Source: Bacillota bacterium
GTDB lineage: Bacteria > Bacillota > Clostridia > Peptostreptococcales > Anaerovoracaceae
Reading direction: 5' to 3'
Assembly (NCBI GenBank): GCA_017459895.1
Contig: JAFUCA010000036.1
Span: forward strand, 1-64,000
DNA length: 64,000 bases
The translations under genes and the position numbers were made by a program. The notes under the pieces are model-generated. The model saw only the letters and a program-made list of their open reading frames with translations, made no database searches and was not told where the DNA came from. This document shows, in pieces, positions 1 through 64,000 of this stretch. How positions within the stretch are numbered: position 1 is the stretch's first letter; each line of letters begins with the position of its first letter.

Positions 1-2
1 AT

Positions 3-21
3 TGTTGATGCCCGCATGAGC
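3..21 (+). repeat. Left terminal inverted repeat
   Basis: This is the left end, TGTTGATGCCCGCATGAGC. It overlaps a perfect palindrome with 9-bp arms (15-23 and 25-33, CATGAGCGG / CCGCTCATG), so the CATGAGC word occurs here in both orientations. Such paired words are likely transposase binding sites (inference). Confidence 0.7.
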
Positions 22-76
22 GGGCCGCTCATGGCTCGATTTGCATGTCCATGAACTGCTCGGTATACTGTCCATA

Positions 77-145
77 GAACAAACGAAAGGACGGTCTCAG
101 AGAACCGCGTTTGTTCTTGGCGGACCAGACCAGCTCTCTGAGACC
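77..145 (+). promoter_or_regulatory. Two interleaved perfect stems in the transposon leader
   Basis: Two perfect inverted repeats interlock ahead of the first transposon gene: GAACAAACG (77-85) with CGTTTGTTC (108-116), and GGTCTCAGAGA (93-103) with TCTCTGAGACC (135-145). Because the arms alternate, the RNA could form an H-type pseudoknot or two mutually exclusive hairpins. A role in controlling expression of the transposition genes is inferred. Confidence 0.5.
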
Positions 146-210
146 TATGGTTTTCACCATATGGTAATTGTATCAGATTATGAGCTGATTGAAGAGAGTA
201 AAAATCATTT

Positions 211-747
211 TTGTGCGTGAGCAGAGAAGATCCGGTCTGCCCGCACTGCGGTCAGACGCTTCGTTATCGGGACAGGAGGAATCGGATCTGGAAATGGTAC
301 GGCGGAGTCAGGCGGACGATCCGGGTACGCCGCATGCGCTGTACAAGATGTAACCGCCTGCACACTGAGCTTCCAGACATCCTGACACCAAACCGGCATT
401 ACGGCAGCGAAGTCATCGAAAACGTCGTCGATGAAGTTTCCACGCCGGAGGACCTGAGCACCGAGAACTACCCCTGCGAGAAGACCATGCAGAGATGGAA
501 GGACTGGATCGCAATCAACCAGGATCAGATCGAAGGAACACTTCGATCCGTCGGAACGAGGCTCCTTGAGATGCATGAGTCGCTGCTGATGTCAACGGAT
601 TCTCTGCTCACAAAATTACGCGACCTTGGACAGGGATGGCTGAGCATTCTTTGTCGGATCATATATGGAAGCGGAGGCTGCCTGCTGCGGCAGAAGCCGC
701 CGGGATCCTCTGCACCTGCTTTGTCTGGCGCTGCTTACCCGCCATGA
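211..747 (+). CDS. Transposon-associated zinc-ribbon protein (DUF6431-like)
   Basis: This 178-residue protein opens with a four-cysteine zinc ribbon (CPHCG near residue 9 and CTRCN near residue 45) in a basic context, followed by a helical region. It resembles the small DUF6431 proteins I recall upstream of rve-type transposases in Firmicutes. The in-frame stop at 199-201 limits the start to TTG 211 or GTG 217; no good ribosome binding site decides between them. It is the first gene of the transposon, 32 bp before the transposase. A DNA- or end-binding role is plausible, but no reaction can be assigned. Confidence 0.6.
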   Translation: MCVSREDPVCPHCGQTLRYRDRRNRIWKWYGGVRRTIRVRRMRCTRCNRLHTELPDILTPNRHYGSEVIENVVDEVSTPEDLSTENYPCEKTMQRWKDWIAINQDQIEGTLRSVGTRLLEMHESLLMSTDSLLTKLRDLGQGWLSILCRIIYGSGGCLLRQKPPGSSAPALSGAAYPP

Positions 748-779
748 TGTAGCATCATCCTGCAAGGAGGAAACACATC

Positions 780-2180
780 ATGAATGGGAAAGAAAGCACA
801 ACATGGCAGGAGGCAGCAGCACTGGAGAGATTTCAGATGATCTCGCCGCTGCTGGATGAGGAGCTGGACCGTGACAAGAAGATCCAGCTGCGCAAGGAAA
901 AGGCAAAGCAGTATGATGTATCGGAGAAGACCCTTCGCCGTTACGAGAAGGCCTATGCAGATGCGGGGTTCGCCGGGCTGAAGCCGGCGGAGCGCAGTAA
1001 ACATCGGATACAGGGACTGCCGGAGAACTTCGATGATCTGCTGCAGGAGGCGATCCAGCTGAAACGGGAAGTCCCGACACGGAGCGTGAATCAGGTCATT
1101 TTCATCCTTGAGGGTGAAGGGAAAGTCGCGCCCGGGGTCCTGAAGCGTTCGACTCTGCAGCGCCACCTGTTTGAGGCAGGGTTCGGCCGCAGACAGATGA
1201 AGCAGTATATACAGGAGCAGGAAAGCAGCTCCAGACGGTTCTGCAAGCCTCACCGCATGATGCTGCTGCAGGCGGACATCAAGTACGGTCCGAAACTGCC
1301 GATCGGAAAAGGCGGACGCAAGGTACAGACGTATCTGAGCTCACTGATCGATGATCACTCCAGGTATATTCTGGCGTCGGCTTTTTACGACAATCAGGAG
1401 CAGACGGTCGTTGAGGACACCTTCCGCAAGGCGATCCTGGCCTATGGAAAATTTGACGCCGCATACTGTGACAACGGCTCACAGTATATATCCAGGCAGC
1501 TGATCCGCAGCTGCAGCATGCTCGGGATCCGTATCCGGCATGCGAAACCGAGATCCGGCAAGTCCAAAGGCAAGATCGAGAAGTTCCACCAGGTGGTCGA
1601 TGCATACATTGCAGAAGCGAAGGCGAAGAAGATCAGGACATTGGAGGAACTGAACCGCTACTGGTCATACTACCTGGAAGGTTACTACCAAAAGCGGGCG
1701 CATGACGGGATCCGGGAGTACTACGAACAGCGCGGCGTGAGTCTTCCAGAAGGCGGGATCAGCCCGGAAATGGAGTGGAATCGGGACAGCCGGCCGCTTG
1801 TGTTTCTTGATGCAGGCAGGGTCGGTGAAGCTTTCCTGTATCATGAGGAGCGGATCGTCGACAAAGGTGGATGCATCAGCTTCCGGGGTGTCAAATACGA
1901 GGTGAGCGCAGCGCTGATCGGAGCGAAGGTCACCATCGCCTATGATCCGATCGCTGCAGATACGATCACTGTCAGTTACAGGGATATGGAGCCGATCACA
2001 GCGCAGAAAGTGAAGATCGGGGCCTTTTGTGACAAGGCGCCGCAGCTTCCGGTGGCCATGATGCAGGGCGAACCGGAAACGAGCCGGATGCTGGACGTGC
2101 TGGAAAAGGAGCACCATGAGCGAATGGAGAAGCAGGCCAATGCGATCTCCTACGGAGCATATCGAAAGGACGGTGAGTGA
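780..2180 (+). CDS. DDE transposase (rve integrase fold)
   Basis: This catalyses strand transfer of the element. The 466-residue protein has an N-terminal helix-turn-helix region (roughly residues 1-120), an RNase H-like integrase core and a C-terminal beta-rich domain. The catalytic triad is visible as D166 (QADIKYG), D231 (YCDNGSQ) and E267 (KGKIEKFH). The 35 residues between the second Asp and the Glu give the classical DD(35)E spacing. AAGGAGG at 761-767 precedes ATG 780. The gene overlaps the start region of the ATPase gene, indicating translational coupling. The core looks intact, so the element may be active. Similarity is to IS481/Tn552/Mu-type transposases; I cannot place the subfamily. 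Confidence 0.9.
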   Translation: MNGKESTTWQEAAALERFQMISPLLDEELDRDKKIQLRKEKAKQYDVSEKTLRRYEKAYADAGFAGLKPAERSKHRIQGLPENFDDLLQEAIQLKREVPTRSVNQVIFILEGEGKVAPGVLKRSTLQRHLFEAGFGRRQMKQYIQEQESSSRRFCKPHRMMLLQADIKYGPKLPIGKGGRKVQTYLSSLIDDHSRYILASAFYDNQEQTVVEDTFRKAILAYGKFDAAYCDNGSQYISRQLIRSCSMLGIRIRHAKPRSGKSKGKIEKFHQVVDAYIAEAKAKKIRTLEELNRYWSYYLEGYYQKRAHDGIREYYEQRGVSLPEGGISPEMEWNRDSRPLVFLDAGRVGEAFLYHEERIVDKGGCISFRGVKYEVSAALIGAKVTIAYDPIAADTITVSYRDMEPITAQKVKIGAFCDKAPQLPVAMMQGEPETSRMLDVLEKEHHERMEKQANAISYGAYRKDGE

Positions 2181-2182
2181 TC

Positions 2183-3001
2183 ATGTACGAGACGTTTTTC
2201 GGTATGAAGAATACGCCCTTCACCAGAAATGTGCCGGCAGACAGTCTGTATGAATCGGACGCAATGGCCGATGCGCTTGGGAGACTGTCCTATGCCGCAG
2301 ACAGACAATTGTTTGCCGTCGTCACAGCGGATGCCGGATGCGGGAAGTCAACGCTGATCCGGAAGTTCTCGGAGAGCCTGCCGCGGGACAAATACATCCT
2401 TCTGTATCTGTCCGATTCAAAGCTGACGCCCAGATGGTTCTACAAAGGTCTGCTCGACCAACTGGGACTGGAAGCCGGATTCTACCGGGGCGATGCCAAG
2501 AGACAGCTTCAAAAGGAGATCGAGATCATACGGGGAGTGCAAAAGAAGAAAGTCGTATGCGTTCTGGATGAGGCGCACCTTCTGGAGAAGGAGACTCTGG
2601 AGGAGTTTCGGTTCCTGCTGAACTACCGGTTCGATTCCGAGAGCCCGCTGGCGTTGATCCTGGTCGGGCAAACGGAGCTATGGGATCAGAAGCTTCGATT
2701 TCAGCGTTATGCTGCGATTCGGCAGAGGATCGACATCAACTGTGTTCTGCCGCACATGGATCGAAGTGAAACGCAGAAATATGTAGAGGCACATCTCAGA
2801 TACGCCGGATGCGATCAGGAGCTTTTTACGGACAAAGCGTATGATGAGATCTTCCGGATCTCTGCCGGGATCGCCAGAGTCACGAATCGGATCTGTGAGA
2901 AATCGTTGACGTACGCATACCAGCAGGGAAAGAGGCTGATCGATGATTACGTGGTCCGGTTCGTTGAGGAACATGAGATGCTCGATCAGGCCAGCAATTA
3001 A
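2183..3001 (+). CDS. ExeA/TniB-like AAA+ ATPase of the transposon
   Basis: This 272-residue ATPase has a Walker A motif (DAGCGKST, Lys at residue 55) and a Walker B (VCVLDEAH, Asp129), followed by an AAA lid region. Related proteins (IstB, TniB, MuB, TnsC) select and deliver target DNA to a DDE transposase, which is the likely role here. The N-terminus MYETFFGMKNTPF is typical of ExeA-family proteins. GTG at 2177 is an alternative start adding two residues; AAAGGA at 2165-2170 is better placed for that codon, whereas the family start favours ATG 2183. It is the last gene of the element. Confidence 0.85.
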   Translation: MYETFFGMKNTPFTRNVPADSLYESDAMADALGRLSYAADRQLFAVVTADAGCGKSTLIRKFSESLPRDKYILLYLSDSKLTPRWFYKGLLDQLGLEAGFYRGDAKRQLQKEIEIIRGVQKKKVVCVLDEAHLLEKETLEEFRFLLNYRFDSESPLALILVGQTELWDQKLRFQRYAAIRQRIDINCVLPHMDRSETQKYVEAHLRYAGCDQELFTDKAYDEIFRISAGIARVTNRICEKSLTYAYQQGKRLIDDYVVRFVEEHEMLDQASN

Positions 3002-3009
3002 AATGATTA

Positions 3010-3031
3010 GGCTGCCGGCACTCCGGCAGCC
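3010..3031 (+). other. 9-bp GC-rich hairpin after the transposon ATPase
   Basis: GGCTGCCGG (3010-3018) pairs perfectly with CCGGCAGCC (3023-3031) across a four-base loop, 8 bp after the ATPase stop. No T tract follows, so it is either a weak terminator or a 3' end stabiliser. Confidence 0.5.
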
Positions 3032-3102
3032 TGCTCAAGGATCGTTACAGGGACAAAGAAATGAGCTGTCCGGAGTCGATTGATGAAATCAGTTCAGGGT
3101 CA

Positions 3103-3121
3103 GCTCATGAAATCAGCAACA
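3103..3121 (-). repeat. Right terminal inverted repeat
   Basis: Read on the minus strand this is TGTTGCTGATTTCATGAGC, matching the left end over TGTTG, TG and CATGAGC. A second inverted copy of the word (ATGAGCTG at 3061-3068 against CAGCTCAT at 3101-3108) lies just inside. GATGAAATCAG at 3083-3093 also resembles the terminal CATGAAATCAG, suggesting repeated transposase sites. Confidence 0.7.
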
Positions 3122-3421
3122 TAAATATAAAAAGAAATGGCGATATCCGGAACAAGTCAAGAAAGAGCTGGAGGCAGCTGAAAACTATATGATCAATGCG
3201 GATTCACTTATGGATATTGCTAACTACCAACCTTTTCATTTTGAGCATTTAAGAGGCAATAGAAAAGATGAATGGAGTATAAGACTAGGAATACAGGGTA
3301 TAGAGTCACGATGATTCCCTGTGATGATGATGAGAAGGAGATCCTCGAGGGCGATATCCTTGCTCAATGCAAAATGATAAAAATTGTCAAGGTAACGGAG
3401 GTGTCAAACCATTATGAGTAA
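3122..3421 (+). pseudogene. Truncated and frameshifted RelE/HigB-type toxin gene
   Basis: The remaining reading frame encodes a C-terminal toxin-like region: HLRGNRKDEWSIRLG in one frame and YRVTMIPCDDDEKE in another. The two parts join only if one base is restored near 3288-3292 (GGAAT read as GGAAAT). The coding frame runs back to the transposon end at 3121, so the N-terminus was separated by the insertion. The pattern matches RelE/ParE-superfamily toxins encoded immediately before HigA-type antitoxins. The toxin stop (3419-3421) overlaps the antitoxin start as ATGAGTAA. Two independent lesions make loss of toxin function likely. Confidence 0.75.
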
Positions 3422-4520
3422 CATAACAGAATACAAAGATATAGTGGCGTTTCACCCTGGGTACTATTTAGCAGATATTATCGAGGATATGGAAATAAGC
3501 CAAGCGGAGTTCGCTGCAAGGTTGGGAACTACTGCAAAGACGCTTAGTCAGCTTTTGAGCGGACAGGCGAATATTTCAAATGATCTGGCAAAGAAGCTGT
3601 CAGTAATGATGGGAACAAGTGCGGAAGTGTGGCAGCGATTACAAAACACTTATGATCAGAAGTTGATTGAAATCCAGCAGGCAAAGGATTTTGATGAACA
3701 AAAAGAGGTCATGAAACAGATTGATTACATGTACTTTGTTGATGTTGTGGGATTGCCTAGAACCAGGATTATTGAAGAGAAGATTGTTAATCTGTGTTCT
3801 TTCTTTAAGGTATCTGATCTGAGAATAATGCTTAGGCCGGATTTTCTCGTCAACTTTAGAAGCGGGACCTCTGACAACACAGAGAAGAAAATAATCAATT
3901 CAAGAGCATGGATACAGACCGCAATGAATATGGCTAAGTCTATTGAGACAAAACCTTATGATGCGCAGAAACTGAAAGCATACTTACCAGAACTCAGGAG
4001 CATGACCGTACAAGATCCAGAAGTTTTCTTACCTAGGATGAGAGAAATATTTGCTGAATGCGGTGTTGCATTTGTACTTCTTCCGCATCTGAAGAACTCT
4101 GGTGTTAATGGTGCAGTCAAGTGGGTAAATAATGAAAGAGTTGTCCTTGCCATGAACAACAGAGGATTGGATGCAGATAAATTTTGGTTTTCGCTTTTCC
4201 ATGAAATCAAACATGTTTTTCAGCAGAAGATTAAAACGGTATTCATTAGTAGCTCAGTGGAGGAAATGGTAGATTACAATAACGCTCTTGAGGATGATGC
4301 TGACAAGTTTGCATCGAACTATTTGATTCCTCTAAATGAACTCAGAAGATTTGCACCAACAAAATACACCTCAGACAATGAGATTGTAGAGTTCGCAAAA
4401 TCCATTGGAATACATCCGGGTATTGTTGCGGGAAGGCTTCAGCACGAGAAAATCATTCCACAGAGCAGATGCTCTAAACTAAAGGAAAAGTATACCATTG
4501 ACATTAAACGACTCGCATAA
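3414..4520 (+). CDS. HigA-type antitoxin with C-terminal ImmA/IrrE metallopeptidase domain
   Basis: This 368-residue protein has an XRE/HigA helix-turn-helix at about residues 15-75 (SQAEFAARLGTTAKTLSQLL) and a C-terminal ImmA/IrrE-like domain with a zinc-binding HEIKH motif (His263, Glu264, His267), followed by an ED.AD.FA segment typical of the third ligand. Such proteins repress their own operon and neutralise a RelE-type toxin. The toxin gene upstream is broken, leaving this as an orphan antitoxin. The DNA is visibly AT-richer than the housekeeping genes, suggesting acquisition. GGAGGTGTC about 15 bp upstream is a loosely spaced ribosome binding site. Confidence 0.8.
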   Translation: MSNITEYKDIVAFHPGYYLADIIEDMEISQAEFAARLGTTAKTLSQLLSGQANISNDLAKKLSVMMGTSAEVWQRLQNTYDQKLIEIQQAKDFDEQKEVMKQIDYMYFVDVVGLPRTRIIEEKIVNLCSFFKVSDLRIMLRPDFLVNFRSGTSDNTEKKIINSRAWIQTAMNMAKSIETKPYDAQKLKAYLPELRSMTVQDPEVFLPRMREIFAECGVAFVLLPHLKNSGVNGAVKWVNNERVVLAMNNRGLDADKFWFSLFHEIKHVFQQKIKTVFISSSVEEMVDYNNALEDDADKFASNYLIPLNELRRFAPTKYTSDNEIVEFAKSIGIHPGIVAGRLQHEKIIPQSRCSKLKEKYTIDIKRLA

Positions 4521-4560
4521 TAACGAAGCACCCAAGGTTATCACATTATAATTCTGGTGA

Positions 4561-4764
4561 GGTCTGAATGGCTTCATACAATTCCAGTTTGCAGAGGAAC
4601 GGAAATTCGAGTTTTTCGCGGTTTGGAGAACATCGAATCTCGAAAATACCCTCATGCAAAGGCTGTTCAGAGCTTTCGTTCGAGATCTGGTCGAGTTCAA
4701 AGAAATGAAATCACGAATGAGTTCGATAGATGCTTTTGTAACAGTCAGAAATAATGGATCGTAG
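4561..4764 (+). other. Possible gene remnant without a start
   Basis: A 67-codon frame stays open here with an amphipathic-looking translation (for example LMQRLFRAFVRDLVEFKEMK) but has no ATG or ribosome binding site. It may be a decayed gene end; I do not recognise it. A 10-base copy of the GCAAAGGCTG word lies inside. Confidence 0.2.
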
Positions 4765-4790
4765 AAGGAATTTTCGGGATTTCATCCTCT

Positions 4791-5021
4791 TTATAAGGTC
4801 AATATCTCGAAAACTCCTTGCTGGTCCATTTCGATATTGATGTACTGGACGAGCATTTCTTCCGCTCGACATATTTCGTATGGGTTGGAAAGAACCGTGT
4901 ACAGACTGTCGGTGTCAGAATATGTGGAGCGATTCACGCGTAAAGGCGAATAATCTTGTACGTGCTTTTCGAAGGGTTGATTGCAAAAGTAATTATCAGT
5001 TTGCAGGTGAAGAATGAAGGA
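4791..5021 (-). other. Possible gene remnant on the minus strand
   Basis: The minus strand is open for 76 codons ending in TAA at 4791-4793. The translation looks protein-like (STYSDTDSLYTVLSNPYEIC, then AEEMLVQYINIEMDQQGVFE), but there is no ATG start; a GTG near 4934 is the only usual start codon. It is probably a 3' fragment of a lost gene. I do not recognise the family. Confidence 0.25.
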
Positions 5022-5886
5022 TTATTACAGTATAAGAGAAGATGGATTTCAAGCCTATTGGTTTGAAGGAACGACCGAAAGAGAAAAAGCGATTATCTGG
5101 ATGCATGGTTCAGGCATGAATGAAAAACAATGCCTTGCGGATTCTGAATACATTCGAAGGGCAGGATACTCCGTTCTCGTTCTGGGATTCTATTTCTGGA
5201 AAGGCATGTCAAAGAAAATGCGGGGGATCCCGGTCGACTACGTTGAAAAGGCCGTGGCCGAACTGAAACGCAGCGGATTCGGCAAGATCGGCATTCACGG
5301 TATATCTTCGGGAGCCGCCTACGCACTTCTGTGTGCATCATTGATCCCGGAGATCAGTCTTGTCCTCGGTATTTGTCCTTTCGATCATGTCGTTGAGGAA
5401 CCGAAAATCTTCGGGAAGCCTACCGGAAGATCATGGTTCAGCTATCACGGGAAGGATTATCCATGTGCGCTCTTTGCCGGGCAAAGGGAAAAAGGCTTCT
5501 TTGGATCGCTGCGGGAATACAGGAAACAAGATACCGAACATCACAAAGAGTTTCTTCGGTCCTTCTATGAAAACGCCGCTTTAACGGAGGAGTCCCGAAT
5601 CAAAGTTGAGAATATGAGAGCGGATGTTTTACTGATCGCACCTGAAAGAGACAATGAGTGGCCTTCGCCGGAAGCGGTGAGAAGAATGGAGAAAAAGCTT
5701 GTGGAAACAGGACACCCATACAGAGTCAAGACAATCATCTATCCGCATGCAAGCCACTTGCTTGGTACAAATCCGCCGGAATCCTGGAAGAAAGCGTTCC
5801 CGCCAGAAAAGAGATGGCCTGCCGAGTGCAATGAAGCCAGAAAGGACTGCTTTGATCAGGAATTTCAATTTCTGAAGGATTGGTAA
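5014..5886 (+). CDS. Alpha/beta hydrolase, acyl-CoA thioester hydrolase/BAAT C-terminal type
   Basis: This 290-residue cytoplasmic serine hydrolase has a HGSG oxyanion-loop motif near residue 31, the nucleophile elbow G96-I-S98-S-G100, a candidate acid in APERDNEWPS and a C-terminal His in PHASH. The fold and the late D..EWPS segment recall the C-terminal domain of bile-acid/acyl-CoA thioesterase family hydrolases. The natural substrate cannot be inferred. ATG 5014 is preceded by AGGTGAAG. It stands alone between the scar region and a lipoprotein gene. Confidence 0.75.
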   Translation: MKDYYSIREDGFQAYWFEGTTEREKAIIWMHGSGMNEKQCLADSEYIRRAGYSVLVLGFYFWKGMSKKMRGIPVDYVEKAVAELKRSGFGKIGIHGISSGAAYALLCASLIPEISLVLGICPFDHVVEEPKIFGKPTGRSWFSYHGKDYPCALFAGQREKGFFGSLREYRKQDTEHHKEFLRSFYENAALTEESRIKVENMRADVLLIAPERDNEWPSPEAVRRMEKKLVETGHPYRVKTIIYPHASHLLGTNPPESWKKAFPPEKRWPAECNEARKDCFDQEFQFLKDW

Positions 5887-6054
5887 AGAATTCGATATGC
5901 ATCCCGCCGAAGCAAAAGCTGGAACTTCCCGGACAGATATTTTTCCGGCGGCGGGCAGTTGCGGCGACATCAGGAGAAATAAGAATACAGAGAGCCGATG
6001 ATATGGTATCATTACCATGAGAGTTAGTGTTGCATTGTGAAAAGGATAAACAAT

Positions 6055-6573
6055 ATGAGAAAAAGAATTCGGATCATAACGATGCTCCTATGCTGCGTGT
6101 TGTTTCTTCTCGCAGGCTGCGGATCGTCGGGGGAGGAAGCAGAAAGCACGGAACCGGAGGCCGCAGTTGCTAAGGTAATTACGGATATCGATGATGATCT
6201 GGGGATGAACCTGCCTTTGGGCCTGGATAACATACGACTCCTGGAGGATGGAACGCTGATCCTGGAGACGGACGATGCGCTTGAAGATGCTGTCGGTGAG
6301 GAGATAACCGTCGCATCGGACGCGGAGGATGTGTTTGTCGTGCCATTCGGCAATGGCGGTTATCGGAGCGTCGTTTTCATTCGCGAGGATGGCAGTGTAT
6401 CGGCATTGAATACGGCGGCGCTGATCAATGATCTTGATATAGAGGTTATGGATAACCTCGGTGGATATGAAGACGTGAAAACCATAGAGAGCGTGCAGGA
6501 TCCGGAGGCCTCTCTGGTGAATGCCGTCATGAATAACGGAGATGCGTTCCTGCTGGATCCGTATCTGAAATAG
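6055..6573 (+). CDS. Small lipoprotein of unknown function
   Basis: The product begins with a basic stretch and a hydrophobic signal ending in a clear lipobox (LLAGC), so it should be lipidated on an extracellular Cys near residue 22. The mature part is acidic (EEAESTEPEAA) with a compact domain containing RSVVFIREDGSVSALNT, which reads like a beta-rich repeat. I do not recognise a family. GTG 6037 would add six residues, but ATG 6055 has AAAGGA nine bases upstream and places the signal peptide correctly. The next gene follows after 24 bp. Confidence 0.65.
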   Translation: MRKRIRIITMLLCCVLFLLAGCGSSGEEAESTEPEAAVAKVITDIDDDLGMNLPLGLDNIRLLEDGTLILETDDALEDAVGEEITVASDAEDVFVVPFGNGGYRSVVFIREDGSVSALNTAALINDLDIEVMDNLGGYEDVKTIESVQDPEASLVNAVMNNGDAFLLDPYLK

Positions 6574-6597
6574 AGCAGCAGAAAATGGAGGAATGAG

Positions 6598-7215
6598 ATG
6601 AAAGTATTACTGATCAACGGCAGCCCGAAGAGCAATGGGAACACATCCATCGCGATCCGGGAACTGGACAGGACATTTCAGGAAAATGGCGTGGAAACGG
6701 AGATCATTCATGTGGGAAACAAAGCGATCCGAGGCTGCATTGGCTGCGCGAAGTGCTTTGAGACCGGCAAGTGCGTTTTTGATGATATCGTCAACGAAAC
6801 CGCACCGAAGCTGGAAGCTGCCGACGGGATCGTTGTGGCAACGCCGGTATACTATGCATCGGCAAATGGAACAATCATATCGTTTCTGGACCGGCTCTTC
6901 TATAGCTCCCATTTTGACATGTGCATGAAGGTGGGAGCATCCGTTGCCGTCTGCCGCAGAGGGGGAGCATCGGCCACATTCGATGAACTGAACAAATACT
7001 TCACCATCCGGAGCATGCCCATCGCATCCAGCCAGTACTGGAACTGCGTTCACGGCAGAACTCCGGGAGAAGCGGAGCAGGATGCGGAGGGCCTGCAGAC
7101 CATGCGTGTCCTGGCCCGGAACATGACCTTCCTGATGAAGTCCATCGCACTGGGAAAGGAGCAGTACGGCCTGCCTGAGACGGAGGAGTGGACACCGACG
7201 CATTTCGTCAGGTGA
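6598..7215 (+). CDS. NADPH-dependent FMN reductase / iron-sulfur flavoprotein-like protein
   Basis: This 205-residue flavodoxin-fold protein has the phosphate loop GSPKSNGNT at residues 8-16 and an Asp/Glu-poor FMN site typical of the multimeric flavodoxin WrbA/IsfA group. A cysteine cluster C..C..C....C (GCIGCAKCFETGKC, near residues 45-58) is as seen in iron-sulfur flavoproteins. It likely transfers electrons from NAD(P)H or ferredoxin to small acceptors. ATGAGATG at the start follows GGAGGAATGAG, a good ribosome binding site. Confidence 0.8.
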   Translation: MKVLLINGSPKSNGNTSIAIRELDRTFQENGVETEIIHVGNKAIRGCIGCAKCFETGKCVFDDIVNETAPKLEAADGIVVATPVYYASANGTIISFLDRLFYSSHFDMCMKVGASVAVCRRGGASATFDELNKYFTIRSMPIASSQYWNCVHGRTPGEAEQDAEGLQTMRVLARNMTFLMKSIALGKEQYGLPETEEWTPTHFVR

Positions 7216-7274
7216 GACCAGACGGATATGAGACTTCCGCAGACAGCGGTCTCACCGAAATAAGGAGGAGGGTC

Positions 7275-7319
7275 ATGAAACTGAAAAATGTACTGATCGA
7301 AGTGGGGACACCGATGTAA
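7275..7319 (+). pseudogene. 14-codon remnant resembling a VOC/glyoxalase N-terminus
   Basis: GGAGGAGGG at 7264-7272 is followed by an ATG-initiated frame, MKLKNVLIEVGTPM, then a stop. The first eight residues match the usual start of VOC-family dioxygenase-like proteins (MKLKNVLI.V), but no body follows. It is probably the start of a deleted gene; a leader peptide is the alternative. Confidence 0.35.
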
Positions 7320-7367
7320 GATGACATCTGTGGCGCGGATAGTAATAAAAAGTGCCGGAGGTATCAG

Positions 7368-8114
7368 GTGAGTTTGTATGCGATTGGAGATCTGCACCTG
7401 CACTTTCAGAGTGAAGTCAGATCCAAAAGCCAGCGGCGTGACCGCAGGTGGAAGAAGCACGAAGAAAAGCTGCGAAAGAACTGCGCTTCCATGATCTCGG
7501 AAGACGACACCCTGGTGCTGGTGGGAGACCACAGCTGGGGCAGGAAGCTGGCGGAGTGCGAAGAGGATTTTCAGTACATTCGGGAGCTTCCTGGAAGGAA
7601 GATCCTGATCCGCGGCAATCACGATCATTTTTGGGATGCGAAGAAGACGGGCAGGCTGAACGAACGATATAAACCGGAGCTGACCTTTCTGCAGAACAGC
7701 TTCGAAGTGTACCGGGAGTATGCCATCGTAGGGACGAAAGGCTTCACCTTCGAGGGTCCGTTCTATCTGGATAACCGCGGCCGGATCTTCGATTGGGACC
7801 GGTCAGCGGAGGCTCATTCCCGGGAACTGGTGGAACGGGAGCTCCAGCGTTTGCGCGATTCCTTCGAACAGGCAAAGGCTGGCGGGTACCGTAAGTACAT
7901 CCTGTTCCTGCACTATCCTCCGACGAACATCCTGGAGCGGGAGAGCGGATTCACGGAGATGGCAGAGGAGTACGGCGCGGAGCATTTGATCTACGCGCAC
8001 AGCCACGGAGAGATGCGGTTTCATGACAGCATTCAGGGTGAGAGGAACGGCATACAGTATCACCTGGTGTCGGGAGACTACCTGCGGTGGATGCCGGAGA
8101 AGATACTGGACTGA
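7368..8114 (+). CDS. Metallophosphoesterase
   Basis: This 248-residue calcineurin-like phosphoesterase carries GDLHLHF (metal-binding Asp and His), LVGDHSWGR, RGNHDHFWD, LHYPP and YAHSHGE, the five blocks of the family in order. The second block has GDHSW where many homologues of this subgroup have GDISW. The substrate is unknown. The start is GTG 7368, chosen because GGAGG lies six bases upstream and the conserved YAIGDLH begins at residue 4. The lipoprotein nuclease gene starts 6 bp downstream. Confidence 0.85.
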   Translation: MSLYAIGDLHLHFQSEVRSKSQRRDRRWKKHEEKLRKNCASMISEDDTLVLVGDHSWGRKLAECEEDFQYIRELPGRKILIRGNHDHFWDAKKTGRLNERYKPELTFLQNSFEVYREYAIVGTKGFTFEGPFYLDNRGRIFDWDRSAEAHSRELVERELQRLRDSFEQAKAGGYRKYILFLHYPPTNILERESGFTEMAEEYGAEHLIYAHSHGEMRFHDSIQGERNGIQYHLVSGDYLRWMPEKILD

Positions 8115-8120
8115 TGACCT

Positions 8121-8990
8121 ATGAGAAAGCATTTATCATTACTTCTGATCATTGGAATGACGTTTTGCCTGTTCGCCGCCTGCGGGATGAGTCAGGAGGA
8201 AGCCTCCATCCCGCAGTCTCAGCCGGCCATTGCGGAAGATGACTTCACGATTCCGAAATACGATGGAGAACCATCGGTTGCGGTGAACGGGAACAATCCT
8301 GTCTTCGATGATGAACTGAAGACCGAGACTTCCTTCGAGACTTACGGGGAACTGGACAAGCGCGGCCGGTGCACTGCGGCAATGGCGAACCTGTCGGTGG
8401 ATACGCAGCCCTCCGCTGCGGAGGAGAGAGGAGATATCTCATCGGTTCATCCCTCCGGCTGGAGATCCGGGCAGGGATGGGAACGGTGTCATCTGATCGG
8501 GTGGCAGCTGTCGGCGGAGAATGACAACAACAGGAATCTGGTCACCGGGACACATTACATGAATGTGGACGGTATGCTTCCGTATGAGAACGAGGTGGCC
8601 TGGTATATCGAGGACACCGGCAATCACGTGCTCTACGAGGTTGAGCCGGTGTTCAAGGGCAAGAATATGATCTGCGCCGGCGTCCATATGCAGGCGGAGT
8701 CGGTGGAGGACAACGGGAAGGGTGTCTCCTTCAACGTATTCTGCTTCAATGTGAGCCCGGGCTGCGAGATCAATTACAAGACCGGAGAAGTCACCGTGAC
8801 GGATGAAGCGGTCGCATCGGCGAATGCTTTCGAGAGGGCCTATGTGATCAACAGGAATTCGATGAAGTTCCATTATCCGTCCTGTGACAGCGTGGCGAAG
8901 ATGTCGGAGCACAACAAGGAGACGGTCACGGCATCCAGGCAGGAACTCATCAAGCAGGGGTATGAACCCTGCGGGAATTGTGAGCCATAA
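8121..8990 (+). CDS. Secreted lipoprotein DNA/RNA non-specific endonuclease (EndA-like)
   Basis: The N-terminus is a lipoprotein signal (LFAACG lipobox near residue 21). Residues about 110-235 contain the beta-beta-alpha-metal nuclease core of the EndA family: ERCHLIGWQL with the catalytic His, then NDNNRNLVTGT and NVDGML. The usual DRGH reads ERCH. The C-terminal 40 residues have a YPSCDSVAKM...CGNCEP cysteine module resembling the small Ada-like metal-binding tail often found on extracellular nucleases. In streptococci EndA degrades one strand during DNA uptake; here it could equally serve nutrition or defence. Confidence 0.8.
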   Translation: MRKHLSLLLIIGMTFCLFAACGMSQEEASIPQSQPAIAEDDFTIPKYDGEPSVAVNGNNPVFDDELKTETSFETYGELDKRGRCTAAMANLSVDTQPSAAEERGDISSVHPSGWRSGQGWERCHLIGWQLSAENDNNRNLVTGTHYMNVDGMLPYENEVAWYIEDTGNHVLYEVEPVFKGKNMICAGVHMQAESVEDNGKGVSFNVFCFNVSPGCEINYKTGEVTVTDEAVASANAFERAYVINRNSMKFHYPSCDSVAKMSEHNKETVTASRQELIKQGYEPCGNCEP

Positions 8991-8992
8991 AA

Positions 8993-9775
8993 ATGCGGAA
9001 ATATCATATCAACAAGTTCATCGTATTGGCGCTGACAGCAGTTCTGTCAGCATTCATGACGAGTCCCGTTCCTGCGGTGGGGGAAGCCTCCGGCGTACGG
9101 CCGGATGGGGTCGAGTTTTACCGAAAAGCAAAAGGCGAATCAGATTATCAGAAGATTAAGGTTCTGGATGCCGAGAAGGGAAGGTTCGATCAGGGAAAAA
9201 CCTATGAAGATGCTTCGGTCACACCCGGTGAGATATACAGTTACAAAGTCAGAACATACAAAAGGTTCCTGGGGTTTTTGTGGAAGACGGATTATTCTTC
9301 CTTTTCGGAAGAAGTTGAAATTCCGGCATGCAACTTTGCGGGCAAATATGAGGTAAAAGCGATTTCCGCTCCGGGTGCCGTAAGTGAATTTGTCGTGCAG
9401 GTGACCAGCGACGAGTACAACGGCATTCTGACGCTGAAGTCACTGCAGGAAGAGGCGGCGCCGGTATACAGCGCGGCGGATGAGGATCAAACCTGCGATG
9501 AGCAGGCTGTGACGTTATCCGGATACAGCCTTAATAACAAAGACTGGGCAAAAATACCGGAAGCCGGGCTTGAAATCCTCGCAGGGCAGAGTTGCTATTT
9601 GAAATTCACGTTTACCAAAGGAACGGGATTATTCAGAGGAGATACCGGGACTTATTCCGATGTATATATGGAAGAGGGTGCTGAGTATCAAGGCTCCGCA
9701 GGTTTCGGTTCCACATTGTTTACGATCCATCTGACCGAAGGTACAGCGGAGGCGTTCTCAGACTATGACAACTGA
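8993..9775 (+). CDS. Secreted protein with fibronectin-like segment, unknown function
   Basis: A signal peptide (about residues 1-32) is followed by a stretch resembling one fibronectin type III strand set (YRKAKGESDYQKIK ... GEIYSYKVRTYK). The C-terminal region of about 140 residues is beta-rich and acidic with no domain I recognise. There is no cell-wall anchor. The gene starts 2 bp after the nuclease gene, so the two are probably co-transcribed. It may be a surface-associated or matrix protein; the function is unknown. Confidence 0.55.
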   Translation: MRKYHINKFIVLALTAVLSAFMTSPVPAVGEASGVRPDGVEFYRKAKGESDYQKIKVLDAEKGRFDQGKTYEDASVTPGEIYSYKVRTYKRFLGFLWKTDYSSFSEEVEIPACNFAGKYEVKAISAPGAVSEFVVQVTSDEYNGILTLKSLQEEAAPVYSAADEDQTCDEQAVTLSGYSLNNKDWAKIPEAGLEILAGQSCYLKFTFTKGTGLFRGDTGTYSDVYMEEGAEYQGSAGFGSTLFTIHLTEGTAEAFSDYDN

Positions 9776-9899
9776 TGCGCGCAGACAATGGTGATCCTCC
9801 GCGGAACGAATGTTCTTGACAAGAGGAAGGATTTGGAATATAATAATTTAACTGGAAATGAAAACAACACGGGGAAATATAGATTCAGAGGGTATCATT

Positions 9900-10736
9900 A
9901 TGAACGGATTAAGGAGAATCAGCAAATATCTTGGGGCTCTGCTGACGGTTGTCGCTCTGGCAGCAGCTGTGTTCGGCGGCGGGGCGATGCTGTCCCAGCC
10001 GGCGGCTGCCGCGGAAGGGGAGCATGGGATCACCGTCAATGAGGGAGTGCCTCTGGAGAAGTTTGAGGGACAGGATAATTACTGGATGGCGGATCTGAAA
10101 TACAACGAGGACGGCGACAAGAGCGGAGACGTCCTGATCTACACGCTGGAGGATCCCGCCAATGTTCCGGTCGGAATGGAGATCAACATCAAGTTCACCG
10201 CCAATAAGAACTATTCGGTGGATCTGCTTCAGGTGCAGGGACGCGAGTCCGGTAAGCTGATCGATCTGAATCTGGAGGAGACAGACGAAGGCTGGAACGG
10301 CACCTTCCTGATGCCGGAGGAGGATGTCGACATTACGGCATACACACAGGAGAACAGGACTGAATCTGCGGACGGATTGCCCCGGGACAGCTGGGGAGAG
10401 ATCGTAGATGCTCCGCAGACCGAGACATCCGCCGAAGGATTCACCGTGAACGGACGCCAGTTCGTGGAGCAGGAGGAAGGCGGCATCTGGTACTACGAGT
10501 TCGATGAGGGCACGATCTACCTGGATGACACCGACACCTTCACGGTGGTTCGGACAGAACTGAAGGATAAGGACAGCGTCATGAACGTTGTAATCCGGAA
10601 TCACGAGACCGGAGAACTGTATACCAGCTGCGGCAGCGATGAATCCGTTGAGTTTCTTAAGCCTGATGCAGACATGGATATCGAGGTGTCCTTCGACAGT
10701 CTGACCGACTGGAACGCCGATATTACAGTTGACTGA
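9900..10736 (+). CDS. Secreted acidic protein of unknown function
   Basis: ATG 9900 is preferred to 9858 because GAGGG lies at the right distance and it begins an N-terminus with a clear signal peptide (basic GLRRISK, hydrophobic core, AAAA cleavage region near residue 38). The mature protein is acidic and beta-rich. A segment ending TFLMPEEDVDITAYTQ resembles the closing part of bacterial extracellular repeat domains. There is no anchor motif. An intrinsic terminator follows at 10755. Confidence 0.6.
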   Translation: MNGLRRISKYLGALLTVVALAAAVFGGGAMLSQPAAAAEGEHGITVNEGVPLEKFEGQDNYWMADLKYNEDGDKSGDVLIYTLEDPANVPVGMEINIKFTANKNYSVDLLQVQGRESGKLIDLNLEETDEGWNGTFLMPEEDVDITAYTQENRTESADGLPRDSWGEIVDAPQTETSAEGFTVNGRQFVEQEEGGIWYYEFDEGTIYLDDTDTFTVVRTELKDKDSVMNVVIRNHETGELYTSCGSDESVEFLKPDADMDIEVSFDSLTDWNADITVD

Positions 10737-10754
10737 GGCTTGTCAGCGAACGAT

Positions 10755-10800
10755 AACTGCTGCACTCAGGGCAGGAAACTGTCCGGCGCAGCAGTTTTTT
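10755..10800 (+). terminator. Intrinsic terminator after the secreted-protein gene
   Basis: AACTGCTGC (10755-10763) pairs with GCAGCAGTT (10788-10796), with further pairing inside the loop, and is followed by a run of six T residues. Confidence 0.8.
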
Positions 10801-10823
10801 AGTACAGAAGGAGGGCGGTCCGG

Positions 10824-11483
10824 ATGAAAACACTGATCATTGTCATCATCGTGCTGCTCAGCGTGGCGACGACGCCCTGGACGCTTAAGAAGGCTCTGGA
10901 CCGAAACCTTCGCACCGGGCAGCCCGGGCAGCCGGCGGAAAGCGGCAGGAAGGAGAAACCGATGAGAAAACTACTGGTCGTGATCGATATGCAGAACGAT
11001 TTTATCGACGGGGCGCTGGGAACCGCAGAGGCGGCAGAGATCGTTCCCGCCGTGCGCAGTAAGATCCGGCAATATGCTCCGGAAGACATCTTCGTAACGA
11101 TGGATACCCATGGGCCGGATTACCTGAAGACTCAGGAAGGAGAGAATCTGCCCGTCGAACACTGCATCCGGGGAAGCGAAGGCTGGCAGATCCGAAGCGA
11201 TATCGCGGTATTGCTGGAAAGCGCGGCCATTTACGAAAAGCCGACGTTCGGAAGCATGAAGCTGGCGGAGGATCTGCGCAGGATCTCTGAGAACGAAAGC
11301 ATTGAACTGGAACTGATCGGTCTTTGCACGGACATCTGCGTGGTATCCAACGCGCTGCTGCTGAAGGCGGCCATGCCGCAGGTCCGCATCAGTGTGGATC
11401 CGGCCTGCTGCGCCGGAGTCACACCGCAGAAGCATGCGGCGGCGCTGGAGACGATGCGTTCCTGCCAGATTCACATCGAATAG
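10824..11483 (+). CDS. Isochorismatase-family cysteine hydrolase with N-terminal membrane segment
   Basis: The catalytic part (from MRKLLVVIDMQNDF, residue 47) is a complete nicotinamidase/isochorismatase-fold hydrolase: the Asp in VVIDMQNDF, a Lys in YEKPTFGS and the nucleophilic Cys in GLCTDICVVSNAL. Nicotinamide is the commonest substrate in this group, but the sequence does not prove it. Two starts each have good ribosome binding sites: ATG 10824 (AAGGAGG upstream) gives an extra hydrophobic segment MKTLIIVIIVLLSVA plus a linker, and ATG 10962 (AAGGAG seven bases upstream) gives the normal soluble enzyme. Both forms may be made. Confidence 0.75.
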   Translation: MKTLIIVIIVLLSVATTPWTLKKALDRNLRTGQPGQPAESGRKEKPMRKLLVVIDMQNDFIDGALGTAEAAEIVPAVRSKIRQYAPEDIFVTMDTHGPDYLKTQEGENLPVEHCIRGSEGWQIRSDIAVLLESAAIYEKPTFGSMKLAEDLRRISENESIELELIGLCTDICVVSNALLLKAAMPQVRISVDPACCAGVTPQKHAAALETMRSCQIHIE

Positions 11484-11546
11484 CTGCTTACGCATCGCCG
11501 GAATTTCTCAGTGGCAGGCAGCGGCAGGCTGTGTTAAACTCTACCT

Positions 11547-12332
11547 ATGACAGAGAAAGTTTTATTTTTTGACATTGACGGAACCATATACAGAGAAGGA
11601 TACGGAGTGTACGAAAGCACCCGGCAGGCGCTGCGCCGCTGCGCGCAGCAGGGGCACCGCCTGATGATCTGCACGGGCAGGGGAGCATCCTCCATTCCGG
11701 ACGAAGTCGCGGACCTGCCGTTTGAAGGCGGGGTCTTCGGCTGCGGAACGTATGTGACCGCAGGCGGACGGGTGCTGGCCGATGAGGCCGTTATGGGCAC
11801 TCACTGCAGGGACATCATCGAAATCCTCTATGACAACAACTGCCCCTTCTTTGTCAATAATTCCGACTACATCTATTATGATCCCGGCGAGACCCCGGAA
11901 GGGTTCGAGCAGATCATCCGGCGCATGAAATACGCGTACCACGGACGGCTCCAGCCTTTGCAGGAGCTTCCGGGACGCATCTCCAAGCTCACCGCCTACC
12001 CCCGGGACAAGAGCCGGATCCCGCAGATCGAATCGGAGCTTTCGCGGTGGTTCGACTGCATCGTCCATCCGGACTACGACTACATCGAGCTGGTTCTCAA
12101 GGGCTGCACCAAGGGAACCGGTGTGGAGCAGATCCTCCGGCATCTGGGCACGGCGCGGGAGGATTCCTACGGGTTCGGAGACAGCAAAAACGACATCCCG
12201 ATGCTGGATGCCGTCGGCTGCGGGGTCATCATGGAGGAAGCGCCCGATGAGATCAAAGGCAATTACTTTCGCGCCGGCTCCATTCACGGAGACGGGCTTT
12301 CGGAGGCACTGCAAAGGCTGGGGCTCATCTGA
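11547..12332 (+). CDS. HAD-superfamily phosphatase, Cof/IIB type
   Basis: This 261-residue hydrolase has motif I FFDIDGTIY with the nucleophilic Asp and acid/base Asp, motif II ICTGRG, a Lys in the cap (KLTAYPRDK) and motif IV GFGDSKNDIPML. The large C2-type cap identifies the Cof subfamily, which dephosphorylates sugar phosphates or FMN-like compounds; the specific substrate cannot be read from the sequence. No Shine-Dalgarno sequence is visible before ATG 11547, and TAAACT eight bases upstream could be a -10 element, so translation may start near the mRNA end. Confidence 0.85.
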   Translation: MTEKVLFFDIDGTIYREGYGVYESTRQALRRCAQQGHRLMICTGRGASSIPDEVADLPFEGGVFGCGTYVTAGGRVLADEAVMGTHCRDIIEILYDNNCPFFVNNSDYIYYDPGETPEGFEQIIRRMKYAYHGRLQPLQELPGRISKLTAYPRDKSRIPQIESELSRWFDCIVHPDYDYIELVLKGCTKGTGVEQILRHLGTAREDSYGFGDSKNDIPMLDAVGCGVIMEEAPDEIKGNYFRAGSIHGDGLSEALQRLGLI

Positions 12333-12359
12333 GCCGCAGAAGGAGGAATCAATCTTGCC

Positions 12360-13166
12360 ATGGAACTAAGTGAAAAGAAAAAGACCATCATCCTGATCGC
12401 GATTCTGGTGGTGATCGCGCTGGTTTCGCTCTTTGTGATCTCAGGGATCGCCTCGTCGGAGGACAGCTTCACCGGCACCTACCGCGCGCTGGACGAAAAG
12501 CGCACGACGGTGACGGAGCTGATGGGAGTGACGGCGGCATCGTCAACGGCGATCTCACTTCTGCCAGGGGATGCGGGGACACCGATCGCCGATCAGCTGG
12601 CGGATCTGAGCGGATACTTCCTGTTTATCCTGGCGGCGATCTGTCTGGAAAAATGGATGGTGACGATTTCGGGAGTGCTGGCTTTCCGGCTCATCATCCC
12701 GATCAGCTGCGGTATTCTGATCGCGGCGCGGATCCTGAAGAATGAGACGTGGCGCGTCGTCGGCATCAAGCTGATCTGCTTCGCCCTCATGCTGTTTGCC
12801 ATCGTTCCGGCCAGCGTGGTCGTGACCGAGAAGATCGACGCCAGCTACGAAGCGTCCATTCAGCAGACAATCGAAGACACCCGAAACGACAGCCGCCAGA
12901 TCCAGGATACGATCGGCGAGGAGGAGGACCAGGGCGTCATCGAAAAGCTGTTTGACAAGGTGAAGGGCGGTGTGTCCGGGCAGCTGGAGAAGTTCGAGAA
13001 CACGCTGAATAAGATCACCGAATCCATCGCGGTGCTCATTGTCACGTCCTGCGCGATTCCGATCGCAGTCATTATCTTCTTCCTGTGGCTGGTGAAGCTG
13101 CTGACCGGCGTCAGCATCGAAATACCCTACGGGAAGCTGAAACCACCGGGAAGGCCCGGACGGTAG
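12360..13166 (+). CDS. Membrane protein of unknown function
   Basis: This 268-residue protein has about five hydrophobic segments (near residues 8-28, 78-96, 98-120, 128-150 and 222-250) and an acidic, coiled-coil-like stretch between the last two (residues about 160-215, IEDTRNDSRQIQDTIGEEED). The predicted loop with a long charged region suggests a structural or regulatory membrane protein. I do not recognise a family. The start has AGGAGG 15 bases upstream, rather far. It lies 27 bp after the HAD gene and 37 bp before the barstar-LRR gene, in the same direction. Confidence 0.55.
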   Translation: MELSEKKKTIILIAILVVIALVSLFVISGIASSEDSFTGTYRALDEKRTTVTELMGVTAASSTAISLLPGDAGTPIADQLADLSGYFLFILAAICLEKWMVTISGVLAFRLIIPISCGILIAARILKNETWRVVGIKLICFALMLFAIVPASVVVTEKIDASYEASIQQTIEDTRNDSRQIQDTIGEEEDQGVIEKLFDKVKGGVSGQLEKFENTLNKITESIAVLIVTSCAIPIAVIIFFLWLVKLLTGVSIEIPYGKLKPPGRPGR

Positions 13167-13203
13167 GAGTCAGTCACCGGTTATCCCACAGGAGGTGGAA
13201 CGG

Positions 13204-15384
13204 ATGTCAGAGGAACGGCGAATCGTAACGATCGATGAGAAACAATACGAAACCAGGGAAGATATTCTGCGGTTCATTGCGCAGGAACTGGACTTCCCGG
13301 ACTACTTCGGGCTGAACTACGACGCCCTGAATGACTGCCTCGGCGAGATCGGCAGACCAACGACCCTGCGGTTCCTGCAGGAAGGGGATCGGTTCCGATC
13401 GGACGGGGCAGGGATGATTTATGAAATCGCGAGCCGCGTTGCCGAATGGAATCCGAATCTTCAGGCGGAGATCCGAAAAATCACCCCGCGGCGAAGAGTG
13501 CAGAGACGAAAGAGAAACCACAAAAGACTGCTTTCCGCCCTGCTGATGCTGACTGTGCTGATGGTGTTTACGTGCGTTCCAGCCTTTGCGGCATCCACCG
13601 CCAGCGGCACCTTCGGAGGCGGATTCCATTGGAAACTGGACAGCGCGGGCACACTGACCGTCACCGGCAGCGGAGCGATGCCGAATTTCGACAACGGGAC
13701 CCCATGGGAGGGTAAAAAAAATAAAATCAAGAAAGTCATCATCGGCAAGGGTATCACCGGGATCGGCGCTTACGCATTTCAGTATTGCCCGATCACATCG
13801 GTGCAGCTGCCGGACGGACTGACCTCCATCGGCAAGGAGGCGTTTAACGGTACGAAGCTGCAAAAGCTGGAGCTGCCGGACAGCGTGAATAAACTGGGAT
13901 CCTTCAGTTTTCAGTTCTGCGATCAGCTGAAGAGCCTGAAGCTGTCGGCGGGCTGTGCCGTAATTCCGGAGTACGCGTTCAGTGCCTGTGATGCTCTGAC
14001 CGAAGTCAATGTGCCGCAGGGTGTGACCACCATCGGTGAGAACGCATTCGGCGTGTGTAAAAAGCTGTCGGCTGTACATCTGCCGCCGTCTCTGAAGAGG
14101 ATCGAAAAATCGGCGTTCACCAAAGCGAATTTCGGGTCCTTCGATGGGGTCGCGTCCATCGACACAATCGAATTTCCCGAGGGACTGGAGTACATCGGAA
14201 ACGATGCCTTCGGCTCCTGCGGACTTTCGGAGGATGTGGTGATTCCCTCTTCCGTGGAGTACATCGGCCGGGAGGCATTCTTCGCTACGGACCTGGGATG
14301 GAAGCTGATGGTCGAAAGCGAGGAGCATCCCGGAATGGTGATCGTCGGTACAACGCTGATGAATTACAAGGGTACGGCGGAGGTCGTGGAGGTGCCGGAA
14401 GGCATTACTGCCATCAGCAATTACGCATTTCAGGGACTGGATCCGATGGAAGAGGGCGGATCCTGGAGATCCGGAATGTCCATCGGACTGCCGTATGATC
14501 AGAAGACAAAGAAGGTGATCCTGCCATCGTCTGTGAAATACATTGGAGAGGAAGCCTTTTTCGGAGCAAAAGCGCTGGAGGAGATCAACCTGAACCAGGT
14601 GAGCATCATCGAAAGCGGTGCCTTCTGGAATTGCAAAAAACTGAAAAAAGCGGTGCTTTCTCCGCAGATTCGTTCCTGCGGAGGACATGCGTTCATGGGC
14701 TGCAGCCAGCTTCAGTCGATAAATACCGGAGGACTGCGGGCGATTCCGGCGAGTTTCCTCCGCAGTGACACCAACCTGACCAGCGCGGTCTACGGAGCGG
14801 CGGTGGATTCCATCGGAGAATCCGCCTTCTATGACTGTAAGAAGCTGACCAGCTTCCCAAAGCTGTCGGGAAAGGTCACAAAGATTCCGGACTACGCATT
14901 CTATAATTGTAAGGGAATGAAGAAGATCAGTCTGCCGGCGTCGCTGAAGAGCATAGGAGATGCAGCCTTTGCGTACTGTACGGGACTGAGCTCGACTATT
15001 ACGATTCCTCCGGCAGTGAAGTCGATCAGCTATGAAGCCTTCAAGAAATCCGGAGTGAAGAAGATCAAGGGAGTCATGGGATCCGGAGCCTACACCTACG
15101 CGAAGAACCACGGCCTTTCCTTTGCCGAGATGGGAACGAAGAAGCAGACCGTGCGGGCTGCGGTTAAGACAAAATCCGTGAAGGCATCCAAGGTAAAGAA
15201 AAAATCGCAGATCGTGGAACCCATTCGGATCCGATCGGCGAAGGGGACGGTGCGCTACAAGATAGCCAGTGGCAGCGCCAAATCAAAAAAGGCATTGAAG
15301 GTAGCAGCGAAGACCGGGAAGGTAACCGTGAAGAAGGGCACGAAGAAAGGTACCTATACCCTCAAGGTGAAAGTATCAGCCTAG
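13204..15384 (+). CDS. Barstar domain fused to a BspA-type leucine-rich-repeat surface protein (C-terminus cut by an amber codon)
   Basis: Residues 1-90 are a barstar-like RNase-inhibitor domain: DFPDYFGLNYDALNDCL aligns with barstar, including the two acidic residues that contact barnase. A basic linker (RRRVQRRKRNHKR) and one hydrophobic segment ending CVPAFAA follow near residues 105-130. Then come about a dozen LRR_5/BspA repeats (IGAYAF.YC...LPDGLTSIG style) to about residue 640 and a Lys-rich Ig-like tail. The basic-hydrophobic order predicts barstar inside and repeats outside. GGAGG at 13191-13195 fits ATG 13204. After VKVSA the frame meets TAG (15382-15384), and 19 further family-typical codons follow to TAA. 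Confidence 0.75.
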   Translation: MSEERRIVTIDEKQYETREDILRFIAQELDFPDYFGLNYDALNDCLGEIGRPTTLRFLQEGDRFRSDGAGMIYEIASRVAEWNPNLQAEIRKITPRRRVQRRKRNHKRLLSALLMLTVLMVFTCVPAFAASTASGTFGGGFHWKLDSAGTLTVTGSGAMPNFDNGTPWEGKKNKIKKVIIGKGITGIGAYAFQYCPITSVQLPDGLTSIGKEAFNGTKLQKLELPDSVNKLGSFSFQFCDQLKSLKLSAGCAVIPEYAFSACDALTEVNVPQGVTTIGENAFGVCKKLSAVHLPPSLKRIEKSAFTKANFGSFDGVASIDTIEFPEGLEYIGNDAFGSCGLSEDVVIPSSVEYIGREAFFATDLGWKLMVESEEHPGMVIVGTTLMNYKGTAEVVEVPEGITAISNYAFQGLDPMEEGGSWRSGMSIGLPYDQKTKKVILPSSVKYIGEEAFFGAKALEEINLNQVSIIESGAFWNCKKLKKAVLSPQIRSCGGHAFMGCSQLQSINTGGLRAIPASFLRSDTNLTSAVYGAAVDSIGESAFYDCKKLTSFPKLSGKVTKIPDYAFYNCKGMKKISLPASLKSIGDAAFAYCTGLSSTITIPPAVKSISYEAFKKSGVKKIKGVMGSGAYTYAKNHGLSFAEMGTKKQTVRAAVKTKSVKASKVKKKSQIVEPIRIRSAKGTVRYKIASGSAKSKKALKVAAKTGKVTVKKGTKKGTYTLKVKVSA

Positions 15385-15459
15385 GGCACAGCCGAATATA
15401 AATCCGCATCAAAGACAGTGACCGTCAAAGTACGGGTAAAATAACGGAGGAAAAGAGAA

Positions 15460-15573
15460 ATGAACAAAGGAAAGAAAGGCGCGACGATTATAACTGCGGT
15501 ACTGGCTGTCGCTTTTGGCATTCTGCTGGGACTGGCGAAAGCAGAGGATCAGAATTATTCGTACAAATCGTAG
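15460..15573 (+). CDS. 37-residue membrane or secreted peptide
   Basis: An ATG with GGAGG nine bases upstream opens a 37-codon frame: MNKGKKG, a single hydrophobic segment (TIITAVLAVAFGILLGLA) and a short polar tail. It sits between the LRR gene and the ASCH gene and may be a small membrane peptide. The coding potential rests on the ribosome binding site and the composition only. Confidence 0.45.
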   Translation: MNKGKKGATIITAVLAVAFGILLGLAKAEDQNYSYKS

Positions 15574-15618
15574 CGGATCACGACAGCGGCCGTGGCGAGC
15601 TGCAGCGAAGGAGAAAGC

Positions 15619-16005
15619 ATGAGAGCAATTCAGGTGCAGGGCAAGGATATTCAGGATATTATCACAGGTATACGTAAAACGGATTATCGGATCTGGGAGC
15701 CTCAGAACAAAAAAGGGCGTATTCTGATTTGCACGGCAGCGAAGAAGTACAAGGGTTACCCCTGCGGATACGCCCTCTGTACGGCGGAGATCGGCAAGGT
15801 TACCCGCTACCCGGGGGACGCGCTGGACGGGGGTGACCTGTATGGCTGGGAGTTGAAGCGGATCCACCTGATCGAGCCGTTCCCGCTGAAGGTCCGCACC
15901 CGGCAAGGGTTCTTCGATGTGGACGATGAGCTGATCTGGGAGTGTAAGGGAGTTGCGATGCAGGACTGGTTCCAGACCTACTATGATCCGATCCGGAATT
16001 GGTAA
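15619..16005 (+). CDS. ASCH/PUA-like domain protein
   Basis: This protein of about 128 residues reads as a compact RNA-binding-like ASCH domain: KTDYRIWEPQNKKGRILI, GYALCTAEI and a YGWELKRIHLIEPFP segment typical of the second half. ASCH domains are PUA relatives thought to bind RNA or modified nucleotides; no activity can be assigned. ATG 15619 is chosen over 15592 because AAGGAG lies eight bases upstream. It precedes topB by 21 bp and is probably co-transcribed with it. Confidence 0.65.
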   Translation: MRAIQVQGKDIQDIITGIRKTDYRIWEPQNKKGRILICTAAKKYKGYPCGYALCTAEIGKVTRYPGDALDGGDLYGWELKRIHLIEPFPLKVRTRQGFFDVDDELIWECKGVAMQDWFQTYYDPIRNW

Positions 16006-16026
16006 TCTGCACAGGATGAGGTCAAG

Positions 16027-18291
16027 ATGACGACAGCAACCGGTAACACCGAGAAAAAACTGATCATAGCGGAGAAGCCGTCCCTGGGACGGGCCATCAT
16101 GAGCTCGCTCCCGGAGAAGTTCGAAAAGAACGAGGAGTACTACAGCTCGGAGCACTATTACGTGGTGCCGCTGCACGGTCACATCCTGGAGCTGAAGGAC
16201 TTCGAGGACTATAAAGTCAACGAAGGCAGGGGAATGTGGAACGTGAAAAATCTGCCGTTCTTTCCCGAGCAATATGAGTACCGCATCTCCAAGGGCAATC
16301 AGAAAATCTATAACTGCATCCGGCGGCTGCTGAAGGAGCCGCAGGTCACGGAGGTCATCCACTGCGGCGACGCGGACCGGGAAGGGCAGATCATCGTCGA
16401 CCTGGTCCTGGAGAAGATCGGAAACAGCAAGCCCGTCACCCGGCCCTTCATCAAGTCTACGACGAAGGCTGGGCTGCAGCAGGCCTTTGCAGAGCGCCGG
16501 CCGAACGAGGAGTACCGGAACATCAATGCCGAAGGCAAGACCCGGGAGTATGTGGATTTTGACTTCGGAAAGAACCTGTCCCGGTTCGCAAGCCGCAAGG
16601 CAGGCGTGCGGACGGGACTCAACGTGGGCCGGGTCATCGGCGCCATCGTTACGGCGATCTACGACCGGGATATGGAGATCGAGAACTTCGTGCCCCGGGA
16701 GTTTTTTAAGGTCGAATCGGACGGCGAGGTCAAGCTGACCTCAAAGAGGGAATTTTCGAAAGAGGAGGCAGCCGCAGCGCAGGATTATGCCGACCGCCTG
16801 AACGAAGCCGATGCCGTCGTCACCGGCGTGAAGAAGGCGAAGCAGACGAAGAAGCCGCCGAAGCTCTTTTCTCAGACGGACCTGCAGGGAGCGGCCAATA
16901 AGCGCTACGGATTCTCCCCGAAACGGACTCTGAAGGCGGCCCAGGCCCTTTACGAAAAAGGCCTGATCACCTATCCCAGAACCAACACCAACTTCATGGC
17001 CCAGGGCGACCGGCCGATGGTGGGCGCCATACTGAAGAAGATGGGCGATGACTTTGAGATGAAACCGGTGTTCGATGACAGCAAGGTGGACGGGCACTCG
17101 GCCATCACTCCCACCGGGGAAGCCGGCAGCTCCGAAAAGTACAGGAAGCTGGGCGCCGACGAACAGAAGGTCTATATGATGGTGCTGAATCGCTTTAAAG
17201 CCGTGTTCTGCAAGGAGCCCTGCACCGTTTTGAAAACCACCGTGACCATTGACGCCCGGGACCCGAAGAGCGGCGAGTCCATCGAGGAGTTCAAGGTCAG
17301 CGGGGAAGTGCCCCTGACCCCGGGCTGGAAAAAATACGAGCACGTGAATGAACAGGTGAACCAGCTGCCGGACCTGAAGGAGGGGGAGCTGGTGGAGCAT
17401 GACTTTCAGCCCGTCGCCTCCCAGACCAAGCCGCCTGCCCACTACACCGTTACCACCCTGGGCAAATGGATGCAGAACCCCTTCCGAAGGTCCGAAGAGG
17501 ATGAGATCGACTACGCGAAGATGCTCTCCGGCATGGAGATCGGAACCGAAGCCACCCGGGCCGCCATCATCGATAAGGCCATCGCCAAGAGCTACATTGA
17601 CCTGACGAAGAACACCTATACCATCCAGCCGAACGGGCGGTTTCTGGTGGAGACCTGCCGGGCGCTGGGGATCGATATGTCCAGCGTGAAGACCGCGGAG
17701 ATGGGACGGGATACCAAGGCGGTTTCCAGGGGAGAGAAGACCTGCGAGGAAGTTCTGGGCGAGGTGCGGGAAGAGATCCGGCGGATCATCCGCGGGGAGG
17801 GTCAGCCGGGTGATGCAGACGCAGGTCCCATCAGCGGACCGAAGCAATCCCGCTATACCTGCCCCCGGTGCGGCCAGCCTTTGCAGGAGACCTTCCAAAA
17901 GCTGGAGTGTCCCGGCGGAGACTACAGCCTTTGGAAGAGCGTGGCGAAGAAGATGCTGGATGAGAAGACCATCGAGACGCTGCTCGCCGGGAAAACGACA
18001 CCGCTGCTGCGGGGGTTTAAGAGCAAGACGGGAAGATCCTTCGGCGCCCGGCTGGTGCCGGCGGAGGACGGCAGTGTCAGCTTCGAATTTGACAAGGCGC
18101 CGGAGAAGGTGTCCCTGGGAAACTGCCCGAAATGCGGCAAACCGGTGTATGAGAACAAGAAGGGCTTCGGATGCTCCGGATGGAAGCCGGGGGGCAAAGG
18201 CTGCGACTTTGTCATCTGGAAATACGACAGGGCGACAAAGAAAAAAACCACCGCCGAAGAAGCGAAGAATCTTCTTGCAAACCGCACATAG
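16027..18291 (+). CDS. topB: DNA topoisomerase III (type IA)
   Basis: This 754-residue enzyme relaxes and decatenates DNA by cutting one strand. The TOPRIM domain carries the metal-binding motif CGDADREGQ (near residue 117), the catalytic tyrosine is Y316 in GLITYPRTNTNFM, and the central type IA gate domains follow. The C-terminus has one CPRCGQPL and one CPKCGKPV zinc-ribbon-like repeat, the usual extension of Firmicutes TopB. Length is normal. The last codons hold the -35 element of the rpsO promoter. Confidence 0.93.
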   Translation: MTTATGNTEKKLIIAEKPSLGRAIMSSLPEKFEKNEEYYSSEHYYVVPLHGHILELKDFEDYKVNEGRGMWNVKNLPFFPEQYEYRISKGNQKIYNCIRRLLKEPQVTEVIHCGDADREGQIIVDLVLEKIGNSKPVTRPFIKSTTKAGLQQAFAERRPNEEYRNINAEGKTREYVDFDFGKNLSRFASRKAGVRTGLNVGRVIGAIVTAIYDRDMEIENFVPREFFKVESDGEVKLTSKREFSKEEAAAAQDYADRLNEADAVVTGVKKAKQTKKPPKLFSQTDLQGAANKRYGFSPKRTLKAAQALYEKGLITYPRTNTNFMAQGDRPMVGAILKKMGDDFEMKPVFDDSKVDGHSAITPTGEAGSSEKYRKLGADEQKVYMMVLNRFKAVFCKEPCTVLKTTVTIDARDPKSGESIEEFKVSGEVPLTPGWKKYEHVNEQVNQLPDLKEGELVEHDFQPVASQTKPPAHYTVTTLGKWMQNPFRRSEEDEIDYAKMLSGMEIGTEATRAAIIDKAIAKSYIDLTKNTYTIQPNGRFLVETCRALGIDMSSVKTAEMGRDTKAVSRGEKTCEEVLGEVREEIRRIIRGEGQPGDADAGPISGPKQSRYTCPRCGQPLQETFQKLECPGGDYSLWKSVAKKMLDEKTIETLLAGKTTPLLRGFKSKTGRSFGARLVPAEDGSVSFEFDKAPEKVSLGNCPKCGKPVYENKKGFGCSGWKPGGKGCDFVIWKYDRATKKKTTAEEAKNLLANRT

Positions 18292-18303
18292 CTGTGTTAC
18301 TAT
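18275..18303 (+). promoter_or_regulatory. Sigma-A promoter for rpsO
   Basis: TTGCAA (18275-18280), a 17-bp spacer and TACTAT (18298-18303) lie at the end of topB. The leader of about 90 nt before rpsO could fold (GCTGCCTGCAGC, GGAGTTTCGCC-like pairing) and may bind S15, as known for other rpsO leaders (inference). Confidence 0.6.
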
Positions 18304-18396
18304 TAGGAACGGTAAGCTGCCTGCAGCTGAGCTCCGGCGAAACTCCGACGCGCGGCCCGGCTCCAGGTGTATTTAAGAAACAGGAGGAAAAGCACA

Positions 18397-18663
18397 ATGA
18401 TCACAGCAGAGAAAAAAGCAGAAATCATCAAAGAATATCAGACCAAGGAAGGCGATACCGGATCCCCGGAAGTACAGGTTGCGATTCTGACCTATCGGAT
18501 CAACGATCTGAACGAGCACCTGAAGATCCACAAGAAGGATCACCACTCCAGAAGAGGCCTGCTGAAGATGGTCGGCCAGAGAAGAAACCTGCTCAACTAT
18601 CTGAAGGAGAAGGATCTGGAGAGATACAGAACCCTGATCAAGCGTCTGGGACTGAGAAAGTAA
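18397..18663 (+). CDS. rpsO: 30S ribosomal protein S15
   Basis: This 88-residue primary 16S rRNA-binding protein has the conserved [17 protein letters not shown] block and the [15 protein letters not shown]-contact segment. The start at 18397 is supported by AGGAGG and by family length; the in-frame upstream ATG 18367 would add ten atypical residues. It is followed by pnp, the common rpsO-pnp arrangement. Confidence 0.97.
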
Positions 18664-18686
18664 CGAATAAGAAATCAAGAATTCTG

Positions 18687-18718
18687 GCGGGGCACATACG
18701 TCCCGCTTGGATTTTTTT
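18687..18718 (+). terminator. Probable terminator or attenuator between rpsO and pnp
   Basis: GCGGG (18687-18691) pairs with CCCGC (18702-18706) and TTTTTTT follows at 18712-18718. The stem is short, so read-through into pnp is likely. Confidence 0.5.
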
Positions 18719-18783
18719 GATAAGAGGAATGGCCGCGAGAAGCGGTCGATGGAAGTTTAATTTACAGGAGGTAGTTGTAAATT

Positions 18784-20883
18784 ATGAAGTACGAAAATTA
18801 CAGAACATTCAAGACCGCTATCGGCGGGAAGCTGCTGGAGCTGGAGATCGGCAAGGTCTGCGAGCTGGCCAACGGACAGGTTTGGGTTCGCTACGGGGAT
18901 ACCGTGGTGAACGTCACCGCCTGCGCATCGAAGGAGCCGCGTCCGGACGCTGATTTCTTCCCGCTGTCCTGCGACTACGAGGAGAAGATGTACGCAGCCG
19001 GCAAGATCCCGGGCGGTTTTATCAAGAGAGAGGGAAGACCCAGCGAGCACGCGATCCTTTGCTGCAGACTGATGGACCGGCCGCTTCGCCCGCTGTTCCC
19101 GAAGGGCTTCTACAACGATGTACAGGTCGTTGCGACGGTACTGTGCGTTGACGATGATGCTCCTTCCGAGATCGCGGCGATGATCGGATCTTCAGTCGCG
19201 CTGGCGATTTCCGATATCCCGTGGGATGGTCCGACCGGTTCCGTCGTCGTAGGAATGGTCGACGGCGAATTCGTCATCAACCCGTCCCTCGAACAGAGAG
19301 AGAAGAGCACGCTGCACATGACCGTTTCCGGTACGAAGGAAGCGATCATGATGGTCGAGGCGGGCGCGCAGGAAGTGCCGGAAGATGTCGTTCTGGACGC
19401 GATCATGTTCGCTCACGAAGAGATCAAGAAGATCGTTGAGTTCATCGACCAGATCGTGGCAGAGGTCGGCAAGCCGAAGATGGACATCGAGCTCTATAAG
19501 GTTCCCGAGGACATCGATCAGGCGGTCAGAGATTATTCCGTCGATAAGATGAGAGAGGCGATCCAGACCGTGGATAAGCTGGAGCGTCTGGACAATATGG
19601 ATGCCGTCGAGAAGGAAGCCAAGGAGCACTTCGCGGAGATCTATCCGGACAACGCGAAGGACATCGACAGCGTTCTGTACCAGATCACTAAGGAACAGGT
19701 GCGCAGCATGATCCTGGACGACGGCATTCGTCCGGACAACCGCCGGCCGGATGAGATCCGTCCGCTTTGGATCGATCACGGCGTGCTGCCGAGAACCCAC
19801 GGCACCGGCCTGTTCAAGCGCGGACAGACACAGGTGCTCTCCGTTGCCACCCTGGGACTGCTCAGCGAAGCGCAGACCATCGACGGCATCACGGAGCAGA
19901 CCGAGAAGAGATACATGCATCATTACAATTTCCCGCCGTATTCCGTCGGTGAAGCGGGCCGGATGAGAAGCCCGGGCAGAAGAGAGATCGGTCACGGCGC
20001 TCTGGCGGAGCGTGCTCTGATCCCGGTACTGCCGACCAAGGAAGAATTCCCCTACGCGATCCGCGTGGTCTCCGAGGTGCTTTCCTCCAACGGATCCACC
20101 TCCATGGGCTCCACCTGCGCCAGCTGTCTGGCTCTGATGGATGCCGGTGTTCCCATCAAGGCGCCGGTTGCCGGAATCGCCATGGGTCTGATCGAGCGCG
20201 TTGAAGAGGACGGCTCCAGCAAGATCGTCATCCTCTCCGACATCCAGGGCATGGAGGACTTCCTGGGCGACATGGACTTCAAGGTCACCGGTACCGCCAA
20301 GGGCGTGACCGCGATCCAGATGGATATCAAGGTCCACGGACTGTCCAGAGAGATCCTGGAGAAGGCTCTGAAGCAGGCGAAGGAAGGCCGGATGCACATC
20401 ATGGCAGCCATGCTGGAAGACCTGCCGCAGCCGAACGAGGATCTGTCCCCGTACGCGCCGCGCATCGAGACCATGCAGATCGAGGTCGACCAGATCCGCA
20501 CCGTCATCGGCAAGGGAGGCGAGACCATCAACCGCATCATTGATCAGACCGGCGTCAAGATCGATATCGAGGACGACGGTACCGTATTCATCGCATCGCC
20601 TGACGGCGCCAGCCTGGCCGCGGCCAGAGAGGAGATCGAGATGCTGCTGAAGGTTCCGGAACCGGGCGAGATCTACGAAGGCAAGGTCACCCGCATCATG
20701 AACTTCGGCGCCTTTGTCGAGATCCTGCCGGGCAAGGAAGGTCTGATCCACATCTCCAAGATCGCCAAGGAGCGCATCGACAAGGTCGAGGACGTTCTGA
20801 ACGTAGGAGATGAGGTTAAGGTTAAGGTCACCGAGATCGACGATCAGGGCCGGATCAACCTGAGCCGCAAGGCGCTCCTGTAA
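18784..20883 (+). CDS. pnp: Polyribonucleotide nucleotidyltransferase (PNPase)
   Basis: This 3'-5' phosphorolytic exoribonuclease degrades RNA in the cytoplasm, usually with RNase helicases and RNase Y. The 699 residues contain two RNase PH domains separated by a helical domain, then a KH domain (GKGGETINRI near residue 578) and an S1 domain (residues about 620-690, GEIYEGKVTRIMNFGAFVE). SMGSTCASCLALMDAGVP in the second RNase PH domain is typical of the active core. GGAGGT lies about ten bases before ATG 18784. A strong terminator follows. Confidence 0.97.
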   Translation: MKYENYRTFKTAIGGKLLELEIGKVCELANGQVWVRYGDTVVNVTACASKEPRPDADFFPLSCDYEEKMYAAGKIPGGFIKREGRPSEHAILCCRLMDRPLRPLFPKGFYNDVQVVATVLCVDDDAPSEIAAMIGSSVALAISDIPWDGPTGSVVVGMVDGEFVINPSLEQREKSTLHMTVSGTKEAIMMVEAGAQEVPEDVVLDAIMFAHEEIKKIVEFIDQIVAEVGKPKMDIELYKVPEDIDQAVRDYSVDKMREAIQTVDKLERLDNMDAVEKEAKEHFAEIYPDNAKDIDSVLYQITKEQVRSMILDDGIRPDNRRPDEIRPLWIDHGVLPRTHGTGLFKRGQTQVLSVATLGLLSEAQTIDGITEQTEKRYMHHYNFPPYSVGEAGRMRSPGRREIGHGALAERALIPVLPTKEEFPYAIRVVSEVLSSNGSTSMGSTCASCLALMDAGVPIKAPVAGIAMGLIERVEEDGSSKIVILSDIQGMEDFLGDMDFKVTGTAKGVTAIQMDIKVHGLSREILEKALKQAKEGRMHIMAAMLEDLPQPNEDLSPYAPRIETMQIEVDQIRTVIGKGGETINRIIDQTGVKIDIEDDGTVFIASPDGASLAAAREEIEMLLKVPEPGEIYEGKVTRIMNFGAFVEILPGKEGLIHISKIAKERIDKVEDVLNVGDEVKVKVTEIDDQGRINLSRKALL

Positions 20884-20925
20884 TTTCCGGTCATCGGACG
20901 GTCCCACAACATCTTGTGGTTTGAT

Positions 20926-20966
20926 CCCCTGAAGCTTTGAAATCCCAAAGTTTCAGGGGCTTTTTT
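20926..20966 (+). terminator. Strong intrinsic terminator after pnp
   Basis: CCCCTGAAGCTTTG (20926-20939) pairs with CAAAGTTTCAGGGG (20946-20959) with a single G-U, followed by CTTTTTT. Confidence 0.92.
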
Positions 20967-21009
20967 CTGTGGTTTTTCGGGGCGAACCGTTAGATAAAAC
21001 GGAAGTTTC

Positions 21010-21028
21010 AGTATATACTGTATATACT
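21010..21028 (+). promoter_or_regulatory. Perfect 19-bp palindrome upstream of the CHAP protein gene
   Basis: AGTATATAC-T-GTATATACT is a perfect inverted repeat 24 bp before the start codon of the CHAP gene. It also contains GTATATACT twice as a direct repeat. It may be an operator for a dimeric repressor; its TATACT words could also serve as a -10 element. Confidence 0.5.
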
Positions 21029-21052
21029 TGGAATCAAAGGGGGAGAATGGGA

Positions 21053-22492
21053 ATGAAGAAGAAGCTTTTCGTTCGAAGGATGCTCGTGGGTGTCCTGATC
21101 CTGTGTCTCAGCAGCGTAACAGCCCTCAGCGGCCTTCCGGAGCAGATCGTTACCGATACAGGGCTGCAGGTTTCTGCTGCCAGCTATCCGAAACTCAAGA
21201 CCATTACCTATACGAAGACGGGCAATCAGAAGAACGATATCATCGGTTTCGCCAAGACCCAGGTGGGCTATGCCGAAGCCAGCGGCAACAACACCTACTT
21301 CGGCCACTGGTTCGGACTGAACTACGCCCCGTGGTGCGCCATGTTCGTTTCCTGGTGTGCTGCAAAGGCTGGCGTATCCAAGTCGGTGGTGCCGCGGCTG
21401 GCGAGCGCGGACCGTTCCTGGGCGAAGAATCAGAAAGTCTATTATAAGTCAAAGCAGTGGGGCGGCACCTACACCCCGCAGAAGGGCGATCTGATCTATT
21501 TCTCCTGGAGCGTCCGGGATTACGCGGATCACATCGGCATGGTCACAGGAACATCGGTCAGTGACGGCAAGACCTACGTCAACACCATCGAAGGCAACAA
21601 GCGCGATAAGGTCGTAACCGCCTCCTATCTTTTGAGCAACAAATACATTCTTGGATACGCCCATCCGAAGTATACCACCGGAACAGAGGAGCAGACGCAG
21701 ACGACCACCACTGGGGAGCCGGTTCCCTTCACCCTCAAATACAGGGACGGACTGATCGAGACCGATAACGATGAAGAGGATGCCATCATCCAGCCCACGG
21801 AGGGGACCTTCGGCCAGGATCTGACGTTGTCCGATCTGAAGTTCACGAGGACCGGATACAAATATACCCAGTGGATGATCTACCGGGAAAACAGCAACGG
21901 TGAACTGATCTACCTCTGCCGGGATAATGCGACATCCACGAAGGAGAAGTGGAAGACGTCCGATGCCATTCCATCCGGTTATTCCGCCGTGCGGATCAAC
22001 CTGGGAGGGGCTCTGAAGATCAATACCGCAGTCAGCGGTGTCATATACGCGGCTCCGGACTGGGCCATTAAGAAGTACAAGGTGACCTACGATGTGAACG
22101 GAGGACGGACCGTGCCCTCTGCGCAGAAGAAGACCTACGGGAAGGCGCTGAAGCTGACGACGAAGAAACCGACCTGGGCCGGTTACCGGTTCCTGGGCTG
22201 GAGCCTGGAGAAAAAGAGCGGCATCGTTGCCTTCCGGCCGGGAGACAAATATACAAAGAATAAAGCCATGACCCTGTACGCGGTCTGGAAGCCGCTGACA
22301 ACGTCATTCAAGGTCAAGGTCGTGAAGAAGGGCGGCACGAAGCTGCGGTCCGGTCCGGCCGGCACCTTTAAGGCGAAAAATAAGGTAAAGAAGGGCAAGC
22401 AGCTTCGGATCGTCAAAATTAAAAACGGCTGGGGCAAGATCAAAGGGAAAAACAAATGGATCAAACTGAAGTTTACCAAACAGATTAAATAG
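21053..22492 (+). CDS. Secreted CHAP-domain amidase with InlB-type repeat and SH3-like domain
   Basis: After a signal peptide (KKKLFVRRMLVGVLILCL...) residues about 60-200 form a CHAP (NlpC/P60-like) peptidoglycan hydrolase: the catalytic Cys in APWCAMFVSWCA and His in YADHIGMV. A middle beta region is followed by one InlB B-repeat (KYKVTYDVNGG...YRFLGWS, ending TLYAVWKP) and a basic C-terminal SH3b-like domain (GTKLRSGPAGTFK). It probably cleaves cell-wall peptides, with the C-terminal domains binding the wall. ATG 21053 has GGGGGAG eight bases upstream; the ATG six bases earlier is possible. Confidence 0.82.
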   Translation: MKKKLFVRRMLVGVLILCLSSVTALSGLPEQIVTDTGLQVSAASYPKLKTITYTKTGNQKNDIIGFAKTQVGYAEASGNNTYFGHWFGLNYAPWCAMFVSWCAAKAGVSKSVVPRLASADRSWAKNQKVYYKSKQWGGTYTPQKGDLIYFSWSVRDYADHIGMVTGTSVSDGKTYVNTIEGNKRDKVVTASYLLSNKYILGYAHPKYTTGTEEQTQTTTTGEPVPFTLKYRDGLIETDNDEEDAIIQPTEGTFGQDLTLSDLKFTRTGYKYTQWMIYRENSNGELIYLCRDNATSTKEKWKTSDAIPSGYSAVRINLGGALKINTAVSGVIYAAPDWAIKKYKVTYDVNGGRTVPSAQKKTYGKALKLTTKKPTWAGYRFLGWSLEKKSGIVAFRPGDKYTKNKAMTLYAVWKPLTTSFKVKVVKKGGTKLRSGPAGTFKAKNKVKKGKQLRIVKIKNGWGKIKGKNKWIKLKFTKQIK

Positions 22493-22500
22493 AGTATAAT
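22472..22500 (+). promoter_or_regulatory. Promoter giving a nearly leaderless eutH mRNA
   Basis: TTTACC (22472-22477), a 17-bp spacer and a consensus TATAAT (22495-22500) overlap the end of the CHAP gene. ATG 22510 is only nine bases after the -10 box and has no Shine-Dalgarno sequence, so the transcript should begin within a few bases of the start codon. Confidence 0.65.
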
Positions 22501-22509
22501 ACAGCCATC

Positions 22510-23580
22510 ATGAATGTGTTTTTGGCTGTCATGTTAATATTCGCCGCGATCGGTTTCACCGATAAGGCACTGGAAGGACGGTGGGGACTCTCGGAGCAGT
22601 TCGACCGGGGACTTGCGACCATGGGAAGCATGGTGATCCCCATCGTCAGCATCTGTGCCGTCGGTACGGAATTCATCTCCCGTCATACCCAGCAGGTGAT
22701 GAACCTGTCGGATCATCTGTTTTTTGACCCGTCCATGATCATCGGGGCTCTTCTGGCTCCGGACATGGGAGGGTATTTTATTTGCCGGGAGATCGCGCCT
22801 TCGCCCCAGATCCTGGTGCTCAGCGGCGTTGTTCTGGGGACTCTGATGGGCCAGGCGATCACCTTTCAGCTGCCGGTATTCATGGCATCCATCGACCGGC
22901 AGGACCATCCCGCTGTGTTCCGGGGATTCATCGTCGGGATCATCATGATCCCGGCAGGGATGATCGCGGGGGAGCTGCTGCTGCGGATGCCGCCGGTCCT
23001 GTTCCTGAAACAGCTGGCTCCGATCTTTCTTCTCTGCCTGATCATCGCGGCGGGCCTGTTTCGGGCACCAAAAAAGACCGCGCAGATCTTCGCTGTATTT
23101 GCCCGGATCGTCAACTGGCTGTTCTATCTGATGTTCGCGGTGACCGTCATCGGTCTGTTCATCCCGCGGCTTCAGTACGCCAGTATGGAATCCGTCGAAG
23201 AGGCGGTCCTCATCGTATTCAAGTCGGCGATCATCATCGCCGGATCGCTGGTCATGTCGGAACTGATCCTGAAGCTCTTCCGCCGTCAGATTCAGAAGAT
23301 CGCCCAAAGGCTGGGCATCAATGAGATCGCCACCGTATCGCTTCTCATGACCTGCACCACATCTCTGGCGATCCTGCCGCTCTTCCCGAAGATGGACGAG
23401 AAGGGAAAGCAGGTGGTCAGCGCCTTTTCTCTCAGCGGGTCCTTCGTCATCGGCGGGTCCATGGCATTCGTATCCAACGTAGCCGATGGCTACACGGTTC
23501 TGATCTTCATCGTCACGAAGCTGGTCTGCGGCATCCTCAGCGCCTGGGTCATGCACCGGATGTACGAGCGCCGGGCATAA
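22510..23580 (+). CDS. eutH: EutH-family ethanolamine transporter
   Basis: This 356-residue polytopic membrane protein has about ten hydrophobic segments and the EutH-type sequences LLAPDMGGYFI, PVFMASIDRQD and FSLSGSFVIGGSMAFV. EutH proteins import ethanolamine. No other eut gene (lyase, microcompartment or regulator) lies in the window, so this is an orphan; a LysR gene lies 36 bp away on the opposite strand, end to end. Substrate identity therefore rests on the family alone. Confidence 0.8.
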   Translation: MNVFLAVMLIFAAIGFTDKALEGRWGLSEQFDRGLATMGSMVIPIVSICAVGTEFISRHTQQVMNLSDHLFFDPSMIIGALLAPDMGGYFICREIAPSPQILVLSGVVLGTLMGQAITFQLPVFMASIDRQDHPAVFRGFIVGIIMIPAGMIAGELLLRMPPVLFLKQLAPIFLLCLIIAAGLFRAPKKTAQIFAVFARIVNWLFYLMFAVTVIGLFIPRLQYASMESVEEAVLIVFKSAIIIAGSLVMSELILKLFRRQIQKIAQRLGINEIATVSLLMTCTTSLAILPLFPKMDEKGKQVVSAFSLSGSFVIGGSMAFVSNVADGYTVLIFIVTKLVCGILSAWVMHRMYERRA

Positions 23581-23616
23581 AGCGGCGCGCCGCAGCCCTG
23601 GCTCCCGTATGCTGCG

Positions 23617-24519
23617 TCAGTCCACCGGCCGCAGCAGCGTTTTTTCACCGGAGAGATACTCCCGGACCACATCTTCGGTGGTACGGATGAATTCCGACAG
23701 TGCCGGGGTCGCGTTCTTGAGGCTCTTGACCGTATAGCCCATGGTCCGGCACAGATCATCCTCAAACTCCCGCAGAATGACATTCTCCGGCAGCAGGGAG
23801 GCCTGCAGCGCCGACATGATATAGACCCCCTGGTTCTGAGCCGTCAGCGCGATGGCCGCCGTATCGCTGGCGACCTCGTAGCGGATGTTGGCCTGGAACG
23901 GATGAGCGTCCATAACCATCTGAACCGTATCATCCCATCCGGAGGTGGGCATAATAAAGTCACAGCCGCTTAAGACCTGCGGAGGGATCTTCTCATAGCG
24001 CGCAAAGGGATGGTCCCTGTGCATGATCAGGCACAGGGGATCCCGGAACAGGGGGTGGAACTCGAATCCCTTGATCTTCGCATAGGACATGAAGCCCATA
24101 TCGATGTCACCGCTCTGAAACATCTCCGGGAAGGCGTAGTAAGGCAATTCCGAAAGGTTGACGGTAATGCCCGAAAAGCTTCTGCTGAACCGGGAGATGA
24201 TCATCGGGACGACGTTGACCAGCATGCTGTTCTGGGAGGCGATAAAAATCGTTCCGTCCATCAGACCGCTGATGGCCCGGACGGTCTCCCGCAGATCGTC
24301 CTCGCTGTTGACGATCTGCTTGCAGTGGTAGAGGACCCGGGCGCCGTCTTTGGTCGGCTGAACCTTGTCCTTGCTGCGGATCAGCAGGGGAAACCCCATT
24401 TCCTTCTCCAGAGAATCGATCATATAGGAAATGCCGGGCTGAGAATACCCCAGCACTTTGGCAGCCTTGGTGATGCTGCCGGATTCCACTACCTGGATAA
24501 ACGCGCGGTATTTGATCAT
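23617..24519 (-). CDS. LysR-family transcriptional regulator
   Basis: This 300-residue protein has the N-terminal winged helix-turn-helix of the family (SGSITKAAKVLGYSQPGISY, residues about 14-33) and a periplasmic-binding-protein-like effector domain (about 90-290). It lies 10 bp downstream of gpmI in the same direction, so it is probably expressed with it, and converges with eutH. The regulated genes and the effector are unknown; eutH or gpmI are the neighbours to test. Confidence 0.88.
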   Translation of the reverse strand: MIKYRAFIQVVESGSITKAAKVLGYSQPGISYMIDSLEKEMGFPLLIRSKDKVQPTKDGARVLYHCKQIVNSEDDLRETVRAISGLMDGTIFIASQNSMLVNVVPMIISRFSRSFSGITVNLSELPYYAFPEMFQSGDIDMGFMSYAKIKGFEFHPLFRDPLCLIMHRDHPFARYEKIPPQVLSGCDFIMPTSGWDDTVQMVMDAHPFQANIRYEVASDTAAIALTAQNQGVYIMSALQASLLPENVILREFEDDLCRTMGYTVKSLKNATPALSEFIRTTEDVVREYLSGEKTLLRPVD

Positions 24520-24529
24520 GCTATCTTGG

Positions 24530-26059
24530 TTACTCCTTTACCAGGGAACGGCCGGTCATCTCCTCGGGGATGGCAAGGCCCATCAGATCCAGCAGGGTCG
24601 GCGCCAGATCGCAGAGTCTGCCGCCTTCCTCCAGCCCGCGGGGCTGGCGGGCGATGTGCACCAGCGGAACATCGGCCAGGGAATGGGCGGTCATGACGTT
24701 GCCTTCAGCATCCAGCATCTCATCGGCGTTGCCGTGGTCCGCCGTCAGCAGGATCTGGCCGTCCTTCGCCAGGATCGCGCCCGCGATCTGCGGCACACAG
24801 GCATCCAGCGTTTCGATGGCCTTCACGGCGGCTTCCATGACGCCGGTGTGTCCGACCATGTCCGCGTTGGCGAAGTTCAGGATGATCACATCGTATTTGT
24901 CGGAGGCGATGGCTTCCAGAACCTTCTCGGTGACCTCCGGTGCGCTCATTTCCGGCTGCAGATCGTAGGTGGCGACCTTCGGGGAGGGCACCAGGATCCG
25001 GTCTTCGCCTTCGTTTGGTTCCTCAACGCCCCCGTTGAAGAAGAAGGTGACGTGGGCGTATTTCTCGGTCTCAGCGATCCGAAGCTGCTTCAATCCCAGA
25101 GAAGAAAGGTAGACGCCCAGGGTGTTGGCCGGGGTCTCCGGCGGATACGCCAGGGTGACGTTCGGCATGGCAGCATCGTACTGGGTCATGCAGATATAGC
25201 AGAGGTCGCCGACGACCTTCTTTCGTTCGAATCCGTCAAAGTCCCGGTCGACGAAGGCGCGGGTGATCTCTCTGGCCCGGTCGGGACGGAAGTTGAACAT
25301 GATCATCGCATCGCCGTCATCCACCGGCAGAGCTCCGTCCACGATGGTGGGGAGCACGAATTCATCCGTCTCGCCCCGATCATAGGCCTGCAGGACCGCG
25401 TCCTGACCAGTCTTTGCATGAAGGGCCTCCTCGCCGATCATCGCGTCGTATGCCTTCACCAGCCGCTCCCAGCGCGTGTCGCGGTCCATGGCGTAGTAGC
25501 GCCCGGATACAATGCCCAGGCGGCCGAGGCCGACCTCCTCCATATGTTCGCAGAGCTGGTCGATGTAGGTGTTCGCACACTTCGGAGGAACATCCCGGCC
25601 GTCCAGGAAGCAGTGGACGCAGAGCTTCTCAACGCCTTCCTTCTTCGCCATATCGATCAGGGCGAACAGATGGGTGATGTGGCTGTGGACGCCGCCGTCC
25701 GAAAGCAGACCCAGAAGGTGCAGCGTCGACTGGTTCTTCCTGGCGTGAGCCATGGCCTTCTTCAGCGCCGCGTTCTCGAAGAACGCGCCCTCTTCGATCT
25801 CCTTGGTGATCAAAGTCAGGTCCTGATAGACGATGCGGCCGGCGCCGATGTTCAGGTGGCCGACTTCGGAATTGCCCATCTGCCCGTCCGGCAGACCGAC
25901 GTTCAGCCCGCAGGCCTTCAGTGTCGTATGTGGATAGGTGGTAAAGATATGGTCCAGATGAGGTTTATCGGCGGCCGCAATGGCATTGCCGAAGGTCTCC
26001 TCGCGCTCGCCGAATCCGTCCAGGATCATCAGCATGGTTGGCCTGTGAAAATCTCTCAT
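24530..26059 (-). CDS. gpmI: 2,3-bisphosphoglycerate-independent phosphoglycerate mutase
   Basis: This converts 3- to 2-phosphoglycerate in glycolysis using two metal ions. The 509-residue alkaline-phosphatase-fold enzyme has LMILDGFG at the N-terminus, the catalytic serine in GNSEVGH and C-terminal metal ligands in LTADHGNADEM. Length is normal. GAGGAGG lies upstream of ATG 26059. It stands outside the usual gap-pgk-tpi-gpmI-eno cluster and is followed by a LysR gene. Confidence 0.96.
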   Translation of the reverse strand: MRDFHRPTMLMILDGFGEREETFGNAIAAADKPHLDHIFTTYPHTTLKACGLNVGLPDGQMGNSEVGHLNIGAGRIVYQDLTLITKEIEEGAFFENAALKKAMAHARKNQSTLHLLGLLSDGGVHSHITHLFALIDMAKKEGVEKLCVHCFLDGRDVPPKCANTYIDQLCEHMEEVGLGRLGIVSGRYYAMDRDTRWERLVKAYDAMIGEEALHAKTGQDAVLQAYDRGETDEFVLPTIVDGALPVDDGDAMIMFNFRPDRAREITRAFVDRDFDGFERKKVVGDLCYICMTQYDAAMPNVTLAYPPETPANTLGVYLSSLGLKQLRIAETEKYAHVTFFFNGGVEEPNEGEDRILVPSPKVATYDLQPEMSAPEVTEKVLEAIASDKYDVIILNFANADMVGHTGVMEAAVKAIETLDACVPQIAGAILAKDGQILLTADHGNADEMLDAEGNVMTAHSLADVPLVHIARQPRGLEEGGRLCDLAPTLLDLMGLAIPEEMTGRSLVKE

Positions 26060-26123
26060 TGTTGTTTACCTCCTCGAAAAAGTCGTTTATACTGAATATA
26101 TCTTAACACATCTGGAGGAAAAT

Positions 26124-26348
26124 ATGAATTTTGAATCAATGTTTCGCGCGAAACAGGAGTGGAATCATTTCAAGCAGCGGCACCCCAAGGTGCCGGCGTT
26201 CATCGACGCGGTCCAGAGCCGGGATTACTGCGAAGGGATGGAGATCGCCATCGCTGTGCGCTATCCCGACGGTCAGCAGCACAAGGCGGGCATCCGGGTC
26301 ACGAAAGAGGACCTGGAGATGCTGAATCTGTTAAAGACGCTGAGGTAG
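26124..26348 (+). CDS. Small conserved hypothetical protein (74 residues)
   Basis: This basic, soluble 74-residue protein (FRAKQEWNHFKQRHPKVPAF at the start, YPDGQQHKAGIRVTKEDLEML near the end) reads as a single alpha/beta domain. GGAGGA lies seven bases before ATG 26124. It is transcribed divergently from gpmI and ends 5 bp before folP, so it belongs to the folate operon by position. I do not know its function. Confidence 0.7.
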   Translation: MNFESMFRAKQEWNHFKQRHPKVPAFIDAVQSRDYCEGMEIAIAVRYPDGQQHKAGIRVTKEDLEMLNLLKTLR

Positions 26349-26353
26349 GAGAA

Positions 26354-27229
26354 ATGATGACGCAGCAGCTGAGGCTCAGAAACAACCGGGTGATCACATT
26401 CGAACGGATGGAGATGATGGGGATCGTCAATGTGACCCCGGATTCCTTCTACGCCGGCTCACGCACCATGGGGCAGGATGGCCTGGAGGACGCCTGGGAG
26501 ACGGCCTGTGCAAAGGCTGGGCAGCACATCGCAGAAGGGGCGCGGATGATCGATGTGGGGGGCGAATCGACGCGGCCGGGATCCGCCCCGGTCTCAGAGG
26601 ATGAGGAGATCAGCCGGATCTGCCCGGTGATCGAACGGATCCGGACGGAATATCCGGACATCATCCTTTCCGCCGATACCTACCGGGCAGGGACGGCTTC
26701 TGCCGCCTTGCAGGCCGGCGCCGATCTGATCAACGATATCTCCGGACTGACCTTCGAGCCGGCGCTGGCAGATGCGGTCTGCGATGCGGGAGCAGGAATC
26801 ATTCTGATGCATACCGGCGGCCGGCCGGATACGATGCAGGATGCTCCCTTCTATGAGAACGTGGTGGAGGAGGTCTACGATTTCCTGCACCGGCAGATGG
26901 CCTTCGCCGTTGCCCGGGGCATCGGATGGGACCAGATCATGATCGACATGGGCATCGGATTCGGGAAAACACGGGAGCACAATCTGCAGCTTCTGCGGAG
27001 CATCGACCGCTTCAGCGATCTGGGATGCCCTCATCTTCTGGCGGTCTCCCGCAAGTCCTTCATCGGGAGCACGCTGGGAAGGGAAGATCCGGAAGATCGC
27101 CTTGCCGGAACCCTGGCCGTGACAGCCTTTGCGGCGGAGCACGGGATCGCGGCTGCCCGGGTGCACGATGTGAAGGAGAATCTGGACGCCGCCCGGATGG
27201 CGGAGGAACTGACAGGAGGCATAGGATGA
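26354..27229 (+). CDS. folP: Dihydropteroate synthase
   Basis: This joins 6-hydroxymethyl-dihydropterin pyrophosphate to p-aminobenzoate in folate synthesis. The 291-residue TIM barrel shows GIVNVTPDSF, DVGGESTRPGS, INDISG, LMHTGGRPDTMQ, DMGIGFGKT, SRKSFIG and RVHDVKEN in order. The start at 26354 (or ATG 26357) is chosen from the preceding AGGAGAA and family length; the frame is open further upstream. It overlaps folK by four bases. Confidence 0.95.
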   Translation: MMTQQLRLRNNRVITFERMEMMGIVNVTPDSFYAGSRTMGQDGLEDAWETACAKAGQHIAEGARMIDVGGESTRPGSAPVSEDEEISRICPVIERIRTEYPDIILSADTYRAGTASAALQAGADLINDISGLTFEPALADAVCDAGAGIILMHTGGRPDTMQDAPFYENVVEEVYDFLHRQMAFAVARGIGWDQIMIDMGIGFGKTREHNLQLLRSIDRFSDLGCPHLLAVSRKSFIGSTLGREDPEDRLAGTLAVTAFAAEHGIAAARVHDVKENLDAARMAEELTGGIG

Positions 27230-27708
27230 AAACGATCGTTTCCATCGGCTCCAACATGGGAGACCGGAGAGGATATATTGATCAGGCGCTGCAGCAGATC
27301 GAACAGAAGGCAGGGCATATTCTGGCGGTGTCGGACATCATCGAGACCAAAGCCTACGGGCTGACGGAGCAGGAGGATTTCCTGAACCTGGCCATTTCTC
27401 TGGAGACGCAGCTGCAGCCGCGGCAGCTGCTGGATGTGTTTCATGAGATCGAAGCGGATCTGGACCGGGTCCGCATCATCCGGTGGGGACCCAGGACCAT
27501 CGATCTGGACATCATTTTTTATGAGGACCTTATCCTCGACGAAGAGGATCTGCACATTCCGCACATCGACTTCGCCAACCGGACCTTCGTGCTGGAGCCG
27601 GTCTGTCAGATCGAACCGGATCTGGTGGACCCCAGGACCGGCAATACCGTGACGGAGCTTCTGGATGAGCTGCGGCAGAGAAAGGAGACCGTCCATGAGA
27701 TGGACTGA
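27226..27708 (+). CDS. folK: 2-amino-4-hydroxy-6-hydroxymethyldihydropteridine pyrophosphokinase
   Basis: This 160-residue enzyme pyrophosphorylates hydroxymethyldihydropterin, the substrate of FolP. Recognisable blocks are SIGSNMGDRRGYI at the N-terminus, EDFLNLAISLET, RWGPRTIDLDIIFY (metal-binding DLD) and IPHIDFANRTFVLEP. ATG 27226 is within the folP stop (ATGA) with GGAGG six bases upstream, showing translational coupling. No folB or folE lies nearby. Confidence 0.95.
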   Translation: MKTIVSIGSNMGDRRGYIDQALQQIEQKAGHILAVSDIIETKAYGLTEQEDFLNLAISLETQLQPRQLLDVFHEIEADLDRVRIIRWGPRTIDLDIIFYEDLILDEEDLHIPHIDFANRTFVLEPVCQIEPDLVDPRTGNTVTELLDELRQRKETVHEMD

Positions 27709-30700
27709 GGCACAGGCGAAGACCATCGAAACGAGAGATAAGAACATCCTCGTTTCCGCAGCGGCGGGATCCGGCAAGACCACGGTGCTGATCGAGCGGA
27801 TCAAGCGGCTGGTCCTGGAGGATCGGGTGGATATCGACCGGTTTCTGATCACGACCTTCACCAATGCGGCAGCGGCGGAGATGAAGGAGAAGATGGAGAA
27901 GGCCATCCACAGTGAAATGGAGCAGGAGCAGGATCCGAAGACGATCGCCTTCCTGCAGCGGCAGCTGCAGCTTTTGCCCCAGGCCAGTATCAGTACCTTT
28001 CATACCTTTGCCCTGGGGGTCATGCGGGATTTCTTCTATCTGACGGACCTGCAGCCGGGGTTTATCATCGGCGATGAGACACAGCTGCAGATCATGCGCA
28101 GGATTCGGCGGATGAGGTGTTCGAGCGGCGCTTCGCGGAAGACGGAGATGCCTTTCGGAGTTTCCTGCGAAAATACAGCAGTGACCGAAGCGATGAGAAA
28201 CTGAAGGATCAGATCCTCGATCTCTATCAGAAACTGCGAAGCATTCCCGGATACCTTGCCTGGGCGAAGGAACGAAATGAAGCGATGGGAGGCGGCGATC
28301 CCATCGCAGAGCTTGGGATCGACCGGTTTCTGGCAGAAGAAAGCCGGGAGGCGCTGGGGGATGCGATCCGGTGGTTTGACGCCGCCGCCGCAGTCCTGGA
28401 CCGGGAAGAGACCGGGAGCATCTGCCTGAAGGCCCGCCAGGACGCGGAGCATCTGCGGGCGATGCAGCAGACGGCGGTCAGGGCATCCGGTGATGCGGAT
28501 GCGCTGGCGGAACTGGCCGATGCGCTGGGGCAGTTCAAGGCGAACGCGATGCGCCCGTCCGGAGCGGAGAGAGAAGCCTTCGAAACGGTAAAAGAGGACA
28601 TTACCTGGCTGCGGGATCAGGGGAAGAAGTGTCTGAACAACCTCAAAAAGAACTATTTTTCCAGCGACCTGAGGGAGGCCGGCGATGTGCTTCGCAGCGT
28701 GGCGGAGGACACGGGATATCTGATCGGTCTGATCGAAGAGACGGAACTGGTTTACCGCCGGCGCAAAGGGGAGCAGAATCTGGTGGACTTCGACGACTGC
28801 ATGCACTACGCCATCGAGATCCTGAAGGATGAGAAGGCAGCCGCCGATTACCGGGAGCGGTTCCGATACATTTTTATCGATGAATATCAGGACAGCAATA
28901 TGCTGCAGGAGGAGATCATCGGCCGGATCGCCCGGCCGAACAATCTGTTCATGGTGGGGGACGTCAAGCAGAGCATTTACAAGTTCCGTCTGGCGGAACC
29001 GGAGATCTTCCGCCGCAGGTACGAGGATTACCGAAGCGGCAGGGACGGACAGTCCGTCCGCATCGACCTGAACCACAATTTCCGAAGCCGCAGAACCATC
29101 CGGAATGCGGTCAATCGGATCTTCGAGGGGATTATGGATGGTTACGATGACGACGCGGCGCTGCACGGACCGGAGCAGGAGACCGGGCCCGCAGGGGATC
29201 CGGTCCGTCTGCACATTCTGAGCAGTGCTCCCCGCACGCCGGAGGATGAGACGGTCAGCGAACTGACCGAAGAGCTGTCCGAGGCGGCTGTAATCGCGGG
29301 GATCATCCGGGAAAGTCTGGGAAAGCCTCTGACATCCCGGGATGGGACAGTGCGGCCCATCGGCTACGGCGATATCGCGGTGCTCTCCAGAGGCGGATCC
29401 GCGATCCCGCAGATCGAACGCTTCCTGAACAATGAGGGAATTCCCGCCTACGGGCAGACCGAAGGCGGATATTACGAAACCGTGGAGATCCAGGTTTTCC
29501 TGAATTTCCTGCGGATCATCAGCAATCCGAAGCAGGATGTCCCGCTGATCAGCGCCATGAGCAGCGTGGTGTTTGATTTCAGCCCGCGCCAGCTCGCGCA
29601 GATCCGCATCGAATGCAGGGAAGGAAGCTTTTATGATGCGGTACGCTCTTATGAAAAGGCGGGCGCCGATGATCGGATCCGGGAGAAGATCGCGCAGATG
29701 ATGGAGCAGATCGCCTTCTGGAAGGAGATCGCCCGGACCCTGCCGCTGGATGAGCTGATGCGCAGGCTCCTGTATGAAACCGGTTATTATGATTACTGCA
29801 GCGGACTTCCCACCGGCCGGCAGCGGACGTCGAATCTGCGGCTGCTCCTGCAGAAGGCAGCCGCCTATGAGGAGCGAAGCCACATGGGACTGTATGGATT
29901 CCTGTCCTATGTAGAGGCGCTGCGCCAGACGAAGCAGAAGGTCAGCGAGGCAAGCCTGATCGGGGAAGGCCGGGACGTGGTTCGGGTCATGACCGTCCAT
30001 AAGAGCAAGGGCCTGGAGTTTCCGGTGGTCATCCTGGCAGGGGCAGGCAAGAGGACGACCGCTTCTTCCAGCGGCCGCAGTCCTTCAATGCATAAGGGTT
30101 TTGCCATCGCCCTTCCGCAGGAACGCCCCGAGCTGCACTGGTGGCGGAGGACCCTGCTGCAGAAGGTCATCGACGGCAAACGGCGCAGAGAAGGACTGGA
30201 AGAGGAGATCCGTATCCTGTACGTTGCTCTGACCAGGCCTATCCAAAGGCTGGCCATCGTCGCTTCGGCAAAGGACGTCTCCAGATTGCAGCCCTTTCCC
30301 GGAAAAAGCACCTTCCTCGAAATGATCTATCCTGCGATCCGTGAAATGGCGGAGGAGAGCTCCGCGGCGGCCGAGATCATCGTCCATCCCGGGACCCTTG
30401 CCTTCGGGGAAGCCCCTGAACCAGCCCAGGACCAGCCTTTGCAGCTTCCGCGGGAAGAAGAGAGGGCTGAGGAACCGGATAAGGATCCGGTCGTCCCGAT
30501 CGATCCGGCACAGATCGACCGGCGGCTTTCCTTCGCGTATCCGTACCGGGAGCAGCAGATGGTCAAGACGAAGTATTCGGTTACGGAGCTGTCCGGACAG
30601 AAGGACGGCAACCTGCACAGGATCGAGCCGAAGATCCCGGCTCTGCGGAATCTGGCGATGCCCGGGGATAAGAAAAGACTGTCCGCGGCCGAGATCGGAA

Positions 30701-31191
30701 CGGCCATGCATACCTGTATGGAGCGCATTGACTTCCCGCAGGCACTGGAGGGCGGCGTCCCGTATATACGGCAGGCGATGGACGATCTTCTGGCCCGGGG
30801 GATTCTGACCGAAGAGGAGTACGCTTCGGTCCGGCCGGAGAATATCGCGGCCTTCTTCGCAGGGGAACCCGGCGCAAGGGCTGCCAAAGCGCCGGTGCTG
30901 ATGCGGGAGCGGGAGTTTCTGCTGCGGAAGGAAGTGGCAGGAGTGCCGACCATCGTGCAGGGCATCATCGACTGCTGTTTTGAGGATGCCCGGGGACTGG
31001 TGCTGATCGATTACAAAAACAGCTGGGCAGAGGATGCGGAGGCGGAGCAGGCGCTGATCCAGCGCTACGAAGGACAGGTCCGGATCTATGCAGAAGCACT
31101 GCAGGAGGCTCTGGGCCGGCCGGTCAGCGAGGCGTGGCTGTACCTGTTCAAGAGCCGCAGATTCATTGCGGTGGACATCCTTTCATCATGA
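27695..31191 (+). pseudogene. addA: ATP-dependent helicase/nuclease subunit A, split by a frameshift
   Basis: The gene encodes an AddA-type UvrD helicase with C-terminal RecB-like nuclease. The first frame (from ATG 27695) has the Walker A AAGSGKTT and TTFTNAAAAEMKEKM and runs off-frame after QLQIM. The second frame resumes with DSADEVFERRF and contains FIDEYQDSN, GDVKQSIYKFR, TVHKSKGLEFPVV, LYVALTR and the nuclease motif VLIDYKN. The frames join if one base is restored near 28096-28099 (ATGCG.CAG). No homopolymer is present, so a real deletion is possible, but a sequencing error remains open. addB is absent from the neighbourhood. ATG 27695 overlaps folK, with AAAGGAG upstream. Confidence 0.85.
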
Positions 31192-31199
31192 GGTATCGT

Positions 31200-31688
31200 A
31201 TGAAGAAAAAAACGACAGTGAGATGTTGGGCCGCAGCAGTGGCGGTCATCCTGGTACTTGCCAGCCTTTGCATGGGCTGCGGCGGGAAGAATACGGCGTC
31301 GGTAGAGGAACAGACGCAGCCGACACGGGCGGAGCAGCAGGCGCCGGACCGGGATGGAACCTACGATCAGAAGGACGAGGTGGCAGCGTATCTCTACGTC
31401 TATGAGAGACTGCCCGGGAACTATATGACAAAAAAAGAAGCCAGCAAGCTTGGCTGGCAGGGGGGCGCGCTGGAGCCGTACGCCCCCGGCATGTGCATCG
31501 GCGGCGACTACTTCGGCAATTATGAAGGGGTGCTGCCCGATGACGAATACCACGAGTGCGATATCGATACGAAGGGAAAAAAGAGCCGGGGCGCCAAACG
31601 GCTGGTCTACTCGGATGATGAGATCTACTACACCGAGGACCACTATCAGACCTTCGAGCTGCTGTACGATAAGAACGGGAAATTATGA
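31200..31688 (+). CDS. Secreted barnase-type ribonuclease
   Basis: Residues about 55-156 align clearly with barnase: LPGNYMTKKEASKLGW, PGMCIGGDYFGNYEG and YYTEDHYQTFELLY. Residues matching the barnase active site are all present: Lys78, Glu119 (general base), Arg130, Arg134 and His148 (general acid). The N-terminus is a secretion signal with Cys27 in MGC, so it may be lipidated, though the lipobox is imperfect. ATG 31200 has GAGG six bases upstream; ATG 31188 overlaps the addA stop. No adjacent inhibitor gene exists; a barstar-like domain lies at 13204. It ends tail-to-tail with the alarmone synthetase gene. Confidence 0.85.
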   Translation: MKKKTTVRCWAAAVAVILVLASLCMGCGGKNTASVEEQTQPTRAEQQAPDRDGTYDQKDEVAAYLYVYERLPGNYMTKKEASKLGWQGGALEPYAPGMCIGGDYFGNYEGVLPDDEYHECDIDTKGKKSRGAKRLVYSDDEIYYTEDHYQTFELLYDKNGKL

Positions 31689-32492
31689 GGATTCCCCGTT
31701 CCACGCATCCAGGATCTGCGAACCGTTTCGTCCGTAGATGGAACCGCTGCCGGAGATGTGGGAAGAGCCTTCGGGACCGCGGATCTGATCCAGCTGGTTG
31801 CGGATGTTCTGCATCCGAAGGTCCAGATCGGTAGATAAGATCGCGCACTCCAGAAGCTCATCGTAGAGGGACTCCGCCAGATCCTCCGGCAGATCCTGCT
31901 TGTAGCGGATCTTGTGTTCCAGACTGGCCCAGAAATCCATGGCGATGGTCCGAAGCTGCACCTCGACCTTCATTTCCCGTTTCTCGTGTTCCAGGAAAAT
32001 GGGCACGGAAACGATCAGGTGGAGGCTGCGGTAACCGTTCTTCTTCGGGCTGCGGATATAGTCCTTGCAGTCGATGAGCGTGATGTCATCCTGTTCCAGA
32101 AGGCATTCCGCCAGGGCGTAGATGTCCTCCTGGAAGGAGCAGATGACCCGCACGCCGGCGATGTCATTGATGTTCTCTTTGATGGAGTCCAGGGTCAGCG
32201 GGAAGTTGTACCGGTTCAGCTTCTCGATCAGAGATTCGAGAGATTTGAGCCGGGTCTTGATGGATTCGATCGGGCTGTGATCGTAGGTGAGCATGAACTC
32301 CTCGTTGAGCACCCGAAGCTTTGTCTCGACCTCCATCATAGCACACTCGGAATAGGTGAAAAGCGCCTGCACCGGCAGGGCATTTTCCCGGAAAAAACGC
32401 TTGAAATCACTGCTGGTCAGACGGCCGAGCAGGATTTCTTTTTTTTTCTCGTTTATATAATCGCGGATGTTATAACCGCTTCGATTCTGCAT
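31683..32492 (-). CDS. Small alarmone synthetase, RelA/SpoT domain (YjbM/RelP type)
   Basis: This 269-residue protein has the (p)ppGpp synthetase domain only: KKNGYRSLHLIV and EVQLRTIAMDFWASLEHKIRYK in the second half. There is no HD hydrolase or TGS domain, as in small alarmone synthetases that make (p)ppGpp under cell-envelope or other stress. The C-terminus is a helical region and a short Gly/Ser tail. An extended -10 promoter and AAGGGGGG ribosome binding site precede it. Its last codons overlap the barnase stop by six bases. Confidence 0.88.
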   Translation of the reverse strand: MQNRSGYNIRDYINEKKKEILLGRLTSSDFKRFFRENALPVQALFTYSECAMMEVETKLRVLNEEFMLTYDHSPIESIKTRLKSLESLIEKLNRYNFPLTLDSIKENINDIAGVRVICSFQEDIYALAECLLEQDDITLIDCKDYIRSPKKNGYRSLHLIVSVPIFLEHEKREMKVEVQLRTIAMDFWASLEHKIRYKQDLPEDLAESLYDELLECAILSTDLDLRMQNIRNQLDQIRGPEGSSHISGSGSIYGRNGSQILDAWNGESS

Positions 32493-32520
32493 TGGAATCC
32501 CCCCTTTTCTTGTACTTGCT

Positions 32521-32526
32521 ATTATA
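32521..32526 (-). promoter_or_regulatory. Extended -10 promoter of the alarmone synthetase gene
   Basis: On the minus strand TGGTATAAT gives a consensus -10 with the extended TG, about 30 bases before the start codon. A weak TTCACA lies 19 bp upstream of the -10. Confidence 0.55.
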
Positions 32527-32580
32527 CCACACCATGTGAAGGCTATGTGAAAAGCGGCGCGAATTCTAAAATGTTAATAA

Positions 32581-32609
32581 TTGACAATAATGGATGGAGA
32601 TGCTAAACT
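32581..32609 (+). promoter_or_regulatory. Sigma-A promoter of the DUF5688 gene
   Basis: TTGACA (32581-32586), a 17-bp spacer and TAAACT (32604-32609). Confidence 0.7.
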
Positions 32610-32656
32610 ACCAATAAATGGTAAAGCTGAATCGAAGATGGAAAGGACGCATAGAA

Positions 32657-33547
32657 ATGATGGATTATGAATTGTTCAAAACGGTGGTGAAGGAACGGAT
32701 CAAGGATTACATGCCGCCGGTGTTTCGAAACTACCGGGTCGAGAGCAAGCCCGTGATAAAAGTCAATCAGACGAAGGATTCCTTCTGTCTTTTGCCCCCG
32801 GAGCAGAACAGGAATCTCGCGATCCCCACGTTATATCTGGACGATCTGTACGAGGACTTCATGGGAGATGAGGATCTGGACCGGGTGCTGCAGATGGCGG
32901 CAGATGTTTTCATCGCCTGGTCCGGTTATGAGGTGCCGGAGCTGAGCGGCTTTCGGCTGGAGGATCACAAGGATCAGATCCTGGCAAATCTGATCAGCCG
33001 CCGGAAGAACGGGAAGCTTCTGGAGACGGTGCCGCATGCGGACCTGATGGATATGGCGGTGATCTACCGGCTGGTGACGAGCATCAATGAATACGGGATC
33101 AATTCCTGCATCATTACCAATGACATGATGCAGGATGCGGGACTTACGCCGGAGGAGATTCACGGGCTGGCGCTGGAGAACACGCCCCGGATGCTGGAGG
33201 CGCGCATCTACGAGGGAGACGAGGAGGGCGTCTTTGTCGTGACCAATCAGGCCGGGGTGTGCGGCGCGGCAGTCATGCTGGATGATGAGCAGCTGCAGAA
33301 GGTGGCGCAGAAGACGGAGGGGGATTTCTATATTCTTCCGTCCTCCATTCACGAGTTCTTTGCCGTCGCGGTGGAGGTGATCAAGCCGGAGGAGCTGCTG
33401 CAGATGCTGCTGGCGGGAAACCGGGGAATCACGCCGCTTCAGGATCAGCTGTCCCAATGCATCTATCGATATTCCGAGAAGGATCACCGTCTCAGCACTG
33501 TCGCAAGCTACGAGAAAAAGCGGGACGGGGAAACGGAGCAGGCCTGA
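32657..33547 (+). CDS. DUF5688 family protein
   Basis: This soluble protein of about 296 residues begins MMDYELFKTVVKERIKDYMP and contains NRNLAIPTLYLDDLYE, ITNDMMQDAGLTPEE and FYILPSSIHEFFAV, which I recognise as the DUF5688 pattern common in gut and rumen Clostridia. It has no known activity; the order of elements (helical N-domain, a central alpha/beta part, the ILPSS.HE block) suggests a cytosolic sensor or phage-derived protein. ATG 32657 is chosen over 32618 because AAAGGA lies ten bases upstream. A bidirectional terminator follows. Confidence 0.7.
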   Translation: MMDYELFKTVVKERIKDYMPPVFRNYRVESKPVIKVNQTKDSFCLLPPEQNRNLAIPTLYLDDLYEDFMGDEDLDRVLQMAADVFIAWSGYEVPELSGFRLEDHKDQILANLISRRKNGKLLETVPHADLMDMAVIYRLVTSINEYGINSCIITNDMMQDAGLTPEEIHGLALENTPRMLEARIYEGDEEGVFVVTNQAGVCGAAVMLDDEQLQKVAQKTEGDFYILPSSIHEFFAVAVEVIKPEELLQMLLAGNRGITPLQDQLSQCIYRYSEKDHRLSTVASYEKKRDGETEQA

Positions 33548-33578
33548 AGCCCTTCGGGACCTCGCCCCAAAACAAAAG

Positions 33579-33621
33579 AGCCGCCTGCCGGGCAATTCAC
33601 TTTCCCGGACCGGCGGCTTTT
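33579..33621. terminator. Bidirectional terminator
   Basis: AGCCGCC (33579-33585) pairs with GGCGGCT (33612-33618), with inner pairing CCGG/CCGG. A T run follows on the plus strand (33618-33621) and AAAAG precedes on the left, giving T residues for transcripts of the minus-strand peptide gene. Confidence 0.75.
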
Positions 33622-33644
33622 GTAAACCTGGACTAAGAAGTTAT

Positions 33645-33731
33645 TTACAGGTTTCCGTTCGCTACGATCTCATCAATCAGTCTGGCACACTCGCTCAGAT
33701 CATTTACAATCGCTTTCACGAAACTCATCAT
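33645..33731 (-). CDS. 28-residue peptide gene
   Basis: The minus strand encodes MMSFVKAIVNDL followed by SECARLIDEIVANGNL. AAGAGGGA lies seven bases before the first ATG. A promoter (TTGATT, 17 bp, TATACT) lies about 65 bp upstream and the terminator shared with the DUF5688 gene lies downstream, so the transcription unit is complete. There is no signal peptide; the peptide is predicted to be one amphipathic helix. It resembles no family I can name; a small regulatory or membrane-associated peptide is plausible. Confidence 0.6.
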   Translation of the reverse strand: MMSFVKAIVNDLSECARLIDEIVANGNL

Positions 33732-33796
33732 GCATATCCCTCTTTTCTTGTTTTGTTGGTGTGTAGTGTAGTAGGTTGTGTTTGTCTGACAAGGAT

Positions 33797-33825
33797 AGTA
33801 TAGTGCTTAACTTGCGCAGAATCAA
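33797..33825 (-). promoter_or_regulatory. Promoter of the 28-residue peptide gene
   Basis: On the minus strand TTGATT (33825-33820), a 17-bp spacer and TATACT (33802-33797) precede a 5' leader of about 60 nt. Confidence 0.65.
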
Positions 33826-33839
33826 CCGCTGAATCGGTA

Positions 33840-34053
33840 CTGGTTTGCTGTCATTTCGTGCAAAAGCTGGCAGATTTGTGTGGAATATTCAGATAACGGG
33901 ACGCGTTTGCGGAATGCGGCCGGATCCTGGTCGTGGGTGAAGAACGGCTTGTTTTCAAGGTATCTGGCGAATCATCTCTGCAATTGGCCAGCTTTTTGGT
34001 GACAGATTTGCCGGATGACTTGTTTGCTTCCGTCTGAGCCTGCAAATCGTTTC
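33840..34053. other. Non-coding stretch with degenerate copies of the GCAAAGGCTGG word
   Basis: No credible gene is seen. Three near-copies of the window-wide word, as GCAAAAGCTGG or its complement, lie near 33860, 33983 and 34063. Short repeats around CAGATTTG are also visible. Confidence 0.4.
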
Positions 34054-34081
34054 TTGCGCCCGCCAGCTTTTGTAGTATACT
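34054..34081 (+). promoter_or_regulatory. Promoter giving a nearly leaderless cyclo-ligase mRNA
   Basis: TTGCGC (34054-34059), a 16-bp spacer and TATACT (34076-34081). ATG 34091 is nine bases after the -10 box and lacks a Shine-Dalgarno sequence. Confidence 0.6.
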
Positions 34082-34090
34082 GAATATGCT

Positions 34091-34651
34091 ATGATTACGA
34101 AAAAACAGCTGCGCAGCGAAATGCTGAAACAGCGCCGGGGGATGGATCCGGCGCAGGTAAGAGAACGGTCGGAGCGGATCTGCCGGAGGGTTCGGGAAAC
34201 GGATGCCTATCAGAACGCGACCAGCCTTTGCGTGTATATGCCCATCAATAACGAAGCGGAGGCGGACCTGCTGATCGGGCCCGCCATAGGGGATGGGAAA
34301 CGGGTCTTCATCCCGAAAGTGATCGGGGATGAGATGATTTTTAATGCCTACGATCCGGAGCTGATCCGTGAGGAGGGAGCGTTTCATATCCGGGAGTCAG
34401 CATCGGAGGAGGTGCTGGAGCCGGACGGACGCACGCTGATCATCCTGCCCGGGTCGGTCTTTGACGTGCACGGACACCGGATCGGCTACGGGGGCGGCTA
34501 CTATGACAAATATCTCAGCCGATTCCCGCAGTGCATGACGATTGCGGTGTGTTTTGATTTTCAGATCGTGGAGAGCCTGCCGGCGGAAGACCACGACATC
34601 GGTCCCCAGCTGATCATCAGCGAGGAACGGATTATTGAATGCGCCGGATGA
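34091..34651 (+). CDS. 5-formyltetrahydrofolate cyclo-ligase
   Basis: This 186-residue enzyme uses ATP to convert 5-formyl-THF to 5,10-methenyl-THF. The conserved basic N-terminus (KKQLRSEMLKQRRGM), FIPKV and the C-terminal GYGGGYYDKYL nucleotide-binding motif are all present. It adds to the folate theme of folP and folK 7 kb upstream. Translation probably starts on a leaderless or very short-leader mRNA, because no ribosome binding site precedes the ATG. Confidence 0.93.
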   Translation: MITKKQLRSEMLKQRRGMDPAQVRERSERICRRVRETDAYQNATSLCVYMPINNEAEADLLIGPAIGDGKRVFIPKVIGDEMIFNAYDPELIREEGAFHIRESASEEVLEPDGRTLIILPGSVFDVHGHRIGYGGGYYDKYLSRFPQCMTIAVCFDFQIVESLPAEDHDIGPQLIISEERIIECAG

Positions 34652-34659
34652 AATTGGCA

Positions 34660-34754
34660 TTTTTGTACCTAAAGCTGATTTCAACTCGATATTTACAAAA
34701 TTCCCTGCATAGAATTGTAAAAAAACGCCTCAAACCTAATTTACCTACAAAAAC
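34660..34754. repeat. Pair of ~42-bp imperfect palindromes upstream of larB
   Basis: Unit 1 (34660-34702) reads TTTTTGTACCTAAA, about 17 unrelated bases, then TATTTACAAAA. Unit 2 (34713-34754) reads AATTGTAAAAAAAC ... ATTTACCTACAAAAAC. Corresponding bases of the two units are 52 bp apart. The same units, with the same pitch, recur at 58754-59025. They fill most of the gap between the cyclo-ligase and larB and could be operators. Confidence 0.6.
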
Positions 34755-34772
34755 GACCAACGGGAGACAACT

Positions 34773-35606
34773 ATGAACGAAGACTACATCAGAGATCTGC
34801 TGGAGAAAGTCAGTGCGGGCAGCGTTACGGCAGAAGACGCCTTCGGGCAGCTGAAGGACCTGCCGTATAAGGACCTGGGTTTTGCCAACGTGGACCATCA
34901 CCGGGCGATCCGGACCGGCTTTCCGGAGGTGATCTTCGGACAGGGCAAAACGCCGGAGCAGATCCGGGACATTTTTAAGGAACTGATCGGCCACGGGCGG
35001 ACCATCATGGCCACCAGAGCATCGGTGAAGGCTTACCAGGCAGTCGGGGAGGCTGTGCCGCAGGCGCAGTACTATGAGACCGCCCGCATCATCGCTGTTC
35101 GTGAGGAACCGGCAAAGGCTGACGTATCCTGCGCGCAGGCAGCGGCTAATGCGCAGGGCACGACTGATGCGAAGAAAGCGGTCACTCAGGACGCGCCCGC
35201 GCTCGGTTCGGTATGCGTGGTCAGCGCCGGAACCGCGGACATCCCCGTAGCGGAGGAAGCGGCAGTGACCGCGGAGCTTCTGGGCAATGAAGTGAGCCGG
35301 GTCTACGACGTAGGCGTTGCGGGAATTCACCGGCTGTTCGATAAGCTGCCCATCATCCGGCAGGCGGACGTAGTTATAACCGTGGCCGGGATGGAGGGCG
35401 CGCTGGCCAGCGTGATCGGCGGACTGGTGGATGTGCCGGTGATCGCCGTTCCTACCAGCATCGGCTACGGAGCCAACCTGGGAGGACTGTCCGCGCTGCT
35501 TTCGATGCTCAACAGCTGCGCCAATGGCGTCAGCGTCGTCAACATCGACAATGGCTTCGGCGCGGCGTACATGGCGGCGGTCATCAACAAGGGACATCGC
35601 CGGTGA
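34773..35606 (+). CDS. larB: Nickel-pincer cofactor biosynthesis protein LarB
   Basis: LarB carboxylates and hydrolyses nicotinic acid adenine dinucleotide in making the nickel-pincer cofactor of lactate racemase. The N-terminal part (LPYKDLGFANVDHHRAIRTG, PEVIFGQGKTPEQI) and the PurE-like C-terminal part (VVSAGTADIPVAEEA, AGMEGALASVIGGLV, SIGYGANLGGLSALL) are complete. A linker of about 30 Ala/Lys/Thr-rich residues (about 112-145) between them is longer than usual. No larA, larC or larE is nearby. Repeat-derived DNA lies directly upstream, and no other strong promoter is obvious. Confidence 0.9.
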   Translation: MNEDYIRDLLEKVSAGSVTAEDAFGQLKDLPYKDLGFANVDHHRAIRTGFPEVIFGQGKTPEQIRDIFKELIGHGRTIMATRASVKAYQAVGEAVPQAQYYETARIIAVREEPAKADVSCAQAAANAQGTTDAKKAVTQDAPALGSVCVVSAGTADIPVAEEAAVTAELLGNEVSRVYDVGVAGIHRLFDKLPIIRQADVVITVAGMEGALASVIGGLVDVPVIAVPTSIGYGANLGGLSALLSMLNSCANGVSVVNIDNGFGAAYMAAVINKGHRR

Positions 35607-36110
35607 GCCCGGGCAGGGCATCTAATTAAAACACGCCCGGTGAGCCCCGGCAGGCGCGGCAGTGTTACTGTTCACACATCGCCTCCGAGATGCAAAGGCT
35701 TGCCTGACGCCGTCCAATAGCAACGACATGATAGGTACTGTTGATGCATGCGGAGCGAACACTCATAGCTTTTAGGATCCTTTTGGGACAAATCCTCGAT
35801 TTCAAGCATCAGCGAATGGGATTTGTCCCGATTATTTATATTTTATGACTTCGATTGGACCGGGACAGAGCATATGGATCGAACTGGCGAAATAAATGCG
35901 GTGTTTCGTTCCGTCATCATCAAAACAGCTAAATTTTACTCTCATTTCGTACCGCCGACTGGTGCGCAGTCTGTGGGCGGGTGATGCATCGCCGTGCCTG
36001 AGCCTTGCGACCGTTTGAAAAGCAACCGTCAGTGAAATTGATCGAAACCGGGCCTGAAAACCCTTTTGTTCTATACCGGTCTGTGGTAGAATAAGCACAG
36101 TATGATGTAA
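35607..36110. other. Intergenic region between larB and pyrH
   Basis: No convincing gene. Contents: a short imperfect duplication (CGGTGAGCCCGGGCAGG at 35611 and CGGTGAGCCCCGGCAGG at 35638 or nearby), a variant of the GCAAAGGCTGG word near 35691, the hairpin at 35785-35829, and a 37-codon minus-strand frame (ending near 35844) that looks protein-like (MRVKFSCFDDDGTKHRIYFA) but has no good ribosome binding site. TAGAAT near 36088 is a candidate -10 for pyrH. Confidence 0.4.
35785..35835 (+). terminator. Long stem-loop, probable terminator
   Basis: GGGACAAATCC (35785-35795) pairs perfectly with GGATTTGTCCC (35819-35829) across a 23-base loop; an AT-rich but not pure T tract follows. Confidence 0.5.
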
Positions 36111-36845
<735 letters not shown>

Positions 36846-36861
36846 CACAGGAGGTACCAAA

Positions 36862-37419
36862 ATGAGCGAGTTCAGTATGGATCAATTACAGGAAAAGATA
36901 AATAAAAGCGAGAGCCTTCTCAAGGAAGATCTGGCTACGGTCAGAGCCGGCAGAGCCAATGCCGCCCTGGTGGACAAGGTCATGGTCGAGTATTACGGTA
37001 CGCCGACCCCGCTGAAATCCCTGACCAATATTTCCGTTCCGGAACCGAGAACGCTGCTGATCACCCCCTTCGATCCGAAGAGCATTCCGGAGATCGAGAA
37101 GGCGATCAACATCGCCAACATCGGCATCAATCCGGTGAACGACGGCAAGGTCATCCGCCTGCAGATTCCTCAGGTCACCGAGGAGCGCCGTAAGGAACTG
37201 ACCAAGACCGTCAAGAAGATGGGTGAGGAGACCAAGGTCGCCGTCCGGAACCTGAGAAGAGACGCCAACGACAAGGTCAAGAAGCTGGAGAAAGCCGGCG
37301 ATTACACCGAGGACGACCGCAAGGAAGCGCTGGATGATATCCAGAAGATGGTCGATCAGGCGATCAAGGACATCGATCAGATCGTTGCCGACAAAGAGAA
37401 GGAGATCATGGAGGTATAG
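36862..37419 (+). CDS. frr: Ribosome recycling factor
   Basis: This 185-residue protein splits post-termination ribosomes with EF-G. It shows VRAGRANAALVDKVMVEYYG, SVPEPRTLLITPFD and RLQIPQVTEERRKEL, and the long helical bundle ends KEKEIMEV. GGAGGT precedes ATG 36862. Confidence 0.97.
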   Translation: MSEFSMDQLQEKINKSESLLKEDLATVRAGRANAALVDKVMVEYYGTPTPLKSLTNISVPEPRTLLITPFDPKSIPEIEKAINIANIGINPVNDGKVIRLQIPQVTEERRKELTKTVKKMGEETKVAVRNLRRDANDKVKKLEKAGDYTEDDRKEALDDIQKMVDQAIKDIDQIVADKEKEIMEV

Positions 37420-37532
37420 CCTCCGGTCCGGAGGAAGGCGCCCCGGGGCGTCTTTTCCGAAGCAGACGTGTATTATCAGGGTGTGGCCGATCCAGGTCAC
37501 ATCCTCATTTGTATAACAGTACAGGAGGCAGT

Positions 37533-38258
37533 ATGCTGGATATGGACAGGATCCCGTCCCACGTGGCGATCATCATGGACGGAAACGGCCGGTGGGCGAA
37601 GAAGAGAGGTCTGCCCCGGCTGGCCGGGCACAATGCCGGGATGAAATCGATGATCGAGATCGTCCGGCGCTCGAAGGCCCTCGGACTGGACCATCTGACG
37701 CTGTACGCGTTTTCCACGGAGAACTGGAAGCGCTCGGCGGAGGAGGTCTCCGGGATATTCAAGCTGTTGATCCGATACGTGGAGAGTGAGCTCAGGGTCA
37801 TCATGGACAACAACGTCCGGATTCGGATCCTGGGGGATTACAGCCCTCTGCCGAAGGATTCCAGGGCAGCCGTCGAGAAGGCCATCACCCAGACGGCAGG
37901 CAACACCGGGATGCAGCTGAACATCGCCCTCAACTACGGGGGCCGGGCCGAGATCCTGCGGGCGGTGCAGCATCTGGCATCCGATGCAAAGGCTGGCCGG
38001 GTCGATCCGGAGGAGATCACGGAGGAGAGCATCTCGGATTATCTCTATACCGGCCGCACAGAGACCGGCTGCGGGGATCCCGAACTGATCATCCGCACCA
38101 GCGGGGAGGAGCGGCTTTCCAATTTCCTGCTCTGGCAGAGCGCCTACAGCGAATTCGTATTTACCGATGTGCTCTGGCCGGATTTCACGCCGGAGGAATA
38201 CGAGAAATGCCTTGAGGAGTATCAGAGCAGAGACCGCCGGTTCGGAGGGAGAAAATAA
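37533..38258 (+). CDS. uppS: Undecaprenyl pyrophosphate synthase (cis-prenyltransferase)
   Basis: This makes the C55 lipid carrier for cell-wall synthesis. The 241-residue protein has HVAIIMDGNGRWAKKRGLPR with the catalytic Asp, AFSTENWKRS and the C-terminal IIRTSGEERLSNFLLWQSAYSE in separate conserved blocks. ATG 37533 has AGGAGG eight bases upstream. An exact-word copy of the GCAAAGGCTGG repeat lies in the coding region (37986-37996). cdsA follows after one base. Confidence 0.96.
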   Translation: MLDMDRIPSHVAIIMDGNGRWAKKRGLPRLAGHNAGMKSMIEIVRRSKALGLDHLTLYAFSTENWKRSAEEVSGIFKLLIRYVESELRVIMDNNVRIRILGDYSPLPKDSRAAVEKAITQTAGNTGMQLNIALNYGGRAEILRAVQHLASDAKAGRVDPEEITEESISDYLYTGRTETGCGDPELIIRTSGEERLSNFLLWQSAYSEFVFTDVLWPDFTPEEYEKCLEEYQSRDRRFGGRK

Positions 38259-38259
38259 C

Positions 38260-39105
38260 ATGAAAACGCGAATTTTATCCGGGCTGATCATGGCACCGCT
38301 TCTGGTCATCCTGATCATCGGGGGCTACGTCCTCTACGCAGGGTGCTTCTGTATCGGTGTCATGGCAGTATATGAGTTTTTCAAGGGCTTTCGGGCCATG
38401 GAGATCCACGCCTGTTTTCCCATCGCCGTGTGCGCGGCGGTGGCCCTGTACGGGGTCGGGCTCTATGAACACCGGATGGCCGTGGCCGGCGCGGAGCAGA
38501 GCCCGTTCTGGTATATGCTCTGGTTCTTCGCCGTGGTGCTGGCCAGCCTTTTGTATCTGTTTAAGATCGAAGAGCGGAAGCTGGAGGATGCGCTGGCGAC
38601 CATCACCGGGATCTTCTATATCGTCTTCTTTTCCTATCACATCGGCCTGATCGCGACGATGGGAATGGAAGTGGGCGCCATGAAAAATCTGGTCTGGCTG
38701 GTGGTCATCACGGCCTTCGGAACGGATATCATGGCCTACTTCACCGGCTATGCCTTCGGAAAGCACAAGCTGTGCCCGAAGATCAGCCCGAAGAAGACCA
38801 TCGAAGGATCCGTGGGGGGCACGCTGGGGAGCATCATCCTATGCGGCGTGTTCGGATTCTTTTTCGCCCGGCCGCTGCTGGTGCACTGCCTGATCATCGG
38901 GCTTCTGGGGGGCATCATCTCCCAGTTCGGAGATCTGACCGCATCGGTGTTCAAGCGCAAGATGGGCATCAAGGATTACGGCAACCTGATCCCGGGACAC
39001 GGCGGGATCCTGGACCGGTTTGACAGCGTGCTGTTCACCGGGCCGCTGGTTTATTACTATCTCTGCTTCGCGATGTCGCTGGGGCAGCTGCAGGTCTGGA
39101 ATTAA
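38260..39105 (+). CDS. cdsA: Phosphatidate cytidylyltransferase
   Basis: This integral membrane enzyme makes CDP-diacylglycerol for phospholipid synthesis. The 281 residues form about eight membrane segments, with the family signature SQFGDLTASVFKRKMGIKDYG followed by PGHGGILDRFDS split over 222-260. GGAGGG precedes ATG 38260. It lies between uppS and dxr as in many Firmicutes. Confidence 0.93.
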   Translation: MKTRILSGLIMAPLLVILIIGGYVLYAGCFCIGVMAVYEFFKGFRAMEIHACFPIAVCAAVALYGVGLYEHRMAVAGAEQSPFWYMLWFFAVVLASLLYLFKIEERKLEDALATITGIFYIVFFSYHIGLIATMGMEVGAMKNLVWLVVITAFGTDIMAYFTGYAFGKHKLCPKISPKKTIEGSVGGTLGSIILCGVFGFFFARPLLVHCLIIGLLGGIISQFGDLTASVFKRKMGIKDYGNLIPGHGGILDRFDSVLFTGPLVYYYLCFAMSLGQLQVWN

Positions 39106-39107
39106 GG

Positions 39108-40265
39108 ATGAAACGAATTTCGATTTTAGGGAGCACCGGATCCATCGGGACCCAGGCGCTGGATATCATAGATCATAACCGGGAGGAGCTGCGGGTCGCG
39201 GCTCTTTCCTGCGCGAGGAGGCTGGATCAGCTGCGGGAGCAGATCCGGCGGTTTTCACCGGAGGCGGTCTGCGTCGCCGCAGAAGATGATGCGAAGGCGC
39301 TGCAGCAGGAGTTTCCGGACATCGAGGTGTACTGGGGCATGCAGGGTCTCGTGTCCATCGCGTCCATGGAGGGCTGCGATATAGTGCTGAACTCGCTTCT
39401 GGGCATGCAGGGCCTGGAGCCGACGCTGGCCGCTGCAAAGGCTGGCAGGGACATTGCCTTCGCCAACAAGGAGACGCTGGTGGCGGGGGGAGAGCTGGTG
39501 ATGAAGACCGTCCGGGAAAACGGCGTGGCGCTGCTTCCGGTGGACAGTGAGCACAGCGCCATCTTCCAGTCCCTGCAGGGAAGCACTGATTGTCCCATCC
39601 GGCGGATCCTGCTGACGGCCTCCGGCGGACCCTTCCGCGGGTTCACCAGGGAGCAGCTGGAGGAGGTCACCCTGGAGCAGGCCCTGAAGCATCCCAACTG
39701 GTCCATGGGAGCCAAGATCACCATCGACTCCGCGTCCATGATGAACAAGGGACTGGAGGTCATCGAAGCCAGATGGCTGTTCGATGTGCCTCTGGAGAAG
39801 ATCCAGATCGTGGTGCATCCCCAGAGCGTGCTTCACTCCGCGGTGGAGTTCATGGACGGTTCGGTCATCGGGCAGATGGGAAATCCCGATATGCGGGTGC
39901 CCATCGCCTATGCCTTCAGCTATCCGAGGCGCCTTGCCATGAGCGGCAGCATGCAGCCGCTGGACCTGTTCGGGTATCCCGGCGGACTGAGCTTTGAGCG
40001 GGCGGATGAGGAGGTGTTCCGCACGATCCATCTGGCCTACGAAGCCAGCCGGCGGGGTGGGACCTATCCGGTGGTGCTCAACGGAGCCAATGAAGCTTTG
40101 GTGGCGGCATTCCTTCATCGCAGGATCCGTTTCTGCGAGATCCAGCAGCTGCTGGAGGCGATCCTGGAAGAGCACCAGCCTTTGCATGAGCCGGATCTGG
40201 AGACGATTCTGGCGGCGGATGAACAGGCCCGCCGCGCAGCGGAAGAAATGATTGAGAAGATATGA
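39108..40265 (+). CDS. dxr: 1-deoxy-D-xylulose 5-phosphate reductoisomerase
   Basis: This makes 2-C-methylerythritol 4-phosphate, the second step of the non-mevalonate isoprenoid pathway. The 385-residue NADPH enzyme has ILGSTGSIGTQAL at the N-terminus, ANKETLVAGG, PVDSEHSAIFQ (metal-binding) and TASGGPFRG, plus the C-terminal LNGANEALVAAF. rseP begins inside its last codon (ATGA overlap). It works with ispG downstream. Confidence 0.96.
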   Translation: MKRISILGSTGSIGTQALDIIDHNREELRVAALSCARRLDQLREQIRRFSPEAVCVAAEDDAKALQQEFPDIEVYWGMQGLVSIASMEGCDIVLNSLLGMQGLEPTLAAAKAGRDIAFANKETLVAGGELVMKTVRENGVALLPVDSEHSAIFQSLQGSTDCPIRRILLTASGGPFRGFTREQLEEVTLEQALKHPNWSMGAKITIDSASMMNKGLEVIEARWLFDVPLEKIQIVVHPQSVLHSAVEFMDGSVIGQMGNPDMRVPIAYAFSYPRRLAMSGSMQPLDLFGYPGGLSFERADEEVFRTIHLAYEASRRGGTYPVVLNGANEALVAAFLHRRIRFCEIQQLLEAILEEHQPLHEPDLETILAADEQARRAAEEMIEKI

Positions 40266-41272
40266 CGATTATTTACGCGATACTGATATTCTGTGTCCTG
40301 ATTTTTGTTCATGAATTCGGACACTTCATAACGGCGAAGGCCTGCGGAGTGAAGGTCAACGAGTTTGCCATCGGCATGGGTCCGGCGTTTTTCAAGAGAC
40401 GGCGGGGCGAGACGCTGTACGCGCTACGGGTGTTCCCCATCGGCGGATACTGCGCCATGGAAGGGGAGGACGAGGACTCTCCGGATCCCCGGGCCTTCAA
40501 CAACAAGCCGGCCTGGCAGCGGGCCATCGTTCTGGCGGCGGGATCTCTGATGAACCTGCTGACCTGCGTGGTGCTGCTGATCATCATCGCTTTTTACGCG
40601 GGACAGGCTACTACCACCATCGACACGGTGGAGCCGGGCTCCCCTGCGGAGGCCGCCGGACTGATCCACGGAGATACGATCGAGAAGATCGACGGGCAGC
40701 AGATCCGGGAATGGAATGATATCATTCAGACCATCGGCTACAGCAAAGAAAAAACAGCTCAGCTGACCTTCGACCGCGGCGGCGAGGAGATGACGGCAGG
40801 CGTCGTGCTGAAGTACAACGAAGAGCAGAAGCGCAACATGATCGGAATCACGCCCGCGATGGAGCGGCACCTGCTGGGATCGATCGGCGCCGGGGTAAAA
40901 AACACCGGCGACATGGCGGTCATGATGTACGATACCCTGCGGCAGCTCTTTACCGGCGGTGTCTCCGTGAAGGAGCTTTCCGGGCCGGTAGGCATCGTCT
41001 ACGCGGTGAACGAGACGGCGAAATCCGGCGTGCTCTACGTGGTCTACCTGGCGGCGCTGCTAAGCCTGAACCTGGCGATCATCAACCTGCTGCCGCTGCC
41101 TGCCCTGGACGGGGGAAGGCTCCTGTTCCTGCTGATCCGCAAGCTCACCGGCAAACGGGTGACGGATGAGATGGAGGGACGGATCCACTTCATCGGGATC
41201 ATGCTGCTGCTGCTTCTGATGGTGTACGTCACCTTCAACGACGTGATCCGGTTCATCGTGCCGATCTTCTAG
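40262..41272 (+). CDS. rseP: Site-2 intramembrane metalloprotease RseP/RasP
   Basis: This 336-residue membrane protease cleaves transmembrane segments of anti-sigma factors and signal-peptide remnants. The zinc motif HEFGH is at residues 17-21 in the first membrane segment, one PDZ domain lies about 110-180 (VEPGSPAEAAGLIHGD), and the third metal ligand is in LPLPALDGGRL near the C-terminus. Its substrates are unknown here. Confidence 0.94.
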   Translation: MTIIYAILIFCVLIFVHEFGHFITAKACGVKVNEFAIGMGPAFFKRRRGETLYALRVFPIGGYCAMEGEDEDSPDPRAFNNKPAWQRAIVLAAGSLMNLLTCVVLLIIIAFYAGQATTTIDTVEPGSPAEAAGLIHGDTIEKIDGQQIREWNDIIQTIGYSKEKTAQLTFDRGGEEMTAGVVLKYNEEQKRNMIGITPAMERHLLGSIGAGVKNTGDMAVMMYDTLRQLFTGGVSVKELSGPVGIVYAVNETAKSGVLYVVYLAALLSLNLAIINLLPLPALDGGRLLFLLIRKLTGKRVTDEMEGRIHFIGIMLLLLLMVYVTFNDVIRFIVPIF

Positions 41273-41282
41273 GAGATTCAAT

Positions 41283-42410
41283 ATGAAACGACAGGTAATA
41301 TGCGGGGATGTGAAGATCGGGGGAGGCGCTCCCATCAGCATCCAGTCCATGACAAATACGAAGACTGCCGATGTGCCCTCGACCATGCGGCAGATTGATG
41401 CGCTGACGGAGGCCGGCTGTGAGATCATCCGGCTGGCGGTCCCGGACCGGGACGCGGCGGAGGCGCTGAAGGAGATCAAGCGCAGATCCCGGATTCCCGT
41501 GGTGGCGGACATTCATTTCGATTACCGGCTGGCCCTGGCCTCCATGGAAGCCGGCGTCGATAAGATCCGGATCAACCCGGGGAACATCGGCGGTGAGGAA
41601 AACGTCCGGAAGGTGGTGGAGATGGCAAAGGCCCGGCGCATTCCCATCCGGGTCGGTGTCAATTCCGGCTCCCTGGAGAAGGATATTGTGGCCAGGGACG
41701 GGGGCGTCAGTGCAGAAGGCCTGGCGGAAAGCGCCCTGCGCAACGTTCGCCTTCTGGAGAAATTCGATTTTGAGGACATCGTGATCTCGCTGAAGTCCTC
41801 CAATGTGAAAATGAACGATCAGGCATACCGCATCGTCGACGATCGGTGCGACTATCCGCTGCACATCGGCGTGACGGAAGCCGGAACCCCGGCCAGGGGA
41901 CGGACCAAGTCGGCGGCGGGTATCGGCGCGCTGCTGCTTTCCGGCATCGGCGACACCCTGCGGGTCTCCCTGACGGCGGATCCGGTGCAGGAGGTGCTGT
42001 TTGCCAGAGAGCTGCTGGACGTGCTGGACATCCGCAAATCCGGCATCGAGATCGTTTCCTGTCCCACCTGCGGCAGAACCGAGGTGGATCTGGAACGGAT
42101 CATCGATCGGATCGAGCAAAGGCTGGAGCCGCTGAAGAAGACCTTCGAAGCACGGCGGCAAAGGCCCGGCGTCCTCAGCGGCGGCGCCGGCGGTGCTGCC
42201 AGCATGAAGATCGCCGTCATGGGCTGCGTCGTCAACGGTCCGGGGGAAGCCCGGGAAGCCGATATCGGCGTGGCCTGCGGCAAGGGTAAAGGCGTACTCA
42301 TCCGCAAGGGAGAGATCCTCCGGCAGGTGACCGAGGAGAACATACCAGAAGAAATTTGCAGACTGGCAGAGGAATATGCAGAAATCACTTACGGAATCCA
42401 TACAATTTGA
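41283..42410 (+). CDS. ispG: 4-hydroxy-3-methylbut-2-enyl diphosphate synthase
   Basis: This [4Fe-4S] enzyme of the non-mevalonate pathway has 375 residues, a TIM barrel with PISIQSMTNTKT and VADIHFDYRLAL, and the cluster ligands in SCPTCGRTEVD and MGCVVNGPGEA. The short bacterial form lacks the plant insert. GGAG precedes ATG 41283. polC starts within its final 35 bases. Confidence 0.96.
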   Translation: MKRQVICGDVKIGGGAPISIQSMTNTKTADVPSTMRQIDALTEAGCEIIRLAVPDRDAAEALKEIKRRSRIPVVADIHFDYRLALASMEAGVDKIRINPGNIGGEENVRKVVEMAKARRIPIRVGVNSGSLEKDIVARDGGVSAEGLAESALRNVRLLEKFDFEDIVISLKSSNVKMNDQAYRIVDDRCDYPLHIGVTEAGTPARGRTKSAAGIGALLLSGIGDTLRVSLTADPVQEVLFARELLDVLDIRKSGIEIVSCPTCGRTEVDLERIIDRIEQRLEPLKKTFEARRQRPGVLSGGAGGAASMKIAVMGCVVNGPGEAREADIGVACGKGKGVLIRKGEILRQVTEENIPEEICRLAEEYAEITYGIHTI

Positions 42411-45400
42411 CCAATACAAGGGCTGCCGGCCGGAGGACATCCGGCCGGAAGTGCGGCAGGCATTCCTGTCCAAAGACCGGCGGGTGCTCCATCTGGACAT
42501 GGTGCTCAATTTCATCATGTCCGCGGACGAGATCGAGCAGTTCAAGCAGCGTCTGCTGAAGAAGCTGCCGGGGATCCGGCAGGTGGACCTGACCATCGAG
42601 CCGCGCAATGCCCTGAACGAAGCGCAGCTGAAGCAGCAGGAGCAGGAGCGGGCCGCCAGAGCGGCCGAGGCCGCCGCGCAGCGGGGTGAATACGGAGGCC
42701 TGGGAAGTTTCGCCGAAGGAGGTTCATCTGCGGCGGGAGCATCCGGCGCGGCAGGAAACTCCGGAAAAGGCGCCGGGGGAGCACCGAGGCGCGGCCGCAG
42801 GCGCAGGAAGTTCGTTCCCGCGCAGGGAAACCGGATCATGGGTGATCCGGTCAATGCTCCCGTGCTCCCCATCAGCGAGATCACTTCCGAAAGCGGCACC
42901 GTCGCCATCGAAGGCGAGCTGTTCAACAAGGACTGCCGCACCACCAGGAGCGACAGCAAGCTGGTCAGCCTTTTTGTGACGGATAAGCGCACCAGCCTTT
43001 GCGTGAAAGCCTTCGTCGTCAACGAGAAATGGGACGAGATCGACGGGATGCTCTCTCCGGGCGACGGGGTGAGGATCCAGGGACTGGCCCAGTGGGACCG
43101 GTTCGACAACTGTGTCACCATCATGGCGGATACCATCGAGAAGACCGAGGTGAAGGAACGGACGGACACCTGCGAGCGCAAGCGGGTCGAGCTGCACGCC
43201 CACACCAAGATGAGCGCCATGGACGGGCTCAACGACGTCAAGCACATGGTCAAAACCGCAGAGAAGTGGGGCCATCCCGCGGTGGCCATCACCGACCACG
43301 GCGTGGTGCAGGCCTTTCCGGACGCGTCCCATGCGGCGAAGAACATCAAGATCCTCTACGGCTGCGAAGGTTATCTGCTGGACGACCGGGAGCTGATCCG
43401 GGAAGACGGCAGCATCGACTACAAGGCACGGCCGACCAACCACGTGATCCTGTTCGCGAGGAATCGGGAGGGGCTGAAGAACCTGTACCGGCTGGTTTCC
43501 ATTTCCCATCTGGAGTATTTCTATAAGAAGCCGCGGCTTCCCAGATCCGTCATCGAAAAGTACCGGGAGGGACTGATCATCGGTTCCGCCTGCGTCATGG
43601 GGGAGATCTATCAGGCGATCCTGAGGGATGCCCCCGAAGAGGAGCTGGAGTACCTCGTACGCTTCTATGACTACCTGGAGATCCAGCCTTTGGTCAACAA
43701 CCACTTCCTGATCGACGGGAAGAAGATCAAGGACGAGGAGGATCTGAAGGAGCACAACCGGCGCATCATCGCCCTGGGCGAGAAATACGGCAAGCCCGTG
43801 GTCGCCACCTGCGACGCCCACTATTTTGACGCGGAGGAAGCGCTGTACCGGCGGATCCTGATGGCCGGGCAGGGCTTTAAGGACGTGGAGGGCGATGAGG
43901 GCCTGTATTTTCGGACCACCGACGAGATGCTGGAGGAATTCTCCTACCTGGGAGAGGAACTGGCCTATCAGGTGGTGGTGGAGAACACCAACCGGATCGC
44001 GGACATGATCGAGCCGATGATGCCCGTGCCCGACGGCAAATTCCCGCCGAAGATCGACGGGGCCGAGGATGCGCTGCGAGAGGCCTGCGCCGAGCGGGCC
44101 GCCGCCATGTACGGGGATCCGCTGCCGGAGGAGATCCGGCAAAGGCTGGACAAAGAGCTCAATTCCATCATCGATAACGGATACGCGGTCATGTACCGCT
44201 CCGCCGAAATGCTGGTCAAAAAGTCCCTGTCGGACGGATACCTGGTGGGATCCCGGGGGTCCGTCGGATCCTCCTTTGCCGCCACCATGTCCGGCATCAC
44301 CGAAGTCAATCCGCTGCCGCCCCACTACCTGTGCCCGAAGTGCAAGCACCTGGAGTGGGGGGATCTGCAGGAGTACGACTGCGGCGTGGACATGCCGGAT
44401 AAGGTCTGTCCGGAGTGCGGAACGCCGTACCGGAAGGAAGGATTCAATATTCCCTTTGAGACCTTTCTCGGATTCAACGCCAACAAGGAGCCGGATATCG
44501 ACCTGAACTTCGCGGGGGAATACCAGGGCACCGCGCAGAAATACGTGGAGGAGATCTTCGGTGCGGAGAACGTTTTCAAGGCCGGCACCATCGGCACCAT
44601 CAAGGATAAGACAGCCTTTGGATACGTAGCGAAATACTTCGAAGAGCGGGGGATCAGCGCCAACCGGTTCGAGCTGGACCGGCTGACCGGCTGCTGCGCC
44701 GGCGTGCGAAGGACCTCGGGACAGCACCCCGGCGGCGTCATCATCGTGCCCCGGGGCCACGAGATCTACGAGTTCTGCCCCGTGCAGCACCCGGCCAACG
44801 ATGTGAATTCCGACATCATTACGACCCATTTCGATTATCACTCCATCGATCAGAATCTGCTGAAGCTGGATATCCTGGGGCACGACGCGCCGTCCATGAT
44901 CCGCCAGCTGCAGGATATGACCGGGATCGACCCCATGGACGTTCCCCTGAAGGACGAACGGGTCATGTCGATCTTCATCGGAACCGACGGCCTTGACATT
45001 CAGGATCCGGACTACCGGTTCTCCCACGGATCCTTCGGTATCCCGGAATTCGGAACCAAGTTTGTCCGCCAGATGCTGGATGACATTCAGCCCACCTCCT
45101 TCGAGGAGCTGATCCGGATCTCCGGACTGTCCCACGGAACCGATGTCTGGCTGGGCAACGCCCAGGACATCGTGGTAAACGGCATCGCCACCATGAAGGA
45201 AGCCATCGCCACCCGGGATGACATCATGAACTACCTGCGAAAAAAAGGTCTTCCCAACGCCGACGCCTTCACCATCATGGAGAAGGTCCGAAAGGGCAAG
45301 GGGCTGACGGAGGAACAGGAACTGCAGATGCGGGAGCACGACGTGCCCGACTGGTACATCGATTCCTGCAAGAAGATCAAATACATGTTCCCCCGGGCCC

Positions 45401-45918
45401 ATGCGGTGGCCTACTGCATGATGTCCATGCGGATCGCCTGGTTCAAGGTCTATCATCCCGTGGAATTCTATGCGGTGTACTTCACGGCGAAGGTGGCGAA
45501 CTTCGACGAGAAGGTCATGCTGCGGGGACAGCACGCCATCGAGGAGCGGATGGATGAGATCATCCGCAAGGGCAAGGACGCCTCGGCCAAGGAGCAGGAC
45601 GATATGCCGGTGCTGGAGCTGGCCTATGAGATGTGCGCCAGAGGCTATGAATTCGCGCCGGCGCGGCTGGGGATCTCCGATGCCATGAAGTTCCGCGCCT
45701 ATGAAGGCAAGGTGCTGCTGCCCTTCGTCGCCATCACCGGCATGGGTGAGGGGGCGGCCAGGCAGTTTGCGGCGGCCTACGAGGAGCGGCCCTACGAAAC
45801 CGTGGAGGACATCGCTGACCGGGGCAAGGTCAACAAGTCCGCCATCGAGGAGCTGCGGGAGCACGGGGTACTGGAAGGACTGCCCGAGACGGCGCAGATT
45901 TCTTTCTTCCAGCTGTAG
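42376..45918 (+). CDS. polC: DNA polymerase III PolC-type alpha subunit, apparently lacking the exonuclease domain
   Basis: This is the replicative polymerase of Firmicutes. Its 1180 residues are about 250 fewer than usual. An Ala/Gly/Arg-rich linker (about 75-150) precedes an OB domain (about 165-255) and a PHP domain starting RVELHAHTKMSAMDGL near 271. In normal PolC the 3'-5' exonuclease (VVFDVETTG block) is inserted after YG.E.YLVDD. Here YGCEGYLLDD near residue 330 is followed within 20 residues by NHVILFARNREGLKNLYRL, the sequence that normally follows the exonuclease. The zinc ribbon (YLCPKC, VCPECG), PDIDLNFAGEYQ active-site block and C-terminal domain are intact. It overlaps ispG by 35 bp. 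Confidence 0.93.
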   Translation: MQKSLTESIQFDQYKGCRPEDIRPEVRQAFLSKDRRVLHLDMVLNFIMSADEIEQFKQRLLKKLPGIRQVDLTIEPRNALNEAQLKQQEQERAARAAEAAAQRGEYGGLGSFAEGGSSAAGASGAAGNSGKGAGGAPRRGRRRRKFVPAQGNRIMGDPVNAPVLPISEITSESGTVAIEGELFNKDCRTTRSDSKLVSLFVTDKRTSLCVKAFVVNEKWDEIDGMLSPGDGVRIQGLAQWDRFDNCVTIMADTIEKTEVKERTDTCERKRVELHAHTKMSAMDGLNDVKHMVKTAEKWGHPAVAITDHGVVQAFPDASHAAKNIKILYGCEGYLLDDRELIREDGSIDYKARPTNHVILFARNREGLKNLYRLVSISHLEYFYKKPRLPRSVIEKYREGLIIGSACVMGEIYQAILRDAPEEELEYLVRFYDYLEIQPLVNNHFLIDGKKIKDEEDLKEHNRRIIALGEKYGKPVVATCDAHYFDAEEALYRRILMAGQGFKDVEGDEGLYFRTTDEMLEEFSYLGEELAYQVVVENTNRIADMIEPMMPVPDGKFPPKIDGAEDALREACAERAAAMYGDPLPEEIRQRLDKELNSIIDNGYAVMYRSAEMLVKKSLSDGYLVGSRGSVGSSFAATMSGITEVNPLPPHYLCPKCKHLEWGDLQEYDCGVDMPDKVCPECGTPYRKEGFNIPFETFLGFNANKEPDIDLNFAGEYQGTAQKYVEEIFGAENVFKAGTIGTIKDKTAFGYVAKYFEERGISANRFELDRLTGCCAGVRRTSGQHPGGVIIVPRGHEIYEFCPVQHPANDVNSDIITTHFDYHSIDQNLLKLDILGHDAPSMIRQLQDMTGIDPMDVPLKDERVMSIFIGTDGLDIQDPDYRFSHGSFGIPEFGTKFVRQMLDDIQPTSFEELIRISGLSHGTDVWLGNAQDIVVNGIATMKEAIATRDDIMNYLRKKGLPNADAFTIMEKVRKGKGLTEEQELQMREHDVPDWYIDSCKKIKYMFPRAHAVAYCMMSMRIAWFKVYHPVEFYAVYFTAKVANFDEKVMLRGQHAIEERMDEIIRKGKDASAKEQDDMPVLELAYEMCARGYEFAPARLGISDAMKFRAYEGKVLLPFVAITGMGEGAARQFAAAYEERPYETVEDIADRGKVNKSAIEELREHGVLEGLPETAQISFFQL

Positions 45919-45954
45919 GTAGTTGCCTCAAACCGTGAAATTGCAAGGTTTTTC

Positions 45955-45983
45955 TTGCAATCTGCGAAATGATGTGGTAAGAT
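45955..45983 (+). promoter_or_regulatory. Sigma-A promoter of the rimP-nusA-infB operon
   Basis: TTGCAA (45955-45960), a 17-bp spacer and TAAGAT (45978-45983), about 75 bp before rimP. Confidence 0.75.
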
Positions 45984-46012
45984 AACGACAGTCAATAAGT
46001 TAACGTTATGGT

Positions 46013-46036
46013 AAGAGTGGGTCTGAGCCCACTCTT
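46013..46036 (+). promoter_or_regulatory. Leader hairpin before rimP
   Basis: AAGAGTGGG (46013-46021) pairs perfectly with CCCACTCTT (46028-46036) across six bases and ATTTGTT follows. It resembles the hairpin found before rimP/nusA operons in many Firmicutes and may attenuate the operon. Confidence 0.6.
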
Positions 46037-46058
46037 ATTTGTTGGATATGAGGCATAA

Positions 46059-46583
46059 ATGGCAAAGAAAAAAGTAACCCAGGTCGCAGAGGAACTGCTG
46101 GGGGATTTCCTGGAGCAGGAAGGCTACGAGCTGTACCACAGCGAGTTTGTCAAGGAAGGCAGCGACTGGTTTCTCCGGGTCTACATCGACCTGAAGCCGG
46201 AGGCTGCCGGCAGCGAAGAGCGCTACGTCAGCACCGATGACTGCGAGAAGGTCAGCCGGTTCCTCAGCGAGGCGATGGACGAAGCCGACCCCATCGAGCA
46301 GAACTACTACCTGGAGGTCTCCTCACCCGGGATGGACCGTCCGCTGCTGAAGCCCGAGCACTGGCGCCGCTACATCGGCCGGCAGGTCGAGGTGCGTCTG
46401 TACCGGGGCAAGGACGGAACGAAGAACATCACCGGCACGCTGCAGCGTTTTGATGAGGCACCGCAGGATGGCGGCACGCAGACCGGCGAAGGTCCTCTCG
46501 TCACCATCACAGACGAAACCGGCAAACCATGGGAACTTGCACTAACAGAGATCGCGAAAGCCAGACTGGCAGTCGTATTCTAG
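46059..46583 (+). CDS. rimP: Ribosome maturation factor RimP
   Basis: This 174-residue factor helps assemble the 30S subunit. The N-terminal alpha/beta domain (EGYELYHSEFVKEGSDWFLR, then ISSPGMDRPL-like VSSPGMDRPLLKPEHW) and the C-terminal SH3-like domain are recognisable. An acidic/Gln loop (about 140-152, EAPQDGGTQTGEGP) is somewhat longer than usual. nusA follows after 27 bp. Confidence 0.92.
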   Translation: MAKKKVTQVAEELLGDFLEQEGYELYHSEFVKEGSDWFLRVYIDLKPEAAGSEERYVSTDDCEKVSRFLSEAMDEADPIEQNYYLEVSSPGMDRPLLKPEHWRRYIGRQVEVRLYRGKDGTKNITGTLQRFDEAPQDGGTQTGEGPLVTITDETGKPWELALTEIAKARLAVVF

Positions 46584-46610
46584 ATAACTTCAATTATCGG
46601 AGGAAGAGCA

Positions 46611-47822
46611 ATGAATGATTTTATGAACGCAATCGATGATCTGGTCAAAGAGAAAGGGATCACGAAGGAACTCCTGATGGATGCCATCGAGTCCGCACTG
46701 GTCGCCGCCTACAAGAAGAACTATGGCACGGCCCAGAACGTCAGAGTCGTGTTCGAAGGCGACATGGAAGGCATCGAGGTGCTGATGAGAAAGGACGTCG
46801 TGGAGGAAGTCGAAGACGAATTCACTCAGATTTCTCTGGAAGAAGCTCTGGAGATCGACCCGCGTTATCAGGTAGGAGACGTGGTCGAATATCAGGTGAC
46901 ACCGCAGAATTTCGGCCGGATCGCGGCCCAGACCGCCAAGCAGGTCGTGGTACAGAAGATCCGGGAAGCCGAGCGCGGCATGGTCTTTGACAACTACATC
47001 AACCGGCAGGGCGATCTGATCACCGGCGTCGTTCAGCGAATCAGCAACGAGACGATCTTCGTCAACATCGGCAACACCGAGGGCATTCTGGTCGCCGGCG
47101 AGCGGGCCAGAGGCGAGCGGTTCCGTGTCAACGACCGGATCAAGGCATACATCATGGACGTGCGCAAGAGCACCAAGGGACCTCAGATCTTCCTCTCCAG
47201 GACCCACCCGGGATTTGTGGAGCGGCTGTTTGAGCTGGAGGTTCCCGAGATCGAGGACGGCATCGTCGAAATCAAGAGCATTGCCAGAGAGGCGGGCTCC
47301 CGGACCAAGATCGCGGTCTACACCGAGGACGAAGATGTGGATCCGGTGGGCGCCTGCGTCGGCACCGGCGGCAGCAGAGTCCGCAACATCGTGGACGAGC
47401 TGTTCGGCGAGAAGATCGACATCACCACATGGGATGACGATCCGAAGATCCTGATCAAGAACGTGCTCAGCCCGGCCAAGGTAGAGGAAGTCCTGATCGA
47501 CGAGGAAGAGAAGGCAGCGACGGTCATCGTACCGGATTATCAGCTGTCCCTGGCCATCGGCAAGGAAGGACAGAACGTCCGCCTGGCAGCCAGACTTTGC
47601 GGATGGAAGATCGACATCAAGAGCCACTCCCAGTACTTCGGAGACGAAGAAGACGAGTACTACGATGATGACGAGTACTACGACGACTACGAGGACGGCG
47701 AGTACATCGAAGAGGCTGAGGAAGCCGAAGCAGCGGAAGAGACTGAGGAATCGGAAGAAACCGAAGAGGCCGATGCAAAGGCTGGCGAGGCTGAGGAGGT
47801 CGAAACAGCCGAAGAGGAATAA
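46611..47822 (+). CDS. nusA: Transcription termination/antitermination protein NusA
   Basis: This 403-residue protein binds RNA polymerase and nascent RNA. It has an N-terminal domain (residues 1-125), S1 (about 130-200, GDLITGVVQRISNETIFV), KH1 and KH2 (about 225-350, DPVGACVGTGGSRVRNIV and SLAIGKEGQNVRLAARL) and a very acidic tail (about 345-403, repeats of E, A and D/Y). The tail contains an AKAG copy of the GCAAAGGCTGG repeat. Confidence 0.96.
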   Translation: MNDFMNAIDDLVKEKGITKELLMDAIESALVAAYKKNYGTAQNVRVVFEGDMEGIEVLMRKDVVEEVEDEFTQISLEEALEIDPRYQVGDVVEYQVTPQNFGRIAAQTAKQVVVQKIREAERGMVFDNYINRQGDLITGVVQRISNETIFVNIGNTEGILVAGERARGERFRVNDRIKAYIMDVRKSTKGPQIFLSRTHPGFVERLFELEVPEIEDGIVEIKSIAREAGSRTKIAVYTEDEDVDPVGACVGTGGSRVRNIVDELFGEKIDITTWDDDPKILIKNVLSPAKVEEVLIDEEEKAATVIVPDYQLSLAIGKEGQNVRLAARLCGWKIDIKSHSQYFGDEEDEYYDDDEYYDDYEDGEYIEEAEEAEAAEETEESEETEEADAKAGEAEEVETAEEE

Positions 47823-47824
47823 CT

Positions 47825-48097
47825 ATGAAGACACGCAAGACCCCCATGCGGCGCTGCGCCGGGTGCATGGAATCAAAACCGAAGAACGAGCTGCTGCGGA
47901 TCGCCTGCTACGAAGGAGTCGTCAGCGTGGATCCCACCGGCAAGGCCAAGGGAAGGGGCATCTACATCTGTCCCTCCGAGGACTGCCTGGCAAAGGCCAA
48001 AAAGAAAAAGGCACTGCAGCGCAGCTTCGGAGCCGAGCTGACACAGGAGCAGGAAGACCAGCTTTTGCAGGAGATCAGAGAATATGATGCCCGATAA
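47825..48097 (+). CDS. ylxR: YlxR/RnpM family RNA-binding protein (DUF448)
   Basis: This 90-residue basic protein has RKTPMRRCAGCMESKPKNEL at the N-terminus and the GRGIYIC signature. It binds RNA; the Bacillus homologue is reported to modulate RNase P. It lies between nusA and ylxQ as usual and overlaps ylxQ by 14 bases. Confidence 0.9.
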   Translation: MKTRKTPMRRCAGCMESKPKNELLRIACYEGVVSVDPTGKAKGRGIYICPSEDCLAKAKKKKALQRSFGAELTQEQEDQLLQEIREYDAR

Positions 48098-48416
48098 AGT
48101 GCTCCGCTATCTGGGGTTTGCGAAAAAAGCAGGGCAGCTCGTTTCGGGCGTGAACACCTGCACCTATACGATGCACCGGGGCAAGGCGGCTCTGGTGATT
48201 CTCGCGGAGGATATCTCGGAGAACAGCGAGAAAAAGATAATGAAAGAAATCCGCAAAAGCGGATCGGATTTCGTGAAATACGGAACCATAGAAGACCTGT
48301 CCCACGCCGTGGGGCAGGCAGGAAGAAGTGTATTTGCTATCACAGATGATCAATTCGCAAAAACGATTCTGAATGAAATCATGCGGGAAAAGGATAAAAG
48401 GAGGATGTGCGAATGA
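48084..48416 (+). CDS. ylxQ: L7Ae/YlxQ family ribosomal-like protein
   Basis: This 110-residue protein of the L7Ae/L30e/S12e fold (YLGFAKKAGQLVSGVNTCTY, ALVILAEDISENSEKKI) probably binds kink-turn RNA. It is in the usual place between ylxR and infB, and its stop overlaps the infB start (ATGA). Confidence 0.9.
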   Translation: MMPDKVLRYLGFAKKAGQLVSGVNTCTYTMHRGKAALVILAEDISENSEKKIMKEIRKSGSDFVKYGTIEDLSHAVGQAGRSVFAITDDQFAKTILNEIMREKDKRRMCE

Positions 48417-51400
48417 AAATCAGGGATCTGGCGGCAGAACTGAAGCTGACCGGCGAGGAGGTGCTGGAAAAGGCTAAGAACATGGGTGTTGCCGTCACCA
48501 AAGTGACAGATGAACTGTCAGACATCGACCTGACGGCGATCCGAAACACGATCGTCCGGGGCAGAGAAAAGGCGGAGACCAAGGTGGTCCGGGCCAGCCG
48601 CGCGAAGAAGGAGGACAGCGAGAAGAAGGCAGAGGAGCCGAAGCGTACGGTGAAGGCTGCCAACATTAAGCTGCCCGAAATCAAGAAGCCGGCCAGAAAG
48701 ACCAGACCGGCTGCAGGAAAGACGGCACCGGCTGCAGGACAGACATCCGGACGGACCGCCGCAGCAAGGCAGGAAGGAAGACCGAAGGCGACGGCAGAGA
48801 AACCGAAGGTCTCCAAGGCCATGCTGGAGGAGCGGATCGCCCGGGAGAAGGCCGAGGCGGAAGCAGCCAAGCGCCGCGCCTTTGAGGAAAAGCTGGCCGA
48901 AGCCAACCGCCGGCCGCAGGAAGCAGCGGAGGCACCGAAAGCTCCGGAAACAGAAGAAGTGAAGAAACCGGCCCAGGTCCCGGAAGAGGCGCTGAAGACC
49001 GAAGCACCGGCCGCGGCAGAGAAGGCGGCAGAAGCTCCGAAGGCAGAAGCAGCGGCTCCGGAAGCGCAGCCTGCCGACCAGAAACCGGAAGCACCGGCAC
49101 AGACCGCGCCGGAGGTCAAGGCGGCACCGGCTGCAGCGGAGACACCCGCTCCGGAGAAGAAGGCTGAAGCACCGGCCGCAGAACCGAAGAAAGCAGAGAA
49201 GACCGAAGCAGCGAAGGAAGCGGCTCCGGCAGAGGCTGCGAAGGCGAAGGAAGCTGCTAAGCCCGCCGAGGAGAAGCCGCGCAAGCGCAGCGGACTGAAG
49301 GTCATCAAGAGAGCTGAGGAAGTCCACAGAGAAGAAGCGCAGGCGGCGGAACGCCGCAAGGCAGCGCGTGAGAAGAGAGAAGAAGCAAGACGCGGATCAA
49401 CCGATCGTAAAACCTCCGACCGCAGACCGGCTGACCGCAGAGAGAGAGACAAAGACAGAGACGGCCGCAAGGGGGACGGAAGACAGAAACCGTCCGGAGC
49501 ATCCTCACGTCCATCCCGCAGGACGGATGCGCCGCAGACAGCCGCAGCACCGAAATCATCCTCCCACAGAAGCGAGAAGAAGGGCAAGGAACGCGACCGG
49601 GATAAGGATCGCGATAAGTTCTCAAGACTGGAGCGGGGCGGCAAGAAGACCGGCAAGCCCCAGTCCCTGGAGAAGCAGACCAGAAACAAGCGGCACAACA
49701 AGCCGAAGGCGGCACCGGAGCCGGAGGTCGAGATCATGGATCTGCCGGCAGGAACCGTGCTGATCAACGTACCGATCACCGTTGCCGGTTTCGCGGAGCA
49801 GACCCAGACCACGGTCTCTCAGATCATCATGACTCTGATGCGCATGGGCGTCATGGCCAACGTCAACCAGAACCTGGACGAGGATACCGTCGTCCTGCTG
49901 GCGGAGGAGCTGGGCATCCAGATCGCCATCGGCAATGTCAATAAGGAAGAAGAATATCAGGAAGAGGAAGGCATCGAAAACTTCGAGGACAGAGAGTCCG
50001 ATCTGAAGCCGAGACCGCCGATCATCACCGTCATGGGTCACGTCGACCACGGCAAGACCTCCCTGCTGGATGCCATCCGCAAGACCAACGTCACCGAGTC
50101 CGAGTCCGGCGGCATCACCCAGCACATCGGTGCATCCGAGGTCGAGATCAACGGACAGAAGATCGTCTTCCTGGATACGCCGGGACATGAGGCGTTCACG
50201 GCGATGCGTGCCAGAGGAGCTCATGCCACCGATATCGCGGTGCTGGTCGTCGCGGCAGATGACGGCGTCATGCCGCAGACCATCGAGTCCATCAGCCACG
50301 CCAAGTCCGCCGGTGTTCCCATCATCGTTGCCATCAACAAGATGGATAAGCCGGGGGCCAATCCGGATATCGTCAAGAAGGAACTGGCCGAGCAGAACAT
50401 CCTGGTAGAGGACTGGGGCGGCGACGTCATCAGCGTTCCCGTTTCCGCCAAGACCGGCGAGGGGATCAAGAACCTGCTGGAGATGATCCTGCTGCAGGCG
50501 GAGGTCCTGGAGCTGAAGGCCAACCCGGACCGTCTGGCTATGGGTACCGTGCTGGAAGCCCGTCTGGACAAGGCCAAGGGCCCCGTCGCAAGCCTTCTGG
50601 TACTGAACGGTACGCTGAAGGCCGGCAGCAGCATCGTTGCCGGAACCTGCGCGGGAAAGATCCGTCTGATGACCAACGACAAGGGCGAGAAACTGCGTAA
50701 GGCAGGCCCGGCCACGGCGGTGGAGATCCTGGGACTGACGGATGTGCCGGAAGCCGGCGACGTGTTCAACGCCGTCAGAACTCCGGCCCAGGCCAAGGAG
50801 ATCGCATACAACCGTCAGCAGAAGGTCAGGGAAGAGGTCCTGGCGAGAAACGCCAGCACGACGCTGGAGGAACTGTTCAGTCAGATCCAGGCCGGTGAGG
50901 TCAAAGAACTGAACCTGATCATCAAGGCGGACGTGCAGGGCTCCGTGGGAGCGATCGTCACCTCCCTTGAGAAGCTGTCCAACGACGAGGTCAAGGTCAA
51001 CATCGTTCATACCGGCGTCGGCGCCATCAACGAATCCGACGTCATGCTGGCAGGCACATCCGATTCCGTTATCATCGGATTCAACGTCCGTCCCAGCGCG
51101 GCCGTTTCCTCCCAGGCGGAGCGGGACGGCATTCAGATCCGTACCTACAACGTCATCTACAACATCATCGATGATGTGGAGAACGCCATGAAGGGTATGC
51201 TGGATCCGGAGTTCAAGGAAGTCGTTCTTGGCCGGGTCGAGATCCGGACCACCTTCAAGGTTCCGGGAGTCGGCATCATCGGCGGCGCCTACGTTACCGA
51301 CGGCAAGGTCGTTCGAAACGAGCAGGTCCGTCTGGTCCGCGACGGCATCGTGATCCACGAGGGCAAGATCTCGTCTCTGAAGCGGTTCAAGGACGATGCC

Positions 51401-51511
51401 CGGGAGGTCAACCAGGGCTACGAGTGCGGTATCGGCATCGAAAACTACAACGACATCAAGGAAGGCGACATCATCGAATGCTTCACCATGGAGGAGATCG
51501 AGCGCGCCTAG
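48413..51511 (+). CDS. infB: Translation initiation factor IF-2
   Basis: This GTPase delivers initiator tRNA to the ribosome. Of 1032 residues, about 60-430 are a low-complexity Ala/Pro/Glu/Lys/Arg linker. The GTPase domain begins near residue 535 with GHVDHGKTS (Lys548), then DTPGHEAFTAMRARG and NKMDKPGANP. Domains II-IV follow, ending with the fMet-tRNA-binding domain (YECGIGIENYNDIKEGD). ATG 48413 has GGAGG eight bases upstream; the frame is open a little further. Confidence 0.96.
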   Translation: MKIRDLAAELKLTGEEVLEKAKNMGVAVTKVTDELSDIDLTAIRNTIVRGREKAETKVVRASRAKKEDSEKKAEEPKRTVKAANIKLPEIKKPARKTRPAAGKTAPAAGQTSGRTAAARQEGRPKATAEKPKVSKAMLEERIAREKAEAEAAKRRAFEEKLAEANRRPQEAAEAPKAPETEEVKKPAQVPEEALKTEAPAAAEKAAEAPKAEAAAPEAQPADQKPEAPAQTAPEVKAAPAAAETPAPEKKAEAPAAEPKKAEKTEAAKEAAPAEAAKAKEAAKPAEEKPRKRSGLKVIKRAEEVHREEAQAAERRKAAREKREEARRGSTDRKTSDRRPADRRERDKDRDGRKGDGRQKPSGASSRPSRRTDAPQTAAAPKSSSHRSEKKGKERDRDKDRDKFSRLERGGKKTGKPQSLEKQTRNKRHNKPKAAPEPEVEIMDLPAGTVLINVPITVAGFAEQTQTTVSQIIMTLMRMGVMANVNQNLDEDTVVLLAEELGIQIAIGNVNKEEEYQEEEGIENFEDRESDLKPRPPIITVMGHVDHGKTSLLDAIRKTNVTESESGGITQHIGASEVEINGQKIVFLDTPGHEAFTAMRARGAHATDIAVLVVAADDGVMPQTIESISHAKSAGVPIIVAINKMDKPGANPDIVKKELAEQNILVEDWGGDVISVPVSAKTGEGIKNLLEMILLQAEVLELKANPDRLAMGTVLEARLDKAKGPVASLLVLNGTLKAGSSIVAGTCAGKIRLMTNDKGEKLRKAGPATAVEILGLTDVPEAGDVFNAVRTPAQAKEIAYNRQQKVREEVLARNASTTLEELFSQIQAGEVKELNLIIKADVQGSVGAIVTSLEKLSNDEVKVNIVHTGVGAINESDVMLAGTSDSVIIGFNVRPSAAVSSQAERDGIQIRTYNVIYNIIDDVENAMKGMLDPEFKEVVLGRVEIRTTFKVPGVGIIGGAYVTDGKVVRNEQVRLVRDGIVIHEGKISSLKRFKDDAREVNQGYECGIGIENYNDIKEGDIIECFTMEEIERA

Positions 51512-51532
51512 CATAGAGAAAGAGAGGGGATT

Positions 51533-51916
51533 ATGGCAAAGGGATACCGACCGGACCGCATCGGCGAGGAGATCCGCAAGATCATCAGCGATATGCTCCT
51601 GCATGGCCTGAAGGATCCGCGGCTGCACTCGCTGATCAGCATCACAGCGGTGGACGTGACGAGCGACTACAGCTATGCCACCGTCTACTTCACCGTTCTC
51701 GGCGCAAAGGCAGGCGAGGGCGAAGATGAGATGGCGGATGTGGCGGCTGGTTTTGAGAGCTCTAAGGGGTTCATCCGCCGGAGGATCGGCAGCGAGCTTC
51801 GCTTGAAGCATACGCCGGAGCTGATCTTCAAGGCGGACCGCTCCGAGGAATACGGACGTCACATTGACGAGATCATCGATACGCTGGAATATCACAACGA
51901 AGACGAAGAGCAGTAG
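51533..51916 (+). CDS. rbfA: Ribosome-binding factor A
   Basis: This 127-residue KH-fold cold-shock factor matures 16S rRNA. It has the RIGEEIRKIISDMLLHGLKD start and SSKGFIRRRIGSELRLKHTPEL. A loop (about 62-75, KAGEGEDEMADVAA) is enlarged. GAGAGGGG precedes ATG 51533. Confidence 0.93.
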   Translation: MAKGYRPDRIGEEIRKIISDMLLHGLKDPRLHSLISITAVDVTSDYSYATVYFTVLGAKAGEGEDEMADVAAGFESSKGFIRRRIGSELRLKHTPELIFKADRSEEYGRHIDEIIDTLEYHNEDEEQ

Positions 51917-51925
51917 AAGGCGAAG

Positions 51926-52978
51926 ATGAGCATATTTGCGAACGCAACATTAAAAGAACTGGGAAAACTACTGGCAGGCGCAGACAGCGTCCTGCTTTTT
52001 TCCCATGTAAACCCGGATCCGGACGCCATCGGATCCGCCATGGCGCTGTGCCTGGCCCTTCGCCGGCAGGGAGTGCGCTCCTTTGTCGTGCTGGATGAGC
52101 CGGTGCCGAGATACCTGCGCTTTCTGGAGGAAGGTCTGGAAGAGGCGGAAGAGACCGGAGCCGGCCTTTGGGGCTCCCCGCTGACGACGGATCCGGATGT
52201 GATCCCGGATCCTGAGATCAGCCTTTGCATCGACTGCTCCGAGGATTACCGGATCGGGGAACGCAGGACGAGCTTCGCCCGGGGAGAGGTGACGGCGGCC
52301 ATCGACCATCACCAGGCAAAGGAATGCGACCGGGACTATTACTATATCGATAACGAGGCGGCGGCGTGCTGTCAGATCGTGTATCAGCTGATGCGGGAGA
52401 TGGACTGGCCGCTGGACCGGAAGTGCGCGGAGCTGCTTTACACGGGGCTGAACGGGGATACGGGCTGCTTCATGCACTCCAATACCACGGCTCAGGTTCA
52501 CCGGATGGCGGCGGATCTGCTGGAATTTGGAGTTGACATAAACAAGGTTAATGTCAACTTGTATCAAAGCAAGGACCTGCGGGAGGTACGGCTGGAATCC
52601 CGCATTCTGCAGCATCTGGAGCTGTTCGCGGACGGAAAGGCTGTGATCTCTGCGGCGTCACAGGAGGACTACGATGCCTGCGGCGCAGGGCCGGAGCACG
52701 CCGGTCAGGTGATCGATCAGCTGCGGGTGATCGACGGCGTCGAGATCGCCGCATTTCTGCGGCAGGACGGCGATAAGGTCCGGGGAACCATGCGGTCGAA
52801 GACCGCCGGTAATGTGGCACGGATCGCCGGAGAATTCGGCGGCGGAGGTCACATTAAGGCGGCCGGCTTTACGTCGGAGCTTCCGATGGAGGAACTGTAT
52901 CCCAGGGTGCAGAAGGCGATCGCAGCGGAGATCCGGCGGATGGACGGTGCGGGCGAAGCATCGCGAGGCGTGCGATGA
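51926..52978 (+). CDS. nrnA: Bifunctional oligoribonuclease/pAp phosphatase NrnA (DHH family)
   Basis: This degrades nanoRNA and 3'-phosphoadenosine 5'-phosphate. The 350-residue protein has the DHH-family motifs SHVNPDPDAIGSA, CIDCSED, IDHHQAK and LYTGLNGDTGCF in order, then the DHHA1 domain with GGGGHIKAAG. It lies between rbfA and truB and overlaps truB by four bases. Confidence 0.93.
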   Translation: MSIFANATLKELGKLLAGADSVLLFSHVNPDPDAIGSAMALCLALRRQGVRSFVVLDEPVPRYLRFLEEGLEEAEETGAGLWGSPLTTDPDVIPDPEISLCIDCSEDYRIGERRTSFARGEVTAAIDHHQAKECDRDYYYIDNEAAACCQIVYQLMREMDWPLDRKCAELLYTGLNGDTGCFMHSNTTAQVHRMAADLLEFGVDINKVNVNLYQSKDLREVRLESRILQHLELFADGKAVISAASQEDYDACGAGPEHAGQVIDQLRVIDGVEIAAFLRQDGDKVRGTMRSKTAGNVARIAGEFGGGGHIKAAGFTSELPMEELYPRVQKAIAAEIRRMDGAGEASRGVR

Positions 52979-54042
52979 AAGACGGAATCCTGGTGCTGAA
53001 CAAGCCCCGCAGCTGGACTTCCCACGACTGTGTTGCTCTTTGCCGCAGAGTGCTGCGGCTCAAGGGCGTAAAAAAGATCGGCCACGGAGGAACGCTGGAT
53101 CCGATGGCGGAAGGCGTGCTCCCGATCTTCATCGGTCAGGCGACCCGGATCATGGAATATCTGGATCTGGATTACAAGACCTACACCTGCCGGGTGCAGC
53201 TGGGGCTGGTCACCGATACCCAGGATATCTGGGGAACGGTGCTGGAAGAGAAGTCCTTTGGCGGGATCCGGGAAGAGCAGGTGCGGGAGGCGCTGGCATC
53301 GTTTGAAGGAGTCATAGAGCAGATCCCGCCGGTGTATTCTGCGGTGCGCATCGACGGCAAACGGCTGTACGAGTATGCCCATCAGGGCAGGACGGACGAA
53401 GCCGCGCAGCTGGCGAATCTGGCCGCCCGCCGGGTGCACGTGCGGCGGATCACGGTGCACGAGATCGATATGGAGCAGGGGACACTTTGTTTTACAGCGG
53501 AGTGCTCCAAGGGGACCTATATCCGGACCATCTGCGCGGACCTGGGGCAGGCCCTGGGCTGCGGCGCGGTGATGACCGGCCTGGTGCGAACCGCCATCGG
53601 CGGGATCACGCTGGAGGGGGCCGTCAAGGAGGACCCTGCCGCGGGATCCGGCAGGGCCGTCAGCCCGGAGCAGATCAAAGCCATGGAAGGAGATCCCGCG
53701 CTGCTTTCCAGGCTGGAAGGAATGCTGCTTTCGCCCGACCAGCCTTTGCATCGGTTCGGAGAGATCGTGATGCCGGCGGACCGGGCGAAATACTTCCGGC
53801 AGGGAAACAGTATCCGCCTGTATCAGCTGCGAAAGACGGCGCTGCCGCAGATCGAAGTCAATCCGCTGACCGGAGAGATCCCCCGCAATGCCCGGGGACG
53901 GCGCTATGACCGGATCTACCGGGTGTACCAGCAGGAGAACGGACTGTTTCTCGGGACCGGCTGCGAGGATCTGCAGGAGGGCGTACTGAAGGCGGACAAG
54001 GTGTTTCAGGCTCTGAACGAGCCGAAGAATCAGAAGAAGTAA
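52975..54042 (+). CDS. truB: tRNA pseudouridine synthase B
   Basis: This makes pseudouridine 55 in tRNA. The 355 residues include GILVLNKPRSWTSHD, the catalytic Asp in GHGGTLDPMAEGVLPI, YTCRVQLG and RTICADLGQALG. It is longer than most TruB proteins, the extra length being a C-terminal domain (about 240-345) containing YRVYQQENGLFLG that may be a PUA-like RNA-binding domain. Confidence 0.93.
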   Translation: MKDGILVLNKPRSWTSHDCVALCRRVLRLKGVKKIGHGGTLDPMAEGVLPIFIGQATRIMEYLDLDYKTYTCRVQLGLVTDTQDIWGTVLEEKSFGGIREEQVREALASFEGVIEQIPPVYSAVRIDGKRLYEYAHQGRTDEAAQLANLAARRVHVRRITVHEIDMEQGTLCFTAECSKGTYIRTICADLGQALGCGAVMTGLVRTAIGGITLEGAVKEDPAAGSGRAVSPEQIKAMEGDPALLSRLEGMLLSPDQPLHRFGEIVMPADRAKYFRQGNSIRLYQLRKTALPQIEVNPLTGEIPRNARGRRYDRIYRVYQQENGLFLGTGCEDLQEGVLKADKVFQALNEPKNQKK

Positions 54043-54063
54043 CCTGAGAGGAAACTGTTTCAG

Positions 54064-54999
54064 ATGAAATATTTCGAATCACTGGATGATATAAAGCAAA
54101 TCGACGAGACGGTGGTCGCCCTGGGCAATTTCGACGGGGTGCACAAGGGCCACCAGCAGATCATCACCCGGACGGTGCGCAGCGCGAAGGCCGTGGGGCT
54201 TTCCAGCGCGGTGTTTACCTTTTCGAACCATCCCAGCACGGTGCTGGGGCGCGGGGAGCCGGTGAAGAACATCCTCTATGCCGAGCAGAAGACGCGGATC
54301 ATCGAGGAGATGGGGGTGGATTACCTGATCAACATCCCTTTCACGAAGGAGATCCTGACCATGGAGCCGGAGCGGTTCGTCAAGGAGATCCTGGTGGACC
54401 GGCTGCGGATCCGCGAGGCCTACTGCGGCTTCAATTACTCTTTCGGCTATAAGGCGTCGGGCACGCCGGAGGTGCTGATGCATGAGGGGCTTCAGCACGG
54501 CTTCGGTCTGCATGTGCAGGAGCCGTATAAGATCGACGACATCGTGGTCAGCAGCACCTACATCCGCCAGCTGATCGCGGAAGGCCGCATGGAGGAGGTC
54601 ACGAAGTTCATGGGCCGGATGTACGACATTGGCGGGGAGGTCATCGTCGGCAACAAGCTGGGGCGCACCATCGGTTTTCCGACCATGAATCTGGTGATCG
54701 ATGAGACCATGGTCACGCCGCCCAACGGCGTCTACATCACGTTCTGCACCGTCGACGGGATCCGTTATCCGGCGGTGACCAATGTGGGGAACAAGCCCAC
54801 CATCGGCGAATACGCCAAGAACATCGAGACCCATGTGTTTAACTACGACGCAGATGCCTACGGCAAGCACATCGAGGTGGAGTTTGTCAAGTGGACCCGC
54901 CCGGAGCAGAAGTTCGCCGGAATCGAGGAGCTGAAGAAACAGATCCAGAGCGACTGCATCACAGCCAAGGCGTTCCACCGGGAGAAGGGGATGCTTTAG
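54064..54999 (+). CDS. ribF: Bifunctional riboflavin kinase/FAD synthetase
   Basis: This makes FMN and FAD. The 311-residue protein has an N-terminal nucleotidyltransferase (LGNFDGVHKGHQ near residue 20, VVSSTYIRQLI) and a C-terminal flavokinase barrel (GRTIGFPTMNLV, PPNGVYITF, NVGNKPTIGE). rpsO and pnp, often found after ribF in Firmicutes, lie about 36 kb away here; a tRNA gene follows instead. Confidence 0.95.
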   Translation: MKYFESLDDIKQIDETVVALGNFDGVHKGHQQIITRTVRSAKAVGLSSAVFTFSNHPSTVLGRGEPVKNILYAEQKTRIIEEMGVDYLINIPFTKEILTMEPERFVKEILVDRLRIREAYCGFNYSFGYKASGTPEVLMHEGLQHGFGLHVQEPYKIDDIVVSSTYIRQLIAEGRMEEVTKFMGRMYDIGGEVIVGNKLGRTIGFPTMNLVIDETMVTPPNGVYITFCTVDGIRYPAVTNVGNKPTIGEYAKNIETHVFNYDADAYGKHIEVEFVKWTRPEQKFAGIEELKKQIQSDCITAKAFHREKGML

Positions 55000-55029
55000 G
55001 CAGAACAGCCTTTGTACGAAAATTAGTAC

Positions 55030-55058
55030 TTGCATCTGCGGGGCAGAAGTGTTATATT
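55030..55058 (+). promoter_or_regulatory. Sigma-A promoter of tRNA-Pro
   Basis: TTGCAT (55030-55035), a 17-bp spacer and TATATT (55053-55058), about 30 bp before the tRNA. Confidence 0.75.
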
Positions 55059-55088
55059 AGTACCGTTGCCGATTCAATTAGGCAATGC

Positions 55089-55165
55089 CGGGATGTGGCT
55101 CAGCTTGGTAGAGCGTTGCGTTCGGGACGCAAAGGCCGCTGGTTCGAATCCAGTCATCCCGACCA
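55089..55165 (+). tRNA. tRNA-Pro (anticodon CGG)
   Basis: The 77-nt cloverleaf has the acceptor stem CGGGATG/CATCCCG, the D arm GGCTCAGCTTGGTAGAGC, an anticodon loop TTCGGGA (CGG) on the stem TTGCG/CGCAA, the T arm CTGGTTCGAATCCAG and an encoded CCA end. The CGG anticodon reads CCG proline codons, consistent with a GC-rich genome. Confidence 0.95.
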
Positions 55166-55170
55166 GAGAA

Positions 55171-55213
55171 AAACCGCTTGGTTATTGAATTTTCAGTAAT
55201 CAGGCGGTTTTTT
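55171..55213 (+). terminator. Terminator after tRNA-Pro
   Basis: AAACCGC ... TTATT pairs with AGTAA ... GGCGGTTT (55171 to 55210), with TTTTTT at the end. Confidence 0.8.
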
Positions 55214-55225
55214 ATTTCTCCAATG

Positions 55226-55254
55226 TTGCAAATCAGACTGAAATCGTCTACAAT
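55226..55254 (+). promoter_or_regulatory. Sigma-A promoter of the methionine operon
   Basis: TTGCAA (55226-55231), a 17-bp spacer and TACAAT (55249-55254). The short leader contains a small hairpin (CGAAACCT with AGGTTTTCG) but is too short for a known methionine riboswitch. Confidence 0.7.
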
Positions 55255-55327
55255 GGAACCTGTATAATTATAAACCGAAACCTTGGGATGTTTAGGTTTT
55301 CGATCATAGAGAACGGGAGAAAAGACC

Positions 55328-56596
55328 ATGAAAGACGCGACAAAATGCCTGCACGCAGGATACCATCCGAAGAATACCGAACCCAGAGTTCTGCCGATCG
55401 TTCAGAGCACGACCTATGTGTACGATTCCACAGAGGACGTAGCCGCGGTGTTCGACGATCCGACCAGATCCCTGATCTATTCCCGATTCGCCAACCCGAC
55501 GGTCATGGCGGTGGAGGAGAAGATCGCGGAGCTGGAGGGCGGCGTTGCGGCCATGTGCACTTCCTCCGGTCAGGCGGCATCCCTGCTTTCGGTGCTGAAC
55601 CTCTGCCAGGCGGGGGACAGCATCATCAGTTCCGCCGAGATCTACGGCGGGACAATCAACCTGTTTGCCTTCACCCTGAAGAAGCTGGGGATCGAGTGCA
55701 TCTTTGTTGACCGGGACGCAAGCGATGAGGAGATCCACGCGGCATTCAAGCCCAATACCAAGCTGATCTTCGGCGAGACGCTGGCCAATCCGGCGCTGAC
55801 CGTGTTCGACATCGAGCGGTTTGCAAACATTGCTCATGAGCATCGCGTGCCGCTGATCATCGACAACACCTTTGCCACACCGATCCTGTGCAAGCCCTTC
55901 GAATTCGGCGCGGACATCGTGGTGCATTCCACGACCAAGTACATGGACGGCCACGCGGTGCAGGGCGGCGGCGTCATCGTCGACTCCGGCAAGTTTGACT
56001 GGACCAGCGGCAACTTCCCCGAGCTGACAGAGCCGGACGAATCCTATCACGGGATCATTTACACAGAAACCTACGGCAATCTGGCCTATATCCTGAAAGC
56101 CCGGATGCAGCTGATGCGTGACTTCGGATGCTATCCCGCAGCCCATTCAGCCTTTCTGCTGAACCTGGGGCTGGAGACGCTGCCCGTGCGGATGAAGCAG
56201 TACTGCGAAAACGCCCTGGCCGTTGCGAAGTACCTGGAGGCCTGCGATCTCGTGGAGAGCGTCCACTATCCGGGGCTGGAGTCCGATCCGTGCTATGAGC
56301 TGGGCAGGAAGTATCTCAAAGGCTGCAGCGGCGTCATTTCCTTCGTGATCAAGGGCGGCCGGGAGACGGCGATGAAGTTCATGGATTCCCTGCAGCTGGC
56401 TTCCAACGAGGTTCACGTTGCCGACATCCGCACCTGCGTGCTCCATCCGGCCAGCGAGACCCACCGGCAGCTGACCGACGAACAGCTGGTGGCCGCCGGC
56501 ATCGAAGCGGGGATGATCCGGCTTTCGGTAGGCCTGGAGGATATCGATGATATTCTGGCGGATCTGGAGCAGGGATTTGCAAAGGCTGGAGCATAG
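55328..56596 (+). CDS. metY: O-acetylhomoserine sulfhydrylase (PLP enzyme)
   Basis: This condenses O-acetylhomoserine with sulfide to give homocysteine. The 422-residue Cys/Met-metabolism PLP enzyme shows IVQSTTYVYDSTEDVAAVF, YSRFANPT, GEIYGGT-like SAEIYGGTINLF, IIDNTFATP and the PLP lysine in HSTTKYMDGH. The C-terminus has RLSVGLEDIDDILADLEQ. The MetA homologue two genes downstream supplies its substrate. A GCAAAGGCTGG copy lies at its extreme 3' end. Confidence 0.92.
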   Translation: MKDATKCLHAGYHPKNTEPRVLPIVQSTTYVYDSTEDVAAVFDDPTRSLIYSRFANPTVMAVEEKIAELEGGVAAMCTSSGQAASLLSVLNLCQAGDSIISSAEIYGGTINLFAFTLKKLGIECIFVDRDASDEEIHAAFKPNTKLIFGETLANPALTVFDIERFANIAHEHRVPLIIDNTFATPILCKPFEFGADIVVHSTTKYMDGHAVQGGGVIVDSGKFDWTSGNFPELTEPDESYHGIIYTETYGNLAYILKARMQLMRDFGCYPAAHSAFLLNLGLETLPVRMKQYCENALAVAKYLEACDLVESVHYPGLESDPCYELGRKYLKGCSGVISFVIKGGRETAMKFMDSLQLASNEVHVADIRTCVLHPASETHRQLTDEQLVAAGIEAGMIRLSVGLEDIDDILADLEQGFAKAGA

Positions 56597-56614
56597 ATAT
56601 AGGAGAATTCACGG

Positions 56615-57067
56615 ATGAATATTGAAGAAAAAGTTCAGGAAATCGTCAGCAATGTCCGTCATAACGGCGGCGGTATGCTGAGCAATATGCTGGAACCGGA
56701 GTATCTTTCCTGTGATCCGGTGAAAAAACAGACCAGGATCCGTTATAAGCGGTTCAAATGGGAAGAGAACGGCCGGGGCGAGGTCCACGGCGGAGTCATC
56801 TCCGCGATGATGGATACCGCCATGGGTGTTACAGCGATGGCATTTCTCGATCACGACGTGTCGACAGCGGATATGTCCATCAGTTTTGTCCGGCCTTTCG
56901 CGGGAAGAGCCTTTGTGATCGAGTCCGAGGTAATCCACCTGGGGCAGAGGATCGTCCGGCTGACCGCCCGGGCCTTTGACGAGGAGACGGGTAAGCTCCT
57001 CGCGTCCGGCACGACCAACTTCATGCCGGTCAGCTATGAGAAGCATAAGGGAATTTTGGGAGTATAG
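56615..57067 (+). CDS. PaaI-family hotdog thioesterase
   Basis: This 150-residue single-hotdog protein (RGEVHGGVISAMMDTAMGVTA, TADMSISFVRPF) belongs to the PaaI/YbgC-like acyl-CoA thioesterase group. The substrate is unknown; its place between metY and metA may simply be shared transcription. AGGAG precedes ATG 56615. Confidence 0.8.
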   Translation: MNIEEKVQEIVSNVRHNGGGMLSNMLEPEYLSCDPVKKQTRIRYKRFKWEENGRGEVHGGVISAMMDTAMGVTAMAFLDHDVSTADMSISFVRPFAGRAFVIESEVIHLGQRIVRLTARAFDEETGKLLASGTTNFMPVSYEKHKGILGV

Positions 57068-57083
57068 ACAGGAGTTTAGAAGT

Positions 57084-58043
57084 ATGCCACTGATCATACC
57101 GGATCAGCTTCCCGCAGCGGAGGCTTTGAAGGAAGAAAACATATTTACCATGAACCGGGCCCGCGCCCAGAATCAGGACATCCGTCCGCTGAAGATCATC
57201 ATTGTGAATCTGATGCCGACGAAGATCGCGACGGAGACACAGCTGGCGCGGGTGCTGGCCAACAGTCCGCTGCAGGTGGAGATGAATCTGCTGGGGATGG
57301 ATTCCCATACGTCGACCCATACCTCCCGGGATCACCTGCAGACCTTTTATCGTACGCTGGATGAGGTGCGGGAGAACTATTACGACGGTCTGATTATCAC
57401 CGGATCGCCGGTGGAGCAGATGCCCTTCGAGGATGTCGACTACTGGCCGGAACTGTGTGAGATCTTTGAGTTTGCCAAGACCCACGTCTACAGCAATATG
57501 TTTATCTGCTGGGGCGCGCAGGCGGCGCTGTATTATTACTACGGCATCCAGAAGCATCTGCTGGACAAGAAGCTGTTCGGCGTCTTCGAGCACCGGGTGG
57601 TCCGGCCGAGAAACCCTCTGATGCGGGGCTTTGACGAGGTGTTCTACGCGCCCCATTCCCGCCACACGGAGGTGAAGCGCGCCGACATCGAGGCGGAGCC
57701 GCAGCTGCGGATCCTGGCGGATTCTCCGGAGGCCGGTCCCCACATCCTGTCCACCGAAAACGGACGGCAAATCTTCGTCCTGGGTCATCAGGAATACGAC
57801 AAGGCGACCCTGGCGACGGAGTACTTCCGGGATGTGAACAAAGGCCTGGACATCGACGTTCCAAAGAATTATTTCAAAAACGACGATCCGGACGAGGAAA
57901 TCCTGTTCCGGTGGCGTTCCCACGCCAATCTGCTGTTCAGCAACTGGCTCAATTATTACCTTTATCAGGCGACCCCGTACAACCTCGAAGACCTGCGGGA
58001 CGGCCGGGCCGATGCCTGGCGCGCCACCAGCGGAGAGGAGTAG
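57084..58043 (+). CDS. metA: Homoserine O-acetyltransferase (MetA family)
   Basis: This 319-residue protein of the MetA (HTS) family activates homoserine. The catalytic Cys is in ICWGAQAAL and the His and Glu in GHQEYDKATL. In the active-site segment the sequence is TGSPVEQMPFEDV: the Glu after Val matches the acetyl-CoA-specific MetA proteins, whereas succinyl-CoA enzymes have Gly there. That agrees with the MetY gene in the same operon. AGGAG precedes ATG 57084. Confidence 0.93.
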   Translation: MPLIIPDQLPAAEALKEENIFTMNRARAQNQDIRPLKIIIVNLMPTKIATETQLARVLANSPLQVEMNLLGMDSHTSTHTSRDHLQTFYRTLDEVRENYYDGLIITGSPVEQMPFEDVDYWPELCEIFEFAKTHVYSNMFICWGAQAALYYYYGIQKHLLDKKLFGVFEHRVVRPRNPLMRGFDEVFYAPHSRHTEVKRADIEAEPQLRILADSPEAGPHILSTENGRQIFVLGHQEYDKATLATEYFRDVNKGLDIDVPKNYFKNDDPDEEILFRWRSHANLLFSNWLNYYLYQATPYNLEDLRDGRADAWRATSGEE

Positions 58044-58046
58044 TCC

Positions 58047-58718
58047 ATGACAGAAGACAAGCGTGCCGGTGCACCCGGTACGGGCAGGGTCCAGTTCCCG
58101 CCGGGAACGATGCTGAACCCGGTGCCTGCGGTCATGGTCAGCTGCGGTACCCTCGAAAAACCGAACATCATCACCATCGCCTGGACGGGCACGATCTGCT
58201 CCGATCCGGCGATGACTTATATTTCCGTGCGTCCATCCCGCTATTCCTATGATATCATCCGACAGTCCGGCGAGTTCACCATCAACCTGGTCAGCCGCGA
58301 CCTGGTGTTTGCCGCGGATTACTGCGGTGTCCGCTCCGGGCGGGATGTGGATCAGGCGGGCGGCCAGCGGAATAAATTCCGGGAGCAGAACCTGACTCCG
58401 ATCCCCGGCACGGAGGTATCCTGTCCGTCCATTGCCGAATCGCCGGTCAGTCTGGAGTGCCGCGTCACGGAGGTCAAGCCCCTGGGCTCCCACGAGATGT
58501 TCCTCGCGGAGATTGTCTGCGTGACGGCAGACGAGTCGCTGATGGACGCGTCGGGTGCGCTGCGTCTGGACCGGGCCGGCCTTGTGGCTTATAACCACGG
58601 GCATTACTACGGCCTGCAGCGGGAAGAGCTGGGCCGCTTCGGCTACTCTGTCATGAAGCCGAAGACCCGCCGGCGCTACGAAGCCGCGAAACGGGCGCGG
58701 CGGCGGAGACGGAAGTAG
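58047..58718 (+). CDS. Flavin reductase family protein (FMN-binding split barrel)
   Basis: This 223-residue protein has NPVPAVMVSCGTLEKPNIIT, SVRPSRYSYDIIRQSGEF and the split-barrel order typical of flavin reductases. It may supply reduced flavin or act on an unknown substrate; in Clostridia many relatives sit by redox operons. It follows metA by three bases and ends in a basic tail (RRRYEAAKRARRRRRK). Confidence 0.82.
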   Translation: MTEDKRAGAPGTGRVQFPPGTMLNPVPAVMVSCGTLEKPNIITIAWTGTICSDPAMTYISVRPSRYSYDIIRQSGEFTINLVSRDLVFAADYCGVRSGRDVDQAGGQRNKFREQNLTPIPGTEVSCPSIAESPVSLECRVTEVKPLGSHEMFLAEIVCVTADESLMDASGALRLDRAGLVAYNHGHYYGLQREELGRFGYSVMKPKTRRRYEAAKRARRRRRK

Positions 58719-58753
58719 CCGGCGGCGGAAGCGGCAGGTGATAATCCAAGCCG

Positions 58754-59025
58754 TTTTGTACCTAAACAATGTTTCGGGCAATAATATACAAAAATCCGCA
58801 GAGGAATTTGTACCTAAACGGGGACTCCGCGCGAAAATTTACAAAAAACATGGGTGCAGGCGCCTGATAACGGGCATGAAAGCGCTGATATTTAGCAAAA
58901 TAAAACATTAATTACAATATATAGCTATGAATTTTGTAAATAAATGTTTGAAACCCGGGTTTAGGTACAATTTCCCGTGATTATTTTTGTAAATACCGTC
59001 CTCAACTCTGGTTTAGGTACAAAAG
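58754..59025. repeat. Symmetrical 272-bp repeat element built from four ~42-bp units
   Basis: Two direct units (58754-58794 and 58807-58848) and two inverted units (58931-58972 and 58984-59025) flank an AT-rich centre. Each unit begins TTTTGTACCTAAAC or close to it and ends TTTACAAAAA or close, with variable middle. Both pairs have a 52-bp pitch. The outer ends share a perfect 14-bp inverted repeat. No target duplication is evident and no gene is inside. Confidence 0.65.
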
Positions 59026-59041
59026 CTTGCCTTCAGGCCAT

Positions 59042-59078
59042 ACAAAAGCTGGCCCGAACATGGCAGGCCAGCCTTTGC
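59042..59078 (-). terminator. Terminator made of an inverted pair of the GCAAAGGCTGG word
   Basis: On the minus strand GCAAAGGCTGGCC pairs with GGCCAGCTTTTGT (one mismatch) across an 11-base loop, immediately after the stop codon of the 59081 gene. A short T run is part of the second arm. The same stem on the plus strand has no T tract. Confidence 0.6.
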
Positions 59079-59080
59079 AG

Positions 59081-59920
59081 TTACATATACGGGAGGATCC
59101 GGCGGACGATGATGTCACGAATGAAATTGCCGTCTTCCAGATCCCGCTCCACTGTCATGATCAGCATTTCCTCGCTGACATAACCGCCCTGACGGGCAGC
59201 GGCGAACTTTTCGGCATTGCGCATGCGGTAATCCAGGAGATCCAGACGTCCGAGATGCTCCCAGACGATCTTCTCGCCGGATGCGGTCAGAATGATGAAG
59301 TCAGGATAGTAAGCCTTCCAATCATCGTAGACATTGCCGCGGACACCTTCCACCCAGCCGATCTTCAACATCACCTTCTGACCGTAGCGGTAGGGGATGC
59401 CTTCCATCTCAAGCTCGTTGCCAATGTCCCGTTCGGACTTGGAACGCATCCGAATCCCGGAATAGGTCTCGTAGTATTTTTCCCCTGGCTGAATCACATC
59501 CCGGGGGTAGTCTTCGTGGACCCAGTGGTACTGCTCCGGCGAAAGAGTGATGCGAAGCAGATCCAGATGGGCTTTTTTGTATCGATCCAGAAGGAACCGG
59601 ATCTGCTTCGAGGCGGGCAGGGGTTTCGGATTCAGAACATACTGCCCGCGCCTGAAACCGTACTGCTTCTCATGCTCCTGCAGTTTCAGCTTCAGATATT
59701 TCTTTCGCGCGAGTTTATAGATGAGGTCCAGATCGTGGGTGATGGAGGACCGCTCGCCGCTCAGTACCCGGTCAAAGTAATACCGGCCCCCGGCAGGCTT
59801 GATTATGAGGCCGCCTTCCGGCATTTTTCGCAGTTCCTCCCGCCAGAGCTTCGCGCTCTTTTCCTCAAGGCGCAGGATGATCAGCAGTGCCTGCTGAAAG
59901 GAAGATAATTCCGGCTTCAT
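59081..59920 (-). CDS. Conserved protein with PD-(D/E)XK nuclease-like core
   Basis: This 279-residue protein has a basic helical N-terminal half with LLIILRLEEKSAKLWREEL and a C-terminal block RSKSERDIGNELEMEGI, YYPDFIILTASGEKIVWEHLG. The order Glu ... Pro-Asp ... Glu-x-(His/Lys) is that of PD-(D/E)XK nucleases, with His or Leu at the usual Lys position, so activity is uncertain. Related proteins are widespread in Firmicutes without known function. It is followed by a hairpin terminator. Confidence 0.55.
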   Translation of the reverse strand: MKPELSSFQQALLIILRLEEKSAKLWREELRKMPEGGLIIKPAGGRYYFDRVLSGERSSITHDLDLIYKLARKKYLKLKLQEHEKQYGFRRGQYVLNPKPLPASKQIRFLLDRYKKAHLDLLRITLSPEQYHWVHEDYPRDVIQPGEKYYETYSGIRMRSKSERDIGNELEMEGIPYRYGQKVMLKIGWVEGVRGNVYDDWKAYYPDFIILTASGEKIVWEHLGRLDLLDYRMRNAEKFAAARQGGYVSEEMLIMTVERDLEDGNFIRDIIVRRILPYM

Positions 59921-60192
59921 CCCGGAAGCCTCTCATCCGGCGCATTCCGCCGCAGAGCAAAATAAACGGACACAGCGCAGATTGCAAGAGACAGCACGTA
60001 TCCCGCGATCAGAAATGCCAGCGCGGCAGGGTGGATGAACTGGGAAAGCGCCGGCAGCAGCGTATCATCTGTAACCGCCTGGCCGCGCATGAAGTCCGCC
60101 CACTGGATCAGCAGGGCGCTCCCGGCAAGGCAGATGCACAGCGGCATCTGGCACAGCACTAGCAGCAGAACGCGTACGGAAATATTTATCAT
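59917..60192 (-). CDS. Small two-segment membrane protein
   Basis: This 91-residue protein has two hydrophobic segments (about residues 5-28 and 48-72) joined by a polar loop. ATG 60192 is preferred to the upstream start at 60255 because AAGGAG precedes it and it begins the hydrophobic segment directly. It overlaps the gene at 59081 by four bases and is downstream of the secreted-protein gene. The function is unknown. Confidence 0.6.
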   Translation of the reverse strand: MINISVRVLLLVLCQMPLCICLAGSALLIQWADFMRGQAVTDDTLLPALSQFIHPAALAFLIAGYVLSLAICAVSVYFALRRNAPDERLPG

Positions 60193-60217
60193 CGGTAACT
60201 CCTTTCTGTGTTTGACC

Positions 60218-60799
60218 TTATTTCGGCGCGGTAGTGGAACAGAGCTGATAGGCAAAGTGAGCGAACTTCTTCGCCTTGATCCAGCGGGTGTTTCGGGTCT
60301 TGTGCCACTTGCCGTCGTAAAACGAGTACTGCCGCGCCTTGATCTTGTAATTCTTGTAGACCCGCTTGTACTTGATGGCCCACCAGGAGCCTTTCTTCTT
60401 GCCCGTCAAACCGTAGGACTTGGAGGCCGTGGTCGACCAGGTTTTGCTCACATTGAACTGAAACGATGCGTTCAGCTTCTTGATGGGAATCCCGACGTTG
60501 CCGGACACGCTGTTGGAGACGCTTTTGGAGGAACCCATGGAAATGGAGTCCCCCGCGCCTCCGTCCGCTTTTGCGCGGATGCCGATGGCCCAGCCTCCGC
60601 TGGATTCACCGGCAGAGATCCGTTTGCCCTCCAGCTTCCACATGGTTCCGCCGCTGTCCCGGGCCGCGAAGGTGTGCGCCGGCTGCACCCAGACGTTGAG
60701 CAGGAAGAGGCAGGCGGCAGCCGCACAGATCATGCAAAGGCTGGCCCGCCGGTGATGGGCCAATAACAGCCGCATTTCATCGATAAGATTTCTGTTCAT
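60218..60799 (-). CDS. Secreted basic protein of unknown function
   Basis: A signal sequence (about residues 18-45, SLCMICAAAACLFLLNVWV) ends near FAA. The mature part has Ser/Gly-rich strands (GSSKSVSNSVSGNVG) and a Lys/Tyr/Trp-rich C-terminal region (WWAIKYKRVYKNYKIKARQY), suggesting a secreted beta-rich protein. AAGGGGG precedes ATG 60799. It may share a transcript with the two genes below it. No family recognised. A GCAAAGGCTGG copy lies in the signal peptide. Confidence 0.55.
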   Translation of the reverse strand: MNRNLIDEMRLLLAHHRRASLCMICAAAACLFLLNVWVQPAHTFAARDSGGTMWKLEGKRISAGESSGGWAIGIRAKADGGAGDSISMGSSKSVSNSVSGNVGIPIKKLNASFQFNVSKTWSTTASKSYGLTGKKKGSWWAIKYKRVYKNYKIKARQYSFYDGKWHKTRNTRWIKAKKFAHFAYQLCSTTAPK

Positions 60800-60915
60800 T
60801 TCTAAATACCCCCTTAGATGTTAAATTATGGTAAATGAATGTGATGAACACGTGATGGGAATATATGGAATTGGTGAACAAACACAAATTATTTCTTATA
60901 AATTTGTTAAAAATG

Positions 60916-60943
60916 TTGACAAAATCACAAAAAAGCGTAAAAT
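60916..60943 (+). promoter_or_regulatory. Promoter of the trp operon
   Basis: TTGACA (60916-60921), a 16-bp spacer and TAAAAT (60938-60943), just upstream of the T-box leader. Confidence 0.75.
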
Positions 60944-60954
60944 ACTACTCAACA

Positions 60955-61290
60955 AGACAACAGAACGAAACCGATGACGTGGAGATAAAGGTAAGAAAGA
61001 CACTCCCAGAGAGCCGGCGATGGTGAGAATCCGGCAGCAGTCGCTTATCAAATGGACCACCGAGGGCATGGTCAAAGGGACGCCGGATGGCGAAACGAGT
61101 ATTCCATGACGTGAAGGCATACGTCAGTTGCCGGGGATATGATGGTATCCCGCAGAGAGCAGAGTCCCGGGATCTCGGAGGGTGTGCGAGGGAGCATACG
61201 GATCCGGTGAGCCGGGGAGACTCTGAACCGAGGTGGCACCGCGGATGAGAATGTCCGTCCTTGATGAATGTATCAGGGACGGTTTTTGTT
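60955..61290 (+). ncRNA. T-box riboswitch (tryptophan) upstream of trpE
   Basis: The leader has Stem I features (AGAGAGCCGG, GGTGAGAATCC), a probable UGG specifier at 61053-61055 in AAATGGACC, and the T-box sequence AGGTGGCACCGCGG at 61231-61244. A terminator stem (CCGTCC... with ...GGGACGG, 61256-61282) is followed by a T-rich run. Uncharged tRNA-Trp should stabilise the antiterminator and allow trp transcription. Confidence 0.9.
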
Positions 61291-61332
61291 TTTGAGACAG
61301 CCCGGGCAGGCTGTCAGAAAAGAGAGGAAGAT

Positions 61333-62817
61333 ATGGTTTATCCCACTTTACAGGAACTGGAACAATACCGGCAGGAATACCGGGCGGTTCCGGTAAGCAG
61401 GAGCATTTACGCGGACCTGTATTCACCCATTCTGGTGCTTCAGAAGCTGAAGGCAGTGAGCCATCACTGCTTCCTTCTGGAGAGCGTGGAGGACAGCCGC
61501 CGGTGGGGGCGGTACACCTTCCTGGGTTACGACCCGAAGCTGGAGCTGACCTGCCGGGACGGACGGGTGGTGATCAACAGCGGGACGCATTTTACCATCG
61601 AGACCGAAACGCCCCAGCAGTACATCCGGCAGGTGCTGGAGGAATACCGCAGTCCCAGAATTCCGGGACTGCCCACCTTCACCGGAGGACTCACCGGGTA
61701 TTTCTCCTACGATTTCATGAAGTATGAGGAGCCGGGGCTGCAGCTGGATGCGGCGGACGATGAAGGCTTCAATGATTTTGACCTGATGCTCTTCGACCGG
61801 GTCATCGCCTTCGATCACCTGAAACAGCAGATCATCTGCATCGTCAACATCAAGACGGACAATCTGGAGGAGAACTATCGCCGGGCGCAGATGGAACTGG
61901 ACACCATGGTGCGGCTCATCGAGGAGGGGCAGCGAAAGGAAGACCAGCCTTTGGAGCTGACCACGGAGTTTTCGCCCCTCTTCGGAGAGGAACAGTTCTG
62001 CCGGATGGTGGAGCGGGCGAAGAAACACATCTTCGAAGGAGACATCTTCCAGGTGGTGCTGTCCAACCGGATGGCAGCGGAAGCGCGGGGGAGCCTGCTG
62101 GACACCTACCGGGTGCTGCGGGTCATCAACCCTTCGCCCTATATGTTTTACTTTTCCTCGGATGACATCGAGATCGCCGGTGCATCTCCGGAGACCCTGG
62201 TGAAGCTGGAGCAGGACACGCTGTACACCTATCCGCTGGCCGGTACCCGTCCCCGGGGAAGGACGTCGGAGGAGGACCAAAGGTTGGAGCAGGAGCTTTT
62301 ATCGGATCCGAAGGAGCTGGCGGAGCACAATATGCTGGTGGACCTGGGCCGAAACGACATCGGCCGGATCAGCCGCTTCGGGAGCGTCTGTGTGGAGGAT
62401 TACCTGTCCATTGAACGGTATTCCCATGTGATGCACATCGGTTCTACGGTGCGGGGGAGCATCCGGGAAGACAAGGACGCGGTGGATGCGGTGGGCGCCA
62501 TCCTGCCCGCCGGGACTCTGTCGGGAGCACCGAAGATCCGGGCCGCCCAGATCATCAATGAACTGGAGGACTGCCGCCGGGGAATCTACGGAGGGGCCAT
62601 CGGCTACATCGATTTCTCCGGCAATCTGGATACCTGCATCGGCATCCGCATCGCCTGGAAAAAGAACGGCCGGGTGTTCATTCGCACCGGCGCCGGCATT
62701 GTCGCAGACAGCGTGCCGAAGGCCGAGTATCAGGAGACCATCAACAAGGCGAAGGCCGTGGGTCAGGCCATCCGCCTGGCCGAAGGGGGACTGAAGGAAA
62801 GGGGGACGAAGGAATGA
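61333..62817 (+). CDS. trpE: Anthranilate synthase component I
   Basis: This 494-residue chorismate-using enzyme makes anthranilate with TrpG. Recognisable blocks are LESVEDSRRWGRYTFLG, GDIFQVVLSNR, PLAGTRPRGRT, ELLSDPKELAEHNMLVDLGRND split over the chorismate site, and TLSGAPKIRAAQII. ATG 61333 has AGAGGAAG upstream. It overlaps trpG by four bases. Confidence 0.96.
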   Translation: MVYPTLQELEQYRQEYRAVPVSRSIYADLYSPILVLQKLKAVSHHCFLLESVEDSRRWGRYTFLGYDPKLELTCRDGRVVINSGTHFTIETETPQQYIRQVLEEYRSPRIPGLPTFTGGLTGYFSYDFMKYEEPGLQLDAADDEGFNDFDLMLFDRVIAFDHLKQQIICIVNIKTDNLEENYRRAQMELDTMVRLIEEGQRKEDQPLELTTEFSPLFGEEQFCRMVERAKKHIFEGDIFQVVLSNRMAAEARGSLLDTYRVLRVINPSPYMFYFSSDDIEIAGASPETLVKLEQDTLYTYPLAGTRPRGRTSEEDQRLEQELLSDPKELAEHNMLVDLGRNDIGRISRFGSVCVEDYLSIERYSHVMHIGSTVRGSIREDKDAVDAVGAILPAGTLSGAPKIRAAQIINELEDCRRGIYGGAIGYIDFSGNLDTCIGIRIAWKKNGRVFIRTGAGIVADSVPKAEYQETINKAKAVGQAIRLAEGGLKERGTKE

Positions 62818-63452
62818 TCCTGCTCATCGATAATTACGACAGCTTTTCGTACAACCTGTACCAGCTCATCGGGAGCATACTCCAGGGGGGCGAACCGGAT
62901 GCAGGGGCGGAGCCGGACATCCGGGTGATCCGAAACGACGCCATGACCTGCGAAGAGATCGAAAAGCTGCAGCCGGATCGAATCATTATTTCACCGGGAC
63001 CGGGGCGGCCGGAGGACGCGGGGATCTGCGTGGAAGCCGTCCGGTACTTTCAGGGGAAGGTGCCCATTCTGGGGGTGTGCCTGGGACACCAGGCCATCTG
63101 CCAGGCTTTCGGAGGGGAGATCACCTACGCGAAGGAGCTGATGCACGGGAAACAGTCCGCAGCACGTCTGGACCGGGAAAGCATCCTGTTTCACGATCTG
63201 CCGGAGGAGATCGCGGTGGCCAGATACCATTCTCTGGCGGCGGACGCGGAGAGCCTGCCGGAAGAGCTTCGGGTCATCGCCGCCACAGGCGACGGCGAGA
63301 TCATGGCAGTGGAGCATCGGAAACATGAAATCTACGGACTGCAGTTTCATCCCGAGTCGGTGCTGACACCTCAGGGAGAGCCGATCCTAAGAGCATTTCT
63401 GGGAAACAGAAGAAATACCGCGAAAGAAGAAAAGGGGGAAGAGAAGAAATGA
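62814..63452 (+). CDS. trpG: Anthranilate synthase component II (glutamine amidotransferase)
   Basis: This 212-residue class I amidotransferase has [27 protein letters not shown], the nucleophile in [14 protein letters not shown] and the catalytic His-x-Glu in [12 protein letters not shown]. It supplies ammonia to TrpE. A C-terminal run of Lys and Glu is unusual but harmless-looking. It overlaps trpD by four bases. Confidence 0.96.
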
Positions 63453-64000
63453 TCAAAGAAGCCATTGAGAAGATTGTAGATAAACAGGATCTGACCTTTG
63501 AGGAGGCCTTTGCCGTGATGAATGAGATCATGGACGGGAGGACCACGCAGACCCAGAACGCCGCGTTTCTGGCGGCGCTGTCCACGAAGAGCACCAAGGC
63601 CGAGACCATCGATGAGATCTCCGGCTGCGCCAAGGCCATGCGGGAGCACGCGCTGCGGCTGGAGACAGGCCTCGATACCATGGAGATCGTGGGGACCGGC
63701 GGTGACCGCTCCGGAACCATCAATATCTCCACCGCAGCGGCCTTTATCATAGCCGCCGCCGGAGTGAAGGTGACGAAGCACGGCAACCGGGCGGCCTCCT
63801 CCCGCAGCGGAGCGGCGGACTGTCTTGAGGCGCTGGGGCTGGATCTGCAGGCGGATCCGGAGAAGAACCGCAGGCTCCTGGAGGAGACCGGGTTCTGCTT
63901 CATGTTCGCGCAGAAATACCACGCTTCCATGAAGTACGTGGGTGCCATCCGGCGGGAGCTGGGCTTTCGGACCGTGTTCAACATTCTGGGGCCTCTGACC
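63449..64000 (+). CDS. trpD: Anthranilate phosphoribosyltransferase (cut by window end)
   Basis: The 184 codons present include [20 protein letters not shown], the phosphate loop [30 protein letters not shown], and [17 protein letters not shown] at the window edge. This enzyme adds phosphoribosyl to anthranilate in tryptophan synthesis. The rest of the trp operon lies beyond the window. Confidence 0.95.

Follow-up and report, generated by a model that had tools for sequence, protein, structure and literature searches.

The 64-kb window, by which we mean the whole stretch of 64,000 nucleotides analysed here, holds 21 exact copies of the 11-mer GCAAAGGCTGG, 11 on the plus and 10 on the minus strand. 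No other 11-mer occurs as often in the window, where the expectation for this one is 0.03 copies and none of 100 dinucleotide shuffles gave as many as 21. The initial annotation had claimed an 11-mer repeated about 21 times against about 0.04 expected copies, with equal use of both strands, and the recount agrees with it. The core GCAAARGC occurs 43 times. According to our own gene caller, which is based on codon usage, 20 of the 21 exact copies are genic (10 sense, 10 antisense) and a single one is intergenic.

Host genes and placement of the copies

On the plus strand, exact copies lie in the genes for a calcineurin-like phosphoesterase (7872..7882), a CHAP-domain protein (21362..21372), a pterin-binding enzyme (26510..26520), UppS (37986..37996), GcpE/IspG (42116..42126), NusA (47775..47785) and a Cys/Met-metabolism PLP enzyme of the MetY type (56579..56589), as well as in the called gene 60218-60799(-) (60734..60744). 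Minus-strand copies were found in the genes for a leucine-rich-repeat protein (13579..13589), a topoisomerase (17874..17884, with two copies of the 9-nt core at most 50 nt away), an AddA-like UvrD-helicase/PDDEXK protein (30432..30442 in gene 28117-31191), 5-formyltetrahydrofolate cyclo-ligase (34221..34231) and TruB (53739..53749), and in the called gene 31134-31688 (31261..31271). A HAD hydrolase gene carries an antisense copy on the minus strand (11951..11961) and a sense copy on the plus strand (12311..12321). DXP reductoisomerase is matched on plus (39435..39445) and, antisense, on minus (40175..40185). The two PolC copies are conserved in position in relatives, the minus-strand one (42992..43002) in G011, G010 and G045 and the plus-strand one (44139..44149) in G011 and G013. 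Copies in NusA, TruB, PolC, UppS and MetY had been named in the initial annotation and exact ones were recovered there, but LarB had been named as well, and the LarB-like gene with an AIR carboxylase domain (34773-35606) contains a single core at 35112 and no exact copy.

The intergenic copy is part of a terminator-like inverted pair (59043..59078), in which a near-copy on the plus strand is followed by the exact word on the minus strand (59068-59078), directly 3' of the called gene 59081-59920(-). Where two exact words lie close together, the order was word-then-complement in three of three cases, and for pairs defined by the 9-nt core it was so in six of nine, both counts being small. Three intergenic core pairs are located at or near the 3' end of a gene. 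The word-then-complement order is described as in excess in Neisseria and as the prevailing one in Haemophilus (PMC1852404).

The Mu/Tn7-type transposase and AAA ATPase genes on the plus strand (780..3001) contain neither the word nor its core, in line with the claimed absence from the transposon. However, no exact copy is present anywhere in 1-7871, where only about two would be expected in 7.9 kb at the genome average, so the zero is not evidence of avoidance. Nor do the three long gaps between exact copies point to avoidance of mobile DNA: judged from translations, they hold apparently ordinary genes with near-copies.

Abundance and dialects in genome and genus

The whole genome of this Clostridia-like gut bacterium contains 601 copies of GCAAAGGCTGG in 2.50 Mb (241 per Mb), 300 forward and 301 reverse, compared with three of the reversed word (1 + 2). 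The enrichment therefore extends beyond the window, opposite to the outcome that the initial annotation had named as speaking against its reading. A 224 kb sample of the genome yielded 75 exact copies together with 80 one-mismatch copies where 6 are expected, and the best 11-mer that is not a variant of the word reached 10 copies. In the mismatch profile of this sample CAAA and GC are near-invariant, whereas the edges of the word are tolerant. Sixty-one of the 75 copies are genic and use all six reading frames (at least three had been claimed) and 14 are intergenic. A conserved flank was not found beyond position -1, and even spacing, which the initial annotation had proposed to test, was not seen on C6, the longest contig tested.

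Among 49 congeners, represented by draft assemblies that are, to judge by their titles, mostly or all metagenome-derived and partly incomplete, the core GCAAARGC is dense in 34 and near background in 15. The densities are bimodal, with 34 genomes at 241-669 words/Mb and 15 at 46-151 words/Mb. No comparable density was reached by any of 282 genomes from elsewhere in the order. In 33 enriched genomes TGCAAARGC is found 6777 times forward and 6781 times reverse. Relatives carry altered versions of the word around a common core, and these dialects track phylogeny. They differ at the 3' end, which is that of GCAAAGGCTGG here and GCAAARGCA elsewhere: G000 has 1091 GCAAARGCT and 79 GCAAARGCA, G003 has 32 and 682, and G045 has 475 and 549, with both forms mixed on single contigs. 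Along the clade of the source genome, the ratio of the A form to control runs from 8.1 in G045 over 4.3 in G001, 2.2 in G011 and 1.7 in G010 to 0.8 in G000. Thirteen of the 15 core-poor genomes were scanned for an alternative word (G005 and G009 were left out) and nothing clear emerged in 11 of them. G019 contains GGGAGCATT 12 times in 93 kb against 0.65 expected, plus a palindrome, and G040 has several weaker over-represented words.

Function of the word

From these sequence patterns, GCAAAGGCTGG is probably a DNA uptake sequence (DUS) with dialects in the genus. This reading makes genomic predictions that can be tested, and copy number, strands, frames, intergenic copies, flank, the mismatch profile, dialects and machinery support it. 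In this model, a receptor for DNA on the cell surface, part of the natural-transformation machinery, would bind TGCAAARGC together with a 3' end particular to the species (CTGG here). Cells would therefore preferentially import and recombine DNA of kin that bears the word. Such a bias at uptake could enrich the word over time by molecular drive wherever proteins tolerate copies. The drive would follow the receptor, and shifts of word specificity between species would give rise to the dialects across the genus.

Chi sites are 5-8 nt long, over-represented and favour the leading strand. In a Chi-like hotspot, the word would make AddAB pause while double-strand breaks are repaired, and selection for repair would maintain it. 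The over-representation of a short word would fit, as would the AddA-type protein encoded at 28117-31191. However, the word is longer (11-12 nt) and its strands are even within contigs: the majority strand holds 60 of 112 copies summed over eight contigs, with 21/22 on C6 and 11/10 in the window part of C8. The absence of a replication strand bias bears out the initial annotation, which had used strand balance as an argument against Chi. The orientation relative to genes (37 sense vs 24 antisense, p 0.12) also speaks against it while leaving room for a weak bias, and neither the change of dialect among congeners nor inverted pairs are expected of Chi. Overall, we consider a Chi-like role unlikely.

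Alternatively, a chromosome-organising or nucleoid protein could bind the word all along the chromosome, which would agree with 600 copies genome-wide. The known parS, matS and Noc sites are regional, fewer or palindromic, whereas the word is non-palindromic, is found inside core genes in every frame and varies by dialect in a single genus, which makes this explanation very unlikely. That the word is a small mobile repeat, or a side effect of codon or dinucleotide bias, has nothing but the repetition itself in its favour and is already refuted by the lack of a conserved flank beyond position -1, the use of all six frames, the 601 copies against 3 of the reversed word and the density unmatched in 282 genomes from the rest of the order.

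According to a 2025 paper, Neisseriaceae and Pasteurellaceae are the only families known to have an uptake sequence. The DUS of Neisseriaceae is described as a non-palindromic word of 9-12 nt whose copies number at least in the hundreds, evenly divided between the strands, placed in genes and as inverted pairs at gene ends, with dialects around a common core (PMC3630211, PMC1852404). The word described here resembles it, as far as these descriptions go, in being short, non-palindromic, present in many copies on both strands alike, found in genes and varied by species around a core. It differs in the core itself, which is GCAAARGC rather than a CTG core, and in occurring in another phylum, where Tad is the most widespread pilus system found. 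The uptake signal sequence of Pasteurellaceae is likewise reported as short, strand-symmetric (737/734 in H. influenzae) and of two types within the family, but our word has different letters and showed no conserved flanking segments. Exact copies are also sparser (241 per Mb) than in Haemophilus or Neisseria. The best reading is that the word evolved apart from the uptake sequences of both families. Among the literature matches listed, none describes a DUS for Clostridia, and 13 papers that contain the letters of the word are, by their titles, on other subjects. Within Bacillota, an uptake bias has been reported for Veillonella parvula, for which its authors think a DUS unlikely, as stated there (PMC5397411).

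Transformation genes and candidate receptors

Genes for natural transformation are widespread in the genus. ComEC was found in 40 of 49 congeners, DprA in 45, a TadE-like protein with zinc ribbons (TadE-zinc) in 47 and a CpaF-type ATPase, by our own reading of match ranges, in 43. Of the transformation genes that were checked for, ComEC, DprA and the Tad pilus were thus present, but one narrow motif scan of sampled stretches, a small part of each genome, detected no ComEA-like protein. Gram-positive transformation via Tad genes has been shown experimentally in Micrococcus luteus (PMC4322843). The genus studied here shares the Tad genes and would differ in having a probable uptake word, of which the abstract of that report mentions none.

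ComEC is still present in 11 of the 15 congeners that lack the word, and TadE-zinc in 14, those in the TadE-zinc tree. The machinery therefore does not imply the word. Loss of ComEC was not significantly associated with lack of the word by Fisher's test (p 0.13 with the threshold of the script, 0.43 with the 34/15 division) or by the Mann-Whitney test (p 0.14). The same holds for loss of ComEC or CpaF (7/16 vs 6/33, p 0.086). The three genomes lowest in core-to-control ratio are all without ComEC.

The source genome also encodes a PilT/PilC pilus, and either this or the Tad pilus may carry the DNA. As the determinant of the word, the PilC-PilT operon was rejected. Relatives of its PilT at 73-82% identity are present in many other metagenome-assembled genomes; of the 33 of 80 loci listed, 3 come from its own clade, and the remaining 30 genomes were compared. 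These PilT-bearing genomes hold between 6 and 85 core words per Mb, whereas the source genome has 286, so the operon is not sufficient. It is not necessary either, because no PilT was seen in the word-enriched G021, which is 96% complete.

One candidate receptor for the word is the TadE-like minor pilin with zinc ribbons. Its tree requires a single change for word presence, dividing 14 genomes without from 30 with the word (support 91/87). It includes 44 of 49 genomes: G012 has no intact frame in locus L329, G006 and G025 gave no match, G044 has no locus and G045 only a pilin fragment. The PolC tree, built from 29 of 49 genomes (30 loci, with G006 removed as an aberrant row), needs two changes and rejects a single clade (AU p 0.006), because G034 differs. 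The TadE-zinc tree rejects a clade of G034, G019 and G024 (p 0.0097), but not the wider group that adds G028, G005 and G039 (p 0.12). A control tree of 25 ComEC loci shows the same one-change split (9 vs 16, support 89/86). Co-segregation is therefore not specific to TadE-zinc and was dropped as an argument for this receptor, and PolC may be the odd gene among the three.

A more far-reaching proposal is possible but doubtful: this would be the third independent origin of self-recognising uptake and the first in Gram-positives, in which a TadE-like minor pilin of the Tad pilus with two C-terminal zinc-ribbon (Ada-like) domains reads the word, and a dialect switch would be ongoing, with either form read by G045 and the old one being lost stage by stage in its sisters. 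A third such system, in gut bacteria that are Gram-positive, would, if true, mean that the trait arises repeatedly. With its several dialects and a bilingual intermediate within one genus, it would provide a natural series for the joint change of receptor and word, and it would imply frequent natural transformation among gut relatives.

Abundance, shape and placement of the word

The initial annotation reported about 21 exact copies of the 11-mer GCAAAGGCTGG in 64 kb, far above chance. Indeed, the window carries 21 copies, 11 on the forward and 10 on the reverse strand, whereas dinucleotide shuffles lead to an expectation of 0.03. The enrichment extends beyond the window: the source genome G000 (2,495,951 bases in 55 contigs, completeness 93%, contamination 5%) carries 300 copies of the word in forward and 301 in reverse orientation, compared with 1 and 2 copies on the two strands for the same word read backwards. 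We sampled 224 kb of G000, made up of the window plus eight stretches of 20 kb each; a 9 kb contig repeating a portion of one of these was excluded. The sample is denser in the word than the genome overall (0.33 vs 0.24 per kb). Here, 75 exact copies were accompanied by 80 one-mismatch copies, against 6 expected, and the most frequent 11-mer unrelated to the word by variation reached 10 copies. In the extended form TGCAAAGGCTGG, as seen in this sample, CAAA (positions 3–6) and GC (8–9) are nearly invariant, positions 1 and 2 are often C, position 7 is often A and position 12 can be any letter. The suggested search for a conserved flank yielded only a preceding T, present at 15 of the 21 exact copies in the window and at 53% of copies of the core GCAAARGC in the sample; beyond this T, no conserved letters were seen around the window copies or in the sample.

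Other words are repeated as well. TTTAGGTACAA (TTGTACCTAAA) occurs five times and TTTGTACCTAAA four times in the window (1–64000), possibly representing transposon ends or a short repeat. GGATCCGG/CCGGATCC is about 11-fold over-represented in the 224 kb (127 copies), which could be due to codon usage.

According to gene calls by our own codon-usage script, which place 12.5% of the sample outside genes, 61 of the 75 exact copies are genic and 14 intergenic. The genic copies follow the sense of the gene in 37 cases and oppose it in 24 (p 0.12), and they occupy all six frames (20, 3 and 14 with the gene; 4, 9 and 11 against it). This goes beyond the at least three frames noted initially and rules out codon bias in a single frame as the cause. 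Over eight contigs of G000 the strands are also used nearly evenly, with +/− splits of 4/4 (C1), 3/2 (C2), 7/5 (C3), 5/5 (C4), 0/3 (C5), 21/22 (C6), 5/5 (C7) and 11/10 (window part of C8), as counted from the first 100 of the 601 places listed and the window. This argues against Chi-like or KOPS-like sites, as had been proposed from the window. Even spacing was found only in part: copies are somewhat more evenly spaced within the window (coefficient of variation 0.59) and no more evenly than random on C6 (1.02). All three close pairs of exact words in the sample, and six of the nine close pairs (a small number) of the nine-letter core TGCAAARGC, show the order word-then-complement; the three core pairs situated between genes each lie at or near a gene's 3' end. 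An excess of the same order is described for pairs in Neisseria and Haemophilus (PMC1852404).

Distribution and dialects in the genus

Of 80 relatives, only G001, G010, G011 and G045, which form a clade with G000, are clearly enriched in the exact word (234 to 337 copies); G012 is weakly enriched (29 copies), and each remaining relative has at most 19. This rarity arises because related species carry the core with another 3' end, as seen in stretches or individual loci from 39 additional congeners. Genome-wide densities of GCAAARGCA (A form) plus GCAAARGCT (T form), based on genome sizes rounded to 0.1 Mb, are bimodal over 49 genomes of the genus: 34 range from 241 to 669 per Mb and 15 from 46 to 151, with G032 (297 per Mb, ratio to control 2.7) placed among the 34, whereas the script threshold grouped it with the others. 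We judged enrichment by density since the reversed-word control is imperfect, being exceeded several-fold also in some genomes of other groups (G113: 163 to 19). In the 33 genomes enriched by the script threshold, thus leaving out G032, TGCAAARGC sums to 6777 forward and 6781 reverse copies. From an order-wide draw of 297 genomes, the 282 outside the genus reach a maximum of about 71 per Mb for GCAAARGCWG by our reading of the table, compared with 437 per Mb in G000.

The two forms are distributed as dialects: G000 has 1091 T and 79 A forms, G003 32 and 682, and G045 475 and 549. Both forms share a contig in three of four G045 contigs inspected, so that contamination, estimated at 7%, is unlikely to have caused the mixture. 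Within the clade, the A form exceeds its control 8.1-fold in G045, 4.3-fold in G001, 2.2-fold in G011 and 1.7-fold in G010, and no longer does so in G000 (ratio 0.8). This series would fit the gradual decay of an older A dialect once the T form had taken over by way of a species reading both forms; the ordering is our interpretation. In PolC, one word site has the same place in G000, G011, G010 and G045; at alignment column 1447, 10 of 30 genomes have the core, and in eight of these the 3' letter matches the genome's own dialect. Constraint on the protein and shared ancestry may partly explain this positional conservation.

In stretches of G019 (L203–L207), a congener lacking the core, GGGAGCATT occurs 12 times in 93 kb vs 0.65 expected and the palindrome GGCCTATAGGCC more than once, perhaps reflecting another word or a repeat.

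Transformation genes and a candidate receptor

Of the genes whose search had been recommended, ComEC was found in 40 of the 49 genomes (17 of the 18 of good quality) and DprA in 45; by our reading of match ranges, a CpaF-type ATPase of Tad pili is present in 43. G019, the sole good-quality genome without ComEC, is 97% complete and shows no word enrichment. ComEC is missing from each of the three genomes ranking lowest in core ratio among the 49; the association between lacking the word and lacking ComEC is not significant (p 0.13 or 0.43, depending on the placement of G032). In Micrococcus luteus, Tad genes serve transformation (PMC4322843).

At locus L064 of G000, genes for CpaF, two TadB/C-like proteins, TadE and a DUF5702 protein are followed by one for a TadE-like minor pilin with zinc-ribbon motifs YHxxxC...CxxC (14743–15504, + strand). 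Proteins of this kind, with two C-terminal HC...CxxC motifs, matched in 47 of the 49 genomes, the G045 match covering the pilin part only. Across the genus, the motifs are better conserved than the pilin part. Pfam assigned TadE weakly (6 of 11 members) and an Ada metal-binding domain very weakly (2 of 11, best E 0.095), and sequence comparison with solved structures gave no good match. Given that Ada-like zinc ribbons can bind DNA, this protein is a plausible DNA receptor. It stays a candidate since it also occurs in word-free genomes and the ComEC tree separates word-bearing from word-free genomes at least as well as its own tree does.

G000 also has an operon (L066:8070–11891) encoding PilC, a short pilin-like protein, a DUF4860 protein, a small membrane protein and the ATPase PilT; no PilB-type gene was seen in it. 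Full-length, high-scoring PilB-type matches occur in only four of the 49 congeners (G035:C24, G003:C3, G041:C49, G009:C135). PilT of G000 shares 73–82% identity with PilT of numerous gut MAGs belonging to other lineages and only 70% with that of congener G008. As determinant of the word it was rejected: the PilT-bearing genomes examined from elsewhere lack enrichment, and PilT was not seen in every enriched genome. Its two identical copies, on C14 (9 kb contig) and at C34:335848 (375 kb contig), are probably an assembly duplicate.

No uptake word in Clostridia was found in a search of the open-licence literature. For Veillonella, PMC5397411 describes an uptake bias for which its authors judge a DNA uptake sequence unlikely. 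Uptake-sequence systems are already known as a kind; the occurrence of a probable one here, the word and the dialect series are, as far as could be found, new.
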